64,000 nucleotides of DNA from positions 18,969,868-19,033,867 of the forward strand of contig NC_089320.1 in NCBI RefSeq assembly GCF_036669915.1, in the 5' to 3' direction. Below are positions 1 to 64,000 of the stretch, piece after piece (positions within the stretch are counted from its first letter, which is position 1; each line of letters opens with the position of its first letter). Both the position numbers and the translations under genes were made by a program. The DNA is from Pocillopora verrucosa (taxonomy: Eukaryota; Cnidaria; Anthozoa; Scleractinia; Pocilloporidae). Below the pieces are notes generated by a model that was given only the letters and a program-made list of their open reading frames with translations, made no database searches and was not told the DNA's origin.

Positions 1-48
1 GACCGCCTTTAGGGTTCAATTCTATTGTGAGGAGCTTTGAGCACCTAC

Positions 49-78
49 TTGTTCCTTCCGTGACAGCAGTGGTGGCAG
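49..78 (-). CDS. Gene F linker exon opening the next repeat unit
   Basis: Ten codons, phase 1-1, encoding a peptide ending TAVTEGT. It is homologous and equal in length (30 nt) to 5792-5821 (KAVSEGA) and 11645-11674 (KAVAEGT), the linkers that follow a2 and a1. Its presence predicts a third copy of the unit just outside the window. Confidence 0.75.
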
Positions 79-3000
79 CTGTGGAAACATCATAGTGGAT
101 TAACAAGTTTTGGCATTAGTACCAATCATAAAGTAAGAAAATGAAATCATCCTTGCCAAATTTAACAAGGCCCTTCCCAATTTATGTCTTGAGGCATCGT
201 GAAATATAAGCTCTAAATTAAAACATAACTTTTCATCACATCTTAATTTATTTACGTGGACAGAAAAGTTGAGCATCCACAAATATTTTATCCTTTTGCT
301 AATGACTAAGTTCAGGCATCAATAACATATTTGATAGAAGGACTTTACTGCAACTCTAGACCAAAGTAAATTCAGCTCTTACCTTTACAAAGCATATCCT
401 GTATCGCCATGACTATTTGTGGCATTTTAGAGAATTCAACTGAAAACACGTGATGCTTCTGCGGATAGCTTGCCATAACGCTCAGCTGAGCTTTGTTGTA
501 ATGAGTTCCCAATCCAACGGTTAATATTTTAACCCCTGCCGATCGAAGGTCGGCAGATGGCTGAGCAACCGCGTCATGAGAATATCCATCAGTAATAACG
601 ACAAGTACACGAGGAACGCCTTTTCTGATATTGTTAAAAAGCTTTGAACCCGCCATTCTTATCCCTTTACCCGTGTACGTCGTAAATCCAGGGTATTGAA
701 TTCTGTCAATGGCGGCCTCCACATTTGATTGCGTCTTGTAATGAGTGAAGTCGAATTCGAGCTTGCTGTGGTATGAGAAGACAATTGCCCCAACTCTTGT
801 GTCAGTAGGAGAAATAACGAACGCTTTTGTGAGAGCTTTGACAAATTTTAAACACTTTCTGAAATTTCCTGCCCCGTAATAGTTGATACTTCCTGAGCCA
901 TCTATAAGGAAACCAAGATCCACTTGCGTTTTGCAGGCTAAGGAAGAACATGGAGATGACGAAACGTAAGCACACAAATGTTCACCCTTTTGCAAAAAAA
1001 GATTAAGTCGTCTAGTATTTCAGCGATGACAGACTGAGTTAAGATTCAAATCATCAAACCTTCTTCTACTGCAGGTTTAGGTCCAGTGACAGTAACCGAG
1101 CCAGCTGAAAACAAAAATGGACGAAACGTAAGTCCATAATTTGAATTCGAGGTACACGTTCCTAGTGTTGCGATTAGAGTTCTGTATATTTTTCCTATGA
1201 AAGTAAATTACACTACGAACTAAATGTAAAGACTCGGCTCAATAGCGCCAAGCGAACACATCAAAAATGCAGAGTATCCGAAACCTGGGTGCAAATCTTT
1301 TGGATTTTTGGATGCAAGGGGAAAAAGAGCACTCTCAAAATAGAAAGGAATCGTGAAAATACAGAAACTAATGAATTATGTTACCAAGAAGACAAAAGAT
1401 TTGAGAGTTATTTACCTTGCGACACAAGGCCGATCACTTTCTCAGTGATGCTTGCGAATCCGCCGAAAGAGGAGGTGTTTAAGACGTAAGATGTAGCGAA
1501 AGCCATCGATTGAAGTTGTGCTCTATCGAAAGAAGATCCCATTCCTACTGCAATGATTTTTACTCCAACTTGATTTAAGGCATCGGCTGCATCTTTAATG
1601 CCTAGATCCTCCTGTGCTCTTCCCGCCATAAGGACAATCAGCACTCGCGACCTCCCCGTCGTGTCAGCGGTAAACAGTTTGGAACCGCACTGGTAAAGAG
1701 CCTCACCGACGTTGCAGTTTCCACCCACCAACTCGACATTGCCAACTGCTGAGTCCACGTCAGAGAGTGAGGAATACCGATCAAATCCAAAAACAATCTG
1801 CCAACAAAAATTATGAATGCTATAACAAAATCAATTCGTTATGAGCTCAAGAAGAGTCTAAGAGGTACTATACGAAGGTTAGGGTCAAAAGATTGCGCAC
1901 AAACGGTTTTAATAAGTTTACTTCGATGTTCAAGTTAACTTATTTGTCAATTATATTTCCTTTTAAGGGTGGAATAAGTCGACCTACTGGGAACAAGCTT
2001 GAATGAAAGTTAGATTGAATCGGCGTGGGCTGGTGTTTTTGTGATGATTGATACTTGTATTAAAGCATTCCATCAAAAGGGAGACGCCAACATCCTCCTC
2101 AAATTCTACTACTGTCATGATCAAGTTCATAAGGATCAAACCATAATCCGATGATTATATCTGCCCTCCCACCCATGTGATAATTTCAGGATGAGGGAGA
2201 ATTCGCAGACTGGAACGTAGAGCAGTTTCCTTGAAAACTGTTTTCCCCCATTTATCCGCTTTAGCCAACTCTTACTTCTGTCCAGTGATTGTGGGACTAT
2301 TTCTCTCAGGAGTTCGAATTTGCAGGGGTTAATGAATGATCAAGTGAATGCTTATTAAAAATGATACATCGATGCAATAATTAAATTAAATATATCGATA
2401 AGGTACCTTAACACTGTCACCAAATACTACCAATCCGTACCGCACATCACCAACCACGGAAAAAGTATGGAAAATCCTAGTTACGAAGTTCATAACAAGC
2501 CCGAGCGTTCTATCGTCTCCGATGCTTGATGACGCATCCACCAAGAAAGCCAAGTCACATCCACCTGAAATAAAGCGAATGGGTGAAGCTTGGACATATT
2601 CAATTCAATGACACAAAATAAAAAATTTAGATGAATGAAGAATGAAGTAATAGTGGCAGCGCCCCCTTTTTCGTTACTGAAACAAGATTCGTTTTTTCCC
2701 TATCATTTATGCAGTACAGCACCCACCTCCCTTTGCAATGGATCTTCCAATGGTACTGACTCCTCCAGCTAAAACGATAGCAACAAATAATATTAAGCAT
2801 CATAGAAAATAAATGCTTTCCAAGTTAGCTTCCGAAATTAAACCCTAAACTATGATAAATTTTAAGGAAAATCGAATAACTTCAAAATAGGTATTCATGA
2901 TAATTATTCTATTCAACTACAAATTCAAGATTAGTATAGTCTTGAACTTGTAATTAAATAGAATTTTCTGAAATGTGCACCAAGCACTTAACGTTGGTGA

Positions 3001-5418
3001 GAATATAAGATGCAGAAGAGCGCCAAAAATACTCTTGCTTACAGGGATTCTTCGTGCCGTTACGAGAAATTTAAGGACAACTGTCGTGCAATTTAATTCC
3101 TATACTTAACACAGAGTTCCCATTTAATATTACAAACTCCAAGAGATCTTCCTCTTCCTCAACAGAATCTGTCATGCAGTTTAATAACATTAGACAAAAC
3201 AATATCTCGGGTTCAGTAGAAAACAGGGACTACTCTGAGTCTTACTTAAACCAGAAAGCAGTGCGTTCATGTACCTTGCGATATAATTGTTGAAACGCTT
3301 CCTGTAATATCTGCCAAACCCTTAAATGAGGCAGTGTTTAGCACGTTAGACGTAGATGCTATCAAAGCTGTTATCTGTGCTTGAACAAATAAGCCGCCAA
3401 CTCCAACAGCGAAAATCTTGACTCTAGCAGTTTTCAATGACCCGACCACATTTGAGTAGTCCGTACTAGTGCTTCCTGCCACAAGCACCAGAAGAACACG
3501 TGCTCTTCCTCGTGCGTCACCAGCAAACAGGGATGTTTGACATTCTAAGAGAGCAGCGCCTATGTTGCAGCTGCCACCCAACATCCTGACCTTAGCAATC
3601 TCCGCGTCGATATCATAGATGGAGCTGTATTGATTAAATCCAAATATGACCTGGAAGAAATAATGGTACTTGTTGCATTATGTAAATGTTTTTCAAACTT
3701 AATTTAGTTTACATATTACAGAAATGTTGAATTTGCTTTCCATTGCTTCTCTCTGGGATTGGCAAATCATATTCGCGCCACGATCTCCAACTATCTGATT
3801 CAAGAGTAGAAGAAATCAGAAATTAGCAATTCGTTGTTAGTTGGTTTTCAAGTGAGTTAAGAATGGCTCCTTACGACATCTACCTAGGCCATGAATAGCC
3901 ACTCAGAGAACTAAGCTTGCTTTTGCTTTCACGAGATCGATCAGAAGGCGCTTCACAGTGGGTAACAAACCAGAAAATTAAACCGCCGGACTATACGTAA
4001 GTATATAATCAATTATAAATTTCATCTGAAAATTATACATGACATAAACAAAACGATTCCACATCGCAGTTATAAGTGTAATTATGAAATTCTTGTTTAT
4101 CAAAGTTTTGACAAAGTTTAAGTCAATTTCAAGAAATGAACGCCTACCTTTGCCCTGCCACCGAAGACGACTAATCCGTATCTCACTCCATTCCCGAGTT
4201 TGAACGAGTGGAATACATCAGTCACGAAATTCATGATGACCTGAAAGTTCAATGCTCCTCCGACGCTCGCTGAGGCGTCCACCATGATGGCCAAGTCAAG
4301 TCCTGCTGTGGAAGAGATTGCAGGATCATGACATAGCCATAGCCTCGACAAAAATTCCCTTGAGGAATTCTATTTGGCGGATAAGTTGACCTTTTGACCT
4401 TGGCAAGACCCCTTGTCCAAATAACTAAATGACAAAGTAATTTGCCACGGTAAAACTCACCAGGGACATTTTAGCTGGTGTGCATGAATCGAAAAATCCT
4501 TATTCAGGACCTATGCAATGTAGTGGAAAGAACTGACCTGACGTTCCTGTCGCTGTAATTCCTCCGCTACTGACTCCACCAACTGAAAGAAGTACCAAAC
4601 TTGCCTTCAATGACAATTTTACCGTAAGATGTAAGTGCAGCGTGGAAATTACGGAGATGATAGTAATACAGATCCAGAAGAAAACGGTAGTCATTAAAGG
4701 GTTGGAAATGGTTATTTTTAGCTGGTCACAGTGAATCTTAAATATCTCAACAGCTTACCGTCATACCTACCGACATGAAATGCTAATAGTTAGACACTCG
4801 CAGAGAAATTCCGTATCTACGCGCGCCCAAGTAACTGGTGATTAGTTTCTCTCTCGCGACCTCGTGTTTTACTCATCACACCCTCCCCACTCCCCCTCTC
4901 AAAACCCATGGTCGTGAGAAAGCTTGACCAAGACTATATGTCTTGAGCAGCTATTTCGGTTCTCAGTCCATAAGCTCTCTGACTTCATCAAAAGATAGCA
5001 GCAATCGCCAAAACATTTGTCTCCAGTGGCTGTAGCCAGAACAGAAGAAGAGAGAACAATGTTGCACTAAGTGCAGTGAGGTGTTTCTTCCAATGAACGA
5101 GCAATCCTTACTCGCAAATAATCGACAAGTAGTCATCTCTTTACATACACCATTTGTACTTTGAAGATCTCTTTTAGATTTAGACCAGATGATTTAACGT
5201 GGATTTTTCATATTTTCCTGGATTTCTCTTTGCCTTTCTGTCTTTACCACCTAGTTTGTTGTTTTAATTATAACTATTATGTACCGTCTCTTCTGTTCAA
5301 GTGAGGATGACAGTTTTTCCTTACCGTTTACTGTCAATAGCATAGATGCCATCAATAAAACCTTAAATAGATAAGACTCATCATATTTGACCAACTTTAT
5401 ATCAACACACAGGTTGAG

Positions 5419-5449
<31 letters not shown>

Positions 5450-8400
5450 TGCGACAATGAATTAAATTCATGGATCTCTTCACGGAGTATAAGTACAATA
5501 GAAAGACTTACCTCCGCTTCCCGTGGTGGTGACAGTTGTCCCGGCTGAAATAAACCATTATAAAAGAAAGTTGTAACACATCAAAAAAAACTTCAATCAA
5601 TCAGTCAGCGTCATTTGATAATTTAGTTAATCACGCAGGCAGTCAGTTTGGCAGTAAGTGATTCAGTCAGTCCATCGACCAGGCTATCGATCACTATCAT
5701 CAGTTGAGTCGTTCATCAATGAATTCACTCACCTGTCGGCCCATGCACTGGAATCTCTAAATTAGTTTTTTGACGCCTCAGTATTACTTACTTGCTCCTT
5801 CAGAGACGGCCTTTGCGGAATCTACAAAACAACACATCAATTGAATCAGTTGTTTTAAATGGCGGTCATTGCGTAGGCTCTTTTAATAGAAAGTCAATAA
5901 TTTATTATATTTATTGTTTTCTCGAGAACCAGTTTTCATTTATCGCTAGCCACTTGTCAGAACGGATTGAGCTCGAGATGAAATGTATATCTTTCAGAGT
6001 ACCTTTAAAATTTGAGGAGATTCCTATGTGCAGTCAACCATCCGAAGACTGAACGTCAAAATGTGGTTTAACCATGATCAATGCGCGATGAAAAAAATAA
6101 CAACTTTATCAACAAGGCAAAGGTCGCGTTAAGATCAAACGACTGTTTTTCGATTAACTTCAAAGTACACTTGTGTTTTAAATGTGGAGCACGCTATTTG
6201 CTATTTACTTTCCTTCAGGAAACGAGGTACACTAAATAATATCGATCATATTCTTTTTTCTGTATATCACCAAGTATCAATATATAGTACTAGGCAATAT
6301 ATCATCCTCACGAGATCTGAGGTTACTTCTTCCAACGCGCTTCTCACCTCTGCAAAACCTATCTTGTATTGCCCTAACTATAATCGGCATTTGAGAGAAA
6401 TCCACCGAAAACACGTGCTCTTCCTGTGGGTTGCTGGCTATGACGTTAAGCTGAGCTTTATTGTAATACTTTCCCAGTCCAACGGACAGTATTATTACTC
6501 CAGCCTTTCTAAGCACTGCAGAAGGCTCGGCGACATTATCGTGGGAAAAGCCGTCCGTTATAACAATCAGTACTCGTGGAACTCCTTTCCTGATATTGCT
6601 GAATAATTTTTCACCGGCCATTTTCAGACCGACACCAGTGTACGTCGAACGTCCGGGGTATTCTATGCGATCGACTGCGGCCTCTACATCTGATTGCCTG
6701 TGGTACTGGCTGAAGTCGAATTGAATTTTACTGCGGTATGAGAAAACAATAGCCCCAACTCTTGTTTTCGTTGGAGAAATAACAAAAGCTCTAGTAAGAG
6801 CTTTTACAAAATCCAAACACTTTCTGAAATTTCCTGCGCCAAAGTAATTTATGCTTCCAGAGCCGTCAATCAGGAATCCAAGGTCCACTTGAGTTTGGCA
6901 AGCTAAAAAGGTAAATATCGCATTAAGCATACTTTTATACGCCCATTTTAAGGGAAGTTAATTGAGAAAAGCCAACCACACAAAATTACCGTCAATCTGA
7001 GAATTTAAGTTTGCTGTTGCGAGAAAGGAAATAAACAAAAAACAAACAAAAAAAAACAACCAAACAAACAAACAAAAACAAAAAAATTAAAGACCGTAAA
7101 TAAGGTTATACATTTTTTTGGAGAACCTCTAATTTTAAGTCATTGAACCCTTGAAGCCCTCCACTAGGAGGGGGCGAGGTGAACGGTCAAAGAGGAAGCG
7201 TAAACGAGTCAGGCTAAAATTAAACATATCGAAAACGAAGCAAAATAATGGTGAGAGCTTTTATTCAACAAATTGCGAGACTTTTGAATGAAATTTCATC
7301 GTTAATAATTTAATTTGATTGCCTGAAAACGGAGTGCGTTCTCATGCGACACAAGTGCAAAGTTGTAACACGAATGCAAATTAAGCTGTAACACGAGAGC
7401 AAAATTAATTACAAATAGCGCGCGCACGCTTTCATATTTTCGTCTGTCTTGACTTCCTGTGATCGTACACATTATTAACAATAAAATCATGATTTGCAAT
7501 TTGTTGTAGGACACACTTGTAAATTTTTCAAAGACTACACATTTTGTTGTCTTTGAAAAATTTTACTCGTGCTTGTTGAAACCAAACTGCACTCAAAATC
7601 ATGTTATTATCAATACATATTTTGTCCATTTATACCTAAAATATTGCAGGGAGCCGACTCCATGCCCTAATAAATAATAAACAAAGACGACAGCTGAAAC
7701 AAAGTTCCATATGACATTAAACTATTGAAATAATGATTTAACAAACCTCCATTTTCGGAAAGCGCAGTTCCAATGGCAGTCACACCACTAACTATAAAGA
7801 AGAGAGTCATGAACTTGGTTGTTAATTTAAGTTTTGTGCAAATAGATGCTAAAGGTAAAAAGATTATATCTGATTGCTGAAAAGTCATAATAAATTTTAT
7901 AATTGTAGTTATGTAAATGTTGTATTGCAAAATTCACTGCATTATCAACTGTTTTCTTTTAAGTTGACCTTCGACTCAATACAGATTGAGTTCGCATGGT
8001 GGAATTTATTTCGATTTAATGTCGCAATAGACCGATGCGTATGTAATTACAACAGTTTATAACAACAAATTTTAATATCGTAAGGATCGAATGAGAACTG
8101 AAGTGAACTCGAGAATTCAAACACTACCACAGGCCAGGAAGAAAGTGTTTGATCAAATAGTTATTGGTTTAGGCTTTGCGCCTAATTGGTTGAAGGAATG
8201 GCGCAAGTTTCCCGGACCATGAATTACGTTAAAAACGGCTCAATCTGAATTGCTCTACAAGTTTTTTTTTTATTCATTATTATAACGTTTACCTTCAGAT
8301 ACCAAATTGGAAACAGTCTGCCTTTTTCCTGCTAAACCAGTAAAGGAGTTGGAGTATAGAGCATAAGATGAAGAATATGCCATAGTTATAAGCTCTTGGT

Positions 8401-11400
8401 TAGAAAATGAGCTACCCATTCCAACAGCAATTACTTTGACTTTAGCCGTTTTCAATGTTATGGCAGCTGTTGTCAAACTGACTGTCGATCTGCCAGCCAT
8501 TAGCACGATCAAAACTCTCTTTCTCCCAGCCCCATTACCGGCAAAAAGAACTGAGTTGCATAGAGTAAGAGCTTCGTGGGCGTTACTGTAGCCTTCAAGC
8601 AGGTTCACACTTGCAACTTTTGAGTCGACGTCGGAGAGTGATGTATACTGATTAAACCGGAAGATAACCTGCAAGGAAATGAAAAAAAAACCTTACACAT
8701 GTATTATTCTCTATCTAATTGAATCGTTTCAATAATTATTTTAGTTGATGATAATATTTCCATTCTATTTTTTTAGGAGGGAGGACAACGCGGAGAACTC
8801 CAACAAAACCTGCATAGTATGCAAAAAAAAAAAACCAACCAAAACAACAACAACATCAAAGTGAAGCTGAAAAAAGATTCTCATATCACCCGACACGTGG
8901 ATGAATAGACTAGAGTTGTAGGTTAAAGAAAGCATGATTCCATCTTCCTTGTGAGAGTCATATTTAGGCGGCCCTACACTTTGTTGCTATTGTTTTGCAA
9001 AACTAAATTGAAGAGACTAGTCCAGAAGAGTAACCTGAATGTTTCATTCAACCGCAATCAAAACTGAACTTGCAAACTATCACCACTTACATGGTGATGC
9101 TCAGCGCCGATTGGCTGATTTTCACAGATCGTCACTTGTTTATGTTCACATTTAATATTAACAGCGGTTACTGCTAAATAGCAAACGAGAATGTTTTGAG
9201 AAATCATGTAATCATACCTGAGCATGAGCACCAAACGTAACCATTCCATACCGCATACCGATATCGGTGGCAAAGGAGTGAACGATGCTGATTACAAAAT
9301 TCAGAACACTTGGCAAATTCGCACCAACACTTGATGAGGCGTCCACCATAAACCCAAGGTCACAACCACCTTATACAAAGAACATTTCAATGCATAAATT
9401 AATTGATATGATTGTAGATAAGATACTCGTCAATTCGTAATTCCTTTTTTTTACAGCCTGTGAGGGAGACATGAAGTGACAATTTGGTTAGTATTCAGCC
9501 AGAAAATTAACGCCACATCATCTAATTCCTAAGGATAGCGAACCGAGAAATGCGTTGTCATAACGTGGTTGAAGGTGCTCCCAGATTTTTGAGAGGAAGC
9601 AAGCTGCACGAATCATTCATGGCAGTAATATAATAACTCGTCTTTTGTATCCCTTCTTGGTCTTTTTTTTTGTATCTGAAATATAGTTTTGTTACGTTTT
9701 AACTCGTCAATTTCACTTTTTTAAAAACACACGGGTTCTTTTTTTTATGCTAAGCTAAGGAAAGTGCTAATCTAAGATTTATGGTTTATGCTAAGGTTTA
9801 AGCTAAGGACAGTGGCCTCAAAAAAATGAAGCTGAAAGGAATCGGACGGTGAGGTAAATAGACATTAAACATTTAAACTTGTTTCAGTCAACATGAGACC
9901 AAACGTACCTCCCATCTGGGTCGCGCTTGCTCTGAGATTAATACCGCTGGCTGGGAAAACAAACAGTAGCAAGTCCTCCTTAGAATTTTTTGTGATATGT
10001 ATTTTTTCACATATTTTTAACTCTACATCTCAATGTGGTCATTATGTATGTGGGAGACGCAGCGAGTCTGTGCTGTATCGTATCGTAGGGTATCATGGTA
10101 ATGTATTGTATCACGGCATATCATATCGTATCCATATTACGTAAATATATCACTTCAAGTGGCAAAAGAAGCATCAATTAAAGGAATCTATGGACCTTGA
10201 TATAAAAATCCAGCAGCTTCTTCCCTAACCCCAGGTAACTCAAGGAGTGTGTTTGCTCTCAGAATGTAATCTGGGGTAAACGCCATAGTAGAGAGCTGGG
10301 ACTGCTCGTAAGAACTACCCATTCTAATAACCATTGTCCTGACTCCGGCTTTCTTCAAATAACCAGCACCTACTGAGACGTCATCAATTGACTTCCCTGC
10401 CATGAGGACAAGAAGAATGCGTTTCCTTCCTCCTGCATTACCGACAAACAGAGATCTCTGGCATTCTATCAGGGCAGCGCCTGCATTACATCTGCCTCCG
10501 ACCAAGGTTACACTTGCTATTTCCGCATCGACGTCATACATAGAGGTATACTGGTTAAATCCAAATACGACCTAATAAAATGAGAAAGAAGATTTTCAAG
10601 CTATTTTGTTTTTTTAGCCAGTGATGCACTCGTTTACAAACAAGTAATTGAATCACTCCCGTCCTAATAAAATCATAGACCGAGGAAATGAGGTTTCTGA
10701 TATAAAATCGATTTAGATATTGTAATAAGCTATTTTTTAGCGCTGAGCTAAACCACGCTTAATATGGTCATGATTTTACCTTAACGCTGCTGCCAAAGAC
10801 AGCCAATCCATATCTAACGTTATCCCCCAGATTAAATGAATGGAAGAAGTCAGTGACAAAATTCATAACGAGTTGGAATTTCAGTCCTCCTTTGATATTC
10901 ATTGATCCATCTACAAGTACGGCAAGGTCCACTGAAAATAAATAATAATTTGTCTTTCATGAGATTTTTATGGATAACAACTGTAAGATATATATCTAAA
11001 AAATTCTTGAATTCTTAGTCATGCTGACATGCATACCATGGAACTTTCTAGAGGATTCTCTTAGGTCAGGTAGTCACGATGTAATGCTACCAAAATAGTT
11101 GTGTTGTATGCTTCCAGAATGTTTTAGAATACTTTCAAAAGTATGTAACTATTCCATCGTGCAGTAGTGGTGGTTGCTGTTGTCGGGAGTAACCGACTGT
11201 ACGGAAAGCTATACCGAGAGAGAATGTCTGTGGAGATTGTTACATCGCTAATAGAGCGAGTTTATACTCACCGGCCCTCTTTGCTCCTCCCGCTATAAGA
11301 TTAAGAAGTAAAAAAGAAAGATTATCATATTTGAAAATTTCAACTTAACGCAAACATACGGTGAAACTCACACCAAAAGATTAAGAAATTCAATAGCAAT

Positions 11401-13307
11401 CAACGGTAAAATTTAAGGTATTCATGGAAATTATAGAAACGAAGGATCTTTCGATCGAAAGGGATTCAGTTAATGACAAGGGTTTGGAACAACAAGCGGC
11501 GGTCTCCCCTTCAAACACTGGTGAATAATATACAAAATCCAAAGAGCCTAAAATATTCGAGCAAAAAATTAAAAAAAAAAAAGCGATTGAGCAATTCATC
11601 TCGTCAAGAGAGTGCGATTTCTTAAACTTATCTGATAAACTTACTTGTTCCTTCTGCGACGGCCTTAGCTGCAGCTGTAAGAAATAAAAAGAAAAGAAAT
11701 ATCTTTTTCAGAAACTTTGAAAAAGAGGAAGAATTTGTCAAGTTACTCAATGTTAAGACTTAGAAATGTAAGATGACTAGAAATAATTTTCGGTTTCATT
11801 TGAATGTTAGAATATTGTTCGGCGCTTCTATTGACATATTCTATGGACAAAAACGAAATCAAAACTAAACAACGACAAAATAGTACAACAAACGAACAAA
11901 CAAAAATATCACAAAACAAGGAACATTAGAAACAAAGTGCAAATAAGTTTCTTCTGAAACATGCTCCATTCATAAGCTAACCAGATATACATAAACGGGT
12001 GAAGAGCGAAAGAAAACAAAGCATATCTTCACATCAGGAAAGTAAACATTAATTAAGTGTGACTTCTTACATCTGCATAGGTTTGTCTGTATTGCTGTAA
12101 CTATAGACATCATATCCGGAAAATCAGCGGTGAACAAATGCTCCGGTATTGATTCACTCGCCATAGCCTCCAGCTGGGGTTGAAATCTCCTTAGTCGTCT
12201 CAAATTGCCAAGCCCAACTGAAAATATGATAACTCCTTTGTTTCTAAGAGCTTCCGCGGGAGCTCTCACGTCATCGCCTGCTCTCCCGTCAGTTATAACA
12301 ATGAGCACTCGGGGTACACCCCCCCTAACGTTGTTGAATAAACGTTCTCCCGCCATCTTTAGTGCAGCGCCAGTTTTCGTCGTATATCCGGGATATTTGA
12401 TTCGGTCAATCGCGGCTTCTACTGCCTGTTCTGTTTGTAACTGAGTGAAGTCAAACTGAAGTTCACTTCTAGAGGAAAATAAGATTACACCAACTCGCGT
12501 ATCATCAGGAGATATAACGAAAGCGTGTATGAGGGCTTTGACGAATTCCTTGCACTTATCGAAATTACCAGCACCATAGTGGTTGACACTTCCGGAACCA
12601 TCTAGTAGAAATCCAAGGTCCACTTTGGTTTTGCAAGCTACGAGAAATGAATGAGTTTCGTGACTACACGATTAAACTGGTTAAAATGGTCGCATATTGT
12701 TTAATCTGTACCTCTTTGATAGAAATTAGAGTATCTCTACAATTATTTTCTTATGAATGGACTTGTTTGACTAGTAAATATAAAAACTTGTATTTGCGAC
12801 CGTTAATTGAGGTATGCACATGCAGATATGCAAATCACATAATAGTAGCTCTTCATTTCGAACGCCTTGGCTCAGAAACGAAAAAATTTCTTCTTAATCA
12901 CGACTGAATCTCAATAGTCGTAGCACTCTGGGCCCATTCTAGTTGTAGCTTCCTGCAGCTGATTCAGGGATCCTCACCGGTCAAGCTAATAGCTTAATTG
13001 CATTCCGATGTATCTTTTCTAGAAAGATGAAACTCTACATCATACTTACTGATTTATGGTGGTATGACAGGCCTCTTTGTTATAGAAGTGATACACAAAT
13101 TAATGTTTGTTGTTGAGTGATAATCGTGTTTACCTTGCGTTGTCGATGATCGTGCAATAAGTTGTCTTCTGTCCCAGGATGTTTGCGAGATTGATTTTAA
13201 TTTTGAGCGATGTTTCGTTGTTTTCTCATTGGAAGGGCTCTTTGGAGTCGAAGTTGAAATTTTAGAGTTGGCGTTTTCAGCTGATTTTATTCCAACTCTC
13301 TTTCTTC
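49..13307 (-). CDS. Gene F: multi-vWA extracellular protein, tandemly duplicated inside, runs off left edge
   Basis: Likely a large secreted matrix or adhesion protein of collagen-VI/matrilin-like type (inference from vWA arrays). Exons in reading order: 13134-13307, 12071-12637, 11645-11674, 11272-11292, 10780-10931, 10196-10571, 9909-9950, 9218-9369, 8293-8668, 7747-7791, 6348-6902, 5792-5821, 5512-5544, 4538-4582, 4148-4305, 3275-3650, 2727-2768, 2407-2564, 1416-1797, 1060-1104, 383-937, 49-78. All introns are phase 1 except those splitting the b and c vWA domains, which are phase 0. Three vWA domains sit on single exons (a-type) and four are split over two exons (b- and c-type). They are joined by 7-15 residue linkers rich in Gly, Ser, Thr and Ala. 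The gene continues beyond position 1; its 5' end (signal peptide) is unresolved, see the candidates at 14320-14395. The exon joins are consistent in frame and phase throughout. Confidence 0.82.
383..937 (-). CDS. Gene F vWA domain a3 (single exon)
   Basis: A 555-nt phase 1-1 exon with intact DGSGS and VITDGYSHD. It starts ACKT and ends MLCKG, so terminal Cys are conserved with a1 and a2. The donor is G|GTAAGA and the acceptor is TTCCTTAG. Confidence 0.93.
1416..2564 (-). CDS. Gene F vWA domain c2, split over two exons
   Basis: Exons 2407-2564 (GGCDLAFLVDASSS through VVFGDSVK) and 1416-1797 (IVFGFDRY onward). DxSxS is kept; TDG is replaced by MAG (VLMAGRA). The Cys in GGCD matches c1. The second exon is 6 nt longer than the other b/c second exons. 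The intron is phase 0. Confidence 0.88.
3275..4305 (-). CDS. Gene F vWA domain b2, split over two exons
   Basis: Exons 4148-4305 (AGLDLAIMVDASAS through VVFGGRAK) and 3275-3650 (VIFGFNQY onward). DxSxS is kept (DASAS) but TDG is VAG (LVLVAGST). The intron at 3651-4147 is phase 0. It matches b1 in position within the duplicated unit and in the length of the second exon (376 nt). Confidence 0.88.
5419..5448. repeat. (ATT)n microsatellite
   Basis: About ten ATT units in an intron of gene F. Confidence 0.95.
6348..6902 (-). CDS. Gene F vWA domain a2 (single exon)
   Basis: A phase 1-1 exon of 555 nt, identical in length to 383-937. It carries intact DGSGS and ITDGFSHD motifs and pairs of Cys near each end (ACQT at the start, FCRG at the end), which could bridge the N- and C-termini as in matrilin and collagen-VI vWA domains (known family feature; pairing here is inferred). 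It is close in sequence to a3 over its whole length. Confidence 0.93.
7023..7088. repeat. A-rich (AAAC)n-like tract
   Basis: Imperfect CAAACAAAC/AAAACAAA run in an intron of gene F between vWA a2 and the 7747-7791 linker exon. Confidence 0.85.
8293..9369 (-). CDS. Gene F vWA domain c1, split over two exons
   Basis: Exons 9218-9369 and 8293-8668. The first begins GGCDLGFMVDASSS, keeping DxSxS and carrying a Cys before the first strand. That Cys is shared with c2 and absent from the b domains. The second exon has VLMAGRS where a classical vWA has TDG. The split intron is phase 0, at the same place as in b1, b2 and c2. Confidence 0.88.
10196..10931 (-). CDS. Gene F vWA domain b1, split over two exons
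   Basis: Exons 10780-10931 (first beta strand, DGSMN, through VRYGLAVFG) and 10196-10571 (VVFGFNQY through the last helix). A phase-0 intron of 208 bp lies after the third beta strand. MIDAS motif 1 is degraded (DGSMN instead of DxSxS) and the usual TDG is replaced by MAG (LVLMAGKS), so ion binding looks lost. The second exon is 376 nt, the same length as in b2 and c1. Confidence 0.88.
12071..12637 (-). CDS. Gene F vWA domain a1 (single exon)
   Basis: A complete vWA fold of about 189 residues. MIDAS motif 1 is intact (DGSGS) and the third motif is intact (VITDGRAGDD). Relative to the two sister exons at 6348-6902 and 383-937 it is 12 nt longer, from a basic insertion with LRRLRRFQ after the GLG strand. 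The donor is T|GTAAGA, in phase 1. Confidence 0.9.
13134..13307 (-). CDS. Gene F, most upstream supported exon: basic Ser/Thr/Lys-rich segment
   Basis: A 58-codon phase 1-1 exon, open only in the frame that splices to the vWA exon at 12637. It is rich in Lys, Arg, Ser and Thr, has no cysteine, and looks like an unstructured N-terminal stretch ahead of the first vWA. The acceptor follows a short pyrimidine run and the donor is G|GTAAAC. Its start near GRKRVG is dibasic, which could be a processing site (inference). Confidence 0.65.
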
Positions 13308-14319
13308 CTGTTTGAGAAACAAAGTATTTTAAAGCTTTAAGCCGCGTGAAACGTTTTGTATTTTCTGACAGAACGCACTAGAAATATATCCTCAATGCAC
13401 CAATTTGAAGTTTCCACGGTTATTTACAGTAGCAAAAAATATTGGAAACCAGTCGAGCTCAAAAAAATTAATCATGGCGGAACCAAACGCAAATTACGAG
13501 GCAAGGCGCGAAAAACTGATGATTACTTTCACCTCCTTAGTAAACAAGAGAGTCTTTGGGCTTTTGGCCTTTATATTCAGTTTTTGGCGTTTAGCACCTC
13601 AGTTTTAAACTTATAATCTACAACTTATTATGGCTTTATTTTATTAGTCTGACGCCATTTTTCTTTTAATTCCATCATAAAAGTGTCATATGGAAATTAA
13701 ATAACTCCCTCTTTGAACCCCACCTCTTTTTATTTCAGCACCAAAGTTTCCACTGCTACAGCGTATGAAGACATTCCACAATAGAAGGAGATGAAGTATG
13801 CAGGTCATTTCTGTTCAAAGAACAATGTGAATATCTCTAAAGGCAAGAAGTATTAGGTTACAAGCTCCAACAGAGGGGTTACTAGATGCAGAAACATCGA
13901 GGATCTCACATAACGAAAGTGGAAAAGAACAGTAATAACAGTAACACTGCTCTTTATTTTTACGAGTGACAGAAAGAGGAAAAATTTAGAATATTTTGGT
14001 TACGACCACTCCACACATCCTCCTTTTTTTTTTTTTTGTCCTTGTCTTTATTTTTCTTGCTTATAGTTTGCGACTATGGACATCGGATATCTTTGCATTC
14101 CCGTTTTCTCTATAAAGAAATCAAACCGCTTTGAAAAAAACTTTTCAGCTGCTTTTCTGGCGGTATATATACTTAAATTTATCACTTATCATTATTCGTG
14201 TTACTTTTTTTACTACCTAGAATGGCAATTCAAACGCATACATTTTTTTAAACATATTTGTGTTTAAATTTCAAATATTTTCTCTCGAACTAGCAAAAAT
14301 AAGTCCCCGTCTTCTTTAC

Positions 14320-14395
14320 CTTCAAAACTTCGCCTTAACCGCATAATACTGTACTGAAATGGCAATAGAAAGCAATAGTCCAATCAAAGCTGTCG
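14320..14395 (-). other. Candidate 5' end of gene F (unresolved)
   Basis: Two overlapping possibilities are visible. (1) An ATG at 14344-14342 followed by eight codons (MRLRRSFE) and a phase-1 donor G|GTAAAG at 14319 joins in frame to the exon at 13307, but gives no signal peptide. (2) The stretch 14395-14341 behind an acceptor encodes a strongly hydrophobic ALIGLLLSIAISVQ, typical of a signal peptide. Its frame meets TGA just before the same donor, and I found no ATG exon for it. The two frames differ, so either a further exon was missed or the sequence carries an indel. Confidence 0.3.
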
Positions 14396-14603
14396 TGCAA
14401 CGTAACCAAAAAAAAAAGTGTGGCATATCACAAAAACTTCACTAACCTTTAACTCGTCGAGATCGTCTTGTTGGTGTTTAGATTCCCCTCCTTTGATATT
14501 CACTTGCTAAAATCACTCGTTCTTTAGATATGCATAATAAATTTTATGTAACACTGTAGAACCTACAATTACCAACTAAAGTAAACTTTTTACTGGTCTT
14601 ATT

Positions 14604-14766
14604 TTAGGAACAATGGTCAGTACATGTTGTGGTGCCGAGATCAAGGCAGGTAGACAAACGGAATTTCATGGTGCTGGAATTTAGACGGGTAGATAACATG
14701 CCAGGAATCACTTTGTTTGTTGAAGATCTAAAGAACCTCAAACGTGGCCATGCTGTGGGATTCCAT
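14604..14766 (-). CDS. Gene E candidate terminal exon
   Basis: 53 codons plus stop, entered in phase 2 as required by the ShKT donor. It is Arg/Ser-rich and ends with a Cys-containing TTTCTDHCS. The acceptor CTTCTTAG is good. I prefer it for its length, but the function of the tail is unknown. Confidence 0.4.
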
Positions 14767-17700
14767 CTAAGAAGCTCATAGAGCACTGAACCTGACTAAA
14801 CTGACAAAAATCTTCTGCCGAGAATTAAGGAAGCGGAGTTTGAGCGAGTTTCAAGTTCCATGGTTGCCGTAGAATAAATAATCGAATTTTTTTAATTGAG
14901 GGGGCTCAAAAATCTTAGCCCGATCTGCAACTTCATGAAACAAAATTTTTCCTTAATACCGCATTCGTTGTGAGTGAGGGCCTAATCTCCTCGAGCTTTT
15001 CCAAAAATGCCAAAATGCTGCTGGGAAGTCAGTGAAATTGCATTCGGTAGAAGCTTCACATTAACCACCACTCTAATAGTAGCTGGACACTGCTACAATA
15101 CAGTTGGAGTGTCTCTCGCAGTGCGAGAGACTACACTCCAACTGGATCTTAGTAAATGATTTTAACGCTTTAATTTATTTCTCTCTTTATTTTTTATTTT
15201 TACTCTTTGTCGAAATTAAGTGAAATACTAGATGGAATACTTTACATCAGAAACTTGACCAGCAATCCAGTTACTGATCACGGCAACGTTTACTCATTCT
15301 TAAAATTTGTCCGTTCTTTCATACCCTTTATCTCCAACTATGCCGGTATTTTTTGCGCGTGTGTCAGCTCTAACGACATATGAACGCGGGAACTGATTCT
15401 TGTGGAATTACTTATCAAACTTATGGCTGTATTCTGGAAATCCGGCGTTATTCATAACGTCATCTTCAAGTTCAATGGATTTGTCTTTTGTTTGTCCCCT
15501 AAAATATAATAGAAATATAATAGACCTTAATGGAATAGTCTACAAGATAATTATTAAGTGTTTAGTAACAGTTATAGCTGTTATCATTAATAAGATGTGT
15601 TAATAAAGGAGTAACAGGCGAGATCTTTCAGCCTCCAAATTCGAAGATACTCAGACTCATTTGAGCCGAATCTTTTAGCCATAGAGATTGCAATTGCAAT
15701 GGTAAAAATGAACGTTTATTTCAAAGAAGATAAAAAAGGAAACAACCAAACATAAAAATACCTACCCATCACAGAAGCCGCATGAAACCACACAGTAGTC
15801 TCGGATGTTGATCTCGTCAGTGAGTGAAAGTGGACTGTTACACCATCCAAATTTTACTAGCATGGGACACCGAGGATCGTAATCCCTACAAGGACCTACA
15901 TAGAAGAAACACAGGTCATTCAATAGACTGAAGTAATGTACTTAAGGCCCGTTACGCCTTTAAGTTTCCATAGGAAGCCTTAAGCAAAGCAAACAAGCAA
16001 CATGAAAAGCACATTAAAAAAAAGAGAAAAAAAATCGAGTTTGTGGAACTTAAACGTAAAGCGCGGTGCTTAAATAGCATGAAGACTAGGCAAGAGACTG
16101 AGCAGAATTTTCTTGCTGTGAAAGAATTAAAACTCCATAACAATAACAAATTGATGTTTCCAATCTTAGCTAATAACTACCGTAGACGTTAGGCTTTGGC
16201 GAGGTAACTGAATCATGCTTCCCATGAAGATCGGCCATCATAAGGGCATCGGAAGACATGCTTCCTTGTTGAACCCAGATTGGAGCTGGTGTACCCAAGG
16301 CAGTATTTGCTTTCGTAAACGCCTTTCTATAGCCTGAAGAATGATGACGTATTCTTTCCCTCATAATTGTATGATTTTTTATAGGCTTGTTCGCCGTTTT
16401 TGGTAATGTTACAGGGAGCGTCCGAGAGCCCTGCCTAATGTTTTCCTTTTTGGTCAGAGTCGTCACGGATGTGGGTTTGATTTTAAGTTTCCTTTGTAAA
16501 ACTAATCCTTTCCTATTGCGTCCTCCATAAGGCGAAGCTTCATCATGAGTGGTCAACTGTCCTAATCGGTTATTCTTAGTTATATGTGCGGAAGGGACAA
16601 ATTGAGAGTCATTTACTTGCGATCTGGATGTGCTGGAGCTGATATTGTTTGGTGGCAATTTTTGGGCGATGCCTTCCGATTTTTTCGTAGCCTGCGTGGA
16701 ATTTGAGGAAGGAATAGATATTTGAGAAGTCGGATGCAGTCGATGAATACACGTAGAATTCCCGGAAGAACACTTTGCCGCGGGCGGCTGACCTTTCGGT
16801 GTTATTCCTGAAGAATGAAGTTTCAATTGGTCGCTGTTGCCGGTGCCATGAGGGGTATTCAAGATGGGCTGTTGAAAGTTGTTGCTCGAGAATTGCTCTA
16901 GATTTCTAGTAGGTTGTTTCTTTCCGACACCACTGCTTTTTGACATCCTTAAAGTCCCGAACAAGGAATGGAGAATTTTAATGTTATGAGCGGGAAAATT
17001 CTGAGTTTGAACCACTGGGATAGGAAGCAATTGAATCTTTAATGGCACTGAAAAGGAAAAGGACGCATAAATTTAAATACGGCTCTCATTTCTTGCCCTG
17101 TGAATGAAAATACAGGCAGTATCAAAGCATGGTACCAGCTATTGCTTCATCAACGACTTCTAACTTTCAGATTCGCGATCGTACGATACATTGTTTAGAT
17201 GACTGGCGTACACTTGACCGAGGACATTTATCCTGTGCTATTAGGGATTTCCACCTAACTTCTGTTTTGCACAGGTTTATACCAAATGGTCTTTGATTAA
17301 TACAGACAATGTAACGACGTAAAGTCCCCTTAAAGTAATCTTACCTGGTGCATTTCCGTTTGGTTTTTGTGTGCTGCTGGTTTTTGAAGGAAGTGCCTTT
17401 TCATTTTGCAAAGCAGTTTTTCTTGGTATGACTGGGTTCCATGTAGCTTCCATTATATGGCCAAGTAATTTCTTGTCCCCGCCATTAACAACGTCGGAGT
17501 GAAGAGACGATTCCTTCGAATTTGAAAGCAAGTTTGTTCTCATCTGGTCCCCAATTGGTTCTTGTGATGTATCTATGAAGTTCATCTTTAATCCCTCTTC
17601 TTTATTATTATAATTTTCTGCAGTCTGCTGATGAGTTCTTGCGCTTCCACCTTGTTCATGATACCCTGCTTTTACCATCATCTTCGTTAGTGTTCCCATA

Positions 17701-18389
17701 TGGACTCGTTGGATATTTTGAAAGCCAATAGCTTTAGCTGAAGTTTTGTTTTTCAACCTGGAATTTAACAAACCCTTGAGTTCGACGCTGAACAAATGAG
17801 ACGTCCCAGAGTCTGTCAAAATAAAATGTGAATATCCAAGAGAATTGAGTATTTGGCCACTAAAGGCTTATTGCCTGACTGCCAGAGCTTGTTTCCTGTT
17901 TTCACAACATCGCGCTAAGATCTCATGTAACCCCCTGAAATTTTTACTATTTTTTTACGAGGGTATCCATTTTAGAAGGAGTGTCTTGCTCAAGAACGCG
18001 GTAAGCGACAACGTAACAGGACAAACAACAAGCTCAAATTCCCATGCTTTACAAAGTCTTCGTACAAGTACATCTACATTAATAGTGACCTCATAATTTG
18101 TTTTTCAAAGTCCTCCAAAACTAATTTTCTGATCATTTAGATGACAGAATATCTCAAAACATAGTGTTTTTTTCCCGAAATTCATAACATGCATTGCTGC
18201 TAAATTTCTTTTATCTGCAGCGTTTTATTACGAGCAGCACATACCTTTCCCCAATTTCGGAGAAATTTGTCTAGGCTTGATCTCAAGTGAAGGAATAACA
18301 ATGCTAAACGAAACACATAAGAAGAGTGCATACGATAAAAAATCCATTCGAATCATTCGAGAGAACATAGTCTCAGCCATTAAAGACAT
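14604..18389 (-). CDS. Gene E: secreted Ser/Thr/Lys-rich protein with C-terminal ShKT
   Basis: Exons 18245-18389, 17345-17812, 16181-17047, 15766-15895, and probably 14604-14766; total 1,773 nt, about 590 residues. Start: the first ATG of a frame giving MSLMAETMFSR, then a hydrophobic FLSYALFLCVSFSIVIP core, so it is secreted. Residues 49-204 and 205-493 are low-complexity, rich in Ser, Thr, Asn, Gln and Lys, with only two Cys (KCSSGNSTC) and no recognised fold. Residues 494-536 are ShKT. There is no vWA. It shares the signal/variable body/ShKT/tail plan with B, C and D. The last exon is the weakest join: the acceptor and phase fit, but shorter alternatives exist near 14500. Intron 14767-15765 holds a hairpin (15101-15144). 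Confidence 0.78.
15101..15144. repeat. Short inverted repeat (hairpin)
   Basis: Arms of about 20 nt (CAGTTGGAGTGTCTCTCGCA and its complement) with a 3-nt bulge and a very short loop, inside the last intron of gene E. Possibly a remnant of a small inverted-repeat transposon. Confidence 0.7.
15766..15895 (-). CDS. Gene E ShKT-domain exon
   Basis: 130 nt, phase 1 in and phase 2 out. Six Cys in ShKT order: PCRDYDPRC, then WC, then YCVVSCGFC. The donor is GG|GTAGGT; if unspliced, an in-frame TAG follows one codon later. Confidence 0.88.
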
Positions 18390-19385
18390 TCCTCCGAATG
18401 TTAATTATTGACCAGCATCTATGGATACAATGAACTAAAAAAATATGGAGGCGTTAGAGAAGTGTAACATGACCTGCCTGTTTGTTTTTAGCGTGAATTA
18501 GTGACTGACCGAACCACACCTTTTTTTTTTTTGTTCCTGTTTCACTATGGATAATGGTTTTCTTGCAATCGTTGTAGCGGTAACAGGGTGTATAGACAAA
18601 TTAATAATGGCAAAGTATACCGGCATAGGTGCATAGGTATCAAGTTATCGCTACTAAGGGAAAAGGAATGGAAGTTGGGTGGCAAGTGGCACCAATTTGG
18701 AGTAAACAGGAGTACATCTATTCCCTTTTTTATGGGTCACTTATTAATCCATTTAAGTCGTACATGATAAAAATGTAGACAAATAAATCATCACTTTTCG
18801 TTATACTTTGAATTTTCTTTGTCTATCCTTATCGCTTGAATGGGGCACTAATCTATTGAAGCCATATGTAATAAAATGTAGACAATTAACAGTTCATAGC
18901 GATCGTTTTTTTTTTTTAACCCCGTTAGATAGTTGAATCATGATATTGACTCAAATAATGAGATTCTCATTTTATTAACAGCTAATTTAAACATTGAAGA
19001 TACAACCTCTCCTATAAACGGACCGATAACTTTGATAAAGCTGCATTTCCATGCCGAGATTGATAGTCGTGCTCCTTCTAAAACAACTGCAAAGTCGATA
19101 TCAACGACCAACATCCGGTGTTCATGTACATTTTATTTATTGAAATGAAGTAAATAGTCCTTTGAACCTGTTAACTCTCTACAATCGCTTCATCGCCTAT
19201 CAAAGCTTTATTACCCTGCAAACTTAGAATATCTTAATATGTTTATTTTAACAAATAAGTTAATATGAAATATTTTTGAAATGTGACGATAGCAGGGGGT
19301 GCGTTTAAGAAAGTCGTTTGAGCAAGAATGACAAAGCTAATTTTATATACAATAGACATGCTTTTCTTTCGAGACTATGTAACGG
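18390..19385. other. Intergenic spacer between genes D and E
   Basis: Holds the 5' flank of E and the 3' flank of D. Two loosely similar stretches, near 18730-18790 and 18840-18895, share ATAAAAATGTAGACAA-like sequence. No exon-like segment was found. Confidence 0.6.
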
Positions 19386-19530
19386 TTATCGCTGCAGCTC
19401 TTCAGGCATATTAATTACTCGTAAGTTACGTTTTAGAAACTTTCTGCTGTACTCGGGAAATCCAATATCCTCTGGCTTCTTTTCTTTTTTGTGCAAGTCA
19501 AAGGTATCTTTCTGTCCATGTTTCACGAAA
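19386..19530 (-). CDS. Gene D terminal basic tail exon
   Basis: Phase 2 entry after CTCCCACAG, then 47 codons and TAA. Lys/Arg-rich (HKKEKK, RKFLKR), with possible dibasic processing sites; no Cys. Confidence 0.75.
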
Positions 19531-22500
19531 CTGTGGGAGATCAACGCAAGAAAAAGTATAAACAAAGAATATATATAAAGAAAAAAGGGAGCTATGCCAT
19601 ATTTCAATTCCTGAGACTTGGCTGTTTCACAGGTTTTCATATACCATGAACAGCAACATTATATAGGTGAAGAGAATAAACAAAGCTTTCTCGCAATTTT
19701 TGTGACATAACTGCCTAATGGATTCTTCGAGACTGGGACCTTTAACTGCAGTATGAAAAAATTAAATAAATAAAACGCTATTTGCATGCAAACGTACCTG
19801 TTGCAGACGCCGCACGACCGCATACAAACCTCACGAACATTAAATACCTCTAAAAAAGGATTGGGCTGATCACACAGGCCACTCAAGAGAAAAGAAGGAC
19901 AGTCAGGGTGGTAATCTTCACACTGACCTGGACGAGGACAAACACGTTTAGCCGCAAAAGTATTTATGAACCTTCTGCTTATCTGGTAGGTGTAAAAGGA
20001 TCGTTTAACGAATTGTTGTAATGACAGCAGGACCTGAATTGTCTACGCGTTATTTGCTGCGACATAATGTTGTAATCTACGGATTGAATAATCGACGTAG
20101 GTGTGGACATAAACAACGTCAATTTTCATCTTTGCTACAAAACAGTAACTAATTGCGTAGAAAAGGTTGTGGTTATTCATCGTGGTGAATAACAATAAAA
20201 GCTAATTTTTTTAACTAAGGAATATAATTACTAACTATTAATAACTAATAACTAAACTATTAATAACTAATTAATCTCAATAGTAAAAACTCAGCAAAAA
20301 ACATTAACAGAATGAAAAGTGATTTAATACTATTTCTAAATGAATTAGTTCTTACCAGCAAAAATGTCGTGTTTGTCTGTTTTGCGAAATGAGCTGATTT
20401 TAGGAGCACTTGTTGCAGGTGGAAGAGTCATATACATATTCGATTGAGGATGAATTGAGACTGATCCAGGATCAGTTCCAAATGGTAATGAGCTAGGGGG
20501 CATGGGTAAGGGAGCAAGGTTCTGAGGGAACCACCCTGGTCTCTGAGGATAATGTACAGGAATAGGTGGGCCTGCCAGCACCTCAGGGGGAGCCTCTTTT
20601 GTTGGTTTTGTTGTTTCCTTGGGCTTTAAAGTAGTTGTTTCCTTCGTAGTCGGTACAGTTGGTTTTGCTGTTGATATGAGTGGACAACAGCCAGGTCCAC
20701 AAACTATTTGGCATAAAATAATTGGTTGTTGCTGATGTGACTGACTGCTCGCTTTATTGTTTGGTTTTGTGGGCGAAGATTTGCCATCAGGCGCACCACC
20801 CTTAACTGCGGTCGTAGAAATTGGCTTGTTTTTCGAACCATTAGGTTTTCCAGAGTGCGCTTCTTTGTTGGATGTACTCGACGGAGGAGTGGTGGGATTT
20901 GGATTTCTAGAGGTTCCCGATTTCGCTAAAGTTTCTGCCGGCGCGCTCGTAGGTTCTAACTTTGCCGAGCTTTTATTCACAGGCGTTGGCTTTGAAGAAC
21001 TAGGTACTTGGTTGCTACCATTTCCTGATTTTCCTGGTTTAGAGCTGGCAGAACCTGAGGGATTTTGGTTTCCTGAAGACGATGACGGGTTATGGGGTGC
21101 CTCTGGCCCTTTTCCGTTTTTACCCCCTCGGTTGCCTGCGTTAGGGGCTGCAGCTGCACTACTAGTTGTTGGGGTCGGAGTCTGAATGGTTTCTCCATTG
21201 CCCTCACGTTGGTTTGTATTATTTGGGGCCTGAGGCTGAAGTTTTTGGGAATTTTCTGATCCTGCTGTCTGTATTGATGGAAGTGCTTGGATCGGAATGG
21301 TTTGAATTGGAAGGACTGGTATAGATAACAACGGGGTTTGAATAACTGGCACCACACCTGTTGTAACAAATGCAAAATACGTTTCAAACGAGGATCAGTT
21401 ATACAGAAATAAGTAGCATGTGTTTTAGAGTTACATCTTACATATTCAAGAGTTGTGTCTCAAAATCTCCAGCGTGTTAGGAAAATGGAAACATTTTGCT
21501 TAAATGACGTAATCACCCGTCTTGAAGTTAAAAATATCTCAGTTCATTTTTTCAATATCATCGGTCAAATAGATATTTTCCGAATTATGATTTTTAAGAG
21601 GATTTTAGAACGTATTTTCTTATTTGTAATTTCTGTAACACCTGGTGGACTAGAAGCACCTCCGGAAGTTCCTCCTGTTCCCCCTGTTCCTCCTGTCCCT
21701 CCTGTCCCTCCTGTCCCTCCTGGTCCAGAACTACTGGGATTCGCTACACCGCCAGTTGTTGTTTGGGGAATTGATCCTGATACTTGGTTACTACCCGCCT
21801 TATTTGGATTACCTGTGGTACCTGGAGTGACTGCGCCACTGGAAACAGCTGGGGCTACTCCTGGAACTCCTTTCACCTGGCCTCCACCCATCTGATTTGG
21901 ATTTTCTGAGGTAACAGAGCTGCCTGCCCTATTACTGCTTGGTGATCCTTCAGAGGGAATACCATTTCCTTGATTACCACCAGATGGATTAGGATTAGCT
22001 GCTGTAGGAGGGCTGGCTGCCCCATTAGCTGAAACTTCACCCGTTGCTCCTTGTCCCTGGCTGACACCGCCTTGCACTGATCCATTTGTAGAAGCAGTTG
22101 ACGGGCTCATTGCACTATTAGTGCCAGACCCTTGAGTAGTGACCTTCCCACCAGTTTGACCAGACGATGCCTGCCCTGCTGACCCATTATTATTTGGTAA
22201 TGGGTTCATAGGAACTTGACTTACTGAGTCTTGGAGCTCATTTTGTGGGCTGTCATTAATGCTATTGACATTATGGAGCGGATTTTCTGCAGCTAAAGTC
22301 GGATTAAATACAAATCCTTCATCATTCCAATTATTTAGAGGAGCGGCTGCAAGAGTTGTTCCCACTTCATAAGTAGTACGTGTGGGTCGCGTGCCAAGAT
22401 TTCCTGTGGTTGATGGTCTTTGAGAAGGATGAACACCTGGACCCGGATACGAGGCATCATGCTGTGTACTGTCACCTCCCAAGGCGGAGATCCAAGAATC

Positions 22501-25500
22501 TATTGCTTTAGTTTTAAGAAAACGGGAAACATAAGTAAAACTGATCATCTTAACTCAAACTAAGTATATCATAACTGAGTAATAAAAAGTTTTAATACCA
22601 AAATGAAGTGGGACCTGGGCATGAAATTCATTCCACCGCCCTAGAAGTCAAAGTAAGCCTTCCAATTTATGGTGAACTTATGTGGCATTCAGTACTTAGC
22701 CTTTCTTCATATCTTCATCCACTACTATTCCTTCCTGACTTACAATACTGTTTCACCAAACCAACCTGATTTATCCCCATCCAATTGGTCAAGAATTGGT
22801 GGAAGACCTTGCAATAAGTCGTTATCTGTGTAGGGAGCCTCTTCTATCTCGTTGGCATCTAAAGAATTTTCTTCTTTGTAATACCCACTATGTTTTCCCT
22901 TTTGAATGACGGACGGATCAGAAACAACTACATTTGCATTGAGCGTCTTAGAGTCGGTCACTGTGGAGTTACACAGATAAGGAAATAATGTTTCAAAAGG
23001 AAATGGTACGTACATACATAAGTATAAATATAGGGCCAGGGGTCATGGAAAGAGTTGGAGAAAGACCTCATGATAGTATTAAAAGTCACGAGTTTAGTAA
23101 AGATAAGCTCATGGAAATACAGAAATTCGACAGAAAGGAAAAAAAACAACAACTTTTGAAATATGTCATTTTGTTCTTAGTATGTGAGAACTGCTGAGTA
23201 TCATTCATAACCTGAGCAATATGGCCAAAGAGATTTGGGAGACACTGTATACAATTTTCAGCACAGCTTTTATCTTTCTGTTTTATTTTACGGTCTTTTT
23301 AAGCGAAAACGTCAATCATGAACAAACAGTTTCTAAGACATGGTTTGATGCTACTCTGGTTTACAGATTTAATGAATGTAACCAAAGAAGTTACGATTCA
23401 TAGACCCAACGTTTCGACACTCCTGTCTAGTCGAAAACCTTGGGTCTATGAATCGTAACTTCTTTGGTTACATTCATTAAATCTGTAAACCAGAGTAGCA
23501 TCAAACCATGTCTGATTGTCAACCTGGTTGCCGTGTGAACTTTAACATATTACACAGATTCTAGTTCGCTGATAATAGTTACATGTCAATAAGAATAATA
23601 TATCCCAGATTTTTCCATCCTCTCTTTTGTTCCTTGATTTCAATTTTTAAAGCGCAGGCAATAAAATTACTCGCTATTAGCCTTACTCTAGACAAGCATG
23701 TACCTCCATTTAAAAATCCAACCACTGTACCGGACATTGCTGGCAAATACTTGATAACCGGAACCTTGAAAGCGTAGAGTGGTGAATCAGCAATGGTTGC
23801 CAACTGCTTCATATCTGCTTGACCACCCACACCTATGGTTACGATTCTCACACTTAATCTGCTTAGTTCTTTCGCCGCGTTAGAAACGTCATCCACCGAT
23901 TTTCCAGCCATGACCACCACCACGGCTTTTGGAGAACCACTTGGCATTTTCATGAAAACATTTTTATTTAAGATCTCAAGAGACTTTCCCAACTCGCAAC
24001 TTCCACTTACGGGGATAAGCTTGTCAAGTGTGAGGTCAAGTACTTTGGAATTTTGAATTTTTCTGGGAAGGATGTTTCTCTGGGTGTAACGTCTACTGCC
24101 ACATTCTAGAAGCCCAAACGTAATTCCTCTCGTAGGAATGTTTAAGTTTTTATACACCTTTTTCACAAACAGTCTGTACGAGCTAAGGTCCTCATTGCCG
24201 ATTTTTCCTGAGCCATCTAGTAAGAACACCACTTTTGCCGAGCCTGAAATAATTAAAGAAATTGGCTTTAAGACGAAAGACCCTTGAATAATTGTCTTAA
24301 TGAAAATCATTTACGTATAATACGACATCTTGAATCTCATCTGTCTTCGAGGCAGTTGATTATCAAAAGAAGAAGAGGTGTAAGGAGATGATGATGGAAT
24401 AAAAGGAGAAAGAAGAAGAAGAAATGAATGTCTTTCCAATGTCTGGATCAGAAACCATCTATTACGAACAGAATCAGAATTTTTCACCGCTCATTATTCT
24501 ACCTTTGAACTCCTATTGCTTTAATATGTTCCTTCAGATATCTGAAGTCTTATTCTACTCTTATTGTACTATCTTCCCCTCTACCCTGCCTCACTTTAAC
24601 AATCATCTATCTCATACCCCTATCCTGTTCGACTGTAATCAACACCTCGTTTAACTAAACTGAAATTACTCTTTTTTCTTACCAGCTGGTCGTAACGATG
24701 CATCTTCCTTTTCTTTGATGAATGACGCGATCCTCTCCAGGTAGTCCCGACCTGAGGATCTTTTAGATAAGTTTTTAAAGGGTTCGTGTCTTCCAGTTGC
24801 GAGGGCCTGTCTTATTTTCCAAAGTTGGACGTATTTTTTGTGCTTCAAGCTGTCCCTGGACGGTGTCATGTTTAATGGACGTACCTTTTCAATTAACCAT
24901 CTGCGTTCACGATGAAAGGACGATGAAACTAAAAACGATCAATTTCATTATATTAGTGAGGAACTCCTGTGCTTCGGCTTCATCTCGATTCATTATATAC
25001 TTTTATTCTACCATGACTTAAAGCAGTCACTTGCTCCTTCTTTTCAGGCCTCCATTCAAGAAATCTTTTTGCTTAATACCATTATTTGTCCTCATTAACT
25101 TGATTTCATACCATTGCCACAATAAACGTATCTTGTAATGATATGAATCCTTACAGTAACAAAAATAAGATTCGCATGTTCTCCCAAAATCACGTATTTT
25201 CTTTAATACTTTTCACAATCAATTTGCACAAATGGAATTTGGCACCCTCTAAGAACTGGTTTCTCCAATTGATCACGTCTGATACAATGAATGTTTGGCT
25301 GACCCAGAAATTACGACGTAAATATTAAGACGGCAGAGTTTGTGCTCGGTCGCTGGAGATGGATCAAGATTGTTATTTCTCACTAGCGTGGGACGAAGCT
25401 CTAAGGGGTACGCATATTCTTCATTGGTCTCACTCTGCAACAGTTTTATTTAAATTTAAGATTATTTTAATGAAACTGCTTTCAACTGAAAGAATGATCA

Positions 25501-25995
25501 TTAAGCAAGGATAACCCAGTGAACTTATGTACTTAAGATTTCTCCTTGTCGCTCAAGGCTTAGTGAATTTATTCTGTAATAAGGAAACAGTAATACACAA
25601 GCACATCCACTAATATATCTATTCTGTCAGTTTCAGGCGTTTTTCGATCAGAGATCTAGCGGTAACACTAAGTTAAATTTGTTTCGAAAAAAAAAATTAA
25701 TTAAATCATCGAGTTCCAGGATATTTATTGGCTTGATTGAGTTATGCATCAACAAAAATTACTTGGAAAAAATAACTTATCACTCAATTGTCATGTAACT
25801 GCTTTTGATGTAAGTCTAGGGGCTGTCTAGATCCCAAAATAATGATCGAGATATATACATACCGGAAGTATCCTTAAATTGTGGTGGTCTTGGTATCCCG
25901 CCTACAACTTCCAACAAAAAAATGTACGCCAAAAATAGAATGGAAACATAGTGCTTTTGTAGTAAAACATCTAAAATGTGGACGTTTTTCACCAT
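19386..25995 (-). CDS. Gene D: secreted vWA / mucin-like / ShKT protein
   Basis: Exons 25863-25995, 24683-24928, 23704-24243, 22766-22960, 21642-22505, 20356-21357, 19798-19927, 19386-19530; 3,255 nt, 1,084 residues. The start MVKNVHILDV leads to a hydrophobic core (ILFLAYIFLLEVVGG), a signal peptide. Residues 45-126 are a basic, probably helical segment; 127-306 vWA; 307-371 an acidic linker; 372-659 a Gly/Ser/Thr/Asn/Pro-rich mucin-like region; 660-993 Pro/Thr/Ser/Lys-rich; 994-1036 ShKT; 1037-1084 a basic tail. This is probably an extracellular structural or mucus-type protein (inference). The 22766 donor (GTTGGT) keeps phase 1. A stronger-looking GTAAGT at 22743 would break the frame with the next exon. 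Confidence 0.82.
19798..19927 (-). CDS. Gene D ShKT-domain exon
   Basis: 130 nt, phases 1 and 2. Cys pattern: QCEDYHPDC, LC, VCMRSCGVC. The donor is AG|GTACGT. Confidence 0.9.
20356..21357 (-). CDS. Gene D Pro/Thr/Ser/Lys-rich exon with Cys knot-like motif
   Basis: 334 codons, phase 1-1. It is low-complexity with many TTK/KPT and SS motifs suited to O-glycosylation. It has one compact Cys cluster, LCQIVCGPGCCPL (Cx3Cx3CC), about two-thirds along. This spacing resembles the second half of a minicollagen cysteine-rich domain (known pattern Cx3Cx3Cx3CC); homology is not shown. Confidence 0.85.
21642..22505 (-). CDS. Gene D mucin-like Gly/Ser/Thr/Asn-rich exon
   Basis: 288 codons of Gly, Ser, Thr, Asn, Gln and Pro with no Cys, ending in a run of GGT triplets coding Gly-Gly-Thr. 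It is an unstructured, likely O-glycosylated spacer. The acceptor may be at 22506 or, 6 nt further in, after CAATAG; both keep frame. Confidence 0.8.
21671..21722. repeat. 9-bp minisatellite coding Gly-Gly-Thr
   Basis: Repeats of CCTGTCCCT-like units on the plus strand, read as (GGT)n protein on the minus strand inside gene D. A likely length-variable site. Confidence 0.8.
23336..23513. repeat. Long near-perfect inverted repeat, MITE-like
   Basis: Arms of about 83 nt, the left beginning AGACATGGTTTGATG and the right ending with its complement at 23513. They close on a loop of about a dozen bases around ACTCCTGTCTA. It lies in the intron between the vWA exon and the next exon of gene D. A single copy is seen here; high arm identity suggests recent origin. 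Confidence 0.88.
23704..24243 (-). CDS. Gene D vWA domain
   Basis: 180 codons, phase 1-1. First motif DGSGK (last Ser lost); third motif VVVMAGKSVDD (MAG in place of TDG). Two Cys (LLECGSRR and SGSCELG) lie in the middle of the domain. MIDAS is probably non-functional. Confidence 0.88.
24683..24928 (-). CDS. Gene D basic helical exon
   Basis: 82 codons, phase 1-1, rich in Lys, Arg and Glu, no Cys. It resembles the 27832-28002 exon of gene C in place (directly after the signal exon) and composition. Confidence 0.75.
25863..25995 (-). CDS. Gene D signal-peptide exon
   Basis: 44 codons. The hydrophobic core LFLAYIFLLEVV is preceded by Lys/His; cleavage is likely near VVGG. Phase 1 donor G|GTATGT. 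Confidence 0.8.
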
Positions 25996-26352
25996 AGTGA
26001 CTCATTTTAAATCCACCGATATGGACCAGGTATTATGTTTCTCGTGAGCCATCGTCATTTTAACGTTATATTCAATTTCCACGGCGATAAGCAATCTTCA
26101 AAATTACTTATGCTAGTTGAAGAATTAAGTGGGAGGTAAAGAACACTTGACCCGTTAATTCAGACCTCAATATAAGACCAACAAAACCCTTTTCAAGCCA
26201 ACTGGTGGTCTGCACTTAAAAGTTATGCATCAATTATTAACTACCGCCAATTTTAAAACTCCTTTATTCTTCAATAACATAACCTACACATTAATATACC
26301 AGAATAAACGTTGGTCAGACATCATAGGTACAATGTATCACTTTCCCAGAAC
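25996..26352. other. Short intergenic spacer between genes C and D
   Basis: About 357 bp of AT-rich DNA containing the 5' flank of D and the 3' flank of C. No exon seen. The tight spacing supports recent tandem origin. Confidence 0.55.
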
Positions 26353-26566
26353 TCAAAAGATAATTCCTACTTCTTTTTTCCTCTTTTTATTTCTTTTGGA
26401 ATGACAATGTAAAAGCTTCTTTGTTAAAAATGCTACTTTTATTTCTCGTTTAATTTCATACTTATCTTTACCACAACGTATTAAACGCTTGATGAGATCA
26501 AGCGCTTTGAAGAAGTCAAAACAAGTTACTAAGTCCTAGGTAAATGATGTCGATCCTGTCGATTTT

Positions 26567-26644
<78 letters not shown>

Positions 26645-28357
26645 GATGAACATTAACTACAATGTGGACAATGAGGAAAAATTAGATACTACCATCTGTC
26701 TTTGGTCACACAGTTAGGATAACAATTACTGGAGTCTCAAGAAACCCGTCCTAGGTTTATGGTGCTAAGATTAAAACATATCAATCCGATTGGCTCGGCC
26801 ATAGTAGACGTCGTTCAGCCCTTACATTGTGTTTCTAGTCTAAGGAAAAAAACCCGAACCACAAAGGGATCATGGATTATTCCAGTTAGCTCCAACAAAA
26901 TCTACCTCCCCATTTCGTACGTTCCTAAAATTAAACAATAAAAAAATTAAACAAATACTGAAAACATACTCAATTGAGCTAATTGGAACAGTACTAATGA
27001 TATTGTTGTTGATGACAATACCACTGATGATGATCATATTAACGATAGTGATTATGGTAAATATACTTATAATAGTAATAAGAATGACAATGATAATAGC
27101 ATCACTCATCCATAAAAAAATATATCAAGGAGCATCATTCATCCAAAAAAACGAAAATCAATTCTTAAACCATATAAGGGAACCTAGCTATGCCTAACTA
27201 TACACCATCGAGCGATGTTGTTTGTAGGCTAGGGCAAGTCTCTAAGAAAGCGCTATCTAAAGAGACTGTTTGCTGTTTATTTCTTAGAAGCTTAAAATAA
27301 AAGCTCAGACGTACTTTTTGCAGTATCCACATGAAAGTGCGCATGTCTCATGGATGTCGCGGAGGTCTTGGAAGAGTCCAGGCCAATCACAAAGTCCATT
27401 TAACGCGTAGGAGCCACATAATGGATGCTGGTCTTTGCAAAGACCTGCAAATAAGGATTTGTAGAGTATATTCAGACAATGATTTTGGTTCTGTGAATGA
27501 ATTAGGAAATTCATGCTAACTCCCTATTGATTCGTGGTAAAGGATACACGGTAATTGCTTCATGGAGGGAAACAAGGGGCTTTGTATCACCTCATAATCC
27601 ATTTTTAAGGGTTGAAGGGGGGGGATAAATCGCTCGCTTGTCTGTAGTCAAGATCAAGGTATTCAAAAAGCTAAGAAGTTTAGTTTTCTTTGCCACCAGA
27701 TTCCCAATTTACAGGAAATATCAGTCCATTCCTAAATGTTTTACCTAAGCTACATAACATCAAAATTCATTAAAAGCAGCGAATAATAAAATAAACATCT
27801 AACAGCACTTTTAAAACAGATATAGCCTTACCAACTTTAAGTGGAACAGTGTACACCTGCAAACTCTTTCGCAAAGGACGAGGCTGCCTGCTCTCTTTGT
27901 GTCTGACTTTGGTTCTTGTTAAAATGAGATCCCAAAGTAACTTTGCTCGAGCAGCTTTATCGCCATCGTCCTCTTTGTAATGGCTGTCGAGCCTCTTGAG
28001 GGCTGTAATGAATAGTTCAATCAAAAATGAAGAGTGGCCCTTATGAATAAGACAAATCGTAGCACCAAATAATAATGGGATAACCACCAAATCAGTTCAT
28101 GTATAAGGTATGGCTGATATGGATTAAGCCTTTATACATCGATCGTATTACGAGCAAAATACGACACCATTTAACCCGTTTGCGGATTACATGAACTGAA
28201 AGATTCGTTTGTGAATCTATAACCTAACAGAAAAGTCTTAAAAATAAAATGACAACTGATGTACTTTACCCGAGTGATGGTTTCTCGGACGAGTCACGAA
28301 GACTAATGGTATAACAACGAATGATAAGTAGAGAAATAGTCCAAAACGGGCGATCAT
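26353..28357 (-). CDS. Gene C: small secreted ShKT protein
   Basis: Exons 28270-28357, 27832-28002, 27315-27444, 26353-26392; 429 nt, 142 residues. Start MIARFGLFLYLSFVV is a clear signal peptide. Residues 30-86 are basic and probably helical (RLDSHYKEDDGDKAARAKLL), 87-129 are ShKT, and the last 13 residues are a Lys-rich tail (NKKRKKEVG). No vWA or low-complexity region, so this is the minimal member of the family. Such secreted single-ShKT proteins in cnidarians include channel-active peptides, enzymes' accessory modules and matrix proteins; no activity can be assigned here. The tail exon is short and so less certain. Confidence 0.78.
26570..26641. repeat. (TC)n microsatellite
   Basis: About 35 uninterrupted TC units, in the last intron of gene C. 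Confidence 0.97.
26985..27115. repeat. ATG/AT-rich low-complexity tract
   Basis: Degenerate GATGAT/AATAATG repeats that yield long meaningless Ile/Met open frames on both strands, within an intron of gene C. Confidence 0.6.
27315..27444 (-). CDS. Gene C ShKT-domain exon
   Basis: 130 nt, phases 1 and 2. Cys pattern: LCKDQHPLC, LC, TCALSCGYC. The donor is AA|GTACGT. Confidence 0.9.
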
Positions 28358-30225
28358 TATTATAGCGGCGAGCCAGCATTAAGTCGTTTCCAGTCGAGAC
28401 TACAATGAATAATCGATAGCCTCCCTAAGTCGATTGCTTCCCTTCTAAGTGGTTTACGACAGGGGGTTTTGTTTGTCTGGGGTGCGGCTATTCACCCTTG
28501 AATATCCTGATGATTGACATGGGGAGTAAATAGGGCGAATGAAGTTTTATACCAGCAATATTATCAGTTTTACAAATCTTCATTTGCTAATAAGCAAGAT
28601 GATGGTTAACCTGAAACAATAGCATATGGAAAAAATAAACATACGGAAGACTTTACTGACATATCACTTGAAGTCCTAGATAATAATTATCAGTGGTGTA
28701 TGTCCTAATGAGTAAGATAACAAAACCACCCGCTAACAAACCAACCATAATGTGATATCTGATCTAATCGCTTTCCAGCCTGGTGATACGACCTTTGATC
28801 AGCTTTACTGCCTCTTTCATTGCTAAAATGATTAAAACAAATGCAAATTGAATATTTTATACTAAAAAGGTTATATCTGCACTTTCCTGACTAATTCCAG
28901 TTTCAACGGACTGTGACACCGTACTCGAAAGAAAGTTTGTTCATGATCAAGGCTGGTTACAAACAAAGTGTTCGATCGTGTATTGATGTAGGTTAGATTA
29001 AAGATGTCTGGCAAGGTTCAATTTTTGATCGGTTGCGGAGGAAACTTGTCCAAAAATATGTACTCCAGTCATTTCCATGCGCTTTTTATTTTTGGAATTT
29101 TATGAAATTTGCTTCATGTCCAAGCCACATTGCTTTAATGACTGTGTTGCTACGCTTTAACAATCACATGATTGTTCACCCTGAGTCTCTGTCTCTACTA
29201 CTTTTTTATTCAGTGTATTTATTAAATAAAACAAAGAAGAAAGGAAAAATGCTTATGGAATTAATTAGTCGGTGATCGAGGTTCCTTTAAGTCCTTGGCA
29301 GTGACTAGAATCGAACTTCTTCTTACAGTAGCACCGCTGGATCAAACGTTAAGGTCATGAGAATGGATGGAATGATTACCACCTGGAGTTTCTCTTGATT
29401 GTTAGACAAATTCTCCTTGTCAATATCACAGGGGCATTTAAAGAACAATTTGTGAATACGCTTGCTGGTTTTAGCTTGCAAAAGGGTTAACAGAATTCGT
29501 AATAATGACGATTCCCCTTAAATCTCTTTAATTTTGGTTCAGGCCTTTGAGTAGTCCTTCATTTCTAGGATACTAGACTCTCGTCGCTTGGATGATCGCA
29601 ATCGAGTCCAACATTGCAGATGTATTTGAGATTAGGCTTATTTGGAAGGAGAGCTCAACTAGTACCTTAGAGGCACCGGCGGGAATCCGGTCAAAGCCTT
29701 AGTTGTTTCAAGCTTCGTTTCTGCAACATCTTAACTTGCAGCTCGACTGCCACACTCTTTTTTTCACTTGTTCATAAACTGAACTATAACTCCGTAGTAT
29801 CGTAAGGTTAAAGGTCGGATTACATCGTTAGATGGAGAAAATTATCACAAAACCAGGTAATCTTCGTCCACAACGTGGAGTGTAACGAGGGTTTTCTGAT
29901 TGGTTGTGTAGTATAAACACGGCACTTATTTTCTCTACAATAATCAATGTGAAATTAAAACAATCTCACAAAATTCTAAAATTTATTTGGAATTATGCAA
30001 CAATTTTTTTACGCTCGTTTCTTTAGAAATAAAAATATATCCATCAAACTTAGCTTTTCGCCATTTAAATTATTCAAAGCTAAATTATTCTAGACTTATC
30101 GTCACTTTTCCCTTTTTGTTGCCATTTGTGGCTGTGCATGTATCACGGCTATCCTACAAAATAGCTATTCGTCGGGCAATTTAAGCCTCCCCATCTTTAG
30201 TAAAAGTAGAACTGTTTCGTGTGAA
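28358..30225. other. Intergenic region between genes B and C
   Basis: About 1.9 kb. Apart from one orphan exon-like stretch at 28775-28832 (see findings), it holds only AT-rich flanking DNA. Confidence 0.55.
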
Positions 30226-30514
30226 TTATTTCAATTTATCGAATGGTTCGCCCGATCCACTATTCAGTTCATCTCCTTCAGTAGGCCTCTCTGACTGAAT
30301 CACACGACCCAAGGCCTGATGACTTTTCTTTACTCCAACTTGTTCTTCTTTAGAGTTGCTTTTAACATGTTGAGACTCGAGTGTTGAATTTCCCTCGAGA
30401 TCCCTATTTCGAATGATTTGTACTAAGGCTCTGTTCAGTTTCGCACGCATTGCAGGCCTCACATGGAGTCCAGAAGGTGTCTGCCTTCGAAGAAGTGCCG
30501 CATTCTCGTCGTAA
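30226..30514 (-). CDS. Gene B terminal charged tail exon
   Basis: Phase 2 entry after TGTTTCAG, 95 codons and TAA. Rich in Arg, Lys, Glu and Ser (LNRALVQIIRNRDLEGN), no Cys. It is the longest of the family's tails. Confidence 0.78.
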
Positions 30515-33500
30515 CTGAAACAGAATAATCGGGAACAGATGTTTAGCTTTCGGTGATGTCTTTAGAGTATACGTTTAAGGAGCAGTGAATATTGGGTAAG
30601 GCGTAGAACATAAAAAACCAGTAAAGGAAGGATACTTGGAGTGGAAAGATGATTTACTCACTTATTACAAATCCCGCAAGAGAAAGGACATATTTTTCGT
30701 ATTTGTTGAATGGTGTGAAAAGGCGATGCATGATTACACATTCCCCTCTTGGCATATTGTCTACATTCCGGTAGAACGTCACGACACTGATCTGTTAAAA
30801 AAAAGAAAACAAAAAAGCCACAATAATCGGGCTGATAAGGATAATAATGAGAGAAAAAGCAAAATCTTAGTGAAGAGAAAAAATTGATACCGTGCTAAAT
30901 AAAATGCATTCATTTGTGGTAGTTTTACCAAATTGTCAATTGTTGATGCACAAGTTTTACAAAGCTGTTTAACAATGATATTCAATCATCTTATTCTATG
31001 CATATCTATCTCAGTAGAGAAACTTTTTCGCAAAGTTAATTAAAATACTTCCTAAATGCTAGTAATGGCTTCTTTGTCATTTGATATAATAAACATAAAA
31101 CTGTCAGTAAATTACCTATGAATATAGGGGGGCCTTTTAATGGATGATCCACCACTATTGGCCTGTTAGATATGATTGGAGGGGCTGGGTGGAGCGAAGC
31201 AGGCACCAAGGGTTGCCTTTCAGGAAAACACGGAGGATGGCACGGTCCCATAGCCGGCGGGGCTGGCACACAGGGTCCTAAGATTGGTGCATGTACTGGT
31301 GGTGCGGGTATACGGCACGGCGAGTGGCATGGACGTGGAATACATATTGGACGGCATGGGGGCCTAGGGCAAGGGTTACATGGTACACATACCATAGGGC
31401 AAGGGGGAGGTGGAGGTTTCTTTGGGGGAGGGGGTGGTGGCGGCGGTGGACTGGAACAGCAACAGCAGCAACAGCAGGCTGGAATCGTTAAGATTTCAAT
31501 AAGAAACTGGACTATAGATAACAAATCCCTAAACATATGAATAACAAATCCCTAAACAGAACTATCCGGTAAGATGTAAATTTCTAATACTGGAGGTAGT
31601 AATAGAGGTATACTCTTCGATGTGAAGTGCTATTTCACCAACTCCTCATCTAGATAAAGGCTATAAAGTACTTACGCGGTCGTGGACAAACTTGTTATGC
31701 GATATAAAAAGAAGAGAAAGTGAATTAGAATATGAGTAATATTTGAGTCTGAGATTATTGCAATCGAATAAAGTTTCAGCAAGGACAACTTGGGAGGAAA
31801 AATTTTATTCTATAAGTCATGACACTTACTTGGCCGAGGACAGCAGATGCATGATCCTAGGAAAAAAAATTGGACTTAGGATAGACATTTGCATTAATCT
31901 GATCTGCTACAGGATCTTGACGGACGTGCATTTTTTTTTCGTTTTTTTTGGTGACTTGCATACTGAAAGTATAGCCTTCACGAACATTTGAATTTGGGGC
32001 TTTCATTCAATGCACGGTAATTAAGAATAAATGAGATTACCTGGTATTGTGGATGGACCACACATTGCTGAAAGGAAATGACAAAGACACGTGTGTTATA
32101 ACTTGTATTACACGCTAATGGACATCTTATCCTATGCTAAGGTAAAATAATGATATATTTTTCAATTTTATCGTTCCTTTTCTTCGCCAAGCTAGATAAA
32201 GGTGGTTCTTAGCCTTAAACGGATCTCTAGTGGCATGTATAACATTGAAACCACAACCGATACAAATAGATAAGTAGCTGATTCAGATATCATACCTCTG
32301 TTGGTCTTAATTCAAGAGTTATGAAAGCATTTCACTTGTTCGAAGTGATCAGGAGGCGATCTTAAGTGTTCCATCATGTTGCACTAAGCAGCCCATAATA
32401 TTTGTGTAAACATGGATATACGCTTTCGATATCATGCACAACCTCAAAAAAGCTTGTTAATCACTCACATCCGGGACAACAAACCGAGCAACATCCAGGG
32501 CGTTCGCCGTAATAACAGGCACGCCTTCCAGCTTGGAGTTTGTTTGGAGCACCCATGTCATTTAGCTTTTTGTAACTGAGGCTTAACAAGTAGTTGCTTC
32601 CATTTCCACTTTGCGCCTTGGCTGATTTATCAGGATATATTCTAATGATGGTCTCTTGGTTTTTATTCGTGATTTGAGGTAGTATAAGTTTTGCCACTTT
32701 CATCGGCATGTTAATGCGGTATGTGCTTCGCCTGGACGCCAATGAGCTGTTGTAGAAATCTTTCACGTTGTAACGACGCGATGCATTGTGGTCTTTATCT
32801 TCAACTGAATGTTTCTCTAGAGTAAAAAAATAAGGTGAAATACTTTATTGCACGTTTTCACACCTGAGGGTTTATTGTTATTTTTTATCGCGGTGCGAAA
32901 CCAATCAAACATGATCAATAAGCACGGTTTGAAAGTAATGCTTCTACGGAATTCTACCCTTAACTAGTATCATTTTTTTATGCTTATCGTGAAGCATATA
33001 AACTGCAAACATATCAGTATTATTTCCTTCAGAATTGTCACTGTCTTTTTTTCCTCTTACAAATTGTCAAATGTCCCAGTCCACCTATTTTAGGAACGCT
33101 GGATTTTGACTTATTTAGCACGCAGCTCGGCTGGTCGATCTATGTGACATAAACCTCCTTAAGAATAAATGGTTGATACTTACAAAGCAATGGACTTCCA
33201 GTCTAAGGGTAAATTTAATTACGAAAATAATAAAGAGAAATTTATATTGCTCCTCTGCAGATTTCTATGTTTGTAGGAAACGAGGCCAGTCAAAGAAATT
33301 TAATATGTGATTAACAAATACAATTCCTGAGGCTTAAGTGTGTTAACTTTTCAATTCAATTCTTTCTTTCGAAAGAACGAAAAAAACCATTAGTACCATT
33401 TAACATAAAGACAAATAGATTAAACAAACAATAAATCAGCACCTCGGTTGATAATTTTAGCACAATTCTACTCTAAATAATTGATGACTCTGAAACAAAG

Positions 33501-33636
33501 CCAAAGCCAAAGCTAAAAGAAATATTGACTACGAAAGAAATGATTACAAACCTGATTTCAGTCGCAATGTCGTAACATTGTGAATGCAGATTGCTACAAG
33601 AAATATTTTAAAATTTTCCAAAAGTCGAAGACACAT
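30226..33636 (-). CDS. Gene B: secreted Pro/Cys-rich ShKT protein, minicollagen-like
   Basis: Exons 33552-33636, 32469-32816, 32041-32067, 31830-31856, 31676-31690, 31116-31478, 30662-30791, 30226-30514; 1,284 nt, 427 residues. Start MCLRLLENFKIFLVAICIHN is a signal peptide. Residues 29-144 are a basic, non-low-complexity N-terminal region ending GCCSVCCPG. Three micro-exons (27, 27 and 15 nt) add more Cys/Pro (MCGPS, CICCPRP, CPRP). Residues 168-288 hold seven consecutive Cys, a polyproline block and CxPC-type repeats. Residues 289-331 are ShKT; 332-427 form a charged tail. Polyproline next to dense Cys motifs is typical of cnidarian nematocyst-wall proteins (minicollagens, known), but Gly-X-Y collagen repeats are absent. 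A disulfide-crosslinked structural role is inferred. Confidence 0.82.
30662..30791 (-). CDS. Gene B ShKT-domain exon
   Basis: 130 nt, phases 1 and 2. Cys pattern: QCRDVLPEC, MC, ICPFSCGIC. The donor is AA|GTGAGT. Confidence 0.9.
31116..31478 (-). CDS. Gene B polyproline/cysteine exon
   Basis: 121 codons, phase 1-1. It opens with seven Cys in a row (TGC/TGT codons), then SSPPPPPPPPPKKPPPPP, then about ten Cys spaced by Pro-rich dipeptides and tripeptides (CPMVCVPCNPCPRPPC), then Pro-rich sequence with hydrophobics. The antisense Gly-rich frames here are shadows. Confidence 0.88.
32469..32816 (-). CDS. Gene B N-terminal region exon
   Basis: 116 codons, phase 1-1. Basic and moderately hydrophobic, with paired Arg (SRRYNV, SRRSTY). 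Ends with the first Cys cluster ACYYGERPGCCSVCC. Not recognised as a known fold. Confidence 0.78.
33552..33636 (-). CDS. Gene B signal-peptide exon
   Basis: 28 codons from ATG at 33636. The hydrophobic core is FKIFLVAICIHNV. Phase 1 donor TCA G|GTTTGT. Confidence 0.75.
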
Positions 33637-35231
33637 GGTAAAACCCACTTGAGAAGGTTTCTCTGACAAAATGCCACATTAAATAGAAGTCTTTGTAGAG
33701 TGTAAATGTTCTTTTACCCATTCCTCTGTGGCATGTTTCAGTCTTCAGGAAATATCACATGTTACTGAACTTCGCGATGTATTTCCAGTGCCGTAAATAC
33801 AACTTCGGAAAAGCAGAGGTAAAAGTGGCTGGTGGTGTTTTTTCTAGGACAAACGACCACCTTAAAATGGAAATAAATAAAAAATCAGGTCGCAAAGGTC
33901 TTCAGCGTCCAAACACAGCGCAGGTCATTTGAAACAAAAGTGTCGTCAAAAAACTTCAAACTTATCGCTTGTTCGGCCAAAGAGGGTAAAGTCACTCAAC
34001 AATAACCAAAATTACCTCACGGCCCCAAAGAAAAACTCTTCTGACGTTGCTGAGTTGTACTGAAACCGGCAATGTAACATACATTGATTGGGACCAAACT
34101 GAGAAGATGAGATAAAGCAGCTGACGATTTAGATAAAAAATGTCCTCAGGTCTTCTGGGATCAAGCATTTCGTGGTAAGACCAAAAATACTGATATCGTC
34201 TTTTAATTACACGGTTGAGGGGTGAAATAATATTTAAACGTTAGATACATAATTTGAAAAGCTTGACCGAGCTATTGACGTTAAAATTGCTATTACACTG
34301 TGTTCCTTCAATGTAGTTTCCAAGAAAGGGACTAAAGCCAGGTTATGGTCGATTATGCCATATAAGCTTTGTAAAGTCAGTTGTATCTAGTCTACATTGG
34401 TTGTGTGGTGAACGATTTATCTGTGCACTGGTTAATATGGATTGCAAAGGGCAACACTCGGTGAGACACTCGGTAAACCACTTAAATCCTTCTCTTAACA
34501 TGATCGTGTCCTTATTGACTGAGTGGGAGGGGAGGATGGGAAAACATTTAGATTGGGGTCATGATGTACATTATCATATGGCCACTAAATTTTGAAAATT
34601 AAATAGGACTTTCTTGCCTAAAAACGAAGGGCGCAAACTAGAAAACTACTGAAAAGACTACAGAAAAAAATTTTTTTTCCAGATTGCTATTTCCGTCCAT
34701 GCACGCACGGGTCTACATACAGGAATCGTTTGTTTTTTCCACAAACACGCGCGGGGGATAGTGAGGGTCATGTGGGCGTTACGCAGTTACGAAGAACGGA
34801 TCTGCCGTTGAGTTTTATTTGACTCTGATGATGACGTCGATAAACTTGTTCAAATTTGATATAGTATCACAGCAAAATCATCGGGATGCTCTCGCTCGTA
34901 AGATCGCATCACATCGACGAATTTCGGTAATTTTCTCATAATGTAAGAAAATTTGAGAAAACGCTGATGCTACGAGGGGAATAATATATTTTAACCAAAA
35001 TATTATCATAGATCAATTCAACGTCAAAATACAAATCTACAAATAAGTTCATTGAGCACCAAGATCGCCTAGAAAGGGTATTTGTCGTAACTTAGGGCTA
35101 CATAAGTATAACCGGTGTATTTGTCTTTCCCCATATTTAAAAGGTTTAATTTAGAGCTCACAATGTAACTGTTATTCAGGTTTGACTAAAACCGTCTCCA
35201 TTATGAGGAGGTAGCTTAGTGTATGGGAACA
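33637..35231. other. Intergenic region between genes G and B
   Basis: About 1.6 kb containing the G 3' flank and B promoter side. I see no exon, tRNA or repeat family in it. Confidence 0.5.
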
Positions 35232-35403
35232 TCACGTCACTGGTTTGACATTTTCCTGCTTCTTCTTCTCTCTCTTTCTTCCTCTTTTAGTTCTTTCTCT
35301 TGGATTTTCTGAATTTGCGGCCTTCTTCCTTTGTATATTATCAGTTCGTTTTGGAATTTCGTCCCTCTTTATCCATATTCCTCCCGATGTATAATCTTGC
35401 TCT
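35232..35403 (-). CDS. Gene G terminal basic tail exon
   Basis: Phase 2 entry after TTAATTTCTTAG, 56 codons and TGA. Extremely basic near its end (TKRGRKREKKKQ). Possibly a heparan-binding or matrix-binding tail (inference). Confidence 0.78.
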
Positions 35404-38400
35404 CTAAGAAATTAAAAGTTGCGATAAAAACGCATTTCCTCGGTGATCGAAAAAGAACAAAATAGCCAAATTAATTATATTTGACTTTACACATGGCGTT
35501 AACATTAAGAAATTAAATCTTGTGCCAACTAAACATTTCCACATAATCACGTTCAACTTTTGTTACTCACGCCACATAGATTGCTAGCTATGGGAAGTCA
35601 TATGTGACAGGTATCACTCAAAAACTGTTGGACAATTGCAACGAAATGTCACTGTCATGGAGTTGTCGAATAAATTACCTTAAGGGTCTTGTTTTACGTC
35701 TTGGTTGCACAACAAGCCTATTATAAGATCTGATCGCGTGGAAAAAATCAATCCGTGTAAAGAAAACTTGAAAGAATCTTTAAACAAAGTGTGAGTGTGG
35801 TATCGTGTTAACTGGATTTAGTGAAAGGTATGTAACTTACGTCTTGCATAAGTTGCAACTCTTTTTGCACATCTTCATTAAGTAGTCATTACTAAAACCA
35901 ATCGCATCTCCATCACAGTACCCGTTGACGGTATATCCAGAACAGGCGGGGTCGTAATCTTCACATTGCGCTAAACAACAACGAGTGCAATAAACTTCAT
36001 CAGGCAAATCTGACGATTTCATGAATTGTAGTAGAAAATTCAACGCACAAGAAAAAAACTGAAAAGGTCAGTGGCCTATCACTTTGGCGTTTCCACTTAT
36101 CTCACAGTGTAAAAAAACGCGAACACGTGGAAATTTAGAACTCTTGAAATACTGAGTTTTACAGTTCAAAATATGTGAGTCTCATTCACTGAAAATATTT
36201 AGAAAGAAGCTGTAGCGGACTTCACAAGGTATGAGAAATTTAGTTTTTTCGTGCCAAAATACATCGTCTTTATATCTAGCTTGGGGAAATAATGCATATC
36301 ACGAGAGCATTGCCTTCAAGAGGGTTATGTATCTGTTATTTAATTGGGTGAAATTCAACGGTGCTGAGGAAGAGAGCGTTACTACCCTGACGCGGTGCTT
36401 GCGTGTGCTTTAACTGCTTAACATCAAATGGATGACTCACTACTGTATTGATAGGAACTGCCAGGAACAGTGTATGGATCTGGGGGCACAGGATTCCGTT
36501 GCATTTGTATTTCATAGTTCCAAATGTTAGGGGCTGGACTAAGCGCTTGAGGATGAACTGGGACGAGAGAAGGAACCAATGGAAGAACGGCTTCACTTGG
36601 TCCATTATTCCAAAACATGTTTGGCACAAGAGTACCTAATGTAGATTCGAGAAGTCAAGTCTCTCCCTGTCATAACTTAGTCTTAATCGATCGAGAGAAT
36701 GAAAAGGTGAAATATGTATGAAATGAAATGTATGCTTCGTTCTTCGTTTAAGTCCAAGAAAAGGAAGATCAAAACAAAAAGACCAATACCGACACAAGAC
36801 GCAATACTAAGTTCTCTCCTTTGGGCCCAACGTTTATCATTGTCATTGAAAATATTTTTACCAATTGACTCAATTTTGTTTTTCATAAAAAGTGGCAAGT
36901 TAGATTCTTGATTTTTATACTCACCAGTTGAAGGTTCAGAAACATTTTGACCTGCAAGTGCATGCAAAAGATTAGGAAGTATTTCCAGTTTTTTTTCGAA
37001 AGTAAGGTAACAAAACCAGCACTGTGATGTTGAAAGTGAATCTAAATGTTACGAGTTAAAGGAAATGAAAGGGTATTGGCGGAAGGGGGGTAGGAAGAGG
37101 GTCATTTCTTCGAATTTCAAGTGGCCTCTCCCACGTAATTCAAGTAGTCTTACCTGGCTTTTTTTCCGTGGTATTTTGAATAGGAATATCTATAGATGAA
37201 GAAACAGTATTAAATTCAGAGTCCTTTCGATCGGCTGCACGCACTAGTGCTATTGATCTCAATTAACGTGTGTGCGGCATCAAAAGCTATCAAACAGCCA
37301 ATATGTCTTCATAAATGTCATAGGTTGGGCACAGTTTGGGGCTTTTGTTCCATTTGATTACCCCTATCTCTACTTATCTACCACTTTTGCGTGAACTAGC
37401 TTACGTTCTCAATTATGAGTCGACCAATCTATCTAGACTTAATTTTGTAGCGTACGTAAATAGAATGCCTTCTATAACATATGGAGAGCACAAAAATTTA
37501 TCTCTAACTTATCTCTAACCTTGCTTCAGTTTATTGGCCAGCTCTTTCCCAGGAATATTCGGTGGCTTGAGTGTATTGATAAGCACAGAGTTATTACATA
37601 CCGGAGGACTTCCAATGTTGCAAAGCTCCATTTTATTAGCCTCAGGACATGCGCCGGCTGCAACTATTTTGACCTTTGCTTCTTTAAGAACTTTAGCTGG
37701 CCCAACTACGTCATCAGCTGACTTACCACACGTAATGTGTAGGAGAACACGCGATACACCAGATTCATTCGTTCTTCCAACTCCATCAAAAACCTTCGTT
37801 CTCACAGCCTTCAGAGCTTTTCCCGAAAAAGCAGCGCCATAGGGCTTTGGAATTGACACTAAAACTTTGTTCATTTCGCTAGCATTGAAGTAGTTTTTGA
37901 GATTGAACACGATTTGGGTGTTGGAGCCGTAAACGACTACGGCCACGTGTGTTTCATTCAAGGAGACTGGAAAGCGACTATAGACGTCTTTTACAATGTC
38001 GAGCATTACCCTGAACAATGTCTCATTAACAATATCACTGCCTTCGACTAAGAAAACCAAATCAACTGGTCCTATCTTAGCTGCAAGGGGTTGAAAAGAT
38101 TTTGTTGCGTTTTGTGATTGAGGTTGTGGCTTTAACTCTGATGAAGGCTTCGTCTCTGTAAAGAGTAGAAGGCAAAAGTGTGAAAATTATTTGAATAAGT
38201 CAAAAAAAGACCAACTATTTATCAATAAAGATGATGTAGATTGATAAACAAAAAAATAAAATTTAAAATTTTCCACCAAAAGAAACAACAACTACAAAGA
38301 AGTGCAAAAAAAACTGCAACAAACAAAAAAAAAGAAGAAACGGAACAAAAACAAAACAAAATAAACAAAGCTCTATCATATAGCAGGTGCCGGGTAATGT

Positions 38401-41400
38401 TGTCAAAAAAGACAGCGATACTTCATTTTGTTTGCGATTTTACTTTTATAAGGAGGTTCTCCACAGCATTTTGAATTGGGCCTGTAAAACTTCCTTATTA
38501 ACCACTAAAAAGCACTCGTGATAGAAATCTCTGAATATTCTGCTGGAGAATACAAAGCAAACAAGAGGGACATTGAGAAGTTAAACGCAGAAGATGAACG
38601 GGGAACTTATTAAACCCTCTATGTGTGTGAATCTAATTTTCAAGGTGACTAAGGTACCACATCGTATAACTCAAACAAAAACACCCACACTGAAAGTACG
38701 TGTAAAATCATCAAAAGGCAAACTTACCATTATTACTACATTCTCTCACAGGACAAACAAGTCTTTTTCCAATTTCAATATCTTCAATAAACAAAGAAAA
38801 CGAAAATCTTAATTTTTAGACGTTGTGTTCTTATCATCACCGCGCAGAATGCTTATTCTTGCGACATTTAGTTGCTTTAGCTAAAAAATTATAGATCTGT
38901 AATATTAGCGGCGAAACGTACACTCGTTGGTTTTATTGGTTTTCTATTCAAAATGCTACAAAAGCCTACAAAAGGCTGATTTGCACCTGAACTTCTACCA
39001 AAGGCAATTGCATGCCAAAATCGTATTTAAAATTATAAAATGAACGAACAAGTCACGTCGTTGCAAACCTACAATATGTTTTCAAAAGGCGATTTTTATC
39101 AGCTCAGGATTTGATTACCCAAAGAGTTCAGCTGCTCGATTTCTTAGAATATGCTTCTAACCCTTGTAGACCTATCATCTACAAAAGGGTCATGGTTGGC
39201 ACTGAGTATGAAAGCTTAAGTTTTTTGCAAGAGGTTATTAACATTTTGTCTATTGATATGCTACTTTGGGCTTTCTTTATTAACTCAGAATAGCCGCCTT
39301 GTAGTTGCTATGCCTAGAATTGTCCACCATGCCCTTGATTGCGTTTTCCCCTTTTTATTTTCTAATATGCTGGACCATAACTTTTGATTTGTCATGAATT
39401 AAGAATTGGCAAAAATTCTGGTATATTGATTAAATTGGGTGGCTGAAAATAAAACGCTCCATTTATCAAACCTCTTTCTAGTTTGTCCACAACTGCCTGC
39501 TTCATTGTTTCAATAGGTAGAATGCCTGGATCTGGTATAAAAAATTCTTTAGTGGGGTCACTGGTAATGTTGGAGGCGACGAATTCACTGACTTTGTTCT
39601 TGGACCCAACTGCATACATTAGGACACCTGCTTTGCTAATCTCAATTGCAGGCTTCGAAACATCATCATCAGATTTCCCATCCAACAAAGTGATCAGCAC
39701 TTGGGGAATACCCCTTATTCCGCTGTTCCTAAACAAAGCAAGCGCTATTTCCATTCCTTGCCCAAAAGTACAGAGTCTGCCAGACAAGTGAGAAGCTGAA
39801 GACACTGCGACGGGGTTGTATGGTTGTGCTTTCAAACCTTGAACTATTTCAGCTCCATTAGAAACTGATATGAGAGCAGTGCGTACGCTTCGAGGATTCA
39901 CCGTCAAAGAGTGCATTAAATTTCTCGCGAAATCCAAACGTCGAGGAAAATATTCTTTGGAGTTATTCCCACAGTTGCCTATTAAGAGCACAAAATCCAG
40001 TCTTGAATCTGAAAACAAATGAGATTCATAAACTATTGAAAAGGTGTTCGATGTTAGGAAAATGGTGCGTTGCACACGGCTGCACATGTATGTCTTGTCT
40101 TGTTTGATTATTGGTTTGTTCAGTCGTGTTCAAATTATTGCACTCACCTCCCGGCAGCACACAAAGTTCAGAGCGGGACTTTTGTATCGAGACAACTGTG
40201 GAGGCAACGTAGTTGTTGATATGAAAGCTCTTCGCTTTTGACTACTAATACATTCTCGGCATTGACATTTTTAAGCTACTGTAGATGAAACGCTATTTTT
40301 GCGGCTTTCGATGTTAAGGGTTGGTCATTGAAATAGATGCATTCCCGCCTATTTCCTATTATAAGATTTAAGAAAATAAAAATTTCAAGCAAGTTCAAAT
40401 GTAATCAACGTAAGTATTGGGCAACAATAACGTTTTGCGGCAATACTGACTCATGTACCACTTATTTTAACACGTGACCTAGGCAGTCATATCGTTTTGA
40501 CTATTATTTTTTCATAGGTCATCACCATGCCAAGAAAATCGTTAAAGAATTTTAAATACAAAAGAAAAGCCATAACTTTAAATATTTTTAATACATTAAA
40601 AGCAGATCAGTTTTCACTTATTTAGCCAATAAGAAGCCATGTGTTTCGAAGCCAAGTTCAGTTTCTAGCTGTTAGCGTCCGGCCCGCTCGCATTCCTTTG
40701 TACCGAAACACACGGCTGGAAACTGGGCCTAATGAGAAACTTACCCTTCTTTATTTTGGCAGCCATTTTCTGTGCCACTGAATTAGCTTCTGGAAAAGTT
40801 TCGCTGGTCAGTACATATTCAAAATGAGGCTCACTGGATGCAAGATCCAAAATCTGGGGACTGTAATTGGAAGTGAGTCCCAAAGCAAATAACAAGACGC
40901 AAGACATTTTCAACTCATTGATGTATCTTTCAATTTCGTCTGCAGGCGCTCCCGTCAATACAGAGATCAACACTTTAGGAACATTTGGTCGAGAATAAAC
41001 ATCAAATATGTGCGTTTTCACGTCTCTTAGAGCACTCCCCATCATACCTAGTCCAGAGAGGTAAGGAGCAGTGTTTATATCGTTGTCCATACCTTGGGGA
41101 TCGTAATGCTTCTTCAAATTGAAAACGATCTGTGTCACTTCAGAATATACGACCACTGCAACATGAGTTCCATTAAGAGACACGCCGAATTTGTAATAGA
41201 TAGCTTTAGTAATTTCTTTTATTTGGTTGAAATCCTCAAGTTTAGTGTTGGCACTTCCATCAATCAGAATGACCAGATCAATAGCATCTATAAGATAAAA
41301 GACTTTAATAAATTTATTCACATTTTATCCATATGTATGTCATCATAAAATACTTATGTTCTAAATGTGATCACTTTCCATAGCGATTTTCTATCATTTA

Positions 41401-44400
41401 AATGTAATATGTACATTTAAGCTTGAGAAAATTGCGTAAAGCTAACATCTTTCACGCTTAATTCCTTCACAATTCTTTCTCAGATGTTTGTACCCGTGAA
41501 AATTAACCTGGAAGGCGAGGAGGGAGAGAAAGCAATGTAAACTGAACTCCTTAAGATATATATTTCTAATTTTCTCATAACGATGCATAAAAAAACGCTA
41601 CAGTTTCCATGTAAAATATATTTTCTAGTTCGACAAATAAAGAACCTTACTTCCTTTTCCATGTGGGGTCATCCGCAGTGTGGGAGTTTGCCTTTGCGCT
41701 GTCATAGAAAGCAAAAATTGACTGTTCAATGAAAATAAGGATACAACACTTAAACACTATAATTAAGGTCCAAGGAAACCCCTCTCAAAAATATATACCC
41801 ATCTGAGTCATTTACTTTGATCGCAAACGGAAGGCGAAACAAACTCGTTCTCGGGTTCTCAGACTAAGAAAACGAGGTGGAAGCGATGTTTAAAGTAGTT
41901 ACTCTAAAACAGTAATGACACTTTGACGAATATTAGTAAATAACTTCTTTACATGTGTAAGTTAACCTCTTAAAAACTTACCTGATTCCACTTTCGCAAT
42001 ACCCAGCTTCCCAATAAGATTCTGTGCACCAGCTAAAAAAGTACCAATACCGTTTATCACTACGTGTTTATTCGTTGGCGTTGTCGCTATTTCTGCAATT
42101 TCTTGTACTTCCACTCTGTCTCCAAAGTCAAAGCCATATATCTCTACTCCATCGTCCCGCAGCTTTCGTGCAGGGTCGGAGATCTCGTCATTGGATTTAT
42201 TTTTAATCATTAAAACAAGAACTCGTCTAACTCCTTTCCTGGTACTCTTACTGTAAAATGTATCCCTAGCCGTGATAAGACTGAGTCCAACGTTCGCCAC
42301 CTGCTGAGCTCCAGAATACTTGACACTGTCTATGGCGGAGTTGAGGCTAATCTTATCAAAATACTTGTCAAAGCCGAATATTATCTCTGGATTACTCGAA
42401 ATGACACCAAGACCAACATGAACATTTTCTTGTGAAACGGGAAAGGCACTGTAGATATACTTCACCATTTCCATGCATTGAAAGAATTCAGTTTCCATTA
42501 CATTTGATGATCCTTCAACAAGGAATCCCAGATCAACCTGGATAGCTGTAAAGAAAAAAAAATACCCATACTTCATCCCAGAAAAGAGACACGGCTAAAG
42601 AGTGGATCCAGTGAAACGTTATGTGCTTCTTGCAGAAAAGCAGAGAAAAGTTGATGATCCGTCGAAAAGGACGCCCAGATCAACCTGCATAGCTGGAAAC
42701 AAAACAAATACCCACACTTCATCCCAGAAAAGAGACGTGGCTAAAGAGTGGATCCAGTTAGACTTTTAATTGCTTCTTGATGAAAAGTCGAGAACGTTGG
42801 TGAAAAAAACACTCTTAGTAATGACGATGCTAAAAAAATAAAAGAATAGATAAAGATGTTTTTCGTCTTGTCATGAGCGTGGGACAAAGAAAAAATTCTG
42901 AGTCGAACCTCAAACCTTCGGATTCCGCCTTCCGATGCTCTACCACTGAGCTACAGAGACTCTACGGTGCGCGACAAGACTCGTGACAAAACGAAAAACA
43001 TCTTCCTCTATTTCTTTACTTGGCTCAAAACTTACCATCTCTATTATTCTATTCACAAAATTATGCTATCCACATTGCTGATCTTAGCAATATGCAGGAC
43101 GCGCGTCTTATAAACTCCGTAAGAGACCTCGCTCGCCGTCGAGTCTCTGTGGCTCAGTGGTAAAGCATCGGAGCGTGGGATGGATTCTTATGGGGACTTA
43201 GAAATGTTTACTTGTCCCACGCTCGTGACGAGACGAAAAAAATCTCTCTATATTTCTTTATTGAGCTCAAAACTTTACGTCTCCCTTACTCTATTGAAGT
43301 AAAATGAACTTGCAAATGACGCCATAGTCATAGAGCGAAACCTAGTTTTGACAATCAGAGCAGAGTGTTCTATTGGATGCATCATCGTTACTCCCTTATT
43401 GTGCTCCTGATATCCCATGACACCAATCAGCGCTTAATGAGTAAGGAATTAAATCATTCTTTAAGGAACAATTTTTGATGCTTCATCGTTGCAATAGAAA
43501 GCAGGGTAATGTGAAGGGTCAGTTTGTCTATTACTAGGCGATAATTGAAAGGAACCTTGTTATTTTGGGGATCATGCCTAAAAAATCTGAGGCTACTACA
43601 AGCCACAAGGGGGAAACTGTTTTTTTGTTGTTTTTTTTTACCTTTTTCAATCCTCGACGCTAGATTTCCTCCAGCAGTTTCTCGGTGTGATATAGTTGCC
43701 ATTACTACGTGACTCACTGCTGGTAGAGTTGCTATGGCTTCAAGTTCGCTTCTGTCTACATTCTGTCCAACTCCGATACAAAATATCGTTACATTAAGTC
43801 GTTTCAGCTCTTTTGATGGGCTCAATACGTCATCTTTAGACTTTCCTCCCGAAATGACCACAAGTATTTTGGGAACTTCCGGACGAGGTTTACCATAAAA
43901 CAGCTGACTTTTTACAGCAGCTAGACCTCGTCCGAGGAGATTGTCTCCTGATGTTGGGGACGTTACTATCTCATTCAGCGCAATGTCGAGTGACTGTTGT
44001 GAAGAATACTGACCCATGGCAATCATTGTGTGAATGTGCTCGTCGTACGCCAGAACACCGATCCGTGTCTTTTCGTCACCAATAACAAACGGCGCATATG
44101 TTGATTTTATCGAGTTTAAAACGTTACTAAATTCATCACGCCTGAAGTTGTTGGAATTGACATCCAACAAGAAACCCAGATCCATTTTGACGTCTGAAAA
44201 TAAAAAGGAAAAGTAAGAGAAAGAAAAGTAAGTTATATTAGTAAATTAAAACTAAGATGGAAAACAATCACAATACTCCAAAGATCACCCCTAAAACCCT
44301 TGCATTCAAACAATTTACTGCCGAAATCTGGCCTTAACTCTTTCCCTCATCATTTATAATTTTTCCTCTTTCATCTTCTACTTCACGATCAAAATTTATC

Positions 44401-47400
44401 AATCAAGAAAACAAAAAAACAATTACTTACCAGCAAGTCTTAATGGAACCACAGTTTCTGTGATATCTGGGATTTTAAACACATAACCACAATTAATCAA
44501 TGGGTCAACTCAAAGAGGTGAGAACAGAAAACAAAGTCCGGAACACGTTGATTCAGTTTGGGACGAAATAGGAACTATTTTGAAAAGTGGAATCCTCCCA
44601 CACGACTAAAAGTCAAATTTGTTCTTACCTTTTCTGATATTCTGCACCACAGGTCCCAGCAGTGTATCCAGCTTATCTGAACTCACCGTAGCTAAATGTT
44701 CCCTTTCAGGAGCTGTTACAACATTTTGAAGTTGATTAACATCTACGTTATTACCAATTCCTACGCAGAAAATCCTGACACCCTCGTCTCTCAAGTCGCG
44801 CGAAGGTGCTTTCACATCATCCTGTGAGCTTCCTGCCGCGATGATCACAAGTACTTGATGTCCTCCCGGTCGTGCACTAACGTCATAAACATTTTTCTTA
44901 ACAGTTTGCAGTCCCCTACCCAGAAAGTTCCCGGAAGAATCATATTTCAGAAGTGAAGGAAGCTTCATATCAAGCGTTTGTTTGTCGGTGTATTCGATTA
45001 AGTCGAAAATTGTTTTCGATTCTTCACCAAAGACAACAAGACCAACATGAGTTGAATATTCCCCAATAGGAAAATTGCTGTACAGTTTTTTGATGAACAG
45101 CTTAGCATCCTGAAAACCGGCATTTGTGATAGAGGTCGATCCATCAAGCAAGAACACAAGGTCCAGCTTCTCATCTGAAATTATATTAACAAAAGCATGA
45201 TAATTGCATCTGAAAAAACGAAAAATGCTTATGTGATAGTCCATCCAGGAATAATTGATTTTACAATCCATAACATAATTTTGCTCACGCACGATTGGTA
45301 TGACACATATCATTACCAAATATGCCTCGGCTAAAACTGTGGAATTTACGAAGATATTCACCATCTGATATCCCCTAATTTTCAAACCTTAACTCCAATA
45401 CGATAAGGTTCCGTTTAGAATTTTATTTCAAATGAGAGAGCGTTTTTTTGGTTGTAATAGAAGACGTAACTCGTAGAATATGAGATTTAATACAGAAGTG
45501 TGTGTGTTACATACCTTCGACGGGTACAAGAGAAGGAACTGCTGGATTCGGGTGAAGGGGCCTTTTACTCAGAGCCTCATTTCCGGGTTCTTGTCCCCCT
45601 GGCAAGGCCACTGGAGCAGTAGGTAAAACTAATGATGGTCCAACTGGAGGTAGTCTCCCTGGGGGGGATCCTACTGGTGGAATACTGGGTGGGGTAACAG
45701 CTGCTGGCTGTATCCCGGGTGGCGGTACTCCAGTTTGTGGTACACCAACTGGTGATATCGTTCCTGGTAGTACTCCTGCTTGTGGCACTCCTGCTGCTAG
45801 CGGAAACCCAGTAACTCCTCCTGGCGGCACCCTCCCTTGAAGCAAAACTGCTTCTGCCCCTGCCTGTCCAGGTATATAACGTTGAAATCTCCCATTGGGA
45901 TCTTTCGGTGGAATGTATGTCGTGCGTGCTGAAATTGTCAAATCAAATCCCCACAATTAGCTTAGATTCTGGGAAATATTTCTTCTTCAAGAGCTGCAAA
46001 TGCTCATGCTCAAAGCAGGTGGCCACCTTGAGCTGCTAACGTAGGTAAAGTGTATATTATTAGACATTAAAAGAAAAAAATTACGAGTTTTCCGCCTGTG
46101 TACTTTCAGAATGAACAAAATAATAATCAACTGAAGTTCTTAAAGAGACAGAATTAAGAAGACATTATACAATTCAAACTTAGGGGGATAGCTAGGATAA
46201 TCTTACCTTGCTCGATTTTGTGAATAAGAGGTTGTTTTAAAAATGCAAGACCTGGGTAGGTGGAAACTGTCAAAACGTTATCAGAGCTTGGTGAAGACGC
46301 TATTCCATCTATTTGCGTCTTCTCAAAATTGCTGCCTACACCAATACAAAATGTAGTTACTGAGTTTTCTTTAAGCATTTCTGCTCCAAGGAATACGTCG
46401 TCCCCAGAGCTACTTCCAATTATTACGACGAGAATCCTTTTATAGGAATCCTGGTGTTTGCTACCAAACAAATGTGTTTCAGTCCATTTTAGAGCATCTC
46501 CAACCATAACTTTTCCTCCACCTGGAAATGCTGCATTACTTATGGCATTATTTATATCTGTAATGTCCTTATAACTGTTATCAAAATCGAAAATGACACT
46601 CGCATCTGCTCCAAACACCACGAGCCCAAGATGAAGGCTGCCAAATTGAGTCCAAAACGAGTCGCCAATTGTTTTCGCAAAGTCAAGTGAAATGCGAAAG
46701 TTTCTTTCCCCAACAGTGTCTGAACCATCAATTAAAAAGGCTAAGTCGATCTTGGCCTCTTGAAAATAAAAAAATTAAAGGTCAATCCAATGATAAATAT
46801 CTGCAGAGCAACCTAACTATAACAGAGGAAAATATTGAAAAAACCTTTGTAAATTAATTAGGTTTGCAATTGATGTTTTGTCTCTAGAAATGATGAAAAT
46901 GTGAAATGTGAGGGAATTTTGAATTCTTCTTAGCATCAGTTTCCTTTTTTGTTATTTCTCGTTAGCTTAGGATTAGTGGAATAAACTAAATAACTTTCGC
47001 TGAACATACCTACTAGATCTCGATGATCATACACAATTGAGCAAGTTTGAGGGCGTAAAAGAATGCCCTACAACCCAGAGGTCAGTCATCTATCGAAATT
47101 GACCTGTCTTGTGATGTTTTTCCCTTTAATTCGTTGAGTTGAATTCTTGAATGCTTTTTAATCATCAACGAAAAGTTTGATCTCATTGCCGCGAATAAAG
47201 TAAGGTCGCGAAAAAAGGAGAATAAAGTTGTTCCATTATCTACAAAATTTACCCTTTACGGTCTTTCTTACCAACAATTCCTCCATCTGTCCATAGGCTC
47301 CCAGTGGTTGCTGGAGTCTGTTTTCCAGTCGGTTCGCTGAGAACTGTAAATTTGCTTGGTAAAGTACTAAACAATGCAACCATTCACATAGTGGTCTATT

Positions 47401-50052
47401 GCGAGTGATTTATTATAACAACCTATATTTCCAATTTAAAATAAAACAGAATTGAGAAATAAGTCGCGTTTTTCGAAGATTTGTTTTTTTTTGCTCTGTC
47501 TTGAATCTTTTTTTTGTGGCCAGTGTTCGTCCGTTATATAAATGCCCTATTTAGTAGGCTCAAACGTACTTTAAAAATTAATAAATCTGGTGGATAAACG
47601 ATAAAATAATTATTGCTCAATTCTGTCATGTAGGAAGGGAATATATTTGGCCATTGGTCATCACACACGGACCTCCAGCGAAATATTTTCCCGTCCGGCC
47701 CTCCCACTAGAGGAACTAACTTCCATGTTCTCAGCAACATGCGTCCTGTGGGGGGAAAGGGCATCTTACCTGACAAAATTCGCGATGAAAGAGTCGGCAC
47801 CACATTTCGCAGGGTGTTAAATTCAGTTGTTATCACATAAGTACCGGATGGTGAACTAGCAATTAAGTCCAGCTGCGATTGGTCAAACCTTTTTCCAACG
47901 CCGATGCAAAAGATCCGTACACCAGAGTCCCTCAGTTCTTGCGCAGACGACTGCACTTCATCCTGTGAGATGCTTCCTTTAACTACCACTAAGATGTGTG
48001 CCACTTTTTCGCGGCCACTGTGTGGGAAGAGTTTCCCCATGGCTGTATCAAGTGCATTACCAGTATATGACTCATCACCAGAATATGGAATCGCATCAAT
48101 AGCGCTTTCTATACCCGTTTGATCCAAAGATGTGTCGAGATTAATATCCACGAGCGCTTTTCTGCCGTACGTTATTATTCCAGTATGTACACCCTGTTTT
48201 GAAACTGGAAATGAACGGAGAATTTCCTTCGTAAACTCAAGGCATTTCCTAAAATTTCCGGTTCCTTGATCATCTATATCCTTGGACCCATCCACCACAA
48301 ATACGAGGTCAAAAGCAAGAATATTACCTAAATCATAAGGAAAATGAAATGGAGGTGTATCTTAGAAATAATTGCATTTTTTACCTTACGGCGCACACTC
48401 CTTTAAGATTAAAGCTGAACATGATGAATCGAACAAAGATGGAAGATGTCTTGCCTTTGAAAAAAGAACAACCTTTGTCAAATTGCTATCAATGGTTAAA
48501 AGAGGAAAATGACATGCTGGCCACTCTGATGAAGTATCCTCCCTTAGAAAATCATATAGTTATGAGACCAGCATGGTTTGAACACTTACAGTGTGAAAAA
48601 ACCTTTGCATCGGACGGAACATTCTGTATCAGTCTACAAAAGTTGTAAGCTTTCGTACATGACAATTTTAACTAACTTTACCCTCTGCAGTGTTGGCTCT
48701 TTTCTCACTGTTATCAATGACGGTAACATGTTGAGGCTTTTCTTCCCTTGATTTCAATAGCTCTGTTAGTTGCTCTAAGTCGTCTGTGAGCCGACTTAAG
48801 GAGCGATCGTCTGCGTTTTGTGAAATTGAGCGTTTAAACCTTGCTCTGTTAACTTGTTTTTTGGTCGAAGGAAATTTTCTGATTTTATCGTTTGACGTCA
48901 GCTCCCTGCTGTGTTTGGTTTTAAGGCGGAACTGTAGAGGAAGACGCATAAACTTTCCATCTTGGCTGATTGGAAGGAGTCTGACGTTTTTTCTATCTGC
49001 TTTAAAGGAAAATATAACTGCATTTTAGTGACATTGGAGGTATGATACATCTATCCTCACTGCTATTCCAGTGGTAATTATAATAGCATATTTGATCGCA
49101 GTAATCATGAAAAGCAGTTCTTTGGTAGACTTCCTTAAGCATATTTAATTACAACATATGTCGTCTCTGACTGCTTAATGGCGAATAGACAAATAGGTCA
49201 TGCATAGAGGGTAACAAGGGATTTTCTTTACTTCTAAATTTTGCAGGTGCTTGTATGTCACGACATGCAGTTGCGTTCGTACGATTTTTCTTTGCAGATG
49301 TGAAAACAGACACCAATATGTAGTCAATTAAGTCCTCGGTATCGTGTAGTTTTTCTGATGATTATCTGGGTCCTATATTGAAATCTGTGGTGGTCAAATT
49401 TGTACGGGAGTCTTTACACGGCAATGATAGAGAAGAGAGAAGTTGTCTCTTAGCTACATTAAAATTTTGAACTTATCTTTGACCACTAAATGGCAGATAA
49501 GTAGTAGTATTACACTAGAATATGAATATCATTTCATGGACTCGCTTAAAGAAACTCGATACGAGCTGTATTGTGACTAAATATGTCAATTATCACAATT
49601 GTCTTGACTGGATCAGTTATGGCATCTATTGCTGGATGTACAATCGGCTGGCAAGTGGCGTACTCGACATGTTTAAAACAATTAATCTCATTAACCTCTC
49701 GAAGTTCCGTTACAAATTGGAGCTCCCGCATAATATATCTTTCCGATGCAGGTAGCATGGAAATTGTTTATTCACGTTTCTTTCAGCAACAGTAATAAAC
49801 CAACTTTCTATTCTAAACATCCAATTCTGTATGTTGTTACTTTTGCGCTGTTTAAGTACATAAGTATCATACTTGACCTTTTATAATGTTATTTAACTGA
49901 CAGAGAGCAGCAGGAAAGCAAAATGCAATCAAGGTCAAGATGATTCTCAAGAGCTGACCTGTTGGAGGAGATGAAAGCAAATTATTCCATATTTAACCAC
50001 GTACAATTAAGAAGAAAGGATAAATCTCACCCATAGACATAATTTCTTGCAT
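35232..50052 (-). CDS. Gene G: secreted protein with eight vWA domains and ShKT
   Basis: Exons 50031-50052, 49878-49958, 48682-48999, 47770-48327, 47272-47343, 46207-46758, 45515-45928, 44629-45174, 44431-44466, 43642-44193, 41982-42545, 41651-41698, 40745-41287, 39472-40008, 37520-38155, 37154-37189, 36925-36951, 36441-36635, 35841-35970, 35232-35403; 6,039 nt, 2,012 residues. Signal peptide 1-28; a basic pro-region with a furin-type site (RARFKR) 35-140; vWA at 141-326, 351-534, 673-854, 867-1050, 1051-1238, 1255-1435, 1436-1614 and 1615-1826; Pro-rich spacers at 535-672 and 1848-1912; ShKT 1913-1955; basic tail to 2012. Most vWA lack a complete MIDAS. Likely an extracellular matrix or mucus scaffold (inference). 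It is head-to-head with gene H. Confidence 0.87.
35841..35970 (-). CDS. Gene G ShKT-domain exon
   Basis: 130 nt, phases 1 and 2. Cys pattern: QCEDYDPAC, YC, MCKKSCNLC. The donor AC|GTAAGT is a perfect consensus; reading through would stop two codons later (CKT*), which remains a possible alternative end. Confidence 0.9.
36441..36635 (-). CDS. Gene G Pro-rich spacer exon
   Basis: 65 codons, phase 1-1, rich in Pro, Val, Asn and Tyr, no Cys; joins the last linkers to ShKT. Confidence 0.75.
37520..38155 (-). CDS. Gene G vWA 8 with N-terminal Pro/Gln/Ser extension
   Basis: 212 codons. About 30 extra residues (PSSELKPQPQSQ) precede the domain. Motif 1 is EGSDI (degraded) and motif 3 is HITCGKSADD. 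It shares LNxTHVAVVVY and TQIVFNLK with vWA 6, showing recent common origin. Confidence 0.87.
39472..40008 (-). CDS. Gene G vWA 7, MIDAS motif 1 lost
   Basis: 179 codons. The DxSxS site reads LLIGNCGNN, so the metal site is gone, although the third motif (LLDGKSDDD) survives. It keeps the vWA beta/alpha order. Confidence 0.83.
40745..41287 (-). CDS. Gene G vWA 6
   Basis: 181 codons. Motif 1 DGSAN; motif 3 SVLTGAPADE (no TDG). Sister of vWA 8. Confidence 0.87.
41982..42545 (-). CDS. Gene G vWA 5
   Basis: 188 codons. Motif 1 EGSSN, motif 3 LMIKNKSNDE; MIDAS degraded. The exon's start was tandemly copied 146 bp upstream (see 42509-42800). Confidence 0.87.
42509..42800. repeat. 146-bp tandem duplication with relic vWA exon start
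   Basis: The stretch covering the 5' end of the vWA 5 exon and its upstream intron is repeated once, with a period of 146 bp (GAGTGGATCCAG at 42600 and 42746). The second copy keeps an acceptor and QVDLGVLFDGSS-like coding at about 42655-42692, then loses the domain. Confidence 0.8.
42833..43055 (-). mobile_element. tRNA-derived SINE, minus copy plus an inverted tail fragment
   Basis: On the minus strand the head (from 42960) has an A box (TAGCTCAGTGG) and a B box (GGTTCGACTC), followed by a tail with TTTGTCCCACGCTCATGAC and an A/T-rich end. Next to it, in plus orientation, 42966-43055 repeats the tail part, so 42853-42877 and 42980-43004 form an inverted repeat. Non-tRNA 3' sequence and tRNA decay argue for a SINE, not a gene. 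Confidence 0.8.
43139..43292 (+). mobile_element. tRNA-derived SINE, plus copy
   Basis: Same family: GAGTCTCTGTGGCTCAGTGG head, then CTTGTCCCACGCTCGTGAC and a tail matching 43005-43050. The B-box region is deleted. With the previous element it forms a head-to-head arrangement in one intron of gene G. Confidence 0.78.
43642..44193 (-). CDS. Gene G vWA 4
   Basis: 184 codons. Motif 1 DVNSN, motif 3 VVISGGKSKDD. The donor lies in a T-rich region (plus-strand view). Confidence 0.87.
44629..45174 (-). CDS. Gene G vWA 3
   Basis: 182 codons. Motif 1 DGSTS intact; motif 3 VIIAAGSSQDD lacks the TDG Asp. Confidence 0.88.
45515..45928 (-). CDS. Gene G Pro/Gly/Val-rich spacer exon
   Basis: 138 codons, phase 1-1. 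Repeats of the type GVPQxGVxPG and PPVGxPP, elastin/collagen-like in composition but without regular Gly-X-Y. No Cys. Confidence 0.85.
46207..46758 (-). CDS. Gene G vWA 2
   Basis: 184 codons. Motif 1 DGSDT, motif 3 VVIIGSSSGDD. Acceptor TTTTCAAG. The frame is open across the whole exon. Confidence 0.87.
47770..48327 (-). CDS. Gene G vWA 1
   Basis: 186 codons. Motif 1 DGSKD, motif 3 LVVVKGSISQDE; MIDAS incomplete. Its GTGNFRKCLEF resembles the a-type domains of gene F (GAGNFRKCLKF), tying the two genes together. Confidence 0.9.
48682..48999 (-). CDS. Gene G basic pro-region exon with furin-type site
   Basis: 106 codons, phase 1-1. Lys/Arg-rich; RARFKR|S fits the RxK/RR cleavage consensus. 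After it comes a charged, possibly coiled-coil stretch (RLTDDLEQLTELLKSREE). Confidence 0.8.
49878..50052 (-). CDS. Gene G signal peptide, two exons
   Basis: Exon 50031-50052 (MQEIMSMG) and 49878-49958 (LLRIILTLIAFCFPAALCQ) around a 72-bp intron, both phase 1. Together they make a classical signal peptide, with cleavage likely after LCQ. The ATG at 50052 is the only in-frame start. Confidence 0.78.
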
Positions 50053-51554
50053 ATGACTTTTTGGAAGTCATTTTGTGGTGTGGTTAACGTTTTGGGGACG
50101 ATCATTTTGTTGAACCATTACAACCAGTTATTTTTCTGGTACCTGTAATTTTGCTTAAGAGACCACGATATTGCTGAGAACGTTACCTGATAATGACACT
50201 GGTCGGCACAATAGCGAACCAGAGCAGAGCAGAAAGCTTTGGCCAATTACAGATCGCAATAGACCATGATTTGCAAATAATTATTCAGGCGTGAAGTTAG
50301 ATCCCACCCCTAAACATGCACTACAACAACTCTAAAATGAAACGAGGAGATTTCATTCCCTGCTTTTCTCTGGAGCTTACTACTTAAACTCATTTACAAA
50401 GTTGTAAAATCAGCTTTTTTGTACTAACGAAACACCAGAAGAGTCTATGGAAACTCTAATATGAAAATTGCGTGATACAAGCAGTTCAAATTGAGTCAAA
50501 GTTTTGCCAACGACTTGATTCTAAAAACCGGTTTCACACTCGTTGGACCCTTGCATACTGAACTACATCCAACTTGTAGGGGGTAGCGGGGGACCGATTG
50601 AAACTTAGTTTGTTTTTGTTAATTTACTTGCTTTGTTTTCGTTGCCTTTTTCTTTCAACTGAGTTCGACCCCCCTTTTTTTGTTGGTGTAGTGTCTAGAA
50701 CAATTTCTGAATTCATCTCTTTGTAAACTTATTCAGACTTTTAGATGGCCACCGCTGTGCATGATGATTGATTATTCACAAATTTTCGCTTTCAAGTGGG
50801 TGATTTTAAGATGTTGCATTATTTTTAGAATGCGCTGCTGCGTTCATTATGGGTTTTGTTTGTTTCACTATAAGAACATTACCATCTCGAATTATTTTTT
50901 TGCATATCAATGCAAACCTTCGCTAAGAACTCTTCTTGAATAGGCATATCTTTGTATTTCATTTATTTTCTTGCAAATCAATCCAAACATTTGCTAAGAA
51001 CTCTTCTTAAATCGGCACATCTATTTACTTCATTTATTTTAATTTCCTTATTTTTGGATTACCTTTGTTTTTAAGATAGGCCAGTTACTGAGCGCTGAGT
51101 GGTTCAAATGGATATGCTTTAACTATACGAAACAGAATTCTAGCTGGTTGTCTTCCACATGCTGTGTGAATCAGGAATAAAAATTCTCAAGAAAGCAGAT
51201 TTGAAATTGTCCCTAATGATTTTCTCCCCAGTGTATACACATTAGTTTTCATTTAGCTTTTTGAAAGGAATTAAGTTGTTTTAAAAGCTACAACAGGTTA
51301 TTGACAGATGTCAGTTAGGTGCCATCCCATGACTACCAATTAGATTGATCACAAATCAAAATATAAAATTTCGCTAACCCTAAAAAATTTTAACAAAGCG
51401 ACTGGTGCACTTTTCTGGAGCCTTTGTTTAAGGTTCTCCCAAGAAAGACCGAAAGGATTGAATGTTATACAAATTGGGAGGAGACAATGTGATTAAGCGT
51501 GCCATCTTCGAGATAACACTTGCCATTTCAAGTGCCTGTAAAACTACATCAACC
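50053..51554. promoter_or_regulatory. Shared divergent 5' region of genes G and H
   Basis: 1.5 kb between the two start codons, on opposite strands. Presumed to hold both promoters. No clear TATA box could be assigned; it contains the tandem duplication at 50900-51040. Confidence 0.5.
50900..51040. repeat. Two-copy tandem repeat, unit about 71 bp
   Basis: Units start TTGCATATCAATGCAAACC and TTGCAAATCAATCCAAACA and share CTAAGAACTCTTCTT. It lies in the divergent promoter region. Confidence 0.8.
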
Positions 51555-54500
51555 ATGTTTTTGCATGAAAAAGGATCGTCTTTCCGATCACTTGGTTACT
51601 TCGTGTTTACGATTCATTGGATCGCCATTTTGTCGTCAGGTTTGGCATATGCGTCTCTTCTTTAAAGAGGCTGGAATGTTTATAATTTCTATAATAGCCA
51701 TAATGAATATTCAGTGAATAGGTGCCCTGAAAACTTAAACTTTCGTTCCCAATTGGACAAAATCCCCAGTAAAAGATGAACATTGTGAATATATCATGGT
51801 CTTTATTAGTCCAGTATGCGAACTATAGTATAGATGTCTTATCCTTTCTCCAAACCCCTAAGGAGATGAACATCAACATTTTTAATCTTATCCATCGCAT
51901 CGTTTCATCTGAACATTATTAAGAGTCATTAAGATTCCCACGACGCGCGAATTTTCATAATAGAATTGACACAGCGTAGCTTGTAGGGTGGTTATCAGCT
52001 GACGGTAATATCTTGCCATCATAGAAAATAGGATATAAAACAGTGGCCTTCAATAACTAATACCCGTTTATGCAAAGAAAAAGTAGTGCTTCTCCGTCCA
52101 TAGAATGTAGTATAGCGGTAGAAGTTGGTCATCGTCAGATCACATTTCGAAAAATTTTTCATCAATTGCTTAAAGAAAGTGAACATTCGTGTGAGTCGTG
52201 CTTAAATACCAATTTGCGATATGATTTCAAAGATCTTTTATTTTAAGCAAACTATGCGCTACAACATAAGGCTTCCACCTGAGCTGCTGTTCGCACACAC
52301 CATCTCAAAGGAAATGTATTTATTTTCTTTTAGGCTCAAAAGTCAATGACACTCAGGAGGTGGCGAATTTAATGGGTAAGATAAACATGTATCACGCTAA
52401 TTGAATTAAGGTGGACGCAATGTCGATTGGTTAATGCACTCAACTTCTCTTCGAATCGAAAGCTCCAAGGTCCAGCCGTAGCAGAGCCATTTTGTTGAGT
52501 GAATGTAAGCTCATGCAGGGAACAAAATCAGCGGTTGGAACAAAATAAAATAATTTGTGTTAAGTCTGCCATCCAAAAAACTTAATTTTTGTTTTTGGTT
52601 AATTTATGGAGAGGGGAGTTGTTTGCCTCGTGTGAAGCGCAAATGGTAAAAATCATACTATATTTTAAAAGCTCAACGCAATTCATTCAAATTCAGCAAT
52701 CATAGTTCGTTAATTTGGTGAAAAAACGGAACTCAATTTCTTATATTATCTATACAGGTCAACTCTTTGATGATAGCAAAGCGTGCAACACCCTTACTAT
52801 GGAACTCGGCTTCCTTGTATCAGGCAGCTATAAAGAATCAAAGGACAAGAGTGAAATGACGTTCAGAAAAGCATTACGCTTTGTAAGAAATATGGCACAA
52901 AAGGCAAAGGTTTCCGATTCGGGAACCCATATTGGCCTCGTCGTGTATGGCAAGAAGCCTTATTTGGCGTTTGACTTCAACCAATACTTTGAAATATCTA
53001 GTCTCTCGCAAGCCATTGAAGAAGTGAAAACGCCCATTGCTGGGAGCAACCTTGGAGAGGCCCTTTCGTTTACCAAGAACCAGCTATACGATAAAAGCGC
53101 GCGTCCAAATATTCCAAAGACGTTAATTGTTCTTTTATCCAAAAGATCGGAAGACGCCATTGGTCACGCTGTGAAGGATCTGAAGGATGTTGGAGTGAAA
53201 ATTCTTACAGTGGGGATTGGTGGTGAAAACGATCCTTTAGAAATGAGTGACTCAGCTTCAGATATTCAGAATACTTTGATATCAGATGAAAATCATTTGG
53301 ACACTTTGGAGACAAAATTAGCCCCAAAACTATGCCGAGGTAAATATTACTCATCAGTATCGGCCATTCTATTTTAGAATTAATGTCAAGCAAGAACATG
53401 TTGTTGAAATTTCGATCTATAGTCCTTATTTACTCCATCTTAAGTGGTTTTCTAGTTTTCTTATGATCTCCATGCTCGAGTTTCTCTCTAATGTTCATTA
53501 TTTCTTACCTTGAAATTTAGGCCCGGAAATCAGACTTGCACTATTGAAGTAAATATGAACATGTTTACAAGAGCTATTTCGAACTTAATGTTTTGAGTAC
53601 TATTTGCTTTAGTAATCAATAGCCCTTAATTAATGATATATTTGCTTTTACATTTATAAATAAATAAATAGCTCCTTTTGCAAAATCAGAAATTTCTTCA
53701 TTTTACTTTTATCTTTTTGTTCCCTGCCAGATGTAATTGAAGGAAGCAGCTCCCAAGGTTTGTTACTCTCAGTTACCCTTTTTAATATTAAACATTGCTT
53801 GAAGGCTGATGTGACAAGTAATTGTTTATATCATTATTTTTTCCATTGAGGGCTATTGGAACTCAAAGATAGCAAAAGTCACCTTGCGCCGTAATCGGAG
53901 TTGTTCTCTCTTTAGATCGGTTAATTTGTTATGTTGAGCACGGTGCACACATGTTACTCCCAGCATACATCAATGTGGGTAGAAGAGGAATTTACTGAAA
54001 TATAACATGGAGAAATCGTTGAAATACCGTCAAAAAATATAATGTCGAGAATGAAGCTTTACCTCAATTTTCTGTCACATTGATCGCTTTGTAATATCAA
54101 AAGTAAATGTTCACGTTTCTCTTCTTACTTTACATGGTGCAATTGGAAGAAGTGACACCAGATGACTCAGACTCTGCGAGTGAGTATGGAAACGATCATT
54201 TTTGATGAGCCATATGACTTGATTTCTCAAATATGCGAGCTGCCGGTTTACGCTCATCAAAATCTGAAGTTACAGAAGAGAATATAATGGCAAAATTTGA
54301 CAAATCAGGAAGTGAGAATCATAAAATATAAGTAATAAACTTGACAGAGACGCAGTATTCTGCAACATTTATCTCTCTAAAATGTTAAAATTAACGTCTT
54401 TTTTTTTTCTTATGAACCAAAGTGCAAACAGAAGTGACATTGGGTGGCTCTGAAGCAGCGAGTAAGTATAGACTCAGTCAATCGTTATAAAATATTTTGA

Positions 54501-57500
54501 CTTTACTCCTGTACCTTCCAATTGCAAGCTTCCGTCAATGCCCATCAAGAATTAATAATATATAGAGCAAACTAATTTCCCGGGTTGTCTTACATACACT
54601 AACGATTAAATTGCCATTTAGTCCTTGATTCCTTAGCCACGCACTGAAGTCCTGTGCTAAGAGTCTATTGAAATCATTGCACCTACAGAAGTAGTCCCAG
54701 AAAGGTCGCAGGAATAGCTTAAATACTTTAACTGCACTGTGATTTTGCTTTTCTTTCAAGGCAAAAATGGTACTAATTTCAAAGAGGGCAATAGAGAACG
54801 CAATTACTATCTTATCCTATGTTACAAGTATCAAAACCTGACTATTTTATCACGATGTTCACAGGTCTTGTTACCCCCCCCCCCCCCGCCCTTCCCCCTT
54901 CCTCCACTTCCCACCTTGCAGACCTTGTCAAATCCTAAAATAATAAGTGACTAAAGTAACTGAGTGTTGACTGACGTTTTCTTTTTCTTTCAAATTATTT
55001 AAGTGAACCCAAGCGAGGAGCCAGATCCTGAAATTATCACTGTAACGCCAGATGGTAATAACTTATACGAAATCATTAGAGTCGATGAGCAAAATGTTAT
55101 TCAGGGGGCAAACTGGAAATTTTGTTGATAACTTTAATAGCTTACTTACTAAGTGTTGTCGCAAATTCTCCAAAAAAATTCCAACGAATAATTTTTTTAA
55201 TCTGTTTTAGAGACTCCAAGCGAAGAAACCGATACAGGAGCCATCTCGAACTCTCCAAATGGTAGGTTTTCTTGATAGATTAGTAAGAGGTATTCCATTT
55301 TTTCGAGTCATGAGAAAATGTTGCAAGATTTAAGGGTTTAATACAAAAGGTGGAATTAGAGTTGGTCCACACTTTGGAACAAAGTTCTCTAGTTTGAGAT
55401 GTTTAGCTTTGCGAGCGCGGAGTTGATCTTTTTCTAATAATATTTCGAGTTTATACGCCGTTTAACATGAAAATTGAAGCTTTCGATCTCGTAGAATCGT
55501 GTAATTTGCGAGGAAAAATTTTGAGGTTTAGGTTTAACAAAATTTTTGTAGAAGACTATTTTAAAACAAACTCTTCTCGTTTGTACATTTCATTTAAAAT
55601 TTCTTTGAAACTTTGACCACTTGAGTACTCAACTGTACAAAATGCATGTAAGAACAACGTCTGGATTAAAAATAAGGCCGACTCCTAACCCCTGACACGG
55701 AAAAAACTTGAGAAACTTAACTCAAAATCATGAAAATTGTCTCATCAGCAATAAATTCGCCGAAGAAGCCAAATATTGAAGAAAATAAAGGTAACACATC
55801 ATTTTTTTGTTCATAAAACTATAATCAATTAATCAAAAATGTCAATATATCAGATATACAACTGGATCAGTTTATCCAACACATGAGGCTGTTTTTCCCT
55901 GCCAGTGTAGAGATAGGAAGCCAAATGTCCCTGAGTGAGGAATCCAACCAAATCTATTGCCTCGCAGGTCCACGGGCTAACAAGGTGGATCTCGTGTTTC
56001 TTGTTCAGAGCTCCGGGAAGATGGGTGTTCCTAACTGGATTCGCACTGTTTTGTTTATGAAATATGTGGCTGATGCTTTTGATGTCTCAAAAATGGAATC
56101 AAGGCTTGGTCTTGTCGTGGAGGGAAGAACGTTTCACGTTGTTGTAGACTTCAACAGAATCACTAAAAAGAAACTTTTACTTAGTGCTATTGGCCTGATA
56201 CCGCTTCCATTTGGTGATCAGAAAATAGGCCAAGGCTTGACCGACGTGAGAGAACTTGTCTTGAATCCTAGTGGCCGACCTAACGTCCCTCATATTTTGA
56301 TTGTGGTAACAGATGGAAAGTCTTCAGATGACGTAACACAACCTTTGAAGTCGCTTGAGAAAAGTGGCGTGGAAATATTTGCCGTTGGGTTCGGAAACAA
56401 GATTTCACTTGGTCAATTGGAAAAAATTGCTAGTTATCCGAGTTCAACACATGTATTCCACGGTGACTTTAAGGAGGCCGTGAAACTTGCAAGCAAAATA
56501 GTTGCTCAAATTTACGAGAAAAATTTTTGCGGTGGATTGGACGCTCTTTTGAAAAAGCTTTTACTCAGAAAAGCAAGGAAATCAGGAAAAAAGAAGAATG
56601 CCAATGGTAGATAATGGCTTCATTCTTTGTGTGGGAATCTTCATTGTTTTTCTTTTCTCCATCTTTTAAGAAGCCTAATATGCGGCTTTGATGGTCGATA
56701 CATAAATGAACCTGCTGAGTGTGGTACGGTTTTCATACTGGGTCACTAGTTAAATCCATCTGTTTCTCTTGAGTGGACATATGGTAAAAATGGACCTAAT
56801 AGAAGGATATCTTTTTCCTTTTCTTTCTTTCAAGCTCTGCCTCATCTCTCTCTTGTTAGAGATGAAACACGAACGAAAAACAAACAAACCAACAATGAAG
56901 AAGGTCGACAACAGGGCTAAGAAATTACGCGTTATCCGAAAAAAATGTTGACGCTTGATGCTAAGTGCAGCTGGCACGATTCGACTCTTTTCACTTTAAG
57001 AATTTGAATCAAAAAGCCCTTCGTTGCACTACTCCTATCCTAATAGCTAGGTTAAAAGAGAAATCGACAGGATAACAGAACATGTGTAGCAACGATCTAT
57101 TCATATTTCTGCATTACGTCTTTCACATGAAATATTATTTTTTTGTGATCACATATGCCCCAAAAGCTGATAAGCGAGGTTACACCTACGCCATGCCTCA
57201 TGATTTGCCACTGATATCCATGTATATGAATCGGTATGAATTTTTCATCTATAAAGTATAGAACATATGCCTCGTATCTTTATTTGCAGTGCATGCAATT
57301 CGCAAGCCCATCCCCAGCCATGATGCTACAAATAGAAAAGAAGCACAAGTGGAAAGCAGCTCAAGCGATGATGACACCTTCGAGGACGCGATGGTTAATC
57401 CTCCGTCAAATCACTCTAACATCTTAGATGCGCTGTTCGAGAGCAGCTACCGAGACAACAGAACAATAGAACCATTCAGAGAAACATCTAAAATGTACAA

Positions 57501-60500
57501 GACAGAACCAAACTCAATCCCTCAAAATGGGACGTCCCCATACGATGACCATGATGAAAGAGATGAGTCCACTACAAATGACAGCAGCGGTGCTAACATG
57601 ACAACAGGTACCATTCTATTCCCCTTTTTTTTTCAATAACCGAAGAGAAAAAAAAAGTGCGGACGAAAGAAATCAACCGAAATGTTTGCATAATTCAGAT
57701 GGTCTATGAGCGACATTCTGTTGCCCTCTGCCATCTTGGTGCTTCCATACTTTCCGAAAAGACGGACGCAAACTTTCTATATATGGGATAGAAAGTTATA
57801 AACTATATACCCTGCAGATACGTGATGGCAAATGATACCAGCATAAAAATAACTTTTGGCTTTTAATATTGTAATCTAAACAGGCTTGGTTTTCAATAAC
57901 TATTCGTAATGGAGGTAAAGATAAATCTTTAGGTGGCCAAATTATTAAAAAATCTGTGGCGTTGCAAGTCTTTCTGGTTTTTTTTTTAATGAAAAAGTAC
58001 CTTTAAAGGCATTTGTAATCTGTAGTTTTCACTTCACAAATGAAGACATCACCTCAAAGTGTTTTTATTTTTGAAATTCAATTTTGAAAGTAATGAAACC
58101 ACTCTGAATTTCTCTATCCCGTTTTTCATTTTAGAGAGCACTACAGAATCCAATAATAAACACATTGCACTCAAGGACCTAGTAAATAAAGGTAAGCCCT
58201 ATGTGCTGGCCAAAGAGCTGTAGAAAATATCTTTCGTTTTTGAAATTCAGTTTACATTGCCCTCTTCCTCTGCCCTCCTTTCATTCTTTTTGTATTCACA
58301 AGCAGCGCACGTGATTTCGCAAATTAGACATTGAAAACTGACGTGCACATTTTTCGCCCACTTTTGTCATTTGTTTTACAGAGTTGTTAGTTAGTTGTAT
58401 CGAGCTTTGTTCGCGCAAATTTTTACCCGTTGTTCGCAATTTCAAGAATTTTCGGAGTTTTCATTTTAGCCAAATGCTGTGGCTATTTAAAAAAAGTTCA
58501 ATATATAATTTTCTACTGAGTTTGAACTTTAGGCTCTTTTTTCGTAAATGGAGTTTTTACAAGGGTCAGATATTTTGATTGTGTGATACGTTTTATTAAA
58601 TTTATTATTTCCTCCTCGCCATCCTACCTCTTACTGCGCTCTCAACGTTTTCCTGTCGATGCTCGTGCATTGGTGCAAAACGGGTGCTCGGAGACAATTG
58701 TACAGAAGATATATTTTCATATTCTCTATCTTAATTCCATTGGTAACCAGTTTCCTAAATCTTACATAATAACGAGAACCACCACTGCATTTCACTTTCA
58801 CAAAAATGTTGGTTTTACTCTTCCCTTAAACCCTTCTAATGATGCATTCTGGTGTTACAGTTTGCTCTGCAAAAGCCGATATTGGAATCCTGATTGATGG
58901 CTCATCATCAGTAACGGAAGCTAACTTCGCCAAGTTGTTAGACTTTACAAAGAGCCTGTCTAAATCCTTCTCGGTGTCTAAGGATCACACCCACATTGCA
59001 GTTGCCACCGCGTCCAGAGGTCCGCGCATGAGTTTTGATTTTGAGGGATTCAATGACATTCCGAGCCTCGACACAGCAATATCCCGCATATCATACAATG
59101 GTGGACCATTTTTGTTAGGTAATTGGGCAAGTGGACCATCAAATTTACTGATTTAAGCCAGTTACGAATTAAAGCTTAAACGTCATTTAAAGAGGTGACT
59201 TGAGAGTAACGTGGTAAGCAGAACCATAACGGTGACTTCCGTTGTTAACAATTAAAAAGTGAGAATCACTTGTTGGTTTGGCTTTATGAGAACCTACACT
59301 ACATTTATGTATCTAAATATTCCAAATTCGTGTGAATATTTAACAGATAACCTTCCCATGACATGAAAAAAAAATAGATATGAACTAGTATTTGAAATTT
59401 TATCTCAATATACTCTTTATTACTCATTGCAGGATCAAGTCTAACTGGCGTAAAAACCAGCTGGTTTAAGAATAGTGGTCGTAAAAGTATTCCTCAACTT
59501 CTTCTTGTCCTGGCCACTGCATCATCAATTGATGACATCGCAGTACCGTCACGTGAGATGCGAGACCGAGGTGTTCGAATTGAGGCCGTGGGGATTGGGT
59601 CTGGGTTTGAAGGGGGGCAGCTGAAAGAGATAGCAACACATCCTGCACAAGATCACGTGCTGGCTGTATCCAAATATGAGCTGCTACCTATGATTAGACC
59701 GCTGCTGACCTTCAGGATGTGCAGAGGTAAGATTTGTATCAGCGAAGCGATAAAACCAGCGATAGTGCCGACTTTTTTAATTGTGAGGCCTACTTTCTCC
59801 ACATTATTTTAATACCACGATGTTCAATACATATTCTTTGTTGATATCGTATGTTATACTACAATCTCTTCCCAATAGAGGAATAAAATCTTTCATAATA
59901 ATTTATGGGAACAAGCTGAGTACCTTATTGACAAAAATTAAACGCCCTCATTTTTATACCAAGATTGCCATTAACATTTACAAGTTGTAACTGAGGTTGA
60001 ACATATCAAGTTCTGCGATTGCAACATATCACTCAGTTTTGTAGCAGTCACTTACATGATTTAATGATTTATGAATCTACAGCTGTCGGAGGGAAACTTA
60101 TTGCAAGACCAGATTCAGGTAAAATTTTTATTTATAATTCTTTTATAGTCTTTTCAAAGAGCGTGTCATTCTAGTTTTTGAAACGTTGAGCGGCCTCAAT
60201 ATACGTTTCTATACATTCATTTAATTCAGTGTTTTAATTCCTAAAAAACTGTCGTAAGTGATGAAGGTTTTGTAACGGAATATTTAAAATTTTTAAAGAT
60301 GCAGATCCTGATCCTGATGTAATGGTATCTAATTCATCTACTGCTGCTAATCAAACTATTACGAATGAGCAGCAGCCACTACCTGGAATCAACCACGTAA
60401 AAAACGATTCAAATGTTGGCAAGGAAATGACAGTAGATCCAACCATGAAACAAGAAAGACAGCCAAGTAAACTGGCAGCTACCTTAAAGCAGTTGGATCA

Positions 60501-61382
60501 ATACAAAATGATTCGCCAACAAAAGAATTTGGAAAATAGCAGCACAGAACAACAAGATGCAATAGAACACAACTCAACTGCAACAAATAAATCGCAACAA
60601 GATGAGATTGAGAAAGAAAAGCTCAGGAAGGTAATTGTACAAAGAATCTATCATCTATTCTTTCAACACCTATCGCCTTGTGGTCAAAACCCGATTTCTT
60701 ATTATGAGGTGGCTATAAAATCTTTGACGGTCCGATAATAGTAAGGTCACTCTTTTCAGGATATAAGAAGAAAGCTTTATTCGTTGATACGTCGGCTTGG
60801 CGGAACAAAGAAAGACGTAAGGGCTGCTTACAGATCTATCATCTACAACATAAATGGACACCACGATAGTAAGTATTCCCATTGTTGTCGCACTAAACGT
60901 GCACGCCAGATTCTCTATCCTCTACATGTACATCTACCTTTCCTTTTTTTCAATTTAAGTACCCTCGTCAAGCACCCTTTTGGTTTATATTTACGATTGG
61001 ACGTTAATCTCTAAAATTAATGCCTACAACGTTTCTCGACAGTTGACCACCATTTTCCAAGAAAACAGAATTTTGCATAGTGTTCCTATGGACAAGGTCA
61101 TTTTTTCCTTATCCTGTCCGTGCTTATTATCTCTCCCGAAAACCTTCAGTGTCTCTTTGTTTGGTAGTTTCAACAGGATAGAGATAACAAAGTTGCATGA
61201 CATGCAGATTATATATATTTTCGCTAATTCCACCCCTCATTACTACAGCTGAATACTGCAAAGACCACCACGATCTGTGCAAACAATGGAATACAGATAA
61301 CCTTTGTGAAAAGGGGAACGATATCATTGATGCACAATCCGTGCAGAGAGTGTGTCCAAAATCCTGCCAAGTCTGTTTCTGA
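51555..61382 (+). CDS. Gene H: secreted protein with three vWA domains and terminal ShKT
   Basis: Exons 51555-51639, 52334-52375, 52758-53339, 53731-53757, 54150-54179, 54423-54461, 55004-55054, 55211-55261, 55749-55790, 55911-56606, 57290-57607, 58135-58191, 58861-59118, 59433-59726, 60083-60118, 60299-60630, 60760-60868, 61249-61382; 3,183 nt, 1,060 residues. Signal peptide from MFLHEKGSSFRSLGYFVF; vWA at 43-236, 317-548 and 674-857; acidic micro-exons 237-316; acidic Ser/Asp-rich 549-654; Gln/Asn-rich 870-980; basic helix 981-1016; ShKT 1017-1060. All introns are phase 1 except 60631-60759 (phase 0). An upstream in-frame ATG at 51462 exists, but the 51555 ATG gives the better signal peptide. 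Same family as gene G, in opposite orientation. Confidence 0.85.
52758..53339 (+). CDS. Gene H vWA 1
   Basis: 194 codons. Motif 1 SGSYK and motif 3 VLLSKRSEDA: MIDAS lost. Cys before strand 1 (KACNTL) and at the end (KLCRG). Confidence 0.88.
54150..55790 (+). CDS. Gene H acidic micro-exon series
   Basis: Five exons, 54150-54179, 54423-54461, 55004-55054, 55211-55261 and 55749-55790, preceded by 53731-53757, all phase 1-1. They repeat the theme TPxxSE/VTPD/PSEEPD/PSEETD, which suggests exon duplication of a short acidic spacer. Confidence 0.75.
54874..54914. repeat. Poly-C / pyrimidine tract
   Basis: A run of 14 C followed by C/T-rich DNA, in an intron of gene H. Confidence 0.9.
55911..56606 (+). 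CDS. Gene H vWA 2 with basic C-terminal extension
   Basis: 232 codons. Motif 1 QSSGK (Asp lost), motif 3 VVTDGKSSDD intact. The domain is followed by about 30 basic residues (LLLRKARKSGKKKN) before a phase-1 donor. Confidence 0.88.
57290..57607 (+). CDS. Gene H acidic Ser/Asp/Asn-rich exon
   Basis: 106 codons with SSSSDDDTFED and several N-glycosylation sequons (NHS, NGT, NMT). Unstructured spacer, no Cys. Confidence 0.82.
58861..59726 (+). CDS. Gene H vWA 3, split over two exons
   Basis: Exons 58861-59118 and 59433-59726. Motif 1 DGSSS intact; motif 3 VLATASSIDD lacks TDG. The intron is phase 1 and lies after the GPFLLG turn, further into the domain than the phase-0 split in gene F, so it is an independent intron position. 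Confidence 0.87.
60299..60868 (+). CDS. Gene H Gln/Asn-rich and basic helical exons
   Basis: Exon 60299-60630 (polar, QQ/KQ-rich) joins in phase 0 to 60760-60868 (DIRRKLYSLIRRLGG, basic). No homologue recognised. Confidence 0.72.
61249..61382 (+). CDS. Gene H terminal ShKT exon
   Basis: Cys pattern: YCKDHHDLC, LC, VCPKSCQVC, then Phe and TGA. Unlike the minus-strand ShKT exons it carries its own stop and no phase-2 donor. Confidence 0.9.
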
Positions 61383-63300
61383 TATCTGGTGTCTCAGGTT
61401 TGTTATCTCATGAAATGGCCCTAATTATAGGATCTCTAGCCTGAGCGTAATTTACCTTACCAAAAGATGTTATATCATGAAAAAAAACCAAACAAACAAA
61501 CAAAAAACCAGAAAGAAAAAAGCGAGCAAAAATTGACAAATAATGAAAGAAGTGATTTTCTGCCCACCAGAGATATTTCCGAATATAGGTCGACAGGTCT
61601 GTTATTAAAACAATTAAAAATCATCCCTGGGCAAAGAGAAAAATGAGAAAGGAAAAAACCACTTTATCACAGATTGGAATTTATGTTTGAGCTTTGTCGT
61701 GACTTGAACCACCTTTGTTTTCTTCAACAGGAGATTCCGATGAACGAGCACAGAAGTTATCAGTAGCTTACAGTATGACAAGAATGGAAATGTTTAGTTA
61801 TCAAAAATTTGATAGATAAGTTAAGGGACAGAATTAAAGATCGTTACCATATTTGTAAATTAGCTTCGATTATGTAAGTATAGGTCGATCACTTTTAGGC
61901 TTTAAAAATGCTTATAAATACTTTACTTTAGAGCGTATCGGCAGCATTAAATCACACAGTGTTTAAAGATCATTTGACAAATTGATCTTTTTTAAGGAAG
62001 AAATGTAATTCTGAGGAGAAAAGCGTTCCTTACTGCATGGCATGAAATATGAAGAGAGTCTGTATCTGTTTTGAAATACATGAGCAATATCTTTGAGTTT
62101 TCTCAGTCTTCAGTCGTTTAATATGGGTTCCTTACAAATGAAAATATTAGAGAGAGTAATATTGTATTCTCGTATGGGTATAATTCCGCAATGACGCAGA
62201 GTAAAAAATTATATACAATCCAGAGATTATATCCAAGAAAAGAGAACACATCGTTGGGATAGCTAAGCTGCTAATTCATAAGTGCCTTCATCTCTTTTTT
62301 AACTTTTTCCTTTTCTTTTCTTTTCTTCCATTCATCTTTTTCCGTCCCCTGTGTTTTTTCTTATGTTACTCTATTTTACACTGAACTAATCTAATGTTTG
62401 GAAATATATCGATCAGATAATTATACCTGCTAAGTACTCACAGCATCAATAAATAGTTATCTGATGCGTAGGTAAATGATTAAATACGATGTATTTTAGG
62501 AATAAATTTAAACAAATAAGGAAAGAAATATATCTTTTGGAACAAACAATCTCCTCGGTATATGTAGCAAGATATATATTTTGATAAGCTGGAGTGAGGT
62601 AAAGGCTGCAAAAAATCAGCTGCAGGTTTTTCTATTTTTTCCCAGCAACTGTTTAAAGAAACAAATATTGACATACCCTTGCCAACCACACACTTCTTGA
62701 CAAATTTTTGCTGCAAATTATATCCAAAGGTTGCAATATTTAGGCAAATTGATTTCATGTCTGCCCGAAACATACATTTTCGAGATGTAGTAAGCGGTTT
62801 CAAGTTTTTCCTCCCTGCTGCTATACTTTGATACTATCACAGCGTCATTTAGTTGATTTCTAGTATGAATGCATAAGCATTTGGTGGACTGCTTATTTTC
62901 CTTTAGATTGTGTGCTTCTGGGCCGAAGGCGGAAAACCCTTGTCCCTTCTTCATTACCAAAAAAAAAAAAAAAAAGATATTAGTAACAACCAAGCTTCGA
63001 GGGGAAAATATTTTTAGCTTAAGTCAAATTCGGGCAAACACAGCCGGCGGAAAATCCAGACAGCTGGGCGAATTTTTGTTGAAACAGCTTCCCACATGGC
63101 AACAGCTGATACTATTTCTGTTTAACCTAATACTTACTAACCAATCACGAAAATGTTTAAATCTGTACGAGAATTGAAGGAGGATCAACTCTTATTGGTC
63201 CACACCATCGTTCGTCGAGTACTTATACGAGGTATACTAGGTGATCAGATACCTTAGAAGCTTTCCGTGTGATTGTTGGAGAAGGGAACTGATTCCTAAG
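61383..63300. other. Intergenic region between genes H and I
   Basis: Contains the H 3' flank, a poly-A run at about 62958-62976 and the upstream flank of I. No exon recognised. Confidence 0.55.
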
Positions 63301-63928
63301 ATGAAGATTCTTTTCTCGCTTGCTGTAATCCTCGCGGTTGGTCTTGTATTGGCCCAAGAACCTCCACTCCCGCCGCCACCGGGACCAGAACCCCCAGGAC
63401 CAGAACCCCCAGGGCCAGAACCCCCAGGACCAGAACCTCCGGGGCCACAACCCCCAGGGCCACAACCACCAGGAGGAAAACATCCGAAAGACGTGAGTAT
63501 TAACTTTTCCCTTTTTCTCAAAAATGAAACTGAGTGCTCACGTACAAGAAGAGGTACAGTGTTGAGACGTCCGAGCTGAAAGCAATCACCACCTCCTTTG
63601 ATCAAAGATATTTTCAGTTAAGGGTCGAAAGAAATCTAGGAATACATTTGTTTCAAAACAATCACTTCAGCTCTCGCTGACTTTTTGTAATATTGTTCTT
63701 TGTTCTCATTGGTTAGGTTGATTACCGTGGTTAGTTCAATCGAAATATGTCCTACTCAGATCGACGATAAAATACGTAAGCCCTACAATTTAAAACGATG
63801 AGCCTTATGTTTTAACTGCAGCATTTCTTTGTGATTAGATTTGTTTGGATGAGTGGAACGCATGCGTGGAGTCCGGGGAGGGTTTTGGTTGCTTACCAAA
63901 ATACTATGAATGCCTAAATGCCTACACA
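63301..63928 (+). CDS. Gene I (partial): secreted PPGPE-repeat, Cys-rich protein
   Basis: Exon 1 63301-63492 and exon 2 63839-63928, joined in phase 0, with a further donor ACA|GTAAGT leading out of the window. Exon 1: MKILFSLAVILAVGLVLAQ signal peptide, then a PPGPE/PPGPQ pentapeptide repeat. Exon 2: ICLDEWNAC, GCLPKY, ECLN, Cys spaced x6, x9, x6. Not recognised. Possibly a small structural or glue-like secreted protein (inference). It is not related in sequence to the vWA/ShKT family. Confidence 0.75.
63381..63476 (+). repeat. 15-bp coding minisatellite (PPGPE)n
   Basis: About six units of GGACCAGAACCCCCA with Glu-to-Gln changes in the last copies. Encodes the Pro-rich repeat of gene I. 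Confidence 0.88.
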
Positions 63929-64000
63929 GTAAGTAAAGCATTTACAATCAATTAAAATTTATATATCTTTGACTACAATTTATAACTCTTTACGACATGT

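Follow-up and report, generated by a model that had tools for sequence, protein, structure and literature searches.

Do genes that end in the same small module, an ShKT exon followed by a tail exon, form one family, and how could the parts upstream of that end vary? The locus that raises this question is a 64,000-nt stretch of the Pocillopora verrucosa genome (NC_089320.1, positions 18,969,868 to 19,033,867; hereafter the window), in which a sequence-only reading had described ShKT exons of exactly 130 nt, entered in phase 1 and left in phase 2, in five genes (B, C, D, E and G). Both claims stood: the intervals, the AG before and the GT after each exon and the ShKT reading frame were confirmed for all five, which lie on the minus strand, and sequence signals place every entry in phase 1 and every exit in phase 2 (Table 1). 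The donor letters are GTGAG in B, GTACG in C and D, GTAGG in E and GTAAG in G, with a G at +5 in the same place in 5/5. The Pfam ShK family (PF01549) scored above its cut-off of 20.9 bits in five of the six window exons, with gene H at 19.1 bits, and six cysteine columns are invariant in the alignment of all six. A profile built from the five exons and scanned across the whole window exceeded the inclusion threshold only at those five and at H, and no additional ShKT was found. An AlphaFold2 model of the ShKT from the six sequences had a mean pLDDT of 48 and was set aside, and the G ShKT reading frame had no match in the PDB at E≤0.1. The ShKT exon of B is also open in one additional frame.

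A seventh member, recognised by similarity (the other six were grouped by position before the tree), lies 49 kb to the left of the window. Its ShKT exon is likewise phase 1 in and phase 2 out but 136 nt long, so that the length of 130 nt describes the five window exons and not the wider cluster. The equal intron phase on both sides that defines class 1-1 modules is thus replaced by a 1-to-2 arrangement in these five window exons and in the seventh member.

Every splice join and gene border given here is predicted. The exon predictor was home-made, took the vWA and ShKT exons of the window as its training set together with metazoan splice and amino-acid frequencies, and over-predicts, as it also called genes on the antisense strand. 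Run on the whole region, it fused C to D, making the C ShKT internal in that model; the two are separate only when the region is limited at the signal-peptide-like exon of D. It also chose tail paths in C, D and the seventh gene that differ from those adopted here.

Table 1 Features of the ShKT cluster in the window (positions counted from the first letter of the window)
Gene	Feature	Position	Strand	Basis
E	Tail exon with stop (predicted), GFPEYS[RH]KF as in D	15408..15498	-	
E	ShKT exon, 130 nt, phase 1 to 2	15766..15895	-	sequence signals, Pfam
E	Middle exon, phase 1-1 (predicted), matches only itself in the genome at E≤0.01	16181..17047	-	
E	Second middle exon, phase 1-1 (predicted)	17345..17812	-	
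E	Signal-peptide-like exon, exit phase 1 (predicted, start codon uncertain)	18245..18380	-	
D	Tail exon read to stop; predictor chose internal donor at 19419 and another exon	19386..19530	-	
D	ShKT exon, 130 nt, phase 1 to 2	19798..19927	-	
D	Mucin-like exon 2, phase 1-1 (predicted)	20356..21357	-	
D	Mucin-like exon 1, phase 1-1 (predicted)	21642..22505	-	
D	Linker exon, phase 1-1 (predicted)	22766..22960	-	
D	vWA exon, phase 1-1	23704..24243	-	Pfam
D	Signal-peptide-like exon, exit phase 1 (predicted)	25863..25995	-	
C	Candidate short tail exon with stop; predictor spliced onward from 26906	26870..26924	-	
C	ShKT exon, 130 nt, phase 1 to 2	27315..27444	-	
C	Middle exon, 56 aa, basic, phase 1-1 (predicted)	27832..28002	-	
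C	Signal-peptide-like exon, exit phase 1 (predicted)	28270..28357	-	
B	Tail exon with stop (predicted)	30226..30514	-	
B	ShKT exon, 130 nt, phase 1 to 2	30662..30791	-	
B	Polyproline/Cys exon, 1-1 if entered at 31478 (acceptor -0.3); predictor: phase-2 entry at 31450	31116..31478	-	
B	Middle exon, phase 1-1 (predicted)	32469..32816	-	
B	Signal-peptide-like exon, exit phase 1; from scan, predictor began B elsewhere	33552..33636	-	
G	Tail, very basic, two predicted exons (35679-35729 and 35232-35403)	35232..35729	-	
G	ShKT exon, 130 nt, phase 1 to 2	35841..35970	-	
G	Body, eight vWA exons; small exons between uncertain	37520..48327	-	
G	vWA exons 1-4	47770-48327, 46207-46758, 44629-45174, 43642-44193	-	
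G	vWA exons 5-8	41982-42545, 40745-41287, 39472-40008, 37520-38155	-	
G	Pro-rich exon	45515-45928	-	
H	vWA exons before the ShKT: 52758-53339, 55911-56606, 58861-59118 plus 59433-59726	52758..59726	+	
H	ShKT exon, entry phase 1, TGA at the donor place of the others; predictor used another frame	61249..61382	+	

The asymmetry of the cluster exons contrasts with the rest of the genome. The control comprised 148 other ShKT exons from 149 matches listed, a listing that favours the usual 35-residue cysteine span and includes B as the only cluster member. Phase 1 entry was found in 138 of these 148, and among the 118 listed others with a donor the exit was in phase 1 in 114 and in phase 2 in two, compared with phase 2 in all six cluster exons with a donor (Fisher p = 6e-9). 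The donor lies 5 nt past the last cysteine codon in B, C, D, E and G and 14 nt past it in the seventh member; in the 118 listed others it stands at +4 in 50 and at +1 in 31. Similarly, the distance from first to last cysteine is 40 residues in all seven cluster members versus one of 134 listed others with six or more cysteines (five duplicate rows of 155 were removed, and nine of 143 others were excluded as having under six). A same-strand ShKT occurs within 2 kb for 94/148 of the listed others; successive cluster ShKTs are 3.3–65 kb apart. In the same genome, 74 GFP-family matches and a best PDB match to amFP486, a sea-anemone protein, indicate an anthozoan.

Tail exons had been described as usually basic, which applies to four of six (B, D, G and the seventh member have a net positive charge) and not to E (-3) or C (-1, counted by eye over 17 residues). 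The tail of E is better placed at the candidate in Table 1 than near 14604-14766, as the candidate has the stronger acceptor (3.2 versus 0.2) and shares the motif GFPEYS[RH]KF with the tail of D, 9/13 residues being identical. The tail comparison found no similarity among the tails other than this pair, so the common tail rests on position and phase. The donor of C is weak (1.25), and its tail is short and the weakest of the set. The introns of D and E are both 267 nt long, and homology between them was rejected, since their alignment scored 23 where shuffled sequences averaged 21.9 and reached 34.

Gene H has an ShKT of the same kind, but at the donor place it reads TG|AT, which gives a TGA stop. 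The earlier claim that H had lost its tail exon is possible, but the direction of change is not polarised: 25 of the 148 other listed ShKT exons likewise lack a donor and reach a stop within 45 nt. H probably carries vWA, a link based on strand and nearness: vWA exons lie upstream of its ShKT on the same strand, although the predictor did not join them in the ShKT frame and placed the first of them in a separate model. A signal-peptide scan found no signal peptide for G or H.

Upstream of the ShKT, the predicted exons mostly obey a phase 1 rule. In B, C, D and E the signal-peptide-like exon exits in phase 1, and among middle exons of at least 150 nt, 19 of 21 were 1-1 in gene-by-gene runs and 18 of 21 in a single-run prediction (antisense control 0/6); predicted exons under 150 nt often violate the rule. 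The vWA family (PF00092) exceeded the Pfam cut-off in ten of ten open reading frames of one scan, and also in D and three left-hand frames. Pfam thereby confirmed the eight vWA exons reported for the body of G, and D, to which the earlier summary had assigned none, and the seventh gene have one vWA domain each; with vWA exons also preceding the H ShKT, the statement that the upstream bodies differ completely does not hold. A vWA remnant in B, C or E was considered and rejected, the window scan giving nothing above noise. A metal-binding (MIDAS) vWA domain has both DxSxS and TDG. The two motifs occur together in none of 13 vWA domains (eight in G, one in D, one in the seventh gene and three upstream of H) versus three of eight in ShKT-free neighbours, two of the eight being unaligned at TDG. 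ShK-type channel toxins have short precursors from which a free, channel-blocking peptide is released, and only gene C is short among the predicted genes.

When each member was omitted from the ShKT profile in turn, it ranked first of 144 in six of seven cases, and G ranked second. The proposed tree of ShKT exons, which covers 150 ShKTs on 37 columns only and has few supported forks, gave a divided answer: constraining the seven to one clade scored 117 log units better than the free quick tree, but the free quick search did not recover that clade and its group needs five changes. Independent, convergent exons that are neighbours by chance could draw on those five changes, and on B and G, for which ShKTs outside the cluster match about as well as some members; set against the common cysteine span and phase, the leave-one-out ranks and the constrained tree, this explanation was already disfavoured and has a very small probability. 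Because of the phase-2 exit, the 40-residue cysteine span and the better one-clade tree, the cluster most likely represents a single tandem family whose ShKT exon is derived and asymmetric, and the leave-one-out ranks, constrained tree, phase-1 signal-peptide exits and 1-1 middles agree with the earlier view of one related set with one exon grammar. Within such a family the ShKT exons might nevertheless be true last exons, their donors unused and a stop lying just past the domain as in H. In B, C, E and G, reading through the donor does reach a stop one to three residues on, and the listed ShKTs that stop within 45 nt elsewhere in the genome offer a precedent, but D stays open, the GT with its +5 G recurs in 5/5, the tails of D and E are alike, and a consensus donor in phase 2 itself yields a stop. 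Read-through stops as true gene ends were rejected for this last reason (GTGAG, GTAGG and GTAAG create them in B, E and G), and terminal ShKT exons appear improbable.

The sequence-only reading had seen a genomic factory in which a fixed secretion-plus-ShKT frame receives new middles. This view is supported in part. Exon shuffling in the full sense would import those middles through phase 1 intron recombination behind a fixed signal peptide and ahead of the ShKT-tail end. The mostly 1-1 phase of the long middles fits this idea, as do the lack of a vWA remnant in B, C and E and the single-exon ShK domains of Nematostella trypsin genes, which are inferred to shuffle (PMC6767649). The shared vWA domains do not fit it, however, and the best kin of the D vWA are mostly local: seven of its ten best matches (itself included) come from this part of C9, including vWA genes that lack an ShKT. 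Nor did the tested non-vWA middles contain any Pfam family above cut-off. The 288-aa middle exon of E, the sole middle exon searched against the whole genome, matched only itself at E≤0.01 and so gives no sign of an origin elsewhere. Shuffling of this kind is therefore unlikely, although it has a better claim than the two readings above.

The explanation we prefer, with a probability of about 0.68, is a tandemly duplicated family of secreted, modular proteins of matrix or mucus type, with phase-1 middles and a 1-to-2 ShKT-tail end. Each gene would begin with a signal-peptide exon leaving in phase 1, continue with a variable number of 1-1 exons (vWA, mucin-like, or Pro-, Gly- or basic-rich) and close with one ShKT exon, entered in phase 1 and left in phase 2 towards a terminal tail exon, the phase-2 exit arising from a donor one nucleotide past the common +4 place. 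With phase 1 at every junction ahead of the ShKT exon, middle exons could be lost, gained or duplicated in frame without disturbing the end module. The 1-to-2 exon would shift the frame if moved or duplicated alone, so the ShKT would act as a fixed cap rather than a mobile module; each gene would have a single ShKT, always last, and middles free to diverge fast. The proteins might form a non-enzymatic extracellular scaffold, with vWA domains that have lost the complete metal-site motif and with the ShKT cap and tail as a putative C-terminal binding or cross-linking end. More tentatively, and with rather less than even odds, a one-nucleotide donor shift may have turned a mobile 1-1 ShKT into an immobile 1-to-2 cap before the cluster expanded. 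Each gene would then keep a single ShKT-tail locked at its C-terminus, and the phase 1 slot left open would let the cluster generate secreted proteins that combine orphan bodies with a constant end.

Parts of this arrangement are familiar from other systems. In the Nematostella tryptome (PMC6767649), the ShK domain is also encoded by one exon, with many genomic copies, varied partner domains and tandem duplication, and free shuffling is inferred. There, however, trypsin is the partner and the text makes no use of the word 'phase', and the exon of the present cluster is 1-to-2, apparently terminal and confined to one cluster. In principle, intron recombination cannot move or duplicate a 1-to-2 exon by itself without a frameshift (Patthy, PMC8001218). 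The signal-peptide junction and long middles of the cluster obey phase 1 like the class 1-1 extracellular modules treated there, and the ShKT exon breaks the symmetry that such modules require. Domains of the vWA type are described in the skeletal matrix of corals (PMC7853314) and in the proteome of Actinia fragacea (PMC11857728), so that the cluster has a reported domain type in common with these anthozoan extracellular materials or proteomes; the excerpts of both sources describe no such ShKT-tail end. Similarly, TSR proteins with vWA, ShK and trypsin are reported from symbiotic cnidarians (PMC5446238), which also brings vWA and ShK into one cnidarian protein set, but Pfam scans of the tested cluster pieces found no thrombospondin or trypsin domain.

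The cluster represents a local ShKT group that departs from the genome-wide 1-1 rule and in which movement or duplication of the lone exon should be blocked; its genes seemingly have one terminal ShKT each and very different bodies. How intron phase relates to the mobility of a module becomes testable across anthozoan versions of the cluster. If the donor-shift reading is true, the cluster would be a natural case in which reading-frame grammar steers which part of a gene family varies.

In five genes of the cluster (B, C, D, E and G, all on the minus strand), the ShKT domain is encoded by an exon of exactly 130 nt that is preceded by AG, followed by GT and read in frame with phase 1 entry and phase 2 exit, which bears out the sequence-only reading in all five. 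These five matched Pfam ShK above cut-off, while gene H fell slightly below it; its ShKT is entered in phase 1 but terminates at a TGA, with AT at the position of the others' GT. The six domains align without gaps over 42 columns, in which six cysteines, one aspartate and one serine are invariant, and no additional ShKT in the window exceeded the profile threshold. A seventh member, found 49 kb to the left of the window, has an exon of 136 nt, not 130. Its donor lies 14 nt beyond the last Cys codon (5 nt in B, C, D, E and G), and the cysteines span 40 residues in all seven members versus 1/134 other ShKTs among the matches listed. The 130-nt length thus results from the donor position, with its phase 2 exit, and the longer Cys span.

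Positions of features in the window or, where prefixed, on other stretches of the genome (C9, NC_089320.1)
Feature	Position	Strand
ShKT exon, gene B	30662-30791	minus
ShKT exon, gene C	27315-27444	minus
ShKT exon, gene D	19798-19927	minus
ShKT exon, gene E	15766-15895	minus
ShKT exon, gene G	35841-35970	minus
ShKT, gene H	61249-61382	plus
ShKT match, seventh member	C9:18920836	
vWA exon in body of gene D	23704-24243	minus
147-bp tandem repeat, gene G	42504-42794	
vWA exon run without ShKT	375-12637	minus
Start of predicted secreted gene	63301-63492	plus
Silk-like repeat exon	C9:18931131-18931601	
ShKT group	C12:15612168-15622363	
GFP-like exon arrays	C1:670362-884433; C1:28361248-28791301	

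A Pfam search of the genome (353 Mb, 52 contigs) returned at least 149 ShK matches, one of them gene B, and the flanks of the 148 others listed were read by a single rule. Entry was in phase 1 for 138 of these and in another phase for two, with none found for eight. Donors were in phase 1 (114), phase 2 (two) or phase 0 (two), and the rest had no donor and a stop within 45 nt (25) or were open (five). Among the 118 others listed with a donor, it lay mostly at +4 (50/118) or +1 (31/118) past the last Cys codon. Phase 1 entry is therefore ordinary, whereas phase 2 exit is almost limited to the cluster (6/6 exons with a donor versus 2/118 others listed; Fisher p 6e-9), and is a real, local and statistically clear departure from the genome-wide rule. 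A same-strand ShKT lay within 2 kb for 94 of the 148 others listed. Eight listed matches fall within 10 kb on one strand of C12, four scoring equally, perhaps a young ShKT exon array; two large GFP-like exon arrays on C1 hold 74 matches together.

Genome searches also linked the members by similarity. With the D domain, the best 7 of 12 matches were the six window exons and the seventh member; with B, the four best belonged to the cluster and the remainder were mixed; with G, D came next and mixed matches thereafter. When profiles were built from six members, the one left out ranked first of 144 in six of seven cases, and G second. In a quick tree of 150 ShKTs (37 columns), C, D and E were the sole cluster members to group together (98); the cluster label required five changes, a number equally low in 2/500 shuffles. 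Constraining the seven as one group raised the likelihood by 117 units (p-AU 0.99 versus the free quick tree), so the free search had missed a better tree. The scattering among families named beforehand as refuting kinship was thus not upheld, and a clade of seven is favoured by these 37 columns, short of proof. Apart from the phase departure, the cluster is a tandem family of a known kind.

The remaining gene structure was examined in part with a home-made exon predictor that has no built-in phase preference, was trained on the window's own vWA and ShKT exons and tends to over-predict. Candidate tail exons with phase 2 entry were located for each of the six members with a donor, after introns of 111 to 511 nt. 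The D and E tails share 9/13 residues (blastp E 0.003, small set), a similarity reached in 0/400 shuffles, and are the sole pair of 21 with fewer than 30 such shuffles; in C, D and the seventh gene, the predictor followed tail paths other than these candidates. A tail exon is well supported in D and E, moderately in B, G and the seventh gene, and weakly in C. Tails had been called usually basic, which fits the very basic tail of G but not the acidic one of E. Upstream, a scan found signal-peptide-like exons with phase 1 exit in B, C, D and E and lists a few more elsewhere; it found none for G or H. Predicted internal exons of at least 150 nt in the five minus-strand genes were 1-1 in 19/21 cases in gene-by-gene runs and in 18/21 in a single run (antisense control 0/6), while shorter ones frequently depart from 1-1 and many may be false. 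The single run fused C and D, which we chose to treat as two genes because D has a signal-peptide-like exon with an intact body behind it.

The claim that the bodies differ completely is not borne out: D is more than a mucin and carries a vWA exon, like G (eight) and the seventh gene (one, plus predicted Ser-rich and Gly-rich exons). In B, C and E the window scan found no vWA. Three vWA domains lie upstream of the H ShKT on the same strand; here the predictor assigned the first vWA to a model of its own and used a different frame for the ShKT exon. With 150 of 213 candidates scored, 7/10 matches to the D vWA at E<=1e-8 (itself included) fell in the same C9 stretch, some of them vWA genes in which no ShKT was found. 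No Pfam family exceeded the cut-off in the non-vWA middles tested. A tandem repeat of 147 bp, in two copies, overlaps the beginning of the fifth vWA exon in G and may reflect a local duplication. Elsewhere, another predicted secreted gene begins with a hydrophobic leader, after which comes a 15-bp repeat encoding Pro-Pro-Gly-Pro-Glu. At 38 kb to the left of the window, a silk-like Gly-Ala-rich repeat exon adjoins vWA exons.

Nematostella trypsin genes, as described in one account, carry each ShK on a single exon, and shuffling was inferred (PMC6767649). Other listed ShKTs of the present genome are mostly 1-1 or stop-ended, whereas the cluster exit is shifted; the starting point may have been an exon of either kind. 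Under the rule that an asymmetric exon moved or duplicated alone by intron recombination causes a frameshift (PMC8001218), the cluster ShKT exon would no longer be movable or doubled by itself, while the whole segment from signal peptide to ShKT could still gain, lose or double its parts with the frame kept. A phase-locked ShKT beside a free middle zone, an account drawn from anatomy, would yield one terminal ShKT per gene with unlike middles. The proposal of a factory, in which a fixed secretion and ShKT frame takes up new middles, is attractive and agrees with the mostly 1-1 long middles; import of middles finds no support in the one middle exon outside the vWA type that was searched genome-wide, the long one of E, which matched itself alone.

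The complete metal-site motif (DxSxS with TDG) was found in 0/13 vWA domains of G, D, the seventh gene and those upstream of H, DxSxS alone being retained in 2/13, versus 3/8 neighbouring vWA without ShKT. These three, at 375, 6280 and 11973, are single-exon vWA in a run that holds four more of two exons each, with the motif lacking or incompletely alignable. The contrast is thus real but not sharp. Common domains in an Actinia fragacea proteome include vWA (PMC11857728), which is also reported from coral skeletal matrix (PMC7853314). Absence of the motif, along with mucin-like stretches and others rich in proline, glycine or lysine, tentatively suggests that the cluster encodes secreted structural proteins of matrix or mucus, in which the ShKT would serve as a disulphide cap, while the short gene C may have a venom or signalling role.
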